From an uncultured Dokdonia sp. (GTDB lineage: Bacteria; Bacteroidota; Bacteroidia; Flavobacteriales; Flavobacteriaceae): 41,800 nt of DNA. The position numbers and the translations under genes were made by a program. The notes beneath the pieces were generated by a model that was not told where the DNA came from, did no database searches, and saw only the letters and a program-made list of their open reading frames with translations. The stretch is from positions 1 through 41,800 of the forward strand of contig CAJXSW010000012.1 in NCBI GenBank assembly GCA_913060645.1, in the 5' to 3' direction. Positions 1 through 41,800 of this stretch are shown here, one piece after another; the stretch's first letter is position 1; every line of letters begins with the position of its first letter.

Positions 1-47
1 CTACACTATCCTCTTCGTCGGCAGCGTCAGATGTGTATAAGAGACAG
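1..47 (+). other. Illumina Nextera i5-side adapter (not genomic)
   Basis: Positions 29-47 are the Tn5 mosaic-end read AGATGTGTATAAGAGACAG, preceded at 15-28 by TCGTCGGCAGCGTC. Positions 7-14 (TATCCTCT) match a standard Nextera i5 index, and 1-6 are the tail of the P5 oligo. Genomic DNA begins at 48. This is library sequence left in the assembly, not a transposon. Confidence 0.98.
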
Positions 48-49
48 GT

Positions 50-214
50 TATATACCAAGTGTTGCCTTTGAAGAGAAGACCGGAATAGATATGCCTATA
101 GGAATTCGACAAAACATGATTATTTCTGGTGATGAATGGGATGAAGAAGGAGATGATTTGAAGAATAAATATCCTAAACTATGGATGGCTTTTGAGGAAA
201 ATTCTAGTAGCTGA
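50..214 (+). CDS. 3' fragment of an unidentified gene (C-terminal 54 residues)
   Basis: An open frame runs from the first genomic bases to TGA at 212-214 and begins Tyr-Ile-Pro-Ser-Val-Ala-Phe. It is hydrophilic and acidic, with a Gly-Asp-Glu-Trp-Asp-Glu-Glu-Gly-Asp-Asp stretch and an end in Glu-Asn-Ser-Ser-Ser. It has no membrane segment. The 5' part was lost at the contig edge. I do not recognise the family. A 65-codon frame exists on the opposite strand (49-246), but its Ser/Phe-rich product looks like a shadow of this acidic frame. The coding call is moderate because so little remains. Confidence 0.5.
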   Translation, partial: YIPSVAFEEKTGIDMPIGIRQNMIISGDEWDEEGDDLKNKYPKLWMAFEENSSS

Positions 215-314
215 TACATGTTCAGAAATGAAAAATCGATTAACATACAATATCTAGTTAACTCGAAGTAATTTACAAACAGCAGTAAAACCTCTAGTAA
301 ATCAAGACAGGCTT

Positions 315-1277
315 TTACAACGTAAACCCAATCCTAATACCTCCCCATTTATAAGAGCTACCAGTTGCAAATTCCTTTGTGATTACGGAGCGAGTGTATT
401 CAAAATAGAGCGTTTTTGTTTTAAGAATAATTCCGTAATCAAACTGTCCCGTTACTCTTTGTACATCTCCAGACTCAATGGTGTATGGACTATTCCGATT
501 AATCAATCCTCCTTGTAATGTAGCGTCATAACCAATGACGCTCACCATAGGAGCGGCATAGGCATATAGTTTGAAACCGCTACGCTCTGATAGTGATGAA
601 AATGAATTATTAATAATTCCCACAGTACTATTTACTCCTAGTGATCCATTAGTAAAAAGGGTTCCTACCTTTACATTTGCACTCGCTTGAAGCGAAAATA
701 GATCTTCATATCGCACAAGTTGCTTTTCATATCCTACTTCGTAGTTAAGTACGAGATCATTTTTAATTTGATTTTTCCACCCTAGCGGAATTTTATTTCC
801 CGTAGCCTCATGAATGCCCCGCTGCATTTCTTCTCCAAACGCTCCAGGACCTATAATTCCGATACTTAAACCACTACTAAATATACTCTTCGCAGAAGCA
901 TCTACCGCAATCATGGAGTTTTTTAGCATTATTGCTGCGGCAAATGGCCTGTCACCCACTTGTATTTCTGGGAGCTCATAATGATTAGTTGTAAACCCTA
1001 TATGCTCGATGGATAATCCATAGCGACGCTCGGTATTTTTAGGTATATAAAACAACTTATTTACAGGATTTTTCGCTAAGAATGGTGCTACCAATTCAAA
1101 ACTATAACCTTGGGTATAATTTTCATCTGTTGCAGCAAAGTAGTCATTGTCGTAGCTAAATCTAAAATAGTGATTTGTGTTTATTGCTCTATAAGAAGTG
1201 GTATTATCAATTTTTTGGCTCCAAGAATACTGACTTGAAAGCGATAACATAAGTAGTAGATAACACAAATTCTTCAT
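315..1277 (-). CDS. LpxR/DUF2219-type outer-membrane lipid A deacylase family protein
   Basis: The 320-residue product has a signal peptide (about 1-20) and is a predicted outer-membrane beta-barrel ending in an aromatic/aliphatic strand (Gly-Gly-Ile-Arg-Ile-Gly-Phe-Thr-Leu). Family marks of the LpxR (DUF2219) fold are visible. They are Asn44-Asp45 followed by Thr-Asp-Glu-Asn-Tyr-Thr-Gln-Gly (50-57), Gly-Asp-Arg-Pro-Phe-Ala (108-113), and His156 in a Gly-Ile-His-Glu-Ala-Thr-Gly context. In Salmonella LpxR, Asn, Asp, Thr, His and Glu residues form the Ca2+-dependent active site that removes the 3'-acyloxyacyl chain of lipid A. The same fold occurs widely in Bacteroidota with untested substrates, so the reaction is inferred. 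The gene is divergent from the DinB gene; a copy of the genome palindrome lies between them. Confidence 0.8.
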   Translation of the reverse strand: MKNLCYLLLMLSLSSQYSWSQKIDNTTSYRAINTNHYFRFSYDNDYFAATDENYTQGYSFELVAPFLAKNPVNKLFYIPKNTERRYGLSIEHIGFTTNHYELPEIQVGDRPFAAAIMLKNSMIAVDASAKSIFSSGLSIGIIGPGAFGEEMQRGIHEATGNKIPLGWKNQIKNDLVLNYEVGYEKQLVRYEDLFSLQASANVKVGTLFTNGSLGVNSTVGIINNSFSSLSERSGFKLYAYAAPMVSVIGYDATLQGGLINRNSPYTIESGDVQRVTGQFDYGIILKTKTLYFEYTRSVITKEFATGSSYKWGGIRIGFTL

Positions 1278-1358
1278 ACTAAGTATACGAGAAACTTGTA
1301 TTCAAGGTTTTCAAAATAAGAGCCAAATTTTATATCATAAAAGATATGATCACCATGC

Positions 1359-1376
1359 ACGCTTTCGCGAAAGCGT
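1359..1376. repeat. Palindromic repeat copy 1
   Basis: A perfect 18-bp palindrome (ACGCTTTCGCGAAAGCGT) in the divergent lpxR-like/DinB intergenic region, 33 bp before the DinB start. Confidence 0.95.
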
Positions 1377-1408
1377 AATAAATAATATCTTGTCATAAAA
1401 CTACATAG

Positions 1409-1882
1409 ATGACTACTTCACAATTACTAGGCGTTCACCTACAGCAACTCATTACAGGGCCTAATCTGACGGGATCACATCTATCGCAACATCTAGATGA
1501 TGTTTCTGTAAATGAAGCCATCACGAGTCTCTATGGACTCAATAGTATAGCGCAGCTGGTATTTCATATTCACTACTACATAAATGCTGTGGGAGACGTA
1601 CTAGAAGGCAAACCACTTCTTGCTAAGGATTCTTTAAGTTTTAATGTTCCCTTGATTAATACGGAAGCAGCATGGCAATTACAAAAAGAACAACTCTATG
1701 CGGCGACACATCGCTGTGCACAACTAGTAAAAGATTTTCCTCAAGAGAAATTAAAAGAAGAATTTGTGTTGAAAAAATATGGCAGTTATGAGCATAACTT
1801 AGTAGGCCTACTAGAGCACTCACATTATCATTTTGGCCAGATGGTAATTATAAAGAAAATATTGCGAGCCCAAGTAAAGTAA
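1409..1882 (+). CDS. DinB-superfamily (DUF1572-like) protein
   Basis: This 157-residue protein has the length and helical character of the DinB/YfiT four-helix bundle. Histidines are placed where the family binds a metal: His53/His55 (Phe-His-Ile-His-Tyr-Tyr) and His137/139/141 near the C-terminus (Glu-His-Ser-His-Tyr-His-Phe-Gly-Gln-Met). There is no signal peptide, so it is cytoplasmic. Many family members are metal-dependent thiol-S-transferases or damage-inducible proteins of unknown substrate, so the exact function cannot be assigned. It stands alone between a divergent gene and a bidirectional terminator. Confidence 0.75.
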   Translation: MTTSQLLGVHLQQLITGPNLTGSHLSQHLDDVSVNEAITSLYGLNSIAQLVFHIHYYINAVGDVLEGKPLLAKDSLSFNVPLINTEAAWQLQKEQLYAATHRCAQLVKDFPQEKLKEEFVLKKYGSYEHNLVGLLEHSHYHFGQMVIIKKILRAQVK

Positions 1883-1902
1883 TCTACCGCTACACTTTAA
1901 GC

Positions 1903-1937
1903 AAAAAAAATCTCGATATTGCTATCGAGATTTTTTT
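1903..1937. terminator. Bidirectional intrinsic terminator, DinB gene / accC
   Basis: An 8-bp stem TCTCGATA/TATCGAGA with a 4-nt loop, preceded by eight A and followed by seven T. It works in both directions and separates two convergent genes. Confidence 0.9.
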
Positions 1938-1940
1938 AAT

Positions 1941-3293
1941 CTATTCTTGTTCTGCTGGCTTCATTACAAAGTCTTCCATAAACTTCGTTGTATAATTACC
2001 AGCTATATAATCCGGGTGATCCATTAACTGTCTGTGAAAAGGAATTGTTGTTTTAATTCCTTCTATCACAAACTCATCAAGAGCACGCTTCATTTTATTA
2101 ATTGCCTCTTCTCTAGTTTGCGCAGTAGTAATCAACTTTGCAATCATAGAGTCATAATTAGGAGGAATCATATAGCCACTATAAACGTGAGTATCTATAC
2201 GCACTCCGTGACCTCCTGGTGCATGCAAATTAGTAATGCGCCCTGGTGATGGTCTAAAACCGTTATAAGGATCTTCTGCGTTTATACGACACTCGATAGA
2301 GTGTAACTGTGGATAATAATTTTTTCCTGATACTGGTACTCCCGCAGCAACAAGTATTTGCTCACGTATTAAATCGTAATCTACTACTTGCTCTGTAATA
2401 GGATGCTCTACTTGGATACGAGTGTTCATCTCCATGAAGTAGAAGTTGCGGTGCTTATCTACAAGGAACTCTACCGTACCTGCTCCTTCATACTTAATAT
2501 ATTCGGCAGCTTTTACGGCAGCTTCTCCCATACGCTCACGTAGGTCATCTGTCATAAATGGTGACGGAGTTTCCTCAGTAAGTTTCTGATGACGTCTTTG
2601 TACAGAACAATCTCTTTCAGAAAGGTGACACGCTTTACCGTTGCTATCTCCTACAATCTGGATTTCAATATGGCGTGGCTCTTCAATAAGCTTTTCCATA
2701 TACATACCGTCATTACCAAATGCTGCGGCACTTTCTTGACGAGCACCTTCCCAAGCCTTAAGAAGATCTTCTTTCTTCCATACAGCACGCATACCTTTAC
2801 CACCACCACCGGCAGTAGCTTTAAGCATAACAGGGTAACCAGTTTCTTTTGCTAGTTTCTGGCACTCTTCAAAGTCTTTTATAATTCCGTCAGATCCAGG
2901 CACACATGGTACACCAGCTGCTTTCATTGTTTTCTTTGCAGTTGCCTTATCTCCCATTTTAGAAATCATCTCTGCAGATGCTCCTATAAATTTGATATCG
3001 TGCTCCTCACATATTTTTGAAAACTTTGCATTTTCAGATAAGAAACCATATCCCGGATGAATTGCGTCTGCATTTGTAATCTCCGCAGCAGCAATAACAT
3101 TAGACATTTTAAGATAAGACTCTGCACTAGGAGCAGGTCCTATACATACGGCCTCATCTGCAAACTTCACGTGTAAACTCTCACGATCTGCAGTAGAGTA
3201 TACCGCTACGGTTTTGATTCCCATCTCCTTACACGTGCGTATAACACGGAGTGCGATCTCACCACGATTTGCTATAAGTATCTTTTTAAACAT
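1941..3293 (-). CDS. accC: Acetyl-CoA carboxylase, biotin carboxylase subunit
   Basis: AccC carries out ATP-dependent carboxylation of the biotin carried by AccB, the first half of malonyl-CoA formation. The 450-residue length is standard. It starts [14 protein letters not shown]. The N-terminal carboxylase domain is followed by an ATP-grasp with the glycine-rich loop Gly-Gly-Gly-Gly-Lys-Gly (162-167), the catalytic/metal stretch [10 protein letters not shown] (288-297), and the C-terminal carboxylase domain. It is the last gene of a minus-strand fabH-accB-accC run. It sits 106 bp after accB, a gap that holds a palindrome copy. No carboxyltransferase (accA/accD) gene is in the window. Confidence 0.97.
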
Positions 3294-3338
3294 AGTGTTT
3301 ATTTTTTATTGTGGTACGTAAAGATGAGTAGTAAGGTT

Positions 3339-3356
3339 ACGCTTTCGCGAAAGCAT
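3339..3356. repeat. Palindromic repeat copy 2
   Basis: ACGCTTTCGCGAAAGCAT: core intact, one outer base changed. It lies inside the accB-accC intergenic gap, so it would be transcribed if the two genes share an mRNA. Confidence 0.93.
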
Positions 3357-3399
3357 ACTACCACAATACCTCCTCAATGATTAAAATACCCGTAGGGGA

Positions 3400-3888
3400 T
3401 TATGACGGATCTACCAAGAATAATGGTTGATCAAACTCTACAGGAGAAGAATCATGTACAAGAATCTTTACGATTGTTCCAGATACTTCACTTTCGATCT
3501 CGTTAAAAAGCTTCATCGCTTCAATAACACAAAGTACATCTCCTTCTGAGATTTGTTTTCCTACTTCAACAAACATAGGCTTGTCTGGTGCAGGTTTTCT
3601 ATAAAAAGTTCCAATAATAGGAGACTTTATAGTGATATATTTTGAATTTTCATCCTCTGCTGGAGCAGCTGGTGCTACAGGAGCCGCTGCTTCTGGAGCA
3701 GGTGCTGCTGCAACTGGCGCTTGAGGAGCCATTTGCATTGCAGGCATTTGCTGTAAGAAAGTAGTAGGTGCCTTATCATCTTCGCCAGTCTTGATAGTGA
3801 TTTTTACGTCATCCATTTCAAGTTTTACTTCGCTCGCGCCAGACTTTGCAACAAATCTGATCAGGTTTTGAATTTCTTTTAAATCCAT
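3400..3888 (-). CDS. accB: Biotin carboxyl carrier protein of acetyl-CoA carboxylase
   Basis: The 162-residue protein has the usual BCCP layout. There is a short helical N-terminal region (1-35) and an Ala/Pro-rich linker (about 50-80). A biotinyl/lipoyl domain follows, with the biotin-attachment motif Glu-Ala-Met-Lys-Leu and the target Lys126. Expected partners are AccC, encoded just downstream, and AccA/AccD encoded elsewhere. It lies 27 bp after fabH, consistent with co-transcription. Confidence 0.97.
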   Translation of the reverse strand: MDLKEIQNLIRFVAKSGASEVKLEMDDVKITIKTGEDDKAPTTFLQQMPAMQMAPQAPVAAAPAPEAAAPVAPAAPAEDENSKYITIKSPIIGTFYRKPAPDKPMFVEVGKQISEGDVLCVIEAMKLFNEIESEVSGTIVKILVHDSSPVEFDQPLFLVDPS

Positions 3889-3915
3889 AAGTGTTTGAAT
3901 TTAGCTTGTTTAGTT

Positions 3916-4914
3916 TTAGTTGGAGTCATATGCCCACTTGAAGTAAATAGAACCCCAAGTGAATCCACCACCAAAGGCAGCAAATATAATATTATCTCCT
4001 TTTTTTAGTTGGTTTTCGTAATCACTCATCAGCAAAGGTAAGGTAGCTGACGTGGTATTTCCATACCTATGTATATTAATAAGTACTTTATCATCATCAA
4101 GACCCATTCGTCTTGAGGTAGCATCTATAATACGCTTGTTTGCTTGATGTGCGATAAGGAAGTCTACGTCGTCACCCGTAAGGTTATTACGCTTCATTAT
4201 TTTATCACTTACATCTGCCATATTAGACACTGCAAATTTAAAAACAGTCTTCCCATCTTGAAAAACGGTGTGCTGTTTATTATCTATAGTTTCTTGTGAA
4301 GGAGGTAATATACTTCCTCCGGCATCAATCTTAAGATACTCTCTACCTATTCCATCAGATCTTAATAGCTCATCTTGCAATCCTAATCCTTCTTGATTAG
4401 GTTCAAACAAGACAGCACCAGCACCATCACCAAAGATGATACAGGTTGTTCTATCTGTATAGTCTATAATAGAGGACATTTTATCTGCCCCGATAAGAAG
4501 TATTTTTTTATAGCGACCAGACTCAATATAGCTCGCTGCTGTAGACATTCCATAAAGGAAGCTAGAACATGCAGCCGAAAGATCAAATGCAAATGCATTT
4601 ACGGCTCCTATTTGAGTTGCAGTATATACTGCTGTGGATGCAACAGGCATATCTGGTGTCGCAGTCGCAACTATGACCATATCAATTTCTGAGGGGTCTA
4701 GTTGTCTTTTTGCAAGAAGGTCTTGGGCTGCCTTTATGGCTAGAAACGAAGTTCCCTTTCCCTTTTCCTTGAGGATTCTACGTTCTTTAATACCAGTGCG
4801 AGAGGTTATCCACTCATCATTAGTATCTACCATGCCTGCCAGTATTTCATTGGTCAAGACATAGTCTGGAACGTAAGCGCCTACAGCTGTAATTGCCGCT
4901 GAGATTTTACTCAT
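3916..4914 (-). CDS. fabH: 3-oxoacyl-[acyl-carrier-protein] synthase III (KAS III)
   Basis: FabH condenses acetyl-CoA or a branched starter acyl-CoA with malonyl-ACP to begin fatty-acid synthesis. The 332-residue sequence has a complete catalytic triad: Cys116 (Ala-Ala-Cys-Ser-Ser), His256 (Ile-Ala-His-Gln-Ala-Asn) and Asn286 (Tyr-Gly-Asn-Thr-Thr). A Gly-Asp-Gly-Ala-Gly-Ala-Val-Leu-Phe segment and a C-terminal Phe-Gly-Gly-Gly-Phe-Thr-Trp-Gly are also present. Being first in the fabH-accB-accC run couples the starter condensation with malonyl-CoA supply. Its upstream region holds a 12-bp inverted repeat and the rpmF terminator, so it probably has its own promoter. Confidence 0.96.
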   Translation of the reverse strand: MSKISAAITAVGAYVPDYVLTNEILAGMVDTNDEWITSRTGIKERRILKEKGKGTSFLAIKAAQDLLAKRQLDPSEIDMVIVATATPDMPVASTAVYTATQIGAVNAFAFDLSAACSSFLYGMSTAASYIESGRYKKILLIGADKMSSIIDYTDRTTCIIFGDGAGAVLFEPNQEGLGLQDELLRSDGIGREYLKIDAGGSILPPSQETIDNKQHTVFQDGKTVFKFAVSNMADVSDKIMKRNNLTGDDVDFLIAHQANKRIIDATSRRMGLDDDKVLINIHRYGNTTSATLPLLMSDYENQLKKGDNIIFAAFGGGFTWGSIYFKWAYDSN

Positions 4915-4979
4915 TTGTTTCAGTTAGATTTTTTCGAATATTGACGATTATAGTCAAAAACGAGGGGAAAAATACTAAA

Positions 4980-5022
4980 AATTGATCAAAACCAGCCTTT
5001 AATTAACTTTTTTTGATCAATT
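4980..5022. promoter_or_regulatory. Inverted repeat upstream of fabH (possible operator)
   Basis: AATTGATCAAAA (4980-4991) and TTTTGATCAATT (5011-5022) are perfect inverted copies separated by 19 bp. They lie 66-108 bp upstream of the fabH start. The internal TTGATCAA is itself a palindrome, so each arm is a dyad. This suits a dimeric regulator binding at two sites; it could instead be a weak RNA hairpin. No regulator gene is adjacent. Confidence 0.45.
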
Positions 5023-5028
5023 GTGAGC

Positions 5029-5057
5029 ATAAAAAAAACTCTCACAACGTGAGAGTT
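5029..5057 (-). terminator. Intrinsic terminator after rpmF
   Basis: On the minus strand, a 9-bp stem (AACTCTCAC/GTGAGAGTT) with a 3-nt loop is followed by a run of T. It sits 20 bp after the rpmF stop and separates rpmF from fabH. Confidence 0.9.
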
Positions 5058-5077
5058 CTATTTTATAAAAGCAAAGC

Positions 5078-5275
5078 TTACGCCTCTACTTCTTCCGTCT
5101 TATCAATAACTACTTGACCTCTATAGTACAACTTCCCTTCAAACCAGTGTGCTCTGTGGTAAAGGTGTGCCTCTCCAGTTGTTGGATCTACAGCTATTTG
5201 TGGTATAGCAGCTTTGTAATGCGTTCTTCTTTTATCTCTTCTTGTTTTGGAGATTTTTCTCTTAGGATGTGCCAT
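5078..5275 (-). CDS. rpmF: 50S ribosomal protein L32
   Basis: The 65-residue basic protein starts [17 protein letters not shown], a typical L32 N-terminus. It has no cysteines, so it is the zinc-free form. It ends in an acidic tail (Glu-Glu-Val-Glu-Ala). It lies 9 bp after the DUF177 gene; the DUF177-rpmF pair beside fatty-acid genes is a widely conserved bacterial arrangement. Confidence 0.97.
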
Positions 5276-5284
5276 TACGTACTC

Positions 5285-5824
5285 TTATTTATCTGTTAAT
5301 AGTTTTTTTAAAGAATCCCATCTAGGATCTGTATCTTCTTTTTCTTCTTTTACTTTTTGATCCGGAATACTTAATTCTTCCAGCCTATCTAATATATCTG
5401 ACTGCAATGTCCCATCCTCAATACCAGGGTGAACCCTCTTATTAGGCAGTGCCAATATAATGAGTTCATAAATATACTGAGCGACATTTACTTCATACTC
5501 ACCGTAAGGCAAGATTAAAATATCTTCAATATCATTATTAAACTCTTGACCAAACTTCACTACGAGAGTGTAGACATCTTCTACAGGTTGATCATAAGGC
5601 TCATTAGTAACATCACAATTTACATTGATAGTACCTGAGATTTTAAAATCAAACTCCATAAAAGTAGACTTCTTTGTTAAGAGAAGTGTAGCCTCAATGT
5701 TTGAGTCATTAAAGTCATCATATTCAAAAAGATCAAAGAACGATTTTGTAATCGTGTAATCAAATGTATGCTCTCCTTCTTTTAAACCTACGTATTGTAT
5801 GGTGTATGGTTTCAATCCTTTCAT
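5285..5824 (-). CDS. DUF177 (YceD-family) protein
   Basis: The 179-residue acidic cytoplasmic protein belongs to the DUF177/YceD family, usually encoded just before rpmF. In plants and bacteria the family has been linked to 23S rRNA accumulation. The frame stays open 33 bp further upstream, to an ATG at 5857. I place the start at 5824 (Met-Lys-Gly-Leu-Lys-Pro-Tyr) because a consensus -7 promoter box lies at 5847-5854 on this strand, inside the longer version. Family members also begin near this point (Tyr-Val-Gly-Leu-Lys-Glu-Gly). The C-terminal third is highly charged. Confidence 0.9.
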   Translation of the reverse strand: MKGLKPYTIQYVGLKEGEHTFDYTITKSFFDLFEYDDFNDSNIEATLLLTKKSTFMEFDFKISGTINVNCDVTNEPYDQPVEDVYTLVVKFGQEFNNDIEDILILPYGEYEVNVAQYIYELIILALPNKRVHPGIEDGTLQSDILDRLEELSIPDQKVKEEKEDTDPRWDSLKKLLTDK

Positions 5825-5846
5825 CACATCAGCCGTTTGGAGCGTG

Positions 5847-5854
5847 CAAAGATA
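5847..5854 (-). promoter_or_regulatory. -7 box for the DUF177-rpmF operon
   Basis: TATCTTTG on the minus strand matches the Bacteroidota -7 consensus TAnnTTTG. It is 23 bp upstream of the chosen ATG, giving a short leader. Confidence 0.65.
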
Positions 5855-5932
5855 CATAATTTTTTATATCACAAAGCACAAGCTCAATTTTATTTTAATT
5901 CTCTACAAATACTAAAATTGCACTTTAGTATC

Positions 5933-7015
5933 TTATCTTTTTGCTGGCGGTCTGCCTGATCGCTCTCTACCAGCACGTCTAGGAGAAACTTTAAGTACAT
6001 CCTTTGTAATCTCCTGATATTCTTTTCTTTTATTATAAATCTTTACCGCAGAAAATACAGCCTCCCTAAAAGAGCCTTCATCAGCAGCGCCTTTTCCAGC
6101 AATCTCATAAGCTGTGCCGTGATCTGGAGAAGTGCGAACCTTATCTAATCCCGCAGTATAATTTACCCCTTTACCAAAAGACAATGTCTTAAAAGGAATC
6201 AAGCCTTGGTCGTGATAAGCAGCTAGAATTGCATCAAAATTTTTATAATTCCCTGACCCAAAAAAGCTATCTGCAGCATAAGGCCCATAAACTAACTGAC
6301 CATTTGCACGCATTTTTTCAAGCGTAGGTATCAACACCTTATCATCATCATCTCCTATAACTCCATTATCTCCAACATGAGGATTAATACCCAGCAAAGC
6401 AATTTTAGGCCTATCTACGCCAAAATCTTGCTTCAAGGCATTATATAATGTATTTACTTTCTTGACAATCACCTCTGGTGTAATCTCACTAGCCACATCT
6501 TTTACAGGAACATGATCTGTTAGTAAACCTACTTTAAGCGTATCTGTAATCATAAGCATCATCGCATCACCCTCTAGCTCTTGTGCTAGATAATCTGTAT
6601 GACCCGGGAATGCAAAATCTTCTTTCTGGATATTAGCCTTATTTATAGGAGCGGTTACAAGTACATCAATATCTCCATTTTTAAGCGCCTTAGTAGCTTC
6701 CACAAAAGACTTTAAAGCATAATCGCCTGCTGTTTCAGTCGCCTCTCCCCATTTAATCTCTACAGGCTCCTTCCATAAATTATAGACGTTTATTTTGTTA
6801 TCTAACGCTTTCGCGAAAGCGTCTATCCCATGAAACTCCGCTTGTAAACTCAAAGACTTCTTAATATAAGAAAGTGTCTTTGCCGAAGCAAAAATTATAG
6901 GTGTACAAAAATCAAACATCATCACTTCTGAAAATGTCTTTATCACAACCTCTGCCCCTATGCCATTTAAATCTCCAATAGAAATCCCTACACGTACTTT
7001 TTGATCTTTATTCAT
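5933..7015 (-). CDS. pdxA: 4-hydroxythreonine-4-phosphate dehydrogenase
   Basis: PdxA oxidises 4-phosphohydroxy-L-threonine in the DXP-dependent vitamin B6 pathway. The 360-residue protein shows the N-terminal Gly-Ile-Ser-Ile-Gly-Asp-Leu-Asn-Gly-Ile-Gly, the metal-ligand motifs Gly-His-Thr-Asp and Ala-Ala-Tyr-His-Asp-Gln-Gly, and a C-terminal Thr-Ser-Pro-Asp-His-Gly-Thr-Ala. A basic, Pro/Arg-rich tail (Ser-Pro-Arg-Arg-Ala-Gly-Arg-Glu-Arg) extends past the usual end and may be lineage-specific. A palindrome copy lies inside the gene at 6805-6822 and is read as Ala-Phe-Ala-Lys-Ala. The gene is divergent from the riboflavin synthase gene. Confidence 0.96.
   Translation of the reverse strand: MNKDQKVRVGISIGDLNGIGAEVVIKTFSEVMMFDFCTPIIFASAKTLSYIKKSLSLQAEFHGIDAFAKALDNKINVYNLWKEPVEIKWGEATETAGDYALKSFVEATKALKNGDIDVLVTAPINKANIQKEDFAFPGHTDYLAQELEGDAMMLMITDTLKVGLLTDHVPVKDVASEITPEVIVKKVNTLYNALKQDFGVDRPKIALLGINPHVGDNGVIGDDDDKVLIPTLEKMRANGQLVYGPYAADSFFGSGNYKNFDAILAAYHDQGLIPFKTLSFGKGVNYTAGLDKVRTSPDHGTAYEIAGKGAADEGSFREAVFSAVKIYNKRKEYQEITKDVLKVSPRRAGRERSGRPPAKR
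6805..6822. repeat. Palindromic repeat copy 3, inside pdxA
   Basis: A perfect 18-bp palindrome translated in pdxA as Asp-Ala-Phe-Ala-Lys-Ala-Leu. It falls in a loop-like, poorly conserved part of the N-terminal half. Confidence 0.95.
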
Positions 7016-7048
7016 GTGATGCTTCTAGCGTTTTGTATTTTTACAACA

Positions 7049-7056
7049 CAAAAGTA
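7049..7056 (-). promoter_or_regulatory. -7 box for pdxA
   Basis: TACTTTTG on the minus strand fits TAnnTTTG and lies 34 bp before the pdxA ATG, in the 59-bp gap shared with the divergent riboflavin synthase gene. Confidence 0.6.
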
Positions 7057-7074
7057 ACCAAATAAAATCCATTC

Positions 7075-7662
7075 ATGTTTACAGGTATTATTGAAGATCT
7101 TGCTACTGTAGTTTCAATAGAAAAAGATCAGGAAAACATACACTACAAGATAAAAAGCAGCATCACTAGCCAACTCAAAATTGACCAAAGTGTTGCTCAC
7201 AATGGTGTTTGCCTAACTGTAGTGGCTATAGAAGATGATATCTACAAAGTTACAGCTATACAAGAAACTCTTGATAAGACAAATTTAAACAGCCTCGCTA
7301 CTAACGACACTGTAAATCTAGAGCGCGCTATGCAGTTAGGCGCCCGTCTTGACGGACATATTGTGCAGGGTCATGTAGACCAAGTGGGAACATGTACTAA
7401 CATTGAGGAAGAGGATGGAAGCTGGAGATTTACTTTTAAATATGATACTTCATTAGGAAATGTTACTATTGAAAAGGGATCTATCACTGTAAATGGGACA
7501 AGCTTAACCGTAGTAGACTCTACAGAAGGAGGGTTTAGTGTAGCTATTATTCCTTACACATATGAGAATACCGTATTTAAAGACTTTAAAATAGGCACGG
7601 AGGTAAACTTAGAGTTTGATGTAATAGGGAAATATGTAAAACGTCTTACGCAGGGCTATTAG
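7075..7662 (+). CDS. ribE: Riboflavin synthase, alpha subunit
   Basis: The enzyme dismutates two 6,7-dimethyl-8-ribityllumazine molecules to riboflavin. The 195-residue protein has two lumazine-binding barrels. The first starts Met-Phe-Thr-Gly-Ile-Ile-Glu and carries Asn-Gly-Val-Cys-Leu-Thr-Val. The second starts at Leu-Asp-Gly-His-Ile-Val-Gln-Gly-His-Val-Asp and carries Val-Asn-Gly-Thr-Ser-Leu-Thr-Val. Length and motifs are complete. The 3' end overlaps the convergent small-protein gene by 17 bp. Some databases name this gene ribC. Confidence 0.96.
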   Translation: MFTGIIEDLATVVSIEKDQENIHYKIKSSITSQLKIDQSVAHNGVCLTVVAIEDDIYKVTAIQETLDKTNLNSLATNDTVNLERAMQLGARLDGHIVQGHVDQVGTCTNIEEEDGSWRFTFKYDTSLGNVTIEKGSITVNGTSLTVVDSTEGGFSVAIIPYTYENTVFKDFKIGTEVNLEFDVIGKYVKRLTQGY

Positions 7663-7873
7663 ATCTAGCTTTATTTTTCTTGTAAGCGTAAAAAGCACCT
7701 GCTAGTACACCACAAATTACCAATATAATGATATTGTCATCTATAGGCGCGACAAGTCCAGGTAGAGAGGATGTCCCAGTGCCCGGAGGCGGAGGTCCAT
7801 CTTGTGCATATCCACATACCCCTACAAATGATAGGAGAATTGTTGCAATGAAAGTTCTGAGATTGGGGCTCAT
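7646..7873 (-). CDS. Small exported protein with PID-CTERM-like C-terminal segment
   Basis: The 75-residue protein has a signal peptide (about 1-23, ending Gly-Tyr-Ala-Gln) and a short Gly/Pro-rich spacer (Asp-Gly-Pro-Pro-Pro-Pro-Gly). It then has Ala-Pro-Ile-Asp-Asp-Asn, one membrane segment (about 48-65) and a basic tail (Tyr-Lys-Lys-Asn-Lys-Ala-Arg). A Pro-Ile-Asp motif, transmembrane helix and basic end resemble the PID-CTERM putative sorting segments of Bacteroidota, which suggests processing or anchoring at the inner membrane. Almost nothing is left as a mature domain, so the cargo would be a tiny peptide. The function is unknown. It overlaps the riboflavin synthase gene tail-to-tail. 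Confidence 0.75.
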   Translation of the reverse strand: MSPNLRTFIATILLSFVGVCGYAQDGPPPPGTGTSSLPGLVAPIDDNIIILVICGVLAGAFYAYKKNKARSNSPA

Positions 7874-8032
7874 AATAATTCAAAAGTAATACCTCTTAGA
7901 CTGCAAAATAATCTTACTGTCTTCAGAGTATAGGTTGGGTATAATTGTGTCTTTCAACGTCAATAATACGCATTTAATCGTAAAAACAAGCAAATTACTT
8001 GTAGTTTTAATTTAAAATAAGAATACAGTAAA

Positions 8033-8063
8033 ATATTAATCATCTAGGTTAACTGATTAATAT
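8033..8063. other. Inverted repeat in the gene-free gap before the tRNA
   Basis: ATATTAATCA (8033-8042) and TGATTAATAT (8054-8063) form a 10-bp dyad with an 11-nt spacer. There is no T-run after it. It could be an AT-rich operator or a weak hairpin. The remaining bases between 7874 and 8112 show nothing else I can name. Confidence 0.35.
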
Positions 8064-8112
8064 ATATAATAAAACGATAAAGTTTATGGATTTAGTATTC
8101 TAACTAAAAAAG

Positions 8113-8186
8113 TGGTCCCACTTGGGCTCGAACCAAGGACCCTCTGATTATGAGTCAGATGCTCTAACCAGCTGAGCTATGGGACC
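8113..8186 (-). tRNA. tRNA-Met (CAU anticodon; elongator type)
   Basis: The minus strand folds into a full 74-nt cloverleaf. The acceptor stem is GGTCCCA/TGGGACC with discriminator A. The D arm has GCTC/GAGC with AGCTGGTTA. The anticodon stem is TCTGA/TCAGA with loop CTCATAA, and the T arm is CTTGG/CCAAG with loop TTCGAGC. CCA is not encoded. The CAU anticodon means elongator Met or lysidine-modified Ile2. The stem pairs resemble Bacteroidota elongator tRNA-Met, so that is preferred. It lacks the initiator features. Confidence 0.9.
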
Positions 8187-8226
8187 GTTGTTTTCTATGT
8201 TTCTCAGATGAGGTTGAAAACGGGTG

Positions 8227-8234
8227 CAAATTTA
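8227..8234 (-). promoter_or_regulatory. -7 box for the tRNA gene
   Basis: TAAATTTG on the minus strand matches TAnnTTTG, 41 bp upstream of the mature tRNA 5' end, in the gap after the epimerase gene. Confidence 0.55.
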
Positions 8235-8265
8235 GTATAAATCTTAACCCAACCAAAGGTTTTTA

Positions 8266-8673
8266 TTACAAATTATCAATTTCTTGACATAATTCTACTA
8301 GAACACCTCCAGCAGTCTTAGGGTGCACAAAGGCAACCAGCTTATTATCAGCCCCTTTCTTTGGTTTTTCATTTAATAAAATAAAACCTTCTTTTTTTAA
8401 TCGCTCCATTTCTTCTACTATATTATCTACTGCAAAGGCTATGTGATGTATTCCTTCTCCTTTCTTTTCTAAAAATTTAGCAATAGGCCCATCTTCTGTT
8501 GTTGCCTCTAGAAGCTCTATTTTATTAGGCCCAGATTGAAAAAAGGATGTACGCACTCCTTCTGAGGCTACTTCTTCTATTTTATAATGAGCTACACCCA
8601 ATAACTTCTCGTATAAATCATTTCCCGCCTGGAGATCCTTAACTGCGATTCCTATATGTTCTATTTTTTTCAT
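8266..8673 (-). CDS. mce: Methylmalonyl-CoA epimerase
   Basis: The enzyme interconverts (S)- and (R)-methylmalonyl-CoA in propionyl-CoA metabolism, feeding methylmalonyl-CoA mutase. The 135-residue protein is a single vicinal-oxygen-chelate domain pair. His6 (Ile-Glu-His-Ile-Gly-Ile-Ala-Val), the Gly-Ile-His-His-Ile-Ala-Phe motif and a C-terminal Val-Leu-Val-Glu-Leu supply the expected metal ligands. The Pro-Asn-Lys-Ile-Glu-Leu-Leu-Glu segment is also typical. No mutase gene lies in the window. A -7 box at 8795-8802 would give a leader that contains a palindrome copy. Confidence 0.93.
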   Translation of the reverse strand: MKKIEHIGIAVKDLQAGNDLYEKLLGVAHYKIEEVASEGVRTSFFQSGPNKIELLEATTEDGPIAKFLEKKGEGIHHIAFAVDNIVEEMERLKKEGFILLNEKPKKGADNKLVAFVHPKTAGGVLVELCQEIDNL

Positions 8674-8730
8674 AGTTTATTTACTTTATGATGTGTTGTT
8701 TCATACTAATAGCATCGTGTAGGCAAGTTT

Positions 8731-8747
8731 AGCTTTCGCGAAAGCGT
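8731..8747. repeat. Palindromic repeat copy 4
   Basis: The 14-bp core is intact; the left outer C is replaced by A (AGCTTTCGCGAAAGCGT). It lies in the divergent mce/rbfA gap, within the predicted mce leader. Confidence 0.93.
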
Positions 8748-8794
8748 AATTATAAGCATTATTACTACTAAAGTTTAATGATAACTTACTTACA

Positions 8795-8802
8795 CAAAAG
8801 TA
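8795..8802 (-). promoter_or_regulatory. -7 box, probable mce promoter
   Basis: TACTTTTG on the minus strand, consensus TAnnTTTG, 122 bp before the mce start and close to the divergent rbfA promoter. Confidence 0.5.
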
Positions 8803-8819
8803 ATACAATTCAAAAAACG

Positions 8820-8827
8820 TATTTTTG
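8820..8827 (+). promoter_or_regulatory. -7 box for rbfA
   Basis: TATTTTTG matches TAnnTTTG and ends 6 bp before the rbfA ATG at 8834, implying an almost leaderless mRNA. It excludes the TTG at 8825 as a start. Confidence 0.65.
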
Positions 8828-8833
8828 CAGTCT

Positions 8834-9226
8834 ATGGAATCAAACAGACAGAAAAAAGTAGCAGGAGTTCTTCAGAAGGATCTTGCAGAAGTTCTTCAGA
8901 ACGCACTACGTGACAGTGGTAAGGGAGGCATCATTGTGTCCGTTACTAAGGTAAAAGTTCCTACAGATCTTTCTATTGCCAAAGTATACCTAAGCGTTTT
9001 CCCAAACGACAAAGCAGCAGAAATACTTAAAGAGGTAAATCAAGTAAAACCTATTATAAGACATAATATCTCTCAACGCACACGCCACCAGCTGCGCCGC
9101 ATGCCTGAGTTACAATTTTTTATAGACGATACACTAGAGTATCTAGACGGTATTGAACGCTCTCTTAAGCGCGAGGAAAACCCACTTGAAGACCCTAGTC
9201 TACTAGCGCGACGTAAAAAGATATAA
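8834..9226 (+). CDS. rbfA: Ribosome-binding factor A
   Basis: RbfA is a KH-fold factor that binds the immature 30S subunit and helps 16S rRNA 5'-end maturation. From the ATG at 8834 the product is 130 residues, starting Met-Glu-Ser-Asn-Arg-Gln-Lys-Lys-Val-Ala, the usual family N-terminus. An in-frame TTG at 8825 would add three residues but lies inside the promoter box. The segment Arg-His-Asn-Ile-Ser-Gln-Arg-Thr-Arg-His-Gln-Leu-Arg-Arg-Met-Pro-Glu-Leu is the conserved RbfA signature. The permease gene starts on the base after its stop codon, so the two are co-transcribed. Confidence 0.95.
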   Translation: MESNRQKKVAGVLQKDLAEVLQNALRDSGKGGIIVSVTKVKVPTDLSIAKVYLSVFPNDKAAEILKEVNQVKPIIRHNISQRTRHQLRRMPELQFFIDDTLEYLDGIERSLKREENPLEDPSLLARRKKI

Positions 9227-10432
9227 ATGCAATTTCCCTATTATATTGCAAAGAGATATCTTATTTCTAAAAGCGGCACGAATGCCGTAAATATCATCAC
9301 ACTAGTATCTGTGGTGAGCATTATACTAGGAACCTTAGTGCTGTTTATAGTACTCTCAGCGTTCTCTGGACTTAAGGAGTTTAATTTATCTATAACTTCC
9401 ATTATAGATCCAGATCTAAAAATTGCTCCCGCTTCAGGAAAGACCATCACCCTATCTCCAGATCAAGAACAGCAGCTCAACTCCTTAAAAGGTGTAGCTT
9501 CTTATTCTAAAGTTATTGAAGAACGTGCATATCTAGAGTATGACGGAAGGACTTCTCTTGCGTTCTTAAAAGGGGTAGATGAGCGCTACCTAGATGTTAC
9601 TCAAATGGACAGCACTATTTTTGTAGGCTACTGGCCTAGTTCAGGAGAACCTGAAGTTTCTATGGGACTTCTCGTGCGCAAGCGATTATCAATAAATGTA
9701 GGAGATTATGGAAGTCTTGTCACTATCATGACGCCAAAACCAGGTACGGGTCAGATTACAGACCCCACACAGGCTTTTAACTCCTCTAAAGCAATGGTAA
9801 GCGGTGTCTTTCAAGCAGGAGATGCACTAGATAACGATCACGTCTTTGGCAATATTGACTTTGTAGGCTCTCTCCTTGATTATCCAGTAAACCAAATAAG
9901 CACCATTGAGTTTAAACTAGATCCAGATGCAGATGAAGATAATCTGCGTGAAGAGTTAAATGCTATTTTCAATAATAATATCATTATCAAAAATAGAATA
10001 GAGCTTAACGATGCTCTTTATAAAATGCTTAATACAGAGAATCTGGCTTTATACTTTATATGTACGCTCGTACTTATTATCGCTCTTTTTAGCTTCGTAG
10101 GAAGTCTAATTATGATTATTGTAGATAAACGAAAGCACATCAAGACACTAAGTGACTTAGGAGCAACGCTACCTACTATAAGAAAAATAATATTTACTCA
10201 GGGCGCGCTCATGATTGTTATAGGCGGAGCTATTGGCATCCTACTAGGAGCGATACTTATAGTCCTGCAGCAGCAATTTGGCTTTATACCTATCACTGCC
10301 GAACTTCCTTATCCTGTAAAGTTTGAAGTAATTAATATTGTGCTCGTATACGCCACTATATTAATACTAGGCTTTCTAGCAGCTAGACTTGCAGCTACTA
10401 GAATAAATAGAAAACTTATAGAAGACTCTTAG
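9227..10432 (+). CDS. FtsX/LolE-type ABC transporter permease
   Basis: The 401-residue protein has the MacB/FtsX layout. An N-terminal amphipathic start (Pro-Tyr-Tyr-Ile-Ala-Lys-Arg-Tyr-Leu) and a first membrane helix (about 22-45) come first. A large periplasmic domain (about 50-265) follows, then three more helices (about 270-300, 320-345, 370-392). It resembles LolC/LolE, which extract lipoproteins from the inner membrane for transport to the outer membrane. The ATPase partner is not encoded nearby. It abuts rbfA with no gap, an arrangement I associate with Flavobacteriia. The 3' end overlaps the convergent dus gene by 4 bp. Confidence 0.88.
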   Translation: MQFPYYIAKRYLISKSGTNAVNIITLVSVVSIILGTLVLFIVLSAFSGLKEFNLSITSIIDPDLKIAPASGKTITLSPDQEQQLNSLKGVASYSKVIEERAYLEYDGRTSLAFLKGVDERYLDVTQMDSTIFVGYWPSSGEPEVSMGLLVRKRLSINVGDYGSLVTIMTPKPGTGQITDPTQAFNSSKAMVSGVFQAGDALDNDHVFGNIDFVGSLLDYPVNQISTIEFKLDPDADEDNLREELNAIFNNNIIIKNRIELNDALYKMLNTENLALYFICTLVLIIALFSFVGSLIMIIVDKRKHIKTLSDLGATLPTIRKIIFTQGALMIVIGGAIGILLGAILIVLQQQFGFIPITAELPYPVKFEVINIVLVYATILILGFLAARLAATRINRKLIEDS

Positions 10433-11421
10433 ACGAACTGGTAATCACCAAATTCTTTTTCAATAAGGTCAAGTGCGCTAAAAACATCTTCACTCTGATC
10501 TGATGTCACAAGCTTCATACGATATTCTTTAAAGTGAGGAATCCCTCTAAAGTAATTTGTATAGTGTCTTCGTGTTTCAAAAACACCTAGCACTTCACCT
10601 TTCCAATCTATAGACATCTGTAGGTGACGTCTTGCGGCTTCTATACGTTCTTTCATAGTAGGAGGCGCCTTGTGTGTCCCCGTTTCCATGAAATGCTTTA
10701 CTTCATTAAAAAACCAAGGATACCCTATACTTGCGCGACCTATCATCGCGCCATCTAGTCCGTACTTATCACGCATCTCTACAGCGCGTTCTGGTGTATT
10801 AACATCACCATTCCCAAACACAGGAATTTGCATACGAGGATTATTCTTCACCTCTGCAATAGGACCCCAGTCTGCATCTCCCTTATACATTTGTGCACGT
10901 GTACGCCCATGAATAGATATGGCAGCACAACCTACATCTTGCAATCGCTCTGCAACCTCAACGATTTTTATACTATCGTGATCCCAGCCTAGACGAGTCT
11001 TTACCGTTACTGGCAGTTTGGTATGATTTACCATTGCTTTAGTAAGACTTACCATTAAATCAATATCTTTTAAAATTCCAGCCCCAGCGCCTTTAGAAAC
11101 TACCTTTTTTACTGGACATCCAAAGTTGATATCTATAATATCTGGACCACTCGCTTCTACAATCTCCACACTACGTAGCATAGACTCCTCTACAGCTCCA
11201 AATATTTGAATCCCAACAGGGCGTTCTTTTTCATAAATATCAAGCTTCATGACACTTTTGGCAGCATCTCTTATCAAGCCCTCACTGGAGATAAACTCCG
11301 TGTACACGACATCTGCCCCTTGCTCCTTGCACAACGCACGGAAAGGTGGATCACTCACATCCTCCATAGGCGCCAGTAATAACGGAAAATCTCCTACATC
11401 TATATCTCCTATTTTTGCCAT
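10429..11421 (-). CDS. dusB: tRNA-dihydrouridine synthase (DusB-like)
   Basis: The FMN enzyme reduces uridine to dihydrouridine in tRNA D loops. The 330-residue protein begins with the barrel strand Leu-Leu-Leu-Ala-Pro-Met-Glu-Asp-Val-Ser. It carries the catalytic Cys102 in Asp-Ile-Asn-Phe-Gly-Cys-Pro-Val-Lys-Lys-Val. It also shows Val-Lys-Thr-Arg-Leu-Gly-Trp, Ile-His-Gly-Arg-Thr-Arg-Ala-Gln-Met and Met-Ile-Gly-Arg-Ala-Ser, all FMN/tRNA-binding Dus motifs. The Asp-Ile-Asn-Phe-Gly-Cys-Pro and Arg-Thr-Arg-Ala-Gln stretches favour DusB over DusA or DusC. The mRNA is predicted to start at the palindrome at 11490-11509. Confidence 0.94.
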   Translation of the reverse strand: MAKIGDIDVGDFPLLLAPMEDVSDPPFRALCKEQGADVVYTEFISSEGLIRDAAKSVMKLDIYEKERPVGIQIFGAVEESMLRSVEIVEASGPDIIDINFGCPVKKVVSKGAGAGILKDIDLMVSLTKAMVNHTKLPVTVKTRLGWDHDSIKIVEVAERLQDVGCAAISIHGRTRAQMYKGDADWGPIAEVKNNPRMQIPVFGNGDVNTPERAVEMRDKYGLDGAMIGRASIGYPWFFNEVKHFMETGTHKAPPTMKERIEAARRHLQMSIDWKGEVLGVFETRRHYTNYFRGIPHFKEYRMKLVTSDQSEDVFSALDLIEKEFGDYQFV

Positions 11422-11489
11422 TATTCAGTATTAAAAAGTGTGGTAATAAATATCACCACTGTTTTATTGTAAACGTATTTGTTTTTAGG

Positions 11490-11509
11490 TACGCTTTCGC
11501 GAAAGCGTA
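11490..11509. repeat. Palindromic repeat copy 5
   Basis: The longest perfect version here: a 20-bp palindrome that extends the 16-bp core with TA on both sides. It begins 7 bp downstream of a minus-strand -7 box, so it would form the first hairpin of the dus mRNA. Confidence 0.95.
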
Positions 11510-11516
11510 ACAACCG

Positions 11517-11524
11517 CAAAGGTA
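11517..11524 (-). promoter_or_regulatory. -7 box for dus
   Basis: TACCTTTG on the minus strand matches TAnnTTTG, about 95 bp before the dus start codon. Confidence 0.6.
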
Positions 11525-11590
11525 CTTTCTTTTTCCAAGTGAATAAAATGAACCGAGAAAGATGTATTTAGAATGCAGATATGAACAATA

Positions 11591-11623
11591 CAACGAAGCC
11601 ACTTCATTGAAGTGGCTTCGTTG
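11591..11623. terminator. Strong hairpin downstream of the beta-barrel gene
   Basis: Two perfect 16-base arms (CAACGAAGCCACTTCA and its complement) are separated by one base. The T-tract is weak on both sides (TTGTTTG on plus, TATTGTT on minus). It lies 40 bp after the minus-strand beta-barrel gene and is probably its terminator, though an mRNA-stabilising hairpin or a regulatory site is possible. Confidence 0.65.
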
Positions 11624-11662
11624 TTTGCAAAATTAAATGCGACTATCGCGTTACTTGCAAGT

Positions 11663-14074
11663 TTAATTATTAATTCTATCTCGCTCTGCCTTATCTAAAT
11701 CGCGATTATTATCTTTCAACTTATAGTTACCAAAATTATATTTGAACCCAATTCTAAGAAATTGAGTCTCCAATTCAGGAAAATATTGATTATCTAGTCC
11801 CTCATATTTGGCTGATACAACAGCATTTGCCTGATTAAGAATATCTCCTACAGATAAGCTCAAAGAAGCTCTCTTATTCCATAAAGATTTACGAAGGCCA
11901 AGGTCCAGTTGAATGGTTTCATCTTGAGTATAAGAACCTACGATAAATTTAGATAAGTACTCAAAGGTCACAAAACCCGTTAAGGTCTCTGCCTTATCTA
12001 GGGTAAGATAGTTTCCCACATAAGCATAAAATCCATTTACGTCATTTTTAAAACTAGTGTTTGTAGATCTATTTATAAGAAATGAATCTTCTTCATGAAA
12101 AGCACTTACATACACACTTGTATAAAGCCAGCTGCTTACAGAGCGACCATGGCTGAAATCCAGGCCCCAAGACTTACTCCCTAAAGCATTCTGGCTGTCT
12201 GACCTCAACACTTGATTCTCGTTGTCTTGTGTAGCCACCGTAACAATGTTCTCTCCATTATCTCTATAATAAACATCAAAAAAGTATTCATCTTTCAATG
12301 AATAGTTCACATTTAATTGATGACTAAAAGATGGTTGTAATCCAGAATTTCCTATTATGAAATTGTTTTCATTTATAAAATATGCAAATGGATTAAGGTC
12401 TTGGTAACGCGGTCTTTCTAACCTACGAGAATAATCTATCGCAAAGCTGTGATTTTCAAAAGGGCTATACTGCACATAAGCACTAGGGAATAATTCAAAA
12501 TAATCTAACTCTGTCTTAGTATTTAAAACAATAGAATTCCCTATGCTATTTGTCTGCTCAGCCCTCAAACCACCTTTTATGGACCATTTTTCCCAATCTT
12601 TATTAAACGAAATATATGCAGCGTATACATTTTCATCATATAAGAAGTTATCGCTTTGTGCCTGCTCAAGTCCAGTATTTTCAACATTGTTTAAATCAAA
12701 AAAAACAATTTTAGATTGAGAATCTATAATTGCAACTTTAGCACCGGATTGAAAAAGCACCTCGCCAAAACTTGTATTGTAATCTACCTGTCCAGTAAAA
12801 ATCTCAATATCTTGAGTAGCATCTGTTGCAAATCTTACGTTACTGAGTACATCATTACTTTCATTTGTATAGACTGACCCCAGTCGCTGTAGTTTACTGC
12901 GATTAAAACTAGTAAAGTGTGCGCTTGTACTCAGTTCACCTTTTTCTAAAGCGTACGTATGCTTCAAATCAAAAGCTACATTGTTACGATCACTGTCTAT
13001 ATTACTTTGTGTTCTTATAAAAAAAGGATCTTCAGAAGGAGAAACAACATCTGTCGTTGCTCTTGTAAATTCAAAAACATCTGGTGAAAATAAACCTATT
13101 ACAGACAAGCTAAGCTGCGACTTCTCCGTTAGCTCGTAATCGACTACAAGATTAGCATTATGTGCCTTAGACCACGTTTTGCGCTCAAAATCTTGATCCC
13201 AAATTGTACTAATACCTTGATCTAAATAATTAATTGAGTTATCACTCTGCTTTGTAGCTTTAAGCGAATTATAACTATAATTAAAAAACAAGCTTACCTT
13301 ATCATTTTTAAAAAAATGGCTGGTACCAAAAGTATGTTTTGGGTAAATCGCATAAGTACCTGTAGCACTTACATTTCCTTTGTAGCCAGCTGCAACAGCT
13401 TTAGAAGTATTGATATTTAAAATAGCTCCTCCCTCTGCATCATATTTGGCTGGAGGATTTGTAATGACCTCAACAGACTTTATATTATTTCCATCTAGGC
13501 TTTCTAGTAGGCTTCTTATCTCTTCAACACTAAGTTGCACTTTTCTATCATTGAGATATACAGTGACTGGCTGGTTTCTTACATTGATCCCTCCTTGAGT
13601 TACCACCACAGCTGGCGTGCGCCTTAAAATATCAAGAGTACTTCCAGTAGAGAGAATACTATTTTCTACATTAAACACAAGTCTATCTGCCTTACGCACA
13701 ACAGTAGGTGTCTTGGCAGTAATTGTGACTTCATCTAAGCTTTCTTGACTAGCTTGTAAAATAATTGGAGGAAGCGTTTTATTTCCCGAAAGGGAAAACA
13801 CACTAGTTGTAGCATCTTCAAACCCTACAAAACTCACTTTGATATAATACTCATCAGCTCCTTTTAGTGAAGAAATCACAAAAGACCCATTGTCTTCTGT
13901 AATAGTGCCTTGAACAATTTCCTTTTCTGCATCTAGCAACACTACGTTTGCAAATGGAATAGGTTGTGCATTAACATCTTGCACTTTACCACTAATGTTA
14001 AAGTCTTGAGAATAAGCGGAAAACGCTGTTAACACTATGAATATGAGAATGAGGGAGTTCTTAATTTCTGTCAT
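11663..14074 (-). CDS. Outer-membrane beta-barrel protein with CarboxypepD_reg and plug domains
   Basis: The 803-residue protein has a signal peptide (about 1-22, ending Ala-Tyr-Ser-Gln). A carboxypeptidase-regulatory-like beta-sandwich (about 25-115, Phe-Asn-Ile-Ser-Gly-Lys-Val-Gln-Asp) comes next. A TonB-receptor-like plug follows (about 120-225, with Leu-Arg-Arg-Thr-Pro-Ala-Val-Val-Val and Asn-Pro-Pro-Ala-Lys-Tyr-Asp-Ala-Glu-Gly-Gly). The rest is a large barrel rich in Tyr/Phe/Asn strands ending near Gly-Phe-Lys-Tyr-Asn-Phe-Gly. It fits the 'outer membrane beta-barrel family' (OMP_b-brl_3), relatives of TonB-dependent receptors. No SusD partner lies beside it, so the substrate is unknown. 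The C-terminal end after the barrel (Asp-Arg-Asp-Leu-Asp-Lys-Ala-Glu-Arg) is a short charged tail. Confidence 0.88.
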   Translation of the reverse strand: MTEIKNSLILIFIVLTAFSAYSQDFNISGKVQDVNAQPIPFANVVLLDAEKEIVQGTITEDNGSFVISSLKGADEYYIKVSFVGFEDATTSVFSLSGNKTLPPIILQASQESLDEVTITAKTPTVVRKADRLVFNVENSILSTGSTLDILRRTPAVVVTQGGINVRNQPVTVYLNDRKVQLSVEEIRSLLESLDGNNIKSVEVITNPPAKYDAEGGAILNINTSKAVAAGYKGNVSATGTYAIYPKHTFGTSHFFKNDKVSLFFNYSYNSLKATKQSDNSINYLDQGISTIWDQDFERKTWSKAHNANLVVDYELTEKSQLSLSVIGLFSPDVFEFTRATTDVVSPSEDPFFIRTQSNIDSDRNNVAFDLKHTYALEKGELSTSAHFTSFNRSKLQRLGSVYTNESNDVLSNVRFATDATQDIEIFTGQVDYNTSFGEVLFQSGAKVAIIDSQSKIVFFDLNNVENTGLEQAQSDNFLYDENVYAAYISFNKDWEKWSIKGGLRAEQTNSIGNSIVLNTKTELDYFELFPSAYVQYSPFENHSFAIDYSRRLERPRYQDLNPFAYFINENNFIIGNSGLQPSFSHQLNVNYSLKDEYFFDVYYRDNGENIVTVATQDNENQVLRSDSQNALGSKSWGLDFSHGRSVSSWLYTSVYVSAFHEEDSFLINRSTNTSFKNDVNGFYAYVGNYLTLDKAETLTGFVTFEYLSKFIVGSYTQDETIQLDLGLRKSLWNKRASLSLSVGDILNQANAVVSAKYEGLDNQYFPELETQFLRIGFKYNFGNYKLKDNNRDLDKAERDRINN

Positions 14075-14183
14075 AAGTTGATAAAAATAGGTAGAAACCT
14101 AATAATGAGCGCAATGTATTTAACATTTTTTTATAATAATTATTCTAATCTCTAATACCGTGACAATATGATGTCATATCTCG

Positions 14184-14191
14184 TATATTTG
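14184..14191 (+). promoter_or_regulatory. -7 box for lepA
   Basis: TATATTTG matches TAnnTTTG, 18 bp before the lepA ATG. Confidence 0.65.
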
Positions 14192-14209
14192 CATTCTATT
14201 TGAGAGACT

Positions 14210-16006
14210 ATGAAGAACATCCGAAATTTTTGCATAATTGCCCATATTGATCACGGTAAAAGTACACTTGCAGATCGTCTACTAGATGAGACTGCAACAG
14301 TTACAAAACGTGAGTCTCAAGCACAACTGCTAGACAGTATGGACTTAGAGCGTGAGCGTGGAATCACGATCAAATCTCATGCTATACAAATGGAATATGT
14401 ATATGAGGGAGAACATTATATTCTCAACCTCATAGACACTCCTGGACACGTGGATTTCTCTTATGAAGTATCTCGAAGTATCGCTGCTTGTGAAGGAGCT
14501 TTACTAGTTGTTGATGCTGCTCAAAGTATACAAGCACAAACAATTTCAAATCTTTACCTAGCATTAGAAAATGATCTTGAAATCATACCAGTTCTTAATA
14601 AAATAGATCTTCCAAGTGCAAATCCAGAGGAGGTAACAGATGATATTGTTGATCTCTTGGGATGTGATCTTTCTGAAATTATTCCTGCTTCTGCAAAAAC
14701 TGGAATTGGTATCAAAGAGATTCTTGCTGCGGTAATCAATCGTATTCCTGCACCAAAAGGAAATCCAGATGAACCTCTTCAAGCTTTGATATTTGACAGT
14801 GTTTACAACCCTTTTCGTGGTGTTGAGACTTACTTCCGCGTTATTAATGGAAGTATCAAGAAAAACCAACAAATAAAGTTTGTCGCAACAGGAAACATAT
14901 ATGGCGCAGACGAGGTAGGTACGTTAAAACTTACACAAGCCCCAAAGCAAGAAGTAAAAACTGGTGATGTAGGCTATCTAATCACTGGAATAAAAGATGC
15001 CCGCGAAGTAAAAGTGGGAGATACAATTACAGATGCCAAGAACCCAACGCAAAATGCTATTGAAGGTTTTGAAGATGTAAAACCAATGGTTTTTGCCGGT
15101 ATCTATCCAGTAGACACCGAGGACTACGAAGAGCTTCGTAACTCTATGGAAAAACTACAACTTAATGATGCTTCTCTAGTTTTTGAGCCAGAGAGTTCAG
15201 CTGCACTAGGTTTTGGTTTCCGTTGTGGATTCCTTGGAATGCTTCACCTAGAAATCATACAGGAACGTCTTGAGCGTGAATTTGACATGACGGTTATCAC
15301 TACGGTACCTAACGTGTCTTACCATGCCTTTACACATAAAAACCCTGAGGAGATTATTCTAGTCAATAATCCTTCAGATCTTCCTGAACCTTCTTCATTA
15401 AACCGTGTAGAAGAACCTTTCATTAAAGCAACTATCATTACAAAATCTGATTTTGTAGGACCTGTAATGTCTTTATGTATTGAAAAAAGAGGACAGATTG
15501 TAAGCCAGACATACCTTACTACAGAAAGGGTAGAACTTAATTTTGACATGCCACTTGCAGAGATTGTTTTTGACTTCTATGATCGTCTTAAAACAGTTTC
15601 AAAAGGGTATGCTTCTTTTGATTACTCTCCTATAGGCCTACGCGCTTCAAAACTTGTAAAAGTTGATGTGCTGCTTAATGGGCAAGCGGTAGATGCATTA
15701 TCTGCGTTATTACACCAAGATAATGCGTACGATATAGGTAAGCGTATGTGTGAGAAATTAAGAGAGTTAATACCACGCCAGCAATTTGACATTCCAATAC
15801 AAGCAGCTATAGGGGCTAAGATCATCTCTCGTGAGACGGTTAAAGCACTTCGTAAGGATGTAACGGCTAAGTGTTATGGTGGAGATATCTCTCGTAAGCG
15901 TAAGCTACTAGAAAAACAAAAGAAAGGTAAGAAGCGTATGCGTGCCGTGGGTAATGTAGAAATTCCACAAGAAGCATTTATGGCGGTTCTTAAGTTGAAT
16001 GATTAA
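14210..16006 (+). CDS. lepA: Elongation factor 4 (back-translocating GTPase)
   Basis: LepA/EF4 is a ribosome-binding GTPase implicated in back-translocation, initiation and 30S assembly. The 598-residue length is standard. G motifs are complete: Ala-His-Ile-Asp-His-Gly-Lys-Ser-Thr (P-loop, about 11-19), Arg-Glu-Arg-Gly-Ile-Thr-Ile-Lys (switch I), Asp-Thr-Pro-Gly-His-Val-Asp (G3) and Asn-Lys-Ile-Asp (G4). The LepA-specific C-terminus, with [15 protein letters not shown] and a lysine-rich end, is present. It is monocistronic, closed by a strong bidirectional terminator shared with cutC. Confidence 0.98.
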
Positions 16007-16030
16007 TCATCAACTACAATAATTAATATC

Positions 16031-16066
16031 AAAGGGTGCAGTTTTAAAACTGCACCCTTTTTTTTA
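16031..16066. terminator. Bidirectional terminator, lepA / cutC
   Basis: A perfect 30-bp palindrome, AAAGGGTGCAGTTTT and its complement (16031-16060), is followed by a T-run that reaches the cutC stop codon. It serves two convergent genes. Confidence 0.93.
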
Positions 16067-16780
16067 TAGCATATTTAAGAGTGCCTTCATTTTAGAAATA
16101 TCAGAGGTTTGAAGTAAGTTATTTTCATGACCTGCTAGCGAATGCATTTTTATAGGATGATTATATCCAAACGCATTACTACTCAAACTACCATGCACTT
16201 CGCTAAAACCTGCGTTCTTAAATTTCATAACATTATCAACAGAGATTCCTCCGCCAGGTAAAATACTTATACGATTTCTAGCCGCAGCTAGCAATTGCAC
16301 CAAGGTTTCATAACCTTCATTCACATTAACATTCATTCCAGAAGTTAAAACCCTCTGAGCGCCCATATCTATGAGTAGCTCTAAGGCAGCAAGAACATCA
16401 GGCGTCCAATCGAAAGCGCGATGAAAGGTAAAAGGTAGTTCTCCACATTCAGCGATTAATTGTTTAGTCCTCTCTGCATCAATAGTAAAATCCGTATTTA
16501 ATACTCCAGAAACTATCCCTTGTGCACCTTGCGCTTTCGCGAAAGCGATATCTCGCAACATCACATCAAAATCGGCTTCCGAGTACATAAAATCTCCAGA
16601 TCTTGGCCTTATGAGTACAAATACAGGAATCTCAAGCTCTTGCATCACTTTCTCTATCAAACCATGACTAGGAGTAATCCCTCCAAGTGACAGCTCTTGA
16701 CAAAGTTCAATACGATGTGCTCCTGCATCTTGAGCAGCCAGCGCACTTTCAAACGAGTTTGCACAGATTTCTAATTTCAT
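16064..16780 (-). CDS. cutC: CutC family protein (copper homeostasis protein)
   Basis: The 238-residue TIM-barrel protein begins Met-Lys-Leu-Glu-Ile-Cys-Ala-Asn-Ser. It carries the family motifs Arg-Ile-Glu-Leu-Cys, Gly-Gly-Ile-Thr-Pro-Ser, Ile-Arg-Pro-Arg-Ser-Gly-Asp-Phe, Thr-Phe-His-Arg-Ala-Phe-Asp and Leu-Pro-Gly-Gly-Gly-Ile. CutC was first linked to copper tolerance in E. coli, but its biochemical role is unsettled. It is divergent from the GH92 gene; in Bacteroidota CutC-like genes often sit beside glycan-catabolic genes. A palindrome copy at 16532-16547 encodes Ala-Phe-Ala-Lys-Ala. Confidence 0.93.
   Translation of the reverse strand: MKLEICANSFESALAAQDAGAHRIELCQELSLGGITPSHGLIEKVMQELEIPVFVLIRPRSGDFMYSEADFDVMLRDIAFAKAQGAQGIVSGVLNTDFTIDAERTKQLIAECGELPFTFHRAFDWTPDVLAALELLIDMGAQRVLTSGMNVNVNEGYETLVQLLAAARNRISILPGGGISVDNVMKFKNAGFSEVHGSLSSNAFGYNHPIKMHSLAGHENNLLQTSDISKMKALLNML
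16532..16547. repeat. Palindromic repeat copy 6, inside cutC
   Basis: A perfect 16-bp palindrome read in cutC as Ile-Ala-Phe-Ala-Lys-Ala-Gln. It lies only 834 bp from copy 7, the closest pair in the window. Confidence 0.95.
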
Positions 16781-16880
16781 TCCTTAAAGATACTAAACCA
16801 TATGTGCCCTTTCTTTAATGCAAAAGTCGGTTTAAAGAATTACTGCTTTTCTGTATCTTAGACACAAACCTACCATATCA

Positions 16881-19823
16881 ATGCGCTACCTACTCTCTCT
16901 TTTTCTTCTCCTACTTACAGTCACTAGTTGCGATCATATTACGGAGGTTACTCCTGCTCAAAAAGATCAGGACCTCATAAGCTATGTGAATCCTTTTATA
17001 GGCACCGGTGGTCACGGTCATACCTACCCGGGGGCGACCATGCCTTTTGGTATGATGCAGCTTAGTCCAGACACACGATTAGATGGCTGGGACGGTTGTT
17101 CTGGGTATCATTATGATGATGATTTCATCTATGGTTTTAGTCACACACATCTAAGCGGGACGGGAGTTTCAGACTATGGAGATATCCTCTTGATGCCTTC
17201 TACTTCCATAATGTTTAATAATGGTGCAGATGGAAAACCTGGTTATCGGGATCATTTTACGCATGATAATGAAGTAGCACAACCAGGATATTATAGCGTA
17301 CATCTAGACAACTCAAATATAGAGGTAGCTCTTACTGTTGCTGCTCGTAGCGGTGTGCATAAGTACGCTTTCGCGAAAGCGGACTCTTTAAAAAACTTTG
17401 TGATTTTAGATCTTGAGCACCGTGATGAAGTACTGAGCACCAAAATAGATACACTCTCTAGCACAGAACTCTCGGGACATAGACACTCCAAGGCTTGGGC
17501 TAGCAACCAAAAGCTGTTTTATTACATTAAAACATCACACAGTTTCAAATACCTAAAGCAACCAAAAGGGACGAAGAACGGCGCGACATCACACAAAGCT
17601 GCATTGCAGTTTGACAATCCCAAGAATGAAGAAATCATCATAAAAATCGGAATATCTGCCGTAGATGAAGCTGGGGCGCGAAAGAACCTAGAAACCGAAA
17701 TAGGAAACAAAACCTTTGACCGAGTAAAGCAAGAAGCACAAAGTACTTGGGAAAGTCAGCTAGAGAAAATTGTTGTAGAAAGTGAAAACTCAGATTACAA
17801 AACGAATTTTTATACTTCGCTATATCATACCATGCTGGCCCCTAATCTCTATCAAGATGTAGATGGTCGCTACCGAGGGATGGATCTAGAAATTCACCAA
17901 ACAGATGCTTTTGATTATTATACGGTATTCTCACTGTGGGATACGTATCGCGCAGCGCATCCATTATATACGATTATAGAAGAAGAACGTACTAATGATT
18001 TTATTAACACCTTTCTTGCCAAATATGAGGAAGGTGGCATTATGCCTATTTGGGATTTAGCTGGCAACTATACTGGCTGTATGATAGGCTATCATGCAGT
18101 ACCCGTAATTGCAGACGCTTATATGAAAGGAATACGTGATTACGATACAAATAAAGCTTTTGAAGCGATGCTTCATAGTGCCTCACAAGACAAACTTGGC
18201 CTTGCATCTTACAAGAAATACGGTTTTATACCTGCAAATGACGAAGCAGAGTCTGTATCAAAGACACTAGAATATGCTTATGACGACTGGACTATTGCTC
18301 AAATGGCGCAAGAAATGGGTAACGAAGAAATCTACCAAGAATTTACAAAGCGCGCGCAGTCTTACAAAAATGTATATGATCCTTCTTCTGGTTTTATGCG
18401 AGGTCGCATGCGCAACACATGGTTCTCTCCTTTTGATCCCTTTGAAGTAAATTTTAATTATACCGAAGCAAATGCCTGGCAATATAGTCTCTATGCGCCT
18501 CAAGACATAAGTGGACTTATTCATCTCACCGGAGGAAACAAGGCGTTTGAAAGAAAACTAGACACACTATTTACGGCCGAGACTGCAACTTCTGGTCGTC
18601 ACCAGCAAGATATCACAGGATTGATAGGACAATATGCACATGGCAATGAACCTAGCCACCATATGGCATATTTATACAATTACATCCAGAAGCCTTGGAA
18701 AACTCAAAAGCGAGTACACGAGATCCTTACCACACTATACACAAATTCTCCAGATGGAATTTCTGGCAATGAAGATTGTGGGCAGATGAGCGCTTGGTAT
18801 GTACTAAGCTCCTTAGGCTTTTATCCTGTAACCCCAGGAAGTAATGAATATGCTATTGGTACACCATTATTTGATAAGGCTACCATACATTTAGAAAATG
18901 GCAATAGTTTTACCATTGTTGCACAAAATCTCTCTGAAGAAAATATACACATAGAAAGTGCGTATATGAATGATAAGGCGTACCCATATTCATACTTGAA
19001 ACACGAAGATATAATGGATGGCGGCGAACTCATATTTAATATGGCAGCTACTCATTCTCGATGGGCAAAGCACCCTGCTCATAGTCCCAAAACAAGTATT
19101 GTAGATAATGAATTTACTGCTGCCCCCTTCATAGCAAAAGGAGAAGCCAACTTTAAAAAAGTAACCGAAATTACACTCGCTACCACAGATAAAAATGTGG
19201 ATATTTTCTACGCATTAGAAGAAGATGGAAACAACTTCAAAAAGTACAGATTACCTTTTGAGGTTGAAAATCACAATACGCTTCGCACATATGCAAAGGG
19301 TCGTCATGGACAGAGTGCTACCATCGAAACGCCATTATTTAAACTAAATGAAAACTATAGCCTTCAACTTGATGCAACATATGCAAATGCTTATAATGCC
19401 GGCGGAGATAATGCTTTGATAGATGGCGTGAGAGGAGTAAAAGAATTCCGCTCAGGTACATGGCAGGGCTATGATGCTCAAGATGTAGTAGCTACGCTAG
19501 ACTTAGGCAAAACACAAACCATCACTAGTATTGAAACTGCATTTTTACAAGATCAGCGCAGTTGGATTTTCTACCCTACAGAAGTAACATTGCTAACTTC
19601 TATGGATGGTGAAAATTTTGAAATCTATCACCAAGAGCAAATTGATGCTGCTTCTCGCGATGAGGACATTGCTATTAAAAGTATTAAAGGGAAGCAACGA
19701 GGCACACAAGCTCAATACATAAAACTTGTAGCGAAAACACTAGGAGATCTTCCAGAGTGGCATTTAGGTTTTCCTTATCAAGGAAAAAGCTGGGTATTTG
19801 TAGACGAGATTGTAGTGCAGTAA
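16881..19823 (+). CDS. GH92 family alpha-mannosidase, lipoprotein
   Basis: GH92 enzymes are Ca2+-dependent exo-alpha-mannosidases that trim mannose from N-glycans and related glycans. The 980-residue protein has a lipoprotein signal (lipobox Val-Thr-Ser-Cys, Cys17), so it is membrane-anchored, probably periplasmic or surface. The N-terminal GH92 domain opens with Tyr-Val-Asn-Pro-Phe-Ile-Gly-Thr-Gly-Gly-His-Gly-His. The catalytic (alpha/alpha)6 domain has Gly-Asn-Glu-Pro-Ser-His-His (588-594, putative acid Glu590) and Gly-Asn-Glu-Asp-Cys-Gly-Gln-Met-Ser-Ala-Trp (629-639). The last 140 or so residues look like an F5/8 type C carbohydrate-binding domain (Asp-Ala-Leu-Ile-Asp-Gly-Val). It is followed by two codirectional genes, the second a glycosylasparaginase, so the run suits N-glycoprotein breakdown. 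Confidence 0.93.
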   Translation: MRYLLSLFLLLLTVTSCDHITEVTPAQKDQDLISYVNPFIGTGGHGHTYPGATMPFGMMQLSPDTRLDGWDGCSGYHYDDDFIYGFSHTHLSGTGVSDYGDILLMPSTSIMFNNGADGKPGYRDHFTHDNEVAQPGYYSVHLDNSNIEVALTVAARSGVHKYAFAKADSLKNFVILDLEHRDEVLSTKIDTLSSTELSGHRHSKAWASNQKLFYYIKTSHSFKYLKQPKGTKNGATSHKAALQFDNPKNEEIIIKIGISAVDEAGARKNLETEIGNKTFDRVKQEAQSTWESQLEKIVVESENSDYKTNFYTSLYHTMLAPNLYQDVDGRYRGMDLEIHQTDAFDYYTVFSLWDTYRAAHPLYTIIEEERTNDFINTFLAKYEEGGIMPIWDLAGNYTGCMIGYHAVPVIADAYMKGIRDYDTNKAFEAMLHSASQDKLGLASYKKYGFIPANDEAESVSKTLEYAYDDWTIAQMAQEMGNEEIYQEFTKRAQSYKNVYDPSSGFMRGRMRNTWFSPFDPFEVNFNYTEANAWQYSLYAPQDISGLIHLTGGNKAFERKLDTLFTAETATSGRHQQDITGLIGQYAHGNEPSHHMAYLYNYIQKPWKTQKRVHEILTTLYTNSPDGISGNEDCGQMSAWYVLSSLGFYPVTPGSNEYAIGTPLFDKATIHLENGNSFTIVAQNLSEENIHIESAYMNDKAYPYSYLKHEDIMDGGELIFNMAATHSRWAKHPAHSPKTSIVDNEFTAAPFIAKGEANFKKVTEITLATTDKNVDIFYALEEDGNNFKKYRLPFEVENHNTLRTYAKGRHGQSATIETPLFKLNENYSLQLDATYANAYNAGGDNALIDGVRGVKEFRSGTWQGYDAQDVVATLDLGKTQTITSIETAFLQDQRSWIFYPTEVTLLTSMDGENFEIYHQEQIDAASRDEDIAIKSIKGKQRGTQAQYIKLVAKTLGDLPEWHLGFPYQGKSWVFVDEIVVQ
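17366..17381. repeat. Palindromic repeat copy 7, inside the GH92 gene
   Basis: A perfect 16-bp palindrome read as Tyr-Ala-Phe-Ala-Lys-Ala-Asp in the N-terminal GH92 domain. Confidence 0.95.
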
Positions 19824-19833
19824 CAATATAATT

Positions 19834-20634
19834 ATGGTAAATCAATTAGTTTCAGTACAGTGGCTTGAGCAACATCTTAGTGATGACAATATTGTATTAT
19901 TAGATGCAAGTGCTCATTTTAATACTACTTCAAACATTCGTGGAGCGCAACATTTTGATATTAAAAACACTTTTAGCGATACAGAAAGTGCTTTTCCTAA
20001 CACATTCCCTCAACCTGCAAAGTTTGAAAAAGAATGCCAAGCCCTCGGCATAGATACCGATAGCCATATTATCGTATATGATGACAAAGGGATTTTTACC
20101 AGTCCGCGCGTGTGGTGGATGTTTAAAACAATGGGACATCACAATGTATCTGTATTAGACGGCGGTCTCCCAGAATGGATAGGAAACAATTTTCTAGTTA
20201 CAACTATTGTCCAAGTAAAAAGAACCACTGGTAATTTTAAAGCTCACCTTGATGAGTCTGCTATTAAGAGCTACACACAAGTAGTTCAAAATACCAATAG
20301 CGGAGACTGCCAACTCATTGATGCTCGATCTAGTGGTAGATTTAATGGAACTGATCTAGAACCGAGAACACATATACAAAGCGGCCACATTAAAAACTCC
20401 TTAAACTTACCATATACAGAAGTTTTAAATAATGGAAAGTTCAAGTCTAAGGAAGAATTAAAACTTATTTTCAATAATCTTAATCTTGCAGACACGCCTA
20501 TTATTTTTAGCTGCGGTTCTGGAATTACTGCTTGTATCATTTTATTTGCTTTGGCCTTAATTTCAGATAGAAAGTGTAGTGTCTATGATGGCTCATGGAC
20601 AGAATGGGCAGAAAAGCAAGAACTATTTGTTTAA
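19834..20634 (+). CDS. Thiosulfate/3-mercaptopyruvate sulfurtransferase (two-domain rhodanese)
   Basis: The 266-residue protein has two rhodanese domains. The N-terminal one is inactive. The C-terminal one carries the active-site loop Cys-Gly-Ser-Gly-Ile-Thr-Ala with nucleophile Cys227. The Cys-Gly-Ser-Gly-[Val/Ile]-Thr form is the mercaptopyruvate sulfurtransferase type rather than classic rhodanese. Further motifs are Val-Tyr-Asp-Asp-Lys-Gly, Arg-Val-Trp-Trp-Met-Phe and Leu-Asp-Gly-Gly-Leu-Pro-Glu-Trp. There is no signal peptide, so it is cytoplasmic. It lies 10 bp after the GH92 gene and 24 bp before the glycosylasparaginase. The functional link to glycan use is not obvious and may be cysteine catabolism from the same glycoproteins. 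Confidence 0.9.
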   Translation: MVNQLVSVQWLEQHLSDDNIVLLDASAHFNTTSNIRGAQHFDIKNTFSDTESAFPNTFPQPAKFEKECQALGIDTDSHIIVYDDKGIFTSPRVWWMFKTMGHHNVSVLDGGLPEWIGNNFLVTTIVQVKRTTGNFKAHLDESAIKSYTQVVQNTNSGDCQLIDARSSGRFNGTDLEPRTHIQSGHIKNSLNLPYTEVLNNGKFKSKEELKLIFNNLNLADTPIIFSCGSGITACIILFALALISDRKCSVYDGSWTEWAEKQELFV

Positions 20635-20658
20635 TATCACTGTAGTACATATCGCATT

Positions 20659-21687
20659 ATGAACAGAAGAAAATTTATAAATAAATCTGCAGTTGCTGGA
20701 GCTGGGATTGCTACAGGCGCAAGTTTGATGGCATGCAATGACCTAAACACAAGCACTGGTGATGTGGATAATACCGCTTTCGCGAAAGCGCAAAAAGAAA
20801 ACATCAAAAAACCATCTCCCATTGCCATTTGTACATGGGGCTTTTCTGGAGCTACAGCAAAAGCTGGCGAACTCCTAGATGGCGGCAGCTCTGCACTCGA
20901 TGCAATTATAGCAGGTGTCGCTGTAGAAGAAGAAAATATAGAAAATACCACCGTAGGAATAGGAGCCACTCCAGACAGAGAGGGCAATGTAACGCTAGAT
21001 GCCTGCGTGATGAATCCAGAAGGAGATTGCGGAGCTGTGCTTGCTGTTGAAAATATAGTAAATGTGGCTGCATTAGCTCGTAAGGTTATGGAGGAAACGC
21101 CACACGTCATCTTAGCAGGAAAAGGCGCCGAAGAATTTGCTTATGAGCAGGGATTTACTAAACAAAAACTTCTCACAGAAGAACGCAAAGAAGCTTGGAA
21201 AGAGTGGTTGAAAACAAGTGATTACAAACCGGAAATAAACATAGAGAATCACGATACCATCGGGATGCTTGCTATAGATAACAATGGTGATATTGCAGGT
21301 GCTTGTACTACATCTGGATTAGGCTATAAAATGAAAGGGCGCGTAGGAGATTCTCCCATTATAGGATCTGGACTTTTTATAGATAATGAAGTAGGTGGTG
21401 CTGTAGCCACAGGAATGGGAGAAGAAGTACTCAAGACAGTTGGCAGTTTTTTAATTGTAGAGTTAATGCGTTCTGGAATGTCACCACAAGCTGCTTGTGA
21501 GGAAGCAATCCATAGAATTACAAAGAAGGGAGCTCGTTATAAGGATTTCCAAATCGCCTACATCGCTATGAATAAATCTGGTGAGACTGGAAGTCATTGT
21601 ATTCATAAGGGATTTACAATGATGAAGTATCAAAATAAAAAAAATGAAAATATTTCATCTTCTTTTTACGACACAAAAAATAGCTAG
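20659..21687 (+). CDS. N4-(beta-N-acetylglucosaminyl)-L-asparaginase (glycosylasparaginase), Tat-exported
   Basis: This Ntn hydrolase cleaves the GlcNAc-Asn bond of N-glycoproteins after self-cleavage into two chains. The autocatalytic site His-Asp-Thr-Ile-Gly-Met is intact, with nucleophile Thr200. Downstream are Ala-Cys-Thr-Thr-Ser-Gly and Gly-Arg-Val-Gly-Asp-Ser-Pro-Ile-Ile-Gly-Ser-Gly, which bind substrate. The N-terminus (Met-Asn-Arg-Arg-Lys-Phe-Ile) is a twin-arginine signal with a possible lipobox (Leu-Met-Ala-Cys), so the folded enzyme would be exported and possibly lipid-anchored. The 342-residue length is normal. A palindrome copy at 20775-20790 encodes Ala-Phe-Ala-Lys-Ala at the junction of signal and mature enzyme. 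Third gene of the GH92 run. Confidence 0.93.
   Translation: MNRRKFINKSAVAGAGIATGASLMACNDLNTSTGDVDNTAFAKAQKENIKKPSPIAICTWGFSGATAKAGELLDGGSSALDAIIAGVAVEEENIENTTVGIGATPDREGNVTLDACVMNPEGDCGAVLAVENIVNVAALARKVMEETPHVILAGKGAEEFAYEQGFTKQKLLTEERKEAWKEWLKTSDYKPEINIENHDTIGMLAIDNNGDIAGACTTSGLGYKMKGRVGDSPIIGSGLFIDNEVGGAVATGMGEEVLKTVGSFLIVELMRSGMSPQAACEEAIHRITKKGARYKDFQIAYIAMNKSGETGSHCIHKGFTMMKYQNKKNENISSSFYDTKNS
20775..20790. repeat. Palindromic repeat copy 8, inside the glycosylasparaginase gene
   Basis: A perfect 16-bp palindrome read as Thr-Ala-Phe-Ala-Lys-Ala-Gln, in the linker after the export signal. Confidence 0.95.
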
Positions 21688-21887
21688 TTCATCACACATA
21701 TATGTCACATGAAATAGACACGATACCTATTTGCATCGTTAAAATACACAAAAGACGCTATTTTACTAAGGTTTAGTTAATTGTAAAATCTGAAATACGT
21801 TTTTTTAAACACTGAATTTCAATCAATTAAACACCAACATCATCTCAGAATTAAATAATACACAATATTCTATTTAAAGATTTGTTA

Positions 21888-21895
21888 TATATTTG
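21888..21895 (+). promoter_or_regulatory. -7 box before the structured element
   Basis: TATATTTG matches TAnnTTTG. It would start a transcript near 21902, where the paired region begins. No coding gene follows for 600 bp. Confidence 0.5.
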
Positions 21896-21901
21896 CGCAA
21901 G

Positions 21902-22042
21902 CCGTTATGGCAAAAAATATTTAAGACTGTTGTAATTGACTTTAAATAATCAATTATGATTTGGGGTGAAAGCCAAGCATTCTTGCTTGGCTTTCTTTAT
22001 GCCCAAAAGTCAAGGATTGGCTTTCACAACAAATCATAACGG
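21902..22042 (+). ncRNA. Candidate structured RNA with alternative stems
   Basis: Bases 21954-21976 pair with 22017-22039 (TTATGATTTG with CAAATCATAA, then GTGAAAGCCAA with TTGGCTTTCAC; one GG/AA internal loop). Inside this, GAAAGCCAAGCA (21968-21979) forms a perfect 12-bp hairpin with TGCTTGGCTTTC (21984-21995), followed by TTTAT like a terminator. The outer 5' CCGTTATG (21902-21909) matches CATAACGG (22035-22042). The segment TTGGCTTTC occurs twice, so GAAAGCCAA has two exclusive partners. I cannot assign a family; a 6S-like RNA, an attenuator or a mobile-repeat remnant are all possible. The strand is inferred from the upstream -7 box. Confidence 0.5.
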
Positions 22043-22460
22043 GGTCGCGAGTAGACAAGCTCTAATGCTAGCACTATTTTAAAACGAGTGGTTTCATATT
22101 ATACTCATCTTGCTTGACTGCTAAAGTGATTAAGATTGAAGTTGAGTTCTAATAACCGATACGTTCATTTTTTTCATTGACAAAAAAACGAACCAAAAAA
22201 GTCTAGACTTAATCGAACTTTACTAAAAATTTCCCTCGTTACGGCGCAAACTAAAAGCCATTGATGATTTTGTCTTGTTCTGCTAACTTCGAAATATGAC
22301 TAGCAAATAATCATTGTGAGGCTGTAGCTAGTTTGCTTAACCCTCCACTTATTTCAATTTTTACGTAAAACTTGCTTAGGTCATATGTTTGGCGTCACTA
22401 TTTATCAACACCGCTGCTATATCTAAGTACATCTTCTTACATTTGAGTTTTAGCCGTCAT
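22043..22460. other. Gene-free stretch with repeat-like character
   Basis: No plausible gene is present. There is an imperfect inverted pair (22050-22060 with 22112-22122, 9 of 11). A hairpin-like A/T run pairs 22163-22173 with 22181-22191. A 12-bp palindrome AAGTCTAGACTT lies at 22199-22210. The TTTTTTGGTTCG-type wording read on the minus strand resembles intergenic repeats I associate with Flavobacteriia. That is an impression, not a match. Confidence 0.35.
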
Positions 22461-22478
22461 ACGCTTTCGCGAAAGCGT
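22461..22478. repeat. Palindromic repeat copy 9
   Basis: A perfect 18-bp palindrome 18 bp before the polA GTG. It lies in the artificial upstream extension of polA, and in a frame (Leu-Ser-Arg-Lys-Arg) unlike every true intragenic copy. Confidence 0.95.
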
Positions 22479-22496
22479 AATTCAAAACAACTTCAC

Positions 22497-25346
22497 GTGA
22501 CCAATACCACAGAGAATACCCAGAAGAGATTATTTCTACTAGATGCATATGCTCTCATTTTTAGAGGATATTATGCGCTTATAAAAAACCCACGTATCAC
22601 AAGCTCCGGAATGGATGTGAGTGCAATTATGGGATTTACTAATAGTCTTTTTGACGTTATAAAGAGAGAACGTCCAGATCACCTTGCTGTGGCTTTTGAC
22701 AAAGGTGGAAGCTCTGCACGTGTGGAGGCTTTTGAAGATTACAAGGCAAACCGTGATGAAACTCCAGAGGCAATACGTATTGCGATTCCTCATATCCAAG
22801 AGATCCTTAGGGCTATGCACATACCTATCATAGAACGTCAAGGTGTAGAAGCAGATGACCTCATAGGAACCCTATCTAAGCAAGCCGAAAAGGAAGGTTT
22901 TAAGGTGTATATGGTCACACCAGATAAGGATTATGCACAGCTGGTATCTGAAAATATATTTATGTACAAGCCTGCCCGAATGGGTAATGGTATAGAAATC
23001 TGGGGTATACCAGAGGTGCAAAAACGTTTTGAAGTTGAACGTCCGGAGCAAGTTATTGACTACTTAGGAATGATGGGTGATGCTTCAGATAACATTCCTG
23101 GACTTCCAGGAGTGGGCGATAAAACCGCAAAGAAATTTATAGCTGCATACGGATCTATGGAAGGCTTACTGGCAAATACAGATAAGCTCAAGGGTAAGAT
23201 GAAAGAGAAGGTTATAGAAAATGCCGAATTAGGCTTACTTTCTAAAAAGCTAGCGACCATCATGTTGGATTGCGACGTGACATTTAACGCAAAAGACTAC
23301 GAACTTTCTGAACCAGATGCCGAGGCAGTGGGAAAAAAGTTTGAGGAGTTTGAGTTCCGCCGAATGAAAGATCAATTTATCAAAATATTTTCTGGAGAAG
23401 CAGATCAAGGTACGCAAGTTTCTTCTACGCCTACAGCAAAGAAAGCGGTGGCTTCAAATGCTGGTGCTGGTCAGTTTTCATTATTTGGTGGTGATAGCGG
23501 AGCGACTGCAGCCGCAGTTTCTGATGCGTCAACTCGCAAAACAATAAAAGACACGCAGCATTTTTATCAAAAAGTTGATAGTCCGCTTGCGCGAAAATTA
23601 TTCATACAAAACCTCAACAAGCAGTCTTCTGTATGTTTTGACACAGAAACTACAGGTCTCGATCCGCTCGTTGCAGAACTAGTAGGAATTGCTTTTTCAT
23701 GGGAAGCAGGAAAAGGATATTACATACCCTTTCCAGAAAGTAAGGAAGAAGCACAGGCACTTATAGAAGAGTTGAGACCTTTCTTTGAAAACACAGCGAT
23801 TGAAAAGATAGGACAGAATTTAAAATACGATATCAAAGTACTTGCGAAGTATAACGTAAAGGTAAAAGGGAAACTTTTTGATACCATGCTCGCTCATTAT
23901 CTCATCAACCCAGATATGCGTCACAATATGGACGTACTCGCAGAAACCTATCTTAACTACACACCTGTATCTATCACAGAACTTATAGGAAAGAAAGGAA
24001 AGAACCAGAAGTCTATGCGCGATGTTTCTGTAGATGACCAAACAGAATATGCGGTAGAGGATGCAGATATTACATTACAACTTAAACAACATTTTGAAAA
24101 AGAGCTAGACGAGGCTGGTACTCGTAAGTTATTTGACGATATTGAAATTCCGCTATTACGTGTGCTAGCGGCTATGGAAGTGGAAGGAATCAATCTTGAT
24201 GTATCTTTCTTGCAAAGCCTTTCTAGAGATCTCAATGCAGATATAGAGCGTCTTACATCAGAAATTTTCGCGGAAGCGGGAGAAGAATTTAACATAGGCT
24301 CTCCTAAGCAGTTAGGTGAGATTCTATTTGACAAAATGAAACTTGTCGACAAACCTAAAAAGACTAAAACCGGGCAATACTCTACTGCCGAAGATGTACT
24401 CTCGTACCTTGCAAAGGATCACGACATTATCCAAAAAGTACTAGACTATCGCGGCTTATCAAAATTAAAATCTACCTATGTAGACGCGCTTCCAGAGCAA
24501 GTAGCTCAAGATGGACGCGTCCATACAGATTACATGCAAACGGTTGCAGCTACGGGACGTTTGAGCTCAAATAATCCTAACTTACAGAACATTCCGATAC
24601 GTACAGAACGCGGTCGCCAAGTGCGTAAGGCTTTTGTACCTAGAGATGAAAATCACACCCTACTTGCTGCCGATTATTCTCAAATAGAACTGCGCATTAT
24701 TGCCGCGTTAAGTGAGGAAGAAAACATGATTCAGGCATTTACAGACGGAGAAGACATTCACGCTAGTACGGCTGCCAAAGTTTTTAATGTGCCACTAGAA
24801 GAAGTTACTCGCGAGCAACGTAGTAATGCTAAGACGGTAAACTTTGGGATTATATACGGAGTGTCTGCCTTTGGACTTTCTAACCAGACCGATTTATCTC
24901 GTGGTGAGGCAAAAGAACTTATAGATAACTATTACAAATCATACCCAAAACTACGCAACTACATGAGCGAGCTTGTTGAGTTTGCGAGAGAAAATGGTTA
25001 TGTAAAAACAGTATTAGACCGTCGCCGTTACCTTAATGGTATTAACTCCAGCAACGGAGTTGTGCGAGGCGCAGCCGAGCGAAATGCAGTCAATGCTCCT
25101 ATACAAGGAAGCGCTGCAGATATTATTAAAATCGCGATGATTAATATTTTTGAAAAACTAGAAAACAGCGACTACAAAACAAAGATGCTTCTTCAAGTAC
25201 ATGATGAACTTGTTTTTGATGTTCCAAATGACGAGCTAGATGCCATTAAAGAGCTAATCAAGACAGAAATGGAAAGTGCCTTTACAATGGCGGTACCGCT
25301 CGATGTTGAGGTTGGATTAGGACAGAATTGGCTAGAGGCGCATTAA
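22497..25346 (+). CDS. polA: DNA polymerase I
   Basis: PolA fills gaps and removes primers. With the GTG at 22497 the product is 949 residues. It starts Met-Thr-Asn-Thr-Thr-Glu-Asn-Thr-Gln-Lys-Arg-Leu-Phe-Leu-Leu-Asp-Ala, which places the 5'-nuclease domain at its normal position. The frame continues upstream to a TTG at 22389, but that part encodes an unrelated hydrophobic stretch across the palindrome. Domains: 5'-3' nuclease (about 10-300), proofreading 3'-5' exonuclease with intact Asp382-Thr-Glu (Phe-Asp-Thr-Glu-Thr-Thr-Gly), and polymerase with motif A Asp726-Tyr-Ser-Gln-Ile-Glu-Leu and motif C His-Asp903-Glu. All three activities appear intact. Confidence 0.96.
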   Translation: MTNTTENTQKRLFLLDAYALIFRGYYALIKNPRITSSGMDVSAIMGFTNSLFDVIKRERPDHLAVAFDKGGSSARVEAFEDYKANRDETPEAIRIAIPHIQEILRAMHIPIIERQGVEADDLIGTLSKQAEKEGFKVYMVTPDKDYAQLVSENIFMYKPARMGNGIEIWGIPEVQKRFEVERPEQVIDYLGMMGDASDNIPGLPGVGDKTAKKFIAAYGSMEGLLANTDKLKGKMKEKVIENAELGLLSKKLATIMLDCDVTFNAKDYELSEPDAEAVGKKFEEFEFRRMKDQFIKIFSGEADQGTQVSSTPTAKKAVASNAGAGQFSLFGGDSGATAAAVSDASTRKTIKDTQHFYQKVDSPLARKLFIQNLNKQSSVCFDTETTGLDPLVAELVGIAFSWEAGKGYYIPFPESKEEAQALIEELRPFFENTAIEKIGQNLKYDIKVLAKYNVKVKGKLFDTMLAHYLINPDMRHNMDVLAETYLNYTPVSITELIGKKGKNQKSMRDVSVDDQTEYAVEDADITLQLKQHFEKELDEAGTRKLFDDIEIPLLRVLAAMEVEGINLDVSFLQSLSRDLNADIERLTSEIFAEAGEEFNIGSPKQLGEILFDKMKLVDKPKKTKTGQYSTAEDVLSYLAKDHDIIQKVLDYRGLSKLKSTYVDALPEQVAQDGRVHTDYMQTVAATGRLSSNNPNLQNIPIRTERGRQVRKAFVPRDENHTLLAADYSQIELRIIAALSEEENMIQAFTDGEDIHASTAAKVFNVPLEEVTREQRSNAKTVNFGIIYGVSAFGLSNQTDLSRGEAKELIDNYYKSYPKLRNYMSELVEFARENGYVKTVLDRRRYLNGINSSNGVVRGAAERNAVNAPIQGSAADIIKIAMINIFEKLENSDYKTKMLLQVHDELVFDVPNDELDAIKELIKTEMESAFTMAVPLDVEVGLGQNWLEAH

Positions 25347-25369
25347 ACTAAACTCTTTAAGATTTGAAA

Positions 25370-25403
25370 AAAGCCCAAACATCTTACGATGTTTGGGCTT
25401 TCT
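25370..25403 (+). terminator. Terminator after polA
   Basis: A perfect 14-bp stem AAAGCCCAAACATC/GATGTTTGGGCTTT with a TTAC loop. The A-run on its left also makes it usable for the convergent lipoprotein gene. Confidence 0.92.
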
Positions 25404-25430
25404 TATGTTTACTAATTTACATTGTATAAG

Positions 25431-25934
25431 TTACTCCCTTACATACGTAGAGATTGCAATTTCATTATCAAAACCTCCCGAAGGAGCATTATTTAATAAA
25501 TCCCTAGTAAGTGTTTCTTCAAATCTTAAAGTGTCCCTATCTACAGAAAGCGTTCCTACTACACCATTATTAATAGTTACTGTTCTCTCGTTTTGAGTAT
25601 ATGACGGAGGGCTTACATAATTTACTACAACTAAGCATACAAACTCATTCAGGTGTCCGTTACCATCATCGTCAACACAGGTAGTAATAGGATAAGGTGG
25701 TATCACCGTGTTATCTGTGCTAAAATTAATCTGTTGCGGACTCAAAACTGCTCCGTTTTCTTCCAATAGGTTGGTAGAAAAAACACCATCATTATTTAAG
25801 TCTAACGGTACCGTAAGGTCGTAAGATATTTGTCTGTACACGCCTCCCTTAATGCTGTCTTTCTTATTCACATCATCATCACCACAGCTAGATAAGCAAA
25901 GAGATACTAGGCAAAAAATAATAGTCCGTTTCAT
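25431..25934 (-). CDS. Hypothetical lipoprotein with surface-export-like signal
   Basis: The 167-residue protein has a lipoprotein signal peptide with lipobox Leu-Ser-Ser-Cys (Cys17). Gly-Asp-Asp-Asp follows immediately, the kind of acidic stretch that directs Bacteroidota lipoproteins to the cell surface. The mature part is Asp/Asn/Thr-rich and beta-like. It includes Asp-Leu-Asn-Asn-Asp-Gly-Val-Phe, a sequence that looks Ca2+-binding, and one Cys pair (Thr-Cys-Val-Asp-Asp-Asp-Gly and Phe-Val-Cys-Leu) that could form a disulfide. I do not recognise the family. It is convergent with polA and divergent from the LRR gene. Confidence 0.78.
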   Translation of the reverse strand: MKRTIIFCLVSLCLSSCGDDDVNKKDSIKGGVYRQISYDLTVPLDLNNDGVFSTNLLEENGAVLSPQQINFSTDNTVIPPYPITTCVDDDGNGHLNEFVCLVVVNYVSPPSYTQNERTVTINNGVVGTLSVDRDTLRFEETLTRDLLNNAPSGGFDNEIAISTYVRE

Positions 25935-26087
25935 AATTAAATTTACGATTTCAAATATATAGCGTTCTATCGTTAGATTATTAAGTAAGCATGAATAATT
26001 TTAACATTTTACTCAAATCTGTTAGTTATAAAACTTGATAAATTTTAAAAACTAGTTAATCATCAGAAGAACTAGCTTTCTATTTAA

Positions 26088-26103
26088 GCTTTCGCGAAAG
26101 CGT
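26088..26103. repeat. Palindromic repeat copy 10 (start of duplicated unit, copy A)
   Basis: GCTTTCGCGAAAGCGT; the left outer bases are AA rather than AC. It begins a unit of about 65 bp that recurs at 28978. Confidence 0.93.
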
Positions 26104-26110
26104 AAATAGA

Positions 26111-26152
26111 AAAACCCCAAATTCTTATTACTAAGAATTTGGGGTTTTTATT
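26111..26152. terminator. Terminator-like hairpin between divergent genes (copy A)
   Basis: A perfect 17-bp stem AAAACCCCAAATTCTTA with its complement and a TTAC loop, followed by a T-rich tail. No gene on either strand ends here: the lipoprotein gene starts at 25934 leftward and the LRR gene at 26283 rightward. It is therefore misplaced for a terminator, unless copied in or used as a leader attenuator. The rest of 25935-26282 shows only a weak -7-like TACTTTAG at 26257-26264. Confidence 0.8.
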
Positions 26153-26282
26153 TTAAATGCTAACCCATAGTTACGTAAAATAAGACTTACGGCAAACCAT
26201 TTAATAGCTAGCTAACAAAAACCTCAAATACGTAAGTAAATTCCTCAATAAAATTATACTTTAGCGTTTCTAAACATCAATC

Positions 26283-28973
26283 ATGAAAAAAATCAACTTA
26301 CTAATCATTTGTTTGTTAGTCTTTCAGCTAGCAAATTCACAAACTAATCTAATTACCAATGGAGACTTAGAAAATTGGTCTTCTACTTCATTAGACAATT
26401 GGCAAAGTCAAGAGGGATCTATTTCTCAAGAACTTGTAGAACTCACTAGCGGCACAAGTAGTGCCCTATTTGTAGATGGCGACACTACTCCCAGGCTTCT
26501 CGCATTAAACTTCCCTGTAGAGGCAGGAAAAACCTATACTTTGAGCTATGATTTTAAAGTAAAAACAGGATCTAGTAATTTTGGACAACAAGTTATCGGG
26601 ATTAAGTATGGAGGAGCAGACTTTTCTCCTTACACTTCAAGCAGCCGTATACCTCAGAATTTTGACTGGAACACTAGAGAAGTAGAAATAGAAGTTACAG
26701 AAACTGAGGACTGGCAGTTTGAAATAAGTCTCGGTAATTTTATTGATGAGGCATTTGAGGTATATATAGATAATATATCATTTACAGAGGTAATACCAGA
26801 GCCAGATCGAGATGCACTAATTGCAATATATAATGCATTAGATGGACCTAACTGGACAAATACATGGGATTTAGATGCTCCTTACACACAATGGTACGGA
26901 GTATCATATGATCAAACAACATATAAAGTAACAAGACTTGCCCTTTTTAACAATAATCTCTCTGGCGAAATCCCTGAAGAAATAGGACAACTTGACGCTA
27001 TATCAGAACTCAACTTAGGTAGAAATTCGAATATTACAGGAGCTTTTCCACAGGCTATATTTGAACTACAAAATTTAATTGCCTTATCATTAAACAATAC
27101 AGCAAATTTTAATGAACAATTACCTCTAGGCCTGTTTGAGATGCCCAATCTAGCATTTATAAGTTTAAAAGGCTGTGGTTTTACAGGGGAGTTACCTGAA
27201 ACAATAACAAATGGGTCTCAAATAGCTCGTTTAGATTTGAGCTTCAATAATCTTACAGGGTCATTACCTCAAGATTATGGTAATTATACATCATTACAAT
27301 ATTTAGATTTAGAGAGAAATAACTTAGAGGGTGTGGTTCCTGATTTATCAAGCTTAACCGCCCTCACTCAACTTAAACTGCGAAGTAATAATTTTACTGG
27401 TGTTTTTCCTCAATATATATTTCAATTTGAACAATTATTCAGACTCGATATGTCAGGCAATGATTTCGAAGCTTTTTCTTTACCAGATGACGCATTTTCA
27501 AACTTGCAAATTATTAGATCGCTGTGGCTAGGAGAAGTTTCATTACAAGGTTCTCTACCAAGTAGCATTGAAGATTTACCAAATTTAGAAATAGCTGTTT
27601 TTAGTGGGAATAACTTAAGTGGCGTGATTCCGCAAATTGCGAGTCCAAATTTCAATTTTCTAGCTCTAGGCGAAAATAATTATGTTTTTGATGATTTAAT
27701 TCCTGGAGTAGATTATTACAATGAAACTACAACTCTAACCTACAGCAATCAAAAGAAATTAAATCAAGAAGAGGAGATCTCAATAATGAATGATCCCATA
27801 ACCCTATCTGTAACGGGGGTGCCAAATATGAATAATACATTTCAATGGTTAAAAAACGGCTCCCCTATTGAGGACGCTACATCTCCTTCATTTACAATAG
27901 AAAATCCGAGCTCGTTAGATGCGGGGATTTATACATGTGAGGTTAGTAACTCAATAATTACTGACCTCATACTTACTCGTAATAACATAACACTTACTGG
28001 AGGTACTTTACCAGAACCAGACAGAGAAGCTCTCATCGCCTTATACAACGCCACAGATGGAGAAAACTGGAGTACTACTTGGGACTTGACTCAAGGATAT
28101 GATACTTGGTTTGGAATCACTACAGATGATCAAAACAAAGTAACTCGCATAAACTTACCTAATAATAATCTTGTAGGTACCATACCTTCAGAATTAGCAG
28201 ACCTAGATGCTCTAAGAGACTTGGTGATAAGTAATAATGAAATAAGTGGAGTAATCCCACAATCATTAACTGCGCTCGAGCTTATTAGTACAATAGATGT
28301 TGCTAACAATAAATTATCTGGTGATATCCCATTATTAAATTTGTCAAGACTAAGCTTTTTTGCACTTAATGACAATGAGTATATTTTTGAGAACCTAGAA
28401 CCGGCAATAGACTACTATCCGTCTGGAGGGCCTTTAATTTTCAATTATATAGGACAAGCAAACATTGATGACGAGCAAACCCTAGCATTTTCAGAGGGAG
28501 AATCTGTGACTCTCTCTGTAACTGGAACTTCAAGCACCACAAACACTTATGAGTGGTTTAAAAATGGAAACTCCATTGATGGTGCAACAGGAGCAGATTT
28601 TACAATAGACAGCCTTCTAGTTGAAGATTCTGGAGCATACACCTGTGAAGTAAAAAATATTGAGGTACCTAACCTTACACTTACTAGAAATACTATCACA
28701 CTCGATATAACTTTAGGCGTAAATGATAATAACTTTTCTAATAGTGTTTCTATAATATCTAATGCAAAAGAAAAGCAACTAAGCATTGAAACCAGCGCAA
28801 ACCTGCAAGGTGAAGTTAATCTTACCGTTTATAATTTAGTTGGTCAAATGGTGGTTTCAACTTCATTTATTGAAGCCACAACATTGCCTACCTCCACCTG
28901 GAGTAGTGGAATTTATGTCGTTAAGCTACAATCTGAAAATGCTATTGCAACTAAAAAAGTACTCATCAAATAA
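26283..28973 (+). CDS. Secreted leucine-rich-repeat/Ig-like protein, type IX secretion cargo
   Basis: The 896-residue modular surface protein has a signal peptide (about 1-20, ending Ala-Asn-Ser-Gln) and an N-terminal carbohydrate-binding-like beta-sandwich (about 22-165, Asn-Gly-Asp-Leu-Glu-Asn-Trp). The next module begins Glu-Pro-Asp-Arg-Asp-Ala-Leu-Ile-Ala-Ile-Tyr-Asn-Ala and carries plant-type LRRs with Gly-x-Ile-Pro repeats and an Ig-like domain (Phe-Gln-Trp-Leu-Lys-Asn-Gly). A second module repeats this order (Glu-Pro-Asp-Arg-Glu-Ala-Leu, fewer LRRs, Tyr-Glu-Trp-Phe-Lys-Asn-Gly). The last 75 residues are a type A T9SS sorting domain (Val-Tyr-Asn-Leu-Val-Gly-Gln, Gly-Ile-Tyr-Val-Val-Lys, Lys-Lys-Val-Leu-Ile-Lys). 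It likely mediates adhesion or binding; the ligand is unknown. Near-identical palindrome-terminator units flank it. Confidence 0.9.
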   Translation: MKKINLLIICLLVFQLANSQTNLITNGDLENWSSTSLDNWQSQEGSISQELVELTSGTSSALFVDGDTTPRLLALNFPVEAGKTYTLSYDFKVKTGSSNFGQQVIGIKYGGADFSPYTSSSRIPQNFDWNTREVEIEVTETEDWQFEISLGNFIDEAFEVYIDNISFTEVIPEPDRDALIAIYNALDGPNWTNTWDLDAPYTQWYGVSYDQTTYKVTRLALFNNNLSGEIPEEIGQLDAISELNLGRNSNITGAFPQAIFELQNLIALSLNNTANFNEQLPLGLFEMPNLAFISLKGCGFTGELPETITNGSQIARLDLSFNNLTGSLPQDYGNYTSLQYLDLERNNLEGVVPDLSSLTALTQLKLRSNNFTGVFPQYIFQFEQLFRLDMSGNDFEAFSLPDDAFSNLQIIRSLWLGEVSLQGSLPSSIEDLPNLEIAVFSGNNLSGVIPQIASPNFNFLALGENNYVFDDLIPGVDYYNETTTLTYSNQKKLNQEEEISIMNDPITLSVTGVPNMNNTFQWLKNGSPIEDATSPSFTIENPSSLDAGIYTCEVSNSIITDLILTRNNITLTGGTLPEPDREALIALYNATDGENWSTTWDLTQGYDTWFGITTDDQNKVTRINLPNNNLVGTIPSELADLDALRDLVISNNEISGVIPQSLTALELISTIDVANNKLSGDIPLLNLSRLSFFALNDNEYIFENLEPAIDYYPSGGPLIFNYIGQANIDDEQTLAFSEGESVTLSVTGTSSTTNTYEWFKNGNSIDGATGADFTIDSLLVEDSGAYTCEVKNIEVPNLTLTRNTITLDITLGVNDNNFSNSVSIISNAKEKQLSIETSANLQGEVNLTVYNLVGQMVVSTSFIEATTLPTSTWSSGIYVVKLQSENAIATKKVLIK

Positions 28974-28975
28974 TC

Positions 28976-28993
28976 ACGCTTTCGCGAAAGCAT
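28976..28993. repeat. Palindromic repeat copy 11 (start of duplicated unit, copy B)
   Basis: ACGCTTTCGCGAAAGCAT, two bases after the LRR stop codon. It is followed by the second terminator copy. Confidence 0.93.
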
Positions 28994-29000
28994 AAATAGA

Positions 29001-29038
29001 AAAACCCCAAATTCTTATCAGTAAGTATTTGGGGTTTT
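29001..29038. terminator. Bidirectional terminator after the LRR gene (copy B)
   Basis: Same hairpin as at 26111 with three changed bases; one stem pair is lost (TTCTTA against TAAGTA). Here it lies between convergent genes, the place expected for a terminator. Confidence 0.88.
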
Positions 29039-29067
29039 GTTTTAAAATAAATATTCAAATATCCAAC

Positions 29068-29880
29068 TTATCGATATGCTTTATAAAGCACAACAATCTG
29101 ATTAGTTCGTTCACCAGCGGTTGCACTAAGAAAACGATCTACATCTAGTGTAAATCCATCTGAATTAAAACTATCTAAAGAAGCTCTAATAAAGCCTTGC
29201 TGTGTAGTGCCACTTGATCCACCACTTGTACCATCATCAGAAAGTGGTGATCCATTATTGTTAACAAAATAAGCTGCTATACAATAATCTTCTGACGCAT
29301 ATGTCCCTATATTATTAATACTTGAACCACTAAAGGCATTAGAAATCACTTGTTGATCTATTGCACCAGTACCGCCATTTATAGCATAACCCGTAGTCAT
29401 TCCTCCAGCCATTCTAATATCGTTTGAATTATTTGCACCAGATCTAGCTGTACCTTCATCAAAACCTTGGACTCTATTTATTGCTGTAAACTCAACAGAG
29501 CTAGGCTCAAAGCCTATTCCCGTTACATCAATTGTTCCAGAGCCATCTATAAGAATTTTACCGAAACGCACTGGACTTTGATTAGCTTGCGCTACTTGAT
29601 TCCACTGGCCGTCTTGCCAGTAATAAAATCCTTTTGAAGTTAATGTCCCAGCTCCTGTATTGTATACCATCGTACCCTCTACAAGAGTAGGCCCATTAGG
29701 ATTTATTACTGTTGTAACATCTGATATAGAACTTAAATCTACTCGAGGAATCAAAAGACCACTATTATTACTTGTTATATCTAGAGCAGCATAGGGTGAC
29801 ACTGTCCCTACACCTACTTGAGCATAAGTATTTGTAACCAGTAAACTAACAATCAATAAAACTAAAGGGGTGAATTTCAT
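29068..29880 (-). CDS. Exported protein of the 'VGVGT..P..ALDI' type
   Basis: The 270-residue protein has a signal peptide (about 1-20, ending Thr-Tyr-Ala-Gln). It then has Val-Gly-Val-Gly-Thr-Val-Ser-Pro-Tyr-Ala-Ala-Leu-Asp-Ile-Thr-Ser-Asn-Asn-Ser-Gly, the N-terminal signature of a large group of secreted Bacteroidota proteins of unknown role. Next is a Gly-Phe-Tyr-Tyr-Trp-Gln-Asp-Gly-Gln-Trp segment. The C-terminal 160 residues are Gly/Ser/Asn-rich with a central Ser/Gly patch (Asp-Gly-Thr-Ser-Gly-Gly-Ser-Ser-Gly) and end in a beta-like Ile-Val-Val-Leu-Tyr-Lys-Ala-Tyr-Arg. No T9SS sorting domain is visible. Phage tail-like or lectin-like folds are possible, but I do not assign one. It is convergent with the LRR gene. 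Confidence 0.78.
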   Translation of the reverse strand: MKFTPLVLLIVSLLVTNTYAQVGVGTVSPYAALDITSNNSGLLIPRVDLSSISDVTTVINPNGPTLVEGTMVYNTGAGTLTSKGFYYWQDGQWNQVAQANQSPVRFGKILIDGSGTIDVTGIGFEPSSVEFTAINRVQGFDEGTARSGANNSNDIRMAGGMTTGYAINGGTGAIDQQVISNAFSGSSINNIGTYASEDYCIAAYFVNNNGSPLSDDGTSGGSSGTTQQGFIRASLDSFNSDGFTLDVDRFLSATAGERTNQIVVLYKAYR

Positions 29881-30000
29881 AAATGTTCTTTTGATGCTAA
29901 ACTATACGTTTATACACTTATAGAAATTTTTATTAAGAAATTCTTAAACTTAAAAAACCAAGAACTCGACGTAAGGTATTATCAAGCAGACAAAAGACAG

Positions 30001-32694
30001 TTACAACACAAATCGATACGTCCATTTCACTAAAAACGTATTTCTAATTTGCTGCCCTAGCACTTGACTATCAAAAGCATCTGTAAGACTTTCTCTAGGA
30101 GATGCGCCTCCTTCTATTCCTTGTGACCACACTAAAAACACTTCTGACCCCGGAATATACTCCCACCTTGCAACAAGATTAGAGCGAAACTGCACGAAGT
30201 TAAAATCAGGATTTCCAAAACTATAATCTGTAGTACCATCCACATCTTCATCTATAGCATAGCCTCCGTCTATCTCACTTATTTGATTCTGATTAAATAG
30301 TGTAACTCGCTCGTTTAGATTTTCATTATCACTATCTGCTACAAAATTGAAATTAGTATAAGTTCCTTTAGCAATGAATGGCTGCGCATAATACTGTATG
30401 GTAAAGTTAGGATTGATATTGTAATTAATACGTAATGTCGCACTTAGCGTTTCTTGCTCAATCTCCCCAGTTATATATCTCGTCCCAAAAGTAGCAGGCG
30501 CATACGACTGCTGTGATACGTATTGCGTTTTATTAGGGTTCATATCATATTGCGTAGAGAGTGATAAACTCAATGCATCTAGAGGTTGATAGTTGAGACG
30601 TAGCTCATACCTATTTAAGGAGAAGTTATCTTGTTTTGCCTGAGAATTTACATAAATCGCGATAGCACTTAATTTCTTACGTTGATCTGTTCCTACTGCA
30701 GCGAAGTAAAAATTTTCTTCATTAAATCTCCAGCGTGGCCCACCACGTAAAAAAGAGTTAATAAATATGCGTGGTTTATGTGCACCTCCTACTTCTGTAA
30801 ACCAGTTGTTCTTCCAATTAATTTCTGCCCTACCTTCATATTGAATACGGTTAAAGTTTCCATCAAAGTCATATTGCGTAGTTTGCTCCACTCCGACATT
30901 TGCTTGTCTATACCAAGAAGTTGAGTTATTCCAAAAACGTCTCACACTTGCAAACTGTACAATACGATCTGCACGACGCAAGAAACCTATATCGTTAAGT
31001 TCTAATCCTGGAGATCTCCAGTTTCCTCCTAGCTCATATCGCCACTTACCACTACCTCTACCTATAGCAAGATTACCACCAGTTCCAGAGAGACTCGTTG
31101 CATCTGGATCTACTTCCAGATGCTTTGCATCTACTCGCTGGAATAAATGTGTGAGGGACGTCTGCGTATTTAAAATAGCCTGAGAATCACCATTTACTCT
31201 GCTTATAATACCGCGCCCTTCTATATAATATTTGCGGTCTTTCCAGTTGTGTCTAAAATCAATACCTCCAGTATAAGCTTGTGTATGGAGAAAATCTAGA
31301 CTGCGTTCCATATCTCTGTGAGTTGTGGTAAATATTCCACCTACAAAAGAGTTACGGTCATTAAAATCTTTTTGAACGCGACCTACAAAATAATTAGTGA
31401 GTGGCTCTACCAGCTCTTTACGCTCCTCCCCTAGAAGTCCATCTAGATCGAGAGGCGATGTAATCTCTTCCCGATCATCTAGTTCAATCTCGGCAAATTC
31501 TTTTCCTGTCACACTTTCTAGCACGCCTATAGTCCAGCCATCCTTTGTTTTACCACTAAACTTTGCTGCTCCTAATATGGTAGTGTTGGTAGGAAAATCT
31601 TCATACTCTCCTTTTGAAGCATCAAATGTGGTTCCTCCCTGTGGAGTTCGCCCTATACGTCTTGGAAAAAATACATTATCTGCTCCACCGCCTACTCTAA
31701 AATCAAAGACACTCTTATTTTCTACAAAGAAAGGACGACGCTCTTCAAAAAATATTTCAAAACCATCTAGTGCGATTGCACCTGGGTCTGCATCTACTTG
31801 TCCAAAATCTGGATTAACCGTAAGGTCAAGAGTAAGATCATTAGTAATTCCAATTTTTGCATCAAGCCCTACATTTCCGCCAAAATCGTCTCCATCTCTA
31901 AAGGGATTACCCGCCTCTTCCTCAAATGTATCGTACTGACCTAATACAAATGGCTGTATTTCTAATTGTTTCTGCGGCTTGATTCCTTTAACTCCTCGCA
32001 GTTCTCCGAACTCACTTACCCATCCCGGAGGATTTGCAGGTAGCGGTTGCCAGGTAGAACGCTCTTCATTTGCAAAGTAACGTCTTGTAGATTGTATGCC
32101 CCAAGTTTGCACGTCTTCTGCACTAAAGCGTAGCTGACTCAGAGGTATACGCATTTCTGCCGTCCAGCCTTGTTCATCTTCTCCCGTGGCTAAATACCAA
32201 ATAGGATTCCAGCTGCTATCAAAGTTTCCATTGTTTGACACAAACTCATCGCCTTTTACTCCAGAAGCAGAAGCCGTAAAAGAAAATGCCGTACGGTCGT
32301 CATTATAACTATCTATATTAATCTCTACCCAATCACCCGGAAAATCGTCTCGACGCCCTAGCCTTCTCTCTATTCTAGACTTATCACTTTCAAGACAATG
32401 AAAAGCCACATAAAGATTTTTATCATCATAAGTAATTTTCATTTTAGTCTGCTTAGTAGGAGGTGTACCCACATCTGGCTCAAACTGTAAGTAATCTGTA
32501 GACCACTCCACATTATTCCATGCAGCATCAGAGAGGTCTCCATCTATATCTGGAGCTTCACCATTAATGGCAATTGTATTATACACTTTCCTAGGAATGG
32601 TAGTTTCAGTTGCTTCTGTTTGGGCAACTACATTAAGGGAACTTAGAAAAAGGAGCGCGATTACTGCTCTGAGTTGATTGATTTTAGGTAACAT
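30001..32694 (-). CDS. DUF5916 outer-membrane protein with CBM9-like domain
   Basis: The 897-residue protein has a signal peptide (about 1-24, ending Val-Val-Ala-Gln). It has an N-terminal family-9 carbohydrate-binding-like domain (about 45-215: Ile-Asp-Gly-Asp-Leu-Ser-Asp-Ala-Ala-Trp, Leu-Tyr-Val-Ala-Phe). A large DUF5916 region (about 235-897) has the look of an outer-membrane barrel, with many alternating Tyr/Arg strands and a terminal Trp-Thr-Tyr-Arg-Phe-Val-Leu. Signature pieces include Asn-Pro-Asp-Phe-Gly-Gln-Val-Asp-Ala-Asp-Pro and Glu-Arg-Arg-Pro-Phe-Phe-Val-Glu. The function is unknown; the domain order suggests binding of a glycan or other extracellular substrate. It is divergent from rplM. 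Confidence 0.9.
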   Translation of the reverse strand: MLPKINQLRAVIALLFLSSLNVVAQTEATETTIPRKVYNTIAINGEAPDIDGDLSDAAWNNVEWSTDYLQFEPDVGTPPTKQTKMKITYDDKNLYVAFHCLESDKSRIERRLGRRDDFPGDWVEINIDSYNDDRTAFSFTASASGVKGDEFVSNNGNFDSSWNPIWYLATGEDEQGWTAEMRIPLSQLRFSAEDVQTWGIQSTRRYFANEERSTWQPLPANPPGWVSEFGELRGVKGIKPQKQLEIQPFVLGQYDTFEEEAGNPFRDGDDFGGNVGLDAKIGITNDLTLDLTVNPDFGQVDADPGAIALDGFEIFFEERRPFFVENKSVFDFRVGGGADNVFFPRRIGRTPQGGTTFDASKGEYEDFPTNTTILGAAKFSGKTKDGWTIGVLESVTGKEFAEIELDDREEITSPLDLDGLLGEERKELVEPLTNYFVGRVQKDFNDRNSFVGGIFTTTHRDMERSLDFLHTQAYTGGIDFRHNWKDRKYYIEGRGIISRVNGDSQAILNTQTSLTHLFQRVDAKHLEVDPDATSLSGTGGNLAIGRGSGKWRYELGGNWRSPGLELNDIGFLRRADRIVQFASVRRFWNNSTSWYRQANVGVEQTTQYDFDGNFNRIQYEGRAEINWKNNWFTEVGGAHKPRIFINSFLRGGPRWRFNEENFYFAAVGTDQRKKLSAIAIYVNSQAKQDNFSLNRYELRLNYQPLDALSLSLSTQYDMNPNKTQYVSQQSYAPATFGTRYITGEIEQETLSATLRINYNINPNFTIQYYAQPFIAKGTYTNFNFVADSDNENLNERVTLFNQNQISEIDGGYAIDEDVDGTTDYSFGNPDFNFVQFRSNLVARWEYIPGSEVFLVWSQGIEGGASPRESLTDAFDSQVLGQQIRNTFLVKWTYRFVL

Positions 32695-32794
32695 TGGTTT
32701 GGTTTTGATTGATTTACTAGAAAGACTTCAATCATCTCAGAATGTGACAACAACTTTCTTGTTTTAAGGTTTTATTAACATAATGTATCGGGTT

Positions 32795-32812
32795 ACGCTT
32801 TCGCGAAAGCGT
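32795..32812. repeat. Palindromic repeat copy 12
   Basis: A perfect 18-bp palindrome in the 291-bp divergent gap between the DUF5916 gene and rplM, 101 bp from the DUF5916 start. Confidence 0.95.
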
Positions 32813-32927
32813 AAAAATCACAATTAATAGTACTCATCTACACCTTTATAATGGGACATATAAGGCTCATAAAAAGATCAATATAAAATATAGTCAGACA
32901 GACGTTTGTGTGATAAATAAATTTATG

Positions 32928-32935
32928 TACTTTTG
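32928..32935 (+). promoter_or_regulatory. -7 box for rplM-rpsI
   Basis: TACTTTTG matches TAnnTTTG, 50 bp before the rplM GTG. The resulting leader begins with a small CCCG/CGGG hairpin (32941-32956), a possible ribosomal-protein leader. Confidence 0.65.
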
Positions 32936-32985
32936 CAAACCCGTTTTTAGGCGGGAAATGGAATGTTTAATTAAAATTAATTAGT

Positions 32986-33441
32986 GTGGACGCATTAAGT
33001 TACAAAACAGTATCTGCAAACAAAGCTACCGTAAACAAGGAGTGGGTTTTGATAGATGCAGACGGACAAACGCTAGGTCGTATGTCTTCTATCGTAGCTA
33101 AGTTTTTACGCGGTAAGTACAAGCCAAGTTTTACACCTCACGTAGATTGTGGAGATAACGTTGTTATCATAAACGCTGCAAAGGTGCAATTATCAGGAAA
33201 CAAGTGGACGGAAAAATCATATATCCGTCACACAGGTTATCCAGGTGGGCAACGTAGTCTTACAGCGAGAGAGCTTTACGATAAAGATCCTACACGTGTA
33301 GTAGAAGCTGCCGTGAAAGGGATGTTACCAAAAAACAAATTGGGGAGTGCTATCTTCCGTAACCTTAAAGTGTATGCAGGTGCAGAACACGATCAGGAAG
33401 CGCAGAAGCCTCGTGCCATTAACCTAAACGAAATTAAGTAA
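32986..33441 (+). CDS. rplM: 50S ribosomal protein L13
   Basis: The 151-residue L13 starts at a GTG (Met-Asp-Ala-Leu-Ser-Tyr-Lys), the usual N-terminus in this group. It has Trp-Val-Leu-Ile-Asp-Ala-Asp-Gly-Gln-Thr-Leu-Gly-Arg, Gly-Lys-Tyr-Lys-Pro and His-Thr-Gly-Tyr-Pro-Gly-Gly. It is followed without a gap by rpsI, the classic L13-S9 pair. Confidence 0.97.
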   Translation: MDALSYKTVSANKATVNKEWVLIDADGQTLGRMSSIVAKFLRGKYKPSFTPHVDCGDNVVIINAAKVQLSGNKWTEKSYIRHTGYPGGQRSLTARELYDKDPTRVVEAAVKGMLPKNKLGSAIFRNLKVYAGAEHDQEAQKPRAINLNEIK

Positions 33442-33828
33442 ATGGAGACTTTACACAAAATCGGTCGTCGTAAGACCGCAGTAGCTCGTGTTTACCTTTC
33501 TGATGGAACAGGAAACATCACTATTAACAAAAAAGAACTGAACAACTACTTCCCTACAGGAACACTTCAGTACAAAGTAAACCAACCACTTGTTATGACT
33601 AACAATGAAGGTAACTTTGATATTAAAGTAAACGTTTACGGTGGTGGTATTACTGGTCAAGCTGAGGCTATCAGACTTGCTCTTTCTAGAGCAATGTGTG
33701 AACTAGACGCAGAAAATCGTCTTATCCTTAAGCCAGAAGGACTTCTTACTCGTGATCCAAGAATGGTGGAACGTAAGAAATTTGGTCAGAAGAAAGCACG
33801 TAAGAAATTCCAATTCTCTAAGCGTTAA
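33442..33828 (+). CDS. rpsI: 30S ribosomal protein S9
   Basis: The 128-residue S9 opens Ile-Gly-Arg-Arg-Lys-Thr-Ala-Val-Ala-Arg-Val and has the Gly-Gly-Gly-Ile-Thr-Gly-Gln-Ala-Glu-Ala-Ile-Arg core. It ends in the basic tail Lys-Lys-Phe-Gln-Phe-Ser-Lys-Arg that reaches the P-site tRNA. Its ATG directly follows the rplM stop. Confidence 0.98.
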   Translation: METLHKIGRRKTAVARVYLSDGTGNITINKKELNNYFPTGTLQYKVNQPLVMTNNEGNFDIKVNVYGGGITGQAEAIRLALSRAMCELDAENRLILKPEGLLTRDPRMVERKKFGQKKARKKFQFSKR

Positions 33829-33837
33829 TATATCGCT

Positions 33838-33871
33838 ATACTCGCAATGCCTTTTGGCTTTTTACGAGTAT
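33838..33871 (+). other. Hairpin after rpsI
   Basis: ATACTCG (33838-33844) pairs with CGAGTAT (33865-33871) and encloses a smaller GCC/GGC stem with a TTTT loop. There is no T-tail after the outer stem, so it may be part of a leader or a processing/attenuation element. Confidence 0.45.
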
Positions 33872-33961
33872 GAATTGAAACTGATTACTATCAAAATTTA
33901 AAAATTAATTGAAATGTTGTCGTTGCTTATTATGTTTTTGCGCAAGCAAAATCTTAGTAAG

Positions 33962-33997
33962 GTTAGTTTAGCATCTAAACTTCGTGAACTCGAAGTT
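33962..33997 (+). promoter_or_regulatory. Structured rpsB leader candidate
   Basis: AACTTCG (33978-33984) pairs with CGAAGTT (33991-33997). GTTTA (33966-33970) can pair with TAAAC (33976-33980), which overlaps the first stem, so the two are alternatives. It ends 40 bp before the rpsB start, where autoregulatory ribosomal-protein leaders are commonly found. Confidence 0.4.
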
Positions 33998-34037
33998 GCT
34001 AATTTTAATGTCCAACGGAACGTAAACTATTACAAAA

Positions 34038-34868
34038 ATGGCAAACAACATCGAAATAAAAGAATTGCTTGATGCAGGTGTACACTTTGGACACCTCACA
34101 AGAAGATGGGATCCTAACATGGCACCGTATATCTATATGGAACGCAATGGGATACACATCATCAATCTTTATAAAACTGCAGCAAAGATAGAAGAGACTT
34201 GCGAGGCTCTTCAAAAGATTGCTGCTTCTGGTAGAAAAATACTTTTTGTAGCTACCAAAAAACAAGCTAAAGATATCGTAGCTGAAAAAGCTCGTAACGC
34301 AAACATGCCTTACATCACAGAAAGATGGCCTGGTGGAATGCTTACGAACTTTGTTACAATCCGTAAAGCGATTAAGAAAATGCAAACAATCGACCAGATG
34401 AAAAAAGATGGTCGTTTTGATACACTTTCTAAGAAAGAAAAATTACAAACAGACCGTTTACGTGCAAAACTTGATAAGAACTTAGGTTCTATTGCAGATA
34501 TGACACGTCTTCCAGGAGCACTATTTGTAGTAGATATCAAGCGTGAGCATATCGCGATTAAAGAAGCTCAAAAATTAAACATTCCAATTTTTGCAATGGT
34601 GGATACTAACTCTGACCCACGTCAAGTTGATTATCTTATCCCTGCAAATGATGATGCTTCTAAATCTATCGATAAAATCGTAGGTTTTGTTTCTGAAGCT
34701 GTTAGTGCTGGACTTGCAGATCGCAAAGCTGGTAAAGACGCAGAAAAAGAAGGTGATGATTCTCCAAAGGCTGAAAAGAAAGCTAAAAAAGCAGACGCTC
34801 CAAAGGCAAAAGCTCCTAAAGCTGAGGCTGCAAAAGCACCTGTAGCGGCTAGCGAAGAAGAAGAATAA
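34038..34868 (+). CDS. rpsB: 30S ribosomal protein S2
   Basis: The 276-residue S2 has the conserved Leu-Leu-Asp-Ala-Gly-Val-His-Phe-Gly-His, Arg-Trp-Pro-Gly-Gly-Met-Leu-Thr-Asn and Pro-Gly-Ala-Leu-Phe-Val-Val-Asp motifs. The last 45 or so residues are a low-complexity Lys/Ala/Glu tail (Pro-Lys-Ala-Glu-Lys-Lys-Ala-Lys-Lys) beyond the core fold. It is followed by tsf; a hairpin terminator between them may give higher S2 than EF-Ts expression. Confidence 0.98.
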   Translation: MANNIEIKELLDAGVHFGHLTRRWDPNMAPYIYMERNGIHIINLYKTAAKIEETCEALQKIAASGRKILFVATKKQAKDIVAEKARNANMPYITERWPGGMLTNFVTIRKAIKKMQTIDQMKKDGRFDTLSKKEKLQTDRLRAKLDKNLGSIADMTRLPGALFVVDIKREHIAIKEAQKLNIPIFAMVDTNSDPRQVDYLIPANDDASKSIDKIVGFVSEAVSAGLADRKAGKDAEKEGDDSPKAEKKAKKADAPKAKAPKAEAAKAPVAASEEEE

Positions 34869-34887
34869 TAACTATTTGATAATACTT

Positions 34888-34937
34888 AAAAGTCGTCTAC
34901 TTCTTTTCTTTGTTGAAAACGAATAGACGACTTTTTT
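34888..34937 (+). terminator. Terminator/attenuator between rpsB and tsf
   Basis: AAAAGTCGTCTA (34888-34899) pairs with TAGACGACTTTT (34924-34935) plus more T. The 24-nt loop contains a further TTTTC/GAAAA pair. Confidence 0.85.
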
Positions 34938-34959
34938 CAATTTTAAAACCTTATATATC

Positions 34960-35925
34960 ATGGCAAACATTACCGCCGCAGACGTAAAGAAATTAAGAGA
35001 AGCTACTGGAGCTGGAATGATGGACTGTAAAAAGGCCCTTGTTGAAGCAGAAGGTAACTTTGACGATGCAATCACTGTACTACGCAAAAAAGGACAGAAA
35101 GTTGCAGAAAAGAGAGCAGATAGAGATTCTTCTGAAGGTGTAGTTATTGCAAAAATTAATGCAGATAACACACGCGGAGTTGTTGTATCACTTAACTGTG
35201 AGACTGACTTTGTGACAAAGAATGATTCTTTTATTGAGCTAGCAAACAAAATGGGAGATATCGCATTAAGCGTAAACTCTAAAGAAGAAATGCTTGCTGC
35301 AGATTTTGACGGAATGACGGTTACAGAAAAGCTTATTGAGCAAACTGGTGTCATAGGTGAGAAAATCGAAATAGGAGGTTATGAGACATTAGAAGCTCCT
35401 TTTGTAGGTTCTTATGTACATGGTAACAAAATAGGTGCCCTAGTAGGTCTTAGCACTGCTACAGATAATGCTGAGGAGGTTGCAAAGAGTGTATCTATGC
35501 AAGTAGCATCTATGGGAGCAAATACGCTTTCTTACAAAGATTTTGACGCTGCATTTGTAGCATCAGAAACTGAGGCACGTATTGCTGCTATCGAAAAGGA
35601 CAATATCGAGCTAGGCCGTCTTGGGAAGACTCTTAAGAACGTTCCTTCTTACATCTCTATGTCACAACTTACTGAAGAAGTAATGGCACAAGCAGAAGCA
35701 GATATTAAAGAACAATTGAAAGCAGAAGGTAAGCCAGAAAAAATCTGGGATAACATTGTACCTGGTAAAGTTGCTCGTTTTGTTGCAGACAACACGACTC
35801 TTGATCACGAGCAAGCGTTACTTGACCAACGTTTTATTATGGATGAAAGCCAGAACGTAGCAGAATTTGTTGCTTCAAAAGGTGATGCATCTGTAGTAGC
35901 TTTTAAAAGAGTTTCTCTAGCGTAA
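34960..35925 (+). CDS. tsf: Translation elongation factor Ts
   Basis: EF-Ts is the nucleotide-exchange factor for EF-Tu. The 321-residue protein has the N-terminal UBA-like domain (Val-Lys-Lys-Leu-Arg-Glu-Ala-Thr-Gly-Ala-Gly-Met-Met-Asp-Cys-Lys) and the EF-Tu-contacting Thr-Asp-Phe-Val (82-85). The dimerisation/core domains follow, with His-Gly-Asn-Lys-Ile-Gly and a late Phe-Val-Ala-Asp segment. Length and order are normal. Confidence 0.98.
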   Translation: MANITAADVKKLREATGAGMMDCKKALVEAEGNFDDAITVLRKKGQKVAEKRADRDSSEGVVIAKINADNTRGVVVSLNCETDFVTKNDSFIELANKMGDIALSVNSKEEMLAADFDGMTVTEKLIEQTGVIGEKIEIGGYETLEAPFVGSYVHGNKIGALVGLSTATDNAEEVAKSVSMQVASMGANTLSYKDFDAAFVASETEARIAAIEKDNIELGRLGKTLKNVPSYISMSQLTEEVMAQAEADIKEQLKAEGKPEKIWDNIVPGKVARFVADNTTLDHEQALLDQRFIMDESQNVAEFVASKGDASVVAFKRVSLA

Positions 35926-35950
35926 TCGCTTTACAAACTTTATTGATATT

Positions 35951-35981
35951 AAAAACGCCTCCATCTGGAGGCGTTTTTTTG
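35951..35981 (+). terminator. Terminator after tsf
   Basis: A perfect 12-bp stem AAAAACGCCTCC/GGAGGCGTTTTT, loop ATCT, followed by more T. The A-run also suits the convergent gene at 36001. Confidence 0.93.
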
Positions 35982-36000
35982 TTTAGTTCTTTAAAGAGGC

Positions 36001-36513
36001 CTACGAAATATACTGATCCATTATCGATACAGACACCTCTTTACTTCTACTTATGGCGATACCATTAAGTTCATTAGTGAGTACAAACATTGCTTTGAGT
36101 TCAAGAGCATAGCCATCTTTTTCATCTCGCATGGCTTCAAGAACCTTATTACTTACAAGTAAATTACCTGGAGCTAAAGAGCCTGGGTCTTTTTGTAATT
36201 GGAATTTAAAACGGGCGGTAACATTACCATTACTTGCCTTATAACTCTTACCAAGCTTGTTATAAATCATATCATCCTCGTTAGAGTAAGCGTCTTTTAC
36301 TTGCTCAACGTCTAGTTGACAATGCAACTCATTAATGAGCGGCATCATAATATCCTCCTCTCCATCTACGTCGTAAACAAACCCTTGTACGTAATAGACA
36401 ACATCGAGTTGTTTATCTAAATTACTGAAAACAATATCTGTTTTAATTTCTATATCAATACCGCTTGATGCGTTACCAATAACTTTTAATGATGTAGCTT
36501 GTAGTTTTGCCAT
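36001..36513 (-). CDS. Hypothetical cytoplasmic protein between tsf and pyrH
   Basis: The 170-residue acidic protein has no signal peptide or membrane helix. Predicted strands alternate with charged loops: Val-Val-Tyr-Tyr-Val-Gln-Gly-Phe-Val-Tyr-Asp-Val-Asp-Gly-Glu-Glu-Asp in the first half, and Val-Thr-Ala-Arg-Phe-Lys-Phe-Gln-Leu and Leu-Glu-Leu-Lys-Ala-Met-Phe-Val-Leu-Thr later. It looks like one beta-sandwich-like domain. I do not recognise a family. It runs against the strand of the translation genes on both sides, and its own coding style matches the neighbours, so it is probably a real gene. Confidence 0.75.
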   Translation of the reverse strand: MAKLQATSLKVIGNASSGIDIEIKTDIVFSNLDKQLDVVYYVQGFVYDVDGEEDIMMPLINELHCQLDVEQVKDAYSNEDDMIYNKLGKSYKASNGNVTARFKFQLQKDPGSLAPGNLLVSNKVLEAMRDEKDGYALELKAMFVLTNELNGIAISRSKEVSVSIMDQYIS

Positions 36514-36710
36514 TGTATGTTGTTTTTATGATTACTACCCCAAAATTATAACGAGACACATACAATTCAATATCACTCCACCCTTAAAACATAACGTTAA
36601 AACACTTATTACCAATACCTTAAAACCCCTCTAAAATCCCATAAACACATTGAACATTCGGTCTTTATCAAGTTAATTGACCTTAAGAAGATCTCTGTTT
36701 TATAAAAGTC

Positions 36711-36726
36711 CGCTTTCGCGAAAGCG
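36711..36726. repeat. Palindromic repeat copy 13
   Basis: A perfect 16-bp palindrome in the divergent gap before pyrH, 45 bp upstream of the pyrH -7 box, a position suited to an activator or roadblock site. Confidence 0.95.
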
Positions 36727-36771
36727 TGAAAAACCATTGCCACACATTTTTAAATCATTCTGTTTAAATAG

Positions 36772-36779
36772 TATATTTG
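36772..36779 (+). promoter_or_regulatory. -7 box for pyrH-frr
   Basis: TATATTTG matches TAnnTTTG and ends 16 bp before the pyrH ATG. Confidence 0.65.
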
Positions 36780-36795
36780 CATAACTACACAGACT

Positions 36796-37500
36796 ATGAA
36801 ATATAAAAGAATATTACTTAAACTTTCTGGTGAGGCCTTAATGGGAGATCGCCAGTACGGAATAGATCCTAACCGTCTTGCAGAATATGCAGAAGACATT
36901 AAAGCAGTAACAGAAAAAGGTGTTGAAGTTGCTATTGTTATAGGTGGCGGAAATATCTTTAGAGGTGTAGCGGGAGCTAGTAAAGGAATGGATCGCGTAC
37001 AAAGTGATCACATGGGAATGCTTGCCACTGTAATAAACGGTCTTGCACTTCAAGACGCACTAGAACAAGCAAACGTAAAAACAAGATTGCAAACAGCTAT
37101 TAAAATTAATGAAGTGGCTGAGCCTTTTATACGCCGTAAAGCAATGGCACATCTCAATAAAGGACGTGTGGTTATCTTTGGTGGAGGTACAGGTAATCCT
37201 TACTTTACTACAGACTCTGCTGCGGTATTGAGAGCAATCGAGATAGAGGCAGATGTTATTTTAAAAGGAACGAGAGTAGATGGTATTTACAACTCGGATC
37301 CTGAGAAAAATACAGATGCTATTAAGTATGATCATATCTCTTTTGACGATGTGCTACGCAAAGGATTAAAGGTGATGGACACTACGGCTTTTACATTAAG
37401 TCAAGAAAATGAGTTACCTATTATTGTTTTTGATATGAATACTCGTGGCAACTTGATGAAAGTGGTCTCTGGTGACGCTATAGGTACTACCGTAAACTAA
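36796..37500 (+). CDS. pyrH: UMP kinase
   Basis: PyrH phosphorylates UMP to UDP. The 234-residue amino-acid-kinase-fold protein has Lys-Leu-Ser-Gly-Glu-Ala-Leu-Met-Gly, Ile-Gly-Gly-Gly-Asn-Ile-Phe-Arg-Gly, Asp-His-Met-Gly-Met-Leu-Ala-Thr-Val and [11 protein letters not shown], all typical of the bacterial enzyme. It is followed 53 bp later by frr, a conserved pair. Confidence 0.98.
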
Positions 37501-37553
37501 TACCAAGAGAATTGGCTCAATTTTTGTAAACTTGCTATCATAATTATATTACC

Positions 37554-38111
37554 ATGAACGAAGATTTAAAATTTATAATAGATACTGCCAAAGAAGCAAT
37601 GGACGATGCCATTGTACACTTAGCAAAACGATTACTTACTATACGTGCTGGAAAAGCAAGCCCGGCAATGCTACAAGGTTTAATGGTTAACTATTACGGA
37701 AGCCCTACTCCTTTGAGTCAAGTGGCAAATGTAAACACTCCAGATGGTCGTACGATTACTGTACAACCATGGGAAAAAAGCCTTATGCAAGAGATTGAAA
37801 AGGCTATTATAAATGCAAACCTAGGCTTTAACCCAATGAATAACGGGGAAAACATTATCATTAATGTACCGCCACTTACAGAGGAAAGACGTAAAGATCT
37901 TGTAAAACAAGCGCGTGCAGAGGCAGAAGACTCAAAAGTAGGTGTGCGTAATGATCGCAAAAACGCAAATAATGATATCAAAAAAGTAGATGACGCATCT
38001 GATGATGAAAAGGCAAATGCAGAAGTAGATATCCAGAAGCTTACTGATATTCATATCAAGAAAATAGAAGACGTTCTTAGCAAGAAAGAAGCTGAGATTA
38101 TGACTGTATAA
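37554..38111 (+). CDS. frr: Ribosome recycling factor
   Basis: RRF splits post-termination ribosomes with EF-G. The 185-residue protein has the tRNA-mimic layout: a long helical domain I with Ile-Arg-Ala-Gly-Lys-Ala-Ser-Pro and a small domain II with Tyr-Tyr-Gly-Ser-Pro-Thr-Pro-Leu. The signatures Pro-Pro-Leu-Thr-Glu-Glu-Arg-Arg and Val-Arg-Asn-Asp-Arg-Lys-Asn-Ala-Asn are also present. Closed by a strong terminator. Confidence 0.98.
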   Translation: MNEDLKFIIDTAKEAMDDAIVHLAKRLLTIRAGKASPAMLQGLMVNYYGSPTPLSQVANVNTPDGRTITVQPWEKSLMQEIEKAIINANLGFNPMNNGENIIINVPPLTEERRKDLVKQARAEAEDSKVGVRNDRKNANNDIKKVDDASDDEKANAEVDIQKLTDIHIKKIEDVLSKKEAEIMTV

Positions 38112-38134
38112 TAGTACAGACGTTAAACAATTAT

Positions 38135-38162
38135 AAAAAAGCGACCACATGGTCGCTTTTTT
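38135..38162 (+). terminator. Terminator after frr
   Basis: A perfect 12-bp stem AAAAAAGCGACC/GGTCGCTTTTTT with an ACAT loop, ending 27 bp before the next gene. Confidence 0.93.
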
Positions 38163-38188
38163 GATACATTTACCTTTCAACCTACTCT

Positions 38189-40309
38189 ATGCGTCAGTTT
38201 ATAATTGTCTATCTCTTATGCTTAAGTTTTACTGCGATAGCTCAGAATGAGCCAGACGTGCAGCGCATTATCAATCAAGCAATTGAAAATAAAGTTAAGA
38301 ACGACCCGAGAGAGGTACTCGCTTCTTATACATATGACGTTTATGAGAAAACGGTTATTACAGACAGCCTTAATGGGAGTACGCATAACTTCTTTTCTGA
38401 GAAAGTAAGCCAACTTCAATTTACAGAGGATCACCAGTTTTCGGAGAATATTATTGGATATCAGCTTGCTGGTTTTAAGAATCCGCGATATGAGGTGTTT
38501 GCTGTAAATGTGCAATCAAGATCATTTTATGATGATGACTTTGTAATTTTCAATAATCGATATGCGGGAATTCTCTCAACAAGAGGAATGCGCAATTATA
38601 ACTACAGTATAACTTCTAGTGGTGTAAATGGAGATTACCAAGTAAGTTTTAGCCCTAAAAAACCTAAGAAAATCCCAGGGCTTACTGGGACAATGACCTT
38701 AGATAAAAACACACTCGCTATAAAAGGCGTGCAAGTGCGTATTACAGATAAGCTTAACATTATTCTTAATCAAGAGTACACCTACATAGAAGACGCAAAC
38801 ATTTATTTACCGCAGCAGCGAGAATTATTTCTAGATAAAGGAAGTGAAGATCGCAAGCTTTCTTTCTTTAAAGGGCGTATCTCTATAGGTACTATAGAAA
38901 ACGAAGTGCTGGAAGATATGGTTACTCGTAAGTTTCTTGTAGCTACTACAAGAATGAGTAATTACAATGTGAACAAGGAGGTTACCATTCCAGATTCTAA
39001 GTATGCGATTACTTTTAAGGAAGGTGCAAGCGAGCAACCAGAATCATTCTGGCAAAACTATCGCACGACACCATTATCTAGTAAAGATGAACGCAGTTTC
39101 TCAGAACTAGAGCGTATTGTAAATGCCGAAAACATAGAACGTAGACTAGGGACTACTAATAATTTTAGTATTGGTTATTTTAGTTTTGATGCCTTCGATT
39201 TTGACCTTACATACCCTGTAAAATTTAATAATTATGAGGGTTTGAGACTTGGCCTTGGCGGAGTGACTAATGAGTCTTTCTCTAAGCGTTTCCGTATAGA
39301 AGGCTATGCTGCTTATGGATTTAAAGACCAAGATATCAAGTATGGTATAGGTGCTGGTTATCTTCTCGATCCAGACAAGGGAGCATGGATTTCTGGAACG
39401 TACAACAGTGACCTAGAAGAAGTAGGTAATTATGCATACTTAACAGATCGCCGTGTGTATTCCCTCTTTGAACCACGCCTAGTAAACATCACACAGTTTT
39501 ACAAACATCGTACTACTCGTTTAAATCTTGAGTACAGACTTACACCACAATTACTTTCTGAGTTACAAATTGCTCATAGACGTCTAGATCAGACAACGCC
39601 TTACCGCTATAATAACGATGGGAACATCATACGTAATTATGACATTTCTGAAGCAACAGCCTCTTTCCGCTGGAGTCCATCTAATAAATATTTAAAAACA
39701 GAAAATGATATTGTCCCTGTTTATGAGGGCTACCCTATAATTTCTGGTCAGGTATCTCAAGCTATTGATGGTCTAGGAGGAGACCTTGCATTTACAAAAC
39801 TTGCCGCCAAAGTTTTTTACAGAGTAGACAGACTCAACAAATCTGCTACGGAGTTTCTGGTAGAAGGAAATGTTGGTTTTGGAGATTTACCTATCACCCT
39901 CCTATTCCACGCATTTCCTAATGCACCTACTAAGGAAACTATACTTCAGCGTTTTTCGGTGGCTGGAGTTAATAGTTTTGAGACTATGTTTTTTGGTGAA
40001 TTCTTTTCAGACAAGCTGCTTACTGCTCAGGTAAAACATAGACTGGCGCCATTTAATATCTCTAAGAGTTTTAAACCAGAATTGGTTTTTATAAGCCGTT
40101 TTGCCATAGGAGATATAAGTAACCCAGAAGATCATCTCGATATCGGAGAATTTGGCTCGCTTAGTAAAGGATATACAGAAACTGGTTTTGAACTTAACAA
40201 GCTGCTTTTTGGCTTTGGGACGAGTCTCACCTACCGTTATGGGGCTTACCATTTACCTAACTGGGGAGATAACATTGCATTTAAGTTTACATTCAATCTC
40301 AAACTGTAG
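38189..40309 (+). CDS. DUF5686 outer-membrane protein
   Basis: The 706-residue protein has a signal peptide (about 1-18, ending Ala-Ile-Ala-Gln), then Ile-Ile-Asn-Gln-Ala-Ile-Glu-Asn-Lys, typical of the region where DUF5686 begins. A periplasmic part follows (about 20-310). The C-terminal half (about 320-706) is a barrel-like array with Arg-Leu-Gly-Thr-Thr-Asn and Tyr-Gly-Ile-Gly-Ala-Gly-Tyr and a last strand of alternating aromatics (Ala-Phe-Lys-Phe-Thr-Phe-Asn-Leu-Lys-Leu). Many relatives carry an N-terminal CarboxypepD_reg domain that is absent here, which accounts for the shorter length. The function is unknown; the setting next to an RND-type gene suggests envelope transport. Confidence 0.87.
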   Translation: MRQFIIVYLLCLSFTAIAQNEPDVQRIINQAIENKVKNDPREVLASYTYDVYEKTVITDSLNGSTHNFFSEKVSQLQFTEDHQFSENIIGYQLAGFKNPRYEVFAVNVQSRSFYDDDFVIFNNRYAGILSTRGMRNYNYSITSSGVNGDYQVSFSPKKPKKIPGLTGTMTLDKNTLAIKGVQVRITDKLNIILNQEYTYIEDANIYLPQQRELFLDKGSEDRKLSFFKGRISIGTIENEVLEDMVTRKFLVATTRMSNYNVNKEVTIPDSKYAITFKEGASEQPESFWQNYRTTPLSSKDERSFSELERIVNAENIERRLGTTNNFSIGYFSFDAFDFDLTYPVKFNNYEGLRLGLGGVTNESFSKRFRIEGYAAYGFKDQDIKYGIGAGYLLDPDKGAWISGTYNSDLEEVGNYAYLTDRRVYSLFEPRLVNITQFYKHRTTRLNLEYRLTPQLLSELQIAHRRLDQTTPYRYNNDGNIIRNYDISEATASFRWSPSNKYLKTENDIVPVYEGYPIISGQVSQAIDGLGGDLAFTKLAAKVFYRVDRLNKSATEFLVEGNVGFGDLPITLLFHAFPNAPTKETILQRFSVAGVNSFETMFFGEFFSDKLLTAQVKHRLAPFNISKSFKPELVFISRFAIGDISNPEDHLDIGEFGSLSKGYTETGFELNKLLFGFGTSLTYRYGAYHLPNWGDNIAFKFTFNLKL

Positions 40310-40359
40310 TAAACCCATCGTAACCTCATTCAATCTACTGAACTTAGGTTAATTTATTA

Positions 40360-40375
40360 CGCTTTCGCGAAAGCG
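40360..40375. repeat. Palindromic repeat copy 14
   Basis: A perfect 16-bp palindrome between the DUF5686 gene and the RND gene, 58 bp upstream of the RND -7 box. Confidence 0.95.
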
Positions 40376-40433
40376 CAACCCCTACCACCTACAAGCCTTT
40401 TTCAATTTGCCCTCATATCTGCATCCAAAAGAA

Positions 40434-40441
40434 TATCTTTG
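40434..40441 (+). promoter_or_regulatory. -7 box for the RND/MMPL gene
   Basis: TATCTTTG matches TAnnTTTG, 18 bp before the ATG. Confidence 0.6.
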
Positions 40442-40459
40442 CGGTGCTAAAACAAGTCA

Positions 40460-41753
40460 ATGGCAAAATTTCTGAGTAAAGGTTTTTGGGAGTCTGTAGC
40501 GAGTTTAATACTACGCAATCGTCCTTTGATTCTCATTCTTATTGTGGGTTTCACCATTTTCTTAGGTTTTCAATGGCGCAATATGCGCTTTACCTATACA
40601 GAGGCAAACTTACTTCCTGACGACCATGAAGTAAATCTAGAATACCAGAATTTTAAAGATAAATTTGGTGAAGAGGGAAACCTCATCGTGTTAGGAATAC
40701 AAGACGAACGTCTCTTTACACCTGAAGTGCTCACTGCTTGGAATGCCCTATCTACAAAGATTGCAAAGGCAGATGCTGTTGCATTATCCCTTTCTCTTAA
40801 AGATCTCAAGATATTAGATAAACAAGAAAATCCGCAGCGATTTGATCTTGTTCCCTTCATGACAGATAGCACGCTCACTGCCGAAAGTGCTGCTAGTTAT
40901 AGAAAATTACTCTTTGATGATTTACCATTTTATGAAAATCTGATTTACAATAAAGAGACAGGTACTGTGCGCTCTGCAGTGTATCTTAAGAAAGATTTAA
41001 TCAACACCCCAGCGCGTTTAGACTTTGTAGTAAATGATCTTATGCCGGCTATCGCGAGTTTTGAAAAAGACTACGATATCGATGTACGCACCAGTGGGAT
41101 GCCATACATACGAACGCTCAATGCTCAAAATATTATTGATGAGATTGGCATATTTGTAGGTGCAGCATTGCTAGTTACTTCTTTTATATTCTTCTTTTTC
41201 TTTAGATCATACAGAGCAACTTTTATCTCTATGATTACGGTAATCATAGGTGTGATGTGGGCTTTTGGATTTCTAGGATTACTAGGATATGAGATCACAG
41301 TACTTACAGCTATTATCCCTCCGCTTATTATTGTGATTGGGATTCCTAATTGTATTTTCTTAATTAATAAATACCAGCAAGAATATAAAAATCACGGCAA
41401 CCAAGTAAAGGCATTACAGCGTGTTATTACCAAAGTAGGTAATGCGACCTTGATGACTAACATTACCACGGCATCTGGATTTGCAACTTTTATTCTTACT
41501 GAGAGTTCGCTACTAAGCGAGTTTGGTGTTGTCGCAAGTATCAATATCATTGCTATATTTTTACTTAGCTTACTTATCATTCCTATCATTTACAGTTACA
41601 TGTCGCCTCCTAAGGAGAAGCACCTTAAACACCTAGGTAAAACTTGGATAGAAGGGTTTGTAAACTGGATGGAGCGCATGGTACGTACAAGACGTACTGC
41701 AATTTATGGATCAAGTGTATTATTACTTGCACTGAGTATTATAGGTATATATC
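40460..41753 (+). CDS. RND/MMPL-family exporter, 3'-truncated at contig end
   Basis: An open frame runs from an ATG at 40460 into the adapter at 41754, leaving about 431 codons and no stop. The N-terminus has one helix (Pro-Leu-Ile-Leu-Ile-Leu-Ile-Val-Gly-Phe) and a periplasmic domain with Tyr-Thr-Glu-Ala-Asn-Leu-Leu-Pro-Asp-Asp, both typical of MMPL/RND proteins. A helix bundle from about residue 230 includes Ile-Pro-Pro-Leu-Ile-Ile-Val-Ile-Gly-Ile-Pro-Asn and Thr-Asn-Ile-Thr-Thr-Ala-Ser-Gly-Phe-Ala, the sterol-sensing-domain-like part. The missing second half would repeat this layout. The substrate is unknown; hydrophobic lipids are likely for this subfamily. Confidence 0.93.
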
Positions 41754-41800
41754 CTGTCTCTTATACACATCTCCGAGCCCACGAGACGGACTCCTATCTC
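41754..41800 (+). other. Illumina Nextera i7-side adapter (not genomic)
   Basis: Mosaic-end CTGTCTCTTATACACATCT (41754-41772) is followed by CCGAGCCCACGAGAC, an 8-base block GGACTCCT (41788-41795) that matches a Nextera i7 index, and the start of the P7 tail (ATCTC). The exporter gene is cut here by library construction, not by biology. Confidence 0.98.

Follow-up and report, generated by a model that had tools for sequence, protein, structure and literature searches.

The question raised by this locus is why a long palindrome, GCTTTCGCGAAAGC, should recur letter for letter 14 times within 41,800 nucleotides of the genome of an uncultured Dokdonia sp. (hereafter, the window, i.e., the whole stretch of DNA that was analysed), and what in the cell might read it.

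Copies in the window and across genomes

All 14 core starts given in the initial annotation proved to be exact (Table 1), and a search for copies with one or two mismatches returned none in the window. Dinucleotide shuffles of the window yielded a mean of 0.00 copies, and the Markov expectation ranged from ~0.0001 copies (orders 1–3) up to 0.09 (order 5), so the claim of an occurrence far above chance was borne out. Reading the ORFs by eye also gave ten intergenic copies, as previously counted, the coding ones being those at 6807, 16533, 17367 and 20776; the copy at 22463 falls in a frame that appears over-long by eye, and the real start of the DNA polymerase I-like ORF there probably lies a little downstream of the copy. 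The ORFs around site 3341 are presumably accB-like (3400-3888) and accC-like (1941-3293), judging from their translations. The statement that the core is usually extended turned out to be too generous: the full 18-mer ACGC...GCGT is complete at only 5 of the 14 window copies, and the 16-mer CGC...GCG at 10 of them (503 of 705 genome-wide).

Table 1. Core palindromes of the window (no strand assigned), with their ORF context and their retention in relatives
Position	Context	Kept in relatives
1361..1374	Intergenic, divergent ORFs 315-1277(-) / 1409-1882(+); full ACGC...GCGT	G006 and G009; G008, G004 and G016 not alignable
3341..3354	Gap between minus-strand ORFs 3400-3888 / 1941-3293	5/5
6807..6820	Within ORF 5933-7015(-), frame AFAKA	5/5
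8732..8745	Intergenic, divergent ORFs 8266-8673(-) / 8825-9226(+)	5/5
11493..11506	Intergenic, ORFs 10429-11421(-) / 11663-14074(-); full ACGC...GCGT	4/5; G008 with one substitution
16533..16546	Within ORF 16064-16780(-), frame AFAKA	3/4 aligned
17367..17380	Within ORF 16881-19823(+), frame AFAKA	4/4 aligned
20776..20789	Within ORF 20659-21687(+), frame AFAKA	4/4 aligned
22463..22476	Inside TTG-started frame 22389-25346; full ACGC...GCGT	5/5
26088..26101	Intergenic, divergent ORFs 25431-25934(-) / 26283-28973(+)	1/1 (sole alignable relative)
28978..28991	Intergenic, convergent ORFs 26283-28973(+) / 29068-29880(-)	2/2 aligned
32797..32810	Intergenic, upstream of ribosomal-protein-like ORF 32986-33441; full ACGC...GCGT	5/5
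36712..36725	Intergenic, divergent ORFs 36001-36513(-) / 36796-37500(+)	4/4 aligned
40361..40374	Intergenic, 52 bp past ORF 38189-40309(+)	5/5

In the 3.11-Mb Dokdonia draft, the palindrome is present in 705 perfect copies (the reversed control, in none) vs. 93 single-mismatch copies distributed over 42 neighbours, i.e., a drop of ~318-fold per neighbour. Copy numbers run into the hundreds in all 18 same-genus genomes that were searched (369–905 in the 17 others), in line with the highly iterated site proposed earlier. Two further genera of Flavobacteriaceae harbor 408–664 copies, and all the remaining sampled genomes contain 19 at most; the distribution of carriers is narrow and patchy. The initial annotation would have been refuted by counts at the level of expectation or by confinement of the copies to this region; neither was the outcome, as the palindrome vastly exceeds expectation and every one of the 20 samples of 20 kb taken from the complete same-genus genome G016 contained it. 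These evenly spread stretches contained 4–8 sites each, so the sites are uniform round the sampled chromosome. No 12- or 14-bp palindrome occurred more than twice in 40 kb from each of ten non-carrier genomes, where the commonest 12-mer of any kind occurred six times. Phrase and sequence searches of the literature revealed no published description of GCTTTCGCGAAAGC among the matches listed. The palindrome is a genome-wide recognition site, read by a putative protein.

Conservation, flanks and spacing of the sites

Across orthologous sites, the core is 97–99% identical while the flanks drift, and it is held at 97% where local identity is ~76–78%. Where a site is intact in one genome and decayed at the orthologous place in another, the changes are mostly substitutions rather than the insertion of a unit, and in a phage terminase the AFAKA peptide aligns gap-free with the different residues of a relative; the earlier view that the copies are not inserted units is corroborated by both observations. 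A palindrome that moves as REP or MITE elements do, or one that folds into a hairpin in RNA, e.g., a terminator, would account for a repeated palindrome with an intergenic excess, and for convergent gaps being the richest per base in Dokdonia, yet this reading is scarcely credible. In addition to the mode of change, which lacks the copying by unit insertion expected of REP and MITE elements, the flanks displayed no clear Watson–Crick covariation beyond column composition (162 sites, z −1.9 to 2.5), and the T run that comes after the hairpin of intrinsic terminators, at the ends of genes, was not observed, the 3′ flank being A-rich, not T-rich. Furthermore, many sites are located in divergent gaps or in coding DNA, the latter holding 113 of 250 Dokdonia sites. 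The intergenic excess is seen in Dokdonia and g11, and it is slight in G230 (35 of 45 sites coding). In-frame peptides of the coding copies are AFAKA, xLSRK and xFRES.

In a coarse test, 14 of 20 positions were shared within Dokdonia, 4 of 26 between g11 and Dokdonia, 2 of 6 between G230 and g11 and 0 of 5 between G230 and Dokdonia. Since the positions differ between genera in this test, the sites seem to have accumulated largely independently. A chance search for transferred genes among the sampled stretches produced nothing convincing. The motif clusters encountered in non-carriers sit in a copper/heavy-metal efflux island, and a reader travelling with such foreign clusters was rejected, the island genes merely containing the site.

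The absence of fixed flanks noted in the initial annotation is correct with respect to sequence but overlooks a rule of composition: the 5′ flank is C-poor to ~25 bp on both strands, coding copies included, and the flanks are T-rich 5′ and A-rich 3′, again on both strands. The element is an exact two-fold-symmetric core, preferably with C and G outside, within roughly 50–60 bp of C-avoiding 5′ flanks. A weak RecA-like 3-nt periodicity was discernible in the flanks of intergenic copies; no claim is built on it. One-armed variants are conserved as a second class and tend toward gaps (17–110 of 1000 simulations in five of seven sets, 217 and 445 in the other two; the sets overlap by orthology).

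Outside the full cores, the inner hexamer TCGCGA is found 184 times vs. 92 expected in Dokdonia, where 69 of the 184 are one-armed sites, and 25 times vs. 21 expected in g11, an excess of just 1.2–2-fold. This is unlike a 4–8-bp target and bears on the likeness to HIP1 raised in the initial annotation, which would make the palindrome a target of an orphan DNA methyltransferase; cyanobacterial HIPs go with cognate methyltransferases (PMC4390886, excerpt). The likeness holds for an iterated palindrome, but the behaviour of a short one is weak, and the element, with its 14-bp core and 20-bp flanks, is longer than a methylase target would be expected to be; we consider a methylation site very doubtful.

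The sites are 3–7 kb apart and evenly spaced, with a CV of 0.41 in G000 (0 of 2000 simulations as even) and in G281 of g11 (0 of 1000) and of 0.68 in G230 (0 of 20,000 vs. a uniform null), the smaller G230 samples being weaker in this respect (42 of 1000 and 199 of 2000 simulations). The spacing null models and the coding shares come from our own simple gene caller, not from a published tool. Close pairs are few: none below 1.3 kb was found in G281 or among the first 100 places of G230; in G016, 7 of 55 intervals are below 1.3 kb, and the short-range deficit in Dokdonia is a reduction, not an absence. Spacing of this kind would be expected of a nucleoid "ruler", i.e., a dimeric protein that binds DNA in the cytosol and keeps the chromosome organised, anchored or spaced, with selection keeping one site per 3–7 kb and disfavouring close pairs. 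Such a protein, possible albeit somewhat unlikely, would fit the two-fold symmetry of the core (as expected for a dimer), its constancy amid diverged surroundings, the uniform placement of the sites, the lack of close pairs in G281 and G230, the second class of one-armed sites that tend to lie in gaps and the presence of the site in phages. It fits less well with the close intervals of G016 and with the lack of a carrier-specific extra ParB, and hundreds of largely independent exact sites would be hard to obtain by single-site selection without drive.

Phages, some of them temperate, bear sites together with the flank rule, one site every few kb in the site-bearing records; two related phages of non-carriers have no site even at up to two mismatches. 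A tyrosine integrase was detected in 6 of 21 phage records, and some others resemble, by eye, the transposable Peternella_1. The aim in looking for strictly lytic phages was to distinguish a benefit to the phage from prophage drive. The occurrence of the sites with their flank rule in phages suggests, short of proof, a benefit inside the cell. As to the single high-GC viral copies, "all chance" would be too strong a reading. A further option is a two-way Chi-like site, at which a break-processing or defence nuclease would halt on arrival from either side, the C-poor flank on the 3′-ended strand would take the recombinase, and site-less DNA would be degraded as foreign. The flank, C-poor and G/T-rich, would be poorly structured and may mark the would-be single strand on each side; the 3–7 kb spacing and the contrast between the two groups of phages also speak for this option. 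At the same time, the Chi sites known so far are short sequences that lack symmetry and act in one orientation, and we regard this option as improbable.

Candidate readers and a proposed uptake signal

The initial annotation named no cellular reader, and none was identified among the candidates examined, i.e., ParB paralogues and two competence-type proteins. ParB paralogues do not track the carriers: exactly one ParB_N match was found in 15 of 18 carrier genomes, G011 and G015 possess an additional 616-aa match, as do some non-carriers, and G000 an additional one in a 176-aa frame. The partition site suggested earlier thus gains no support, a carrier-specific extra ParB being absent. The DUF5689 protein was present in 33 of 33 genomes tested and the receptor beside it in 30 of 30, carriers or not. 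Present regardless of carriage, these two proteins do not separate carriers from non-carriers, and neither they nor ParB are supported as carrier-specific readers.

The most likely mechanism, with a probability of about 40%, is that the palindrome serves as a putative uptake-signal-like mark of "own" DNA; we rank it first, with the cytosolic architectural site close behind, the two corresponding to the uptake- and the nucleoid-type options of the initial annotation. We infer a DNA-entry reader as the cause: a sequence-specific DNA receptor would favour fragments with at least one site, and recombination of the imported DNA would, through point substitutions, both restore decayed sites and create further ones (molecular drive). 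Sites would build up to about one per effective fragment length, so that copies would repel each other at short range. Sharpness, even spacing, the intergenic excess in Dokdonia and g11, the in-frame peptides, the substitution-type change and the largely independent accumulation between genera are consistent with an uptake signal. For H. influenzae, a "relatively even distribution" has been described as what drive should produce, and uptake sequences are under-represented in coding sequence (PMC7811141, excerpt); the drop from zero to one mismatch is 92-fold for H. influenzae and 82-fold for N. gonorrhoeae uptake sequences (PMC1939737, excerpt). As for the group itself, Riemerella is reported to be naturally transformable and to depend for this on the RS04915-RS04920 (DUF5689) pair (PMC8459023); R. 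columbina prefers its own DNA, and Flavobacterium johnsoniae showed no competence under identical conditions (PMC7965970). In Dokdonia, a DUF5689 ORF (Pfam match) adjoins a receptor-like ORF (assigned by eye), a candidate counterpart of the Riemerella pair; among the literature matches listed, Dokdonia is not named. Against the uptake-signal reading are the failure of the competence-type proteins to separate carriers, the 3–7 kb spacing vs. ~1 kb in H. influenzae (PMC7811141, excerpt), the phage copies, the little intergenic excess in G230, the palindromic form of the core, the lack of competence in F. johnsoniae and the absence of Dokdonia from the literature matches listed.

Comparison with known iterated signals

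Were the site an uptake signal, Bacteroidota would have one of palindromic form, and self-preference in transformation would become testable in a marine group. Were it a nucleoid or break-processing site, it would act as a ruler, written in the sequence, by which the chromosome is organised or self DNA recognised; to our knowledge, such sites are little known in Bacteroidota. Under either reading, one 18-bp bait is predicted to retrieve one protein.

The uptake sequences described so far typically have a shorter core without palindromic symmetry, and a core of that type is lacking here. The steep fall to single mismatches is present (705 vs. 93), as are even spacing and the coding deficit in Dokdonia and g11, more weakly in G230. 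The USS of Pasteurellaceae and the DUS of Neisseriaceae share with the Dokdonia site the hundreds of exact copies, the steep one-mismatch fall, the relatively even spacing and the under-representation in coding sequence, little of the last in G230 (PMC7811141, PMC1939737, excerpts). Unlike them, the site has a palindromic 14–16-bp exact core, symmetric flanks, one-armed forms and wider spacing, belongs to Bacteroidota and has a putative role in uptake. HIP1 (GCGATCGC) of cyanobacteria is likewise a highly iterated palindrome, with palindromic extensions there too (PMC4390886, excerpt), whereas the Dokdonia palindrome has a much longer exact core and a flank rule.

Chi is similarly iterated and clade-specific, at one per few kb, but it is an asymmetric, strand-read sequence that controls RecBCD or AddAB; the present site is a palindrome, unoriented and about twice as long. 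The parS and Noc-type ParB sites are 14–16-bp palindromes with TTTC/GAAA arms as well; here, however, there are hundreds of uniformly distributed copies and no carrier-specific ParB paralogue, and neither clustering near the origin nor regional exclusion was seen in the 20 stretches of G016.

Even spacing, the flank rule, one-armed forms, phage copies and the narrow, patchy distribution extend the picture given by the initial annotation. Tentatively, the palindrome may represent a further class of iterated signal that is neither Chi nor uptake sequence nor HIP. It would be a "ruler" of palindromic form, read by a putative protein, with short-range exclusion, C-avoiding symmetric flanks and a conserved one-armed form, arisen in few genera of Flavobacteriaceae in hundreds of largely independent copies and imposed on the phages of its hosts.

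Abundance and distribution of the palindrome

The initial annotation had placed the exact 14-bp palindromic core at 14 positions of the window; all of them were confirmed, with no copies at one or two mismatches, and shuffled versions of the window contained none. The draft genome from which the window comes (G000; 3,112,495 bases, 219 contigs) holds 705 exact copies and 798 with at most one mismatch, i.e., 93 with exactly one, and no copy of the motif read backwards. All 17 other same-genus genomes searched possess 369–905 copies each. Of 397 family genomes, 80 gave any match; six harbor hundreds of copies (G000, G012, three genomes of genus g11 with 578, 664, and 609, and one of g210 with 408), and the remaining 74 have 1–19 apiece. 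The 16-mer, i.e., the core plus an outer C and G, is present in 12 of 392 phylum genomes, with 503 copies in G000 and 1–2 in the other 11. Phrase and sequence searches of the literature, with most subscription journals outside their scope, showed no description of the motif among the papers listed.

Stray copies in non-carriers (genomes without hundreds of sites) are often clustered, e.g., as a pair 933 bp apart in each of G118, G127, G254, and G141, where the surrounding DNA is mutually related. According to the translations of L053, the stray-copy DNA of G118 encodes a copper/heavy-metal efflux island; motif copies number 2–5 per stretch in the island and in related DNA from several Flavobacteriaceae that are not carriers (L053–L058). 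We read these clusters as DNA formerly resident in a carrier, the copies in the island serving as a passport of DNA once passed through such a host. In some non-carriers, 616-aa ParB_N proteins are encoded on the same contig as the island.

Conservation, placement, and spacing of the sites

Close genome pairs kept 64 of 69 aligned sites (78 asked) and far pairs 38 of 44 (134 asked, many beyond the other stretch), with sites recurring among pairs; from G000 to G008, 10 of 11 were kept (14 asked). Core identity was 0.992 (close) and 0.972 (far) vs. about 0.90 and 0.75 outside. The site before rpsB, compared by alignment in 17 same-genus genomes and by position in G003, is perfect in 13 of the 18 and altered in five, once via a larger insertion; the alignments of five non-carriers and one g11 genome show no trace of it. 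Upstream of rpsB, the short blocks TTAGTTTAGCATCTAAA and GAACGTAAACTA, possibly a ribosomal-protein leader, are nearly or fully conserved in carriers and non-carriers. By a coarse test, genera have few places in common: the counts were 14/20 within Dokdonia, 4/26 for g11 with Dokdonia, 2/6 for G230 (the sole genome found for its genus) with g11, and 0/5 for G230 with Dokdonia. A trkA/trkH-like block of G230 is 66–81% identical to Dokdonia (the median being 54%), which may reflect carrier-to-carrier transfer or just conserved genes. Two window sites flank one large gene, their right flanks being nearly identical over about 30 bp.

Coding DNA, called by our own gene caller, made up 87–91% of the sampled DNA; coding copies translate as AFAKA, xLSRK, or xFRES. 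Pooled Dokdonia gaps are richest in sites when convergent (3.2 per kb; codirectional 1.2, divergent 1.1), a pattern that differs from that of regulator sites. The first g11 sample, with 13 intergenic sites, was richest in the divergent gaps (2.1 vs. 1.2).

Location and retention of the motif sites and associated features
Feature	Genome or stretch	Coordinates	Sites
Sites within coding DNA	G000		29/61
	G016		22/56
	G016, second sample		57/124
	G012		5/9
	G281 (g11)		23/54
	G230		35/45
Window sites kept, of those aligned	G006		13/13
	G009		13/13
	G008		11/12
	G004		8/8
	G016		9/10
Sites flanking one large gene	window	26088; 28978	
Near-identical right flanks	window	26102-26130; 28992-29020	
Blocks upstream of rpsB	window	about 33870-34037	
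trkA/trkH-like block	G230 contig 1 (L305)	about 180.5-185.3 kb	
Receptor-like, DUF5689, and EEP-nuclease-like ORFs	G016 (L262)	14162-19561	
Second EEP-like ORF	G016 (L262)	5960-6946	

The sites are spaced more evenly than under random placement with matching coding and intergenic rates: the interval CV was 0.41 vs. 1.04 in G000 (57 intervals), 0.64 vs. 1.11 in G016 (55), and 0.53 vs. 1.06 for pooled intervals (120), each with 0 of 2000 simulations. In G281 it was 0.41 vs. 1.02 (0 of 1000; shortest interval 1334). The first 100 places of G230 gave 0.68 vs. 0.99 under uniform placement (0 of 20000) and no interval below 1300 bp vs. 16 expected; for smaller samples of this genome, the figures were 42 of 1000 and 199 of 2000 simulations. 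Close pairs exist in Dokdonia: one window interval is 834, and in G016 seven of 55 fall below 1300 (minimum 606), and 4.8% in its second sample are under 700 vs. 24% expected. Across G016, a single-contig genome, 20 stretches of 20 kb at even distances contain 4–8 sites apiece, 124 in total.

Flanks, one-armed sites, and phage copies

Counted from the center, 306 half-sites show C at position 8 (88%), A at position 9 (58%), and T at positions 10–11 (76% and 66%). At positions 10–25, C drops from 0.19 to 0.02–0.13, with G and T raised; by strand symmetry, the opposite flank avoids G. This flank rule holds in 65 coding and also 46 intergenic sites. In orthologous comparison (overlapping pairs, counts not independent), flanks drift at the background rate or slightly above, T>C (0.026 vs. 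0.046) and G>C (0.016 vs. 0.032) changes fall by roughly half, with no reduction for A>C (0.022 vs. 0.023); both selection and a strand-biased mutation process are possible causes. The rule is weak and sites are fewer in G230; hence, the motif system there looks younger or weaker.

Outside full cores, the inner TTTCGCGAAA occurs 69 times in 1.26 Mb of Dokdonia vs. 1.1 expected (orthologous copies counted separately), five times in 0.32 Mb of g11, and never in 0.40 Mb of non-carrier DNA; all 74 extra copies retain one GC arm. When 45 such one-armed sites were compared with a relative, alignments were obtained for 31, their counterparts being one-armed (23), full (6), or changed (2), with 12-mer identity of 0.989 vs. 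0.916 in flanks. Their placement in gaps is somewhat above chance in five of seven overlapping sets (17–110 of 1000 simulations); the two remaining sets gave 217 and 445.

In IMG/VR, the 16-mer was found in 41 stretches across 30 phage records, some of them near-duplicates. On recount, 21 of these records hold 2–7 copies of the 14-mer, e.g., seven in 37.4 kb, and nine a single copy. Phage stretches below 45% G+C (48 sites) have C at 0.06–0.11 at positions 10–25; the others (14 sites), which mix single-copy records with stretches of multi-copy phages, e.g., G819 and G828, lack the flank rule, and their single-copy records look like chance. The proteins tested from two multi-copy records were a terminase, a portal protein, a tape measure protein, and a major head protein; a tyrosine integrase occurs in six of the 21. 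The related terminase of Winogradskyella phage Peternella_1 (55% identical) is without AFAKA; neither this phage nor Cellulophaga phage phi39:1 has a copy at up to two mismatches. Motif-keeping phages of presumed carriers, some temperate, bear copies, some of which lie inside structural genes (L207, L190, L353–L355).

The phage copies, together with the palindrome itself, favor a site of a cytosolic dimer, a reading we hold to be somewhat less probable than an uptake sequence, or a nuclease-control site, which appears quite improbable. The statistics are matched best by an uptake sequence (probability about 0.4), the drive of which would explain the independent accumulation of exact sites.

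Candidate reader proteins

Among candidates for a protein recognizing the motif, ParB_N gave exactly one match in 15 of 18 carriers; G011 and G015 have the additional 616-aa type, also found in non-carriers, and G000 an additional match within a 176-aa frame. DUF5689 is present in all 33 genomes tested; in its tree (24 recovered proteins; nine of the 33 genomes absent), 11 Dokdonia proteins group together and carriers G012 and G230 fall among non-carriers; DUF5689 thus does not set carriers apart. Nor does the receptor neighboring DUF5689, present in 30/30 genomes tested, where g11 (55–58%) is less Dokdonia-like than six non-carriers (62–65%). In G016, a receptor-like ORF and a DUF5689 ORF adjoin an ORF judged by eye to be EEP-nuclease-like (endonuclease/exonuclease/phosphatase), with a second EEP-like ORF about 8 kb off. 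The receptor-like and DUF5689 pair is reminiscent of the Riemerella transformation pair.
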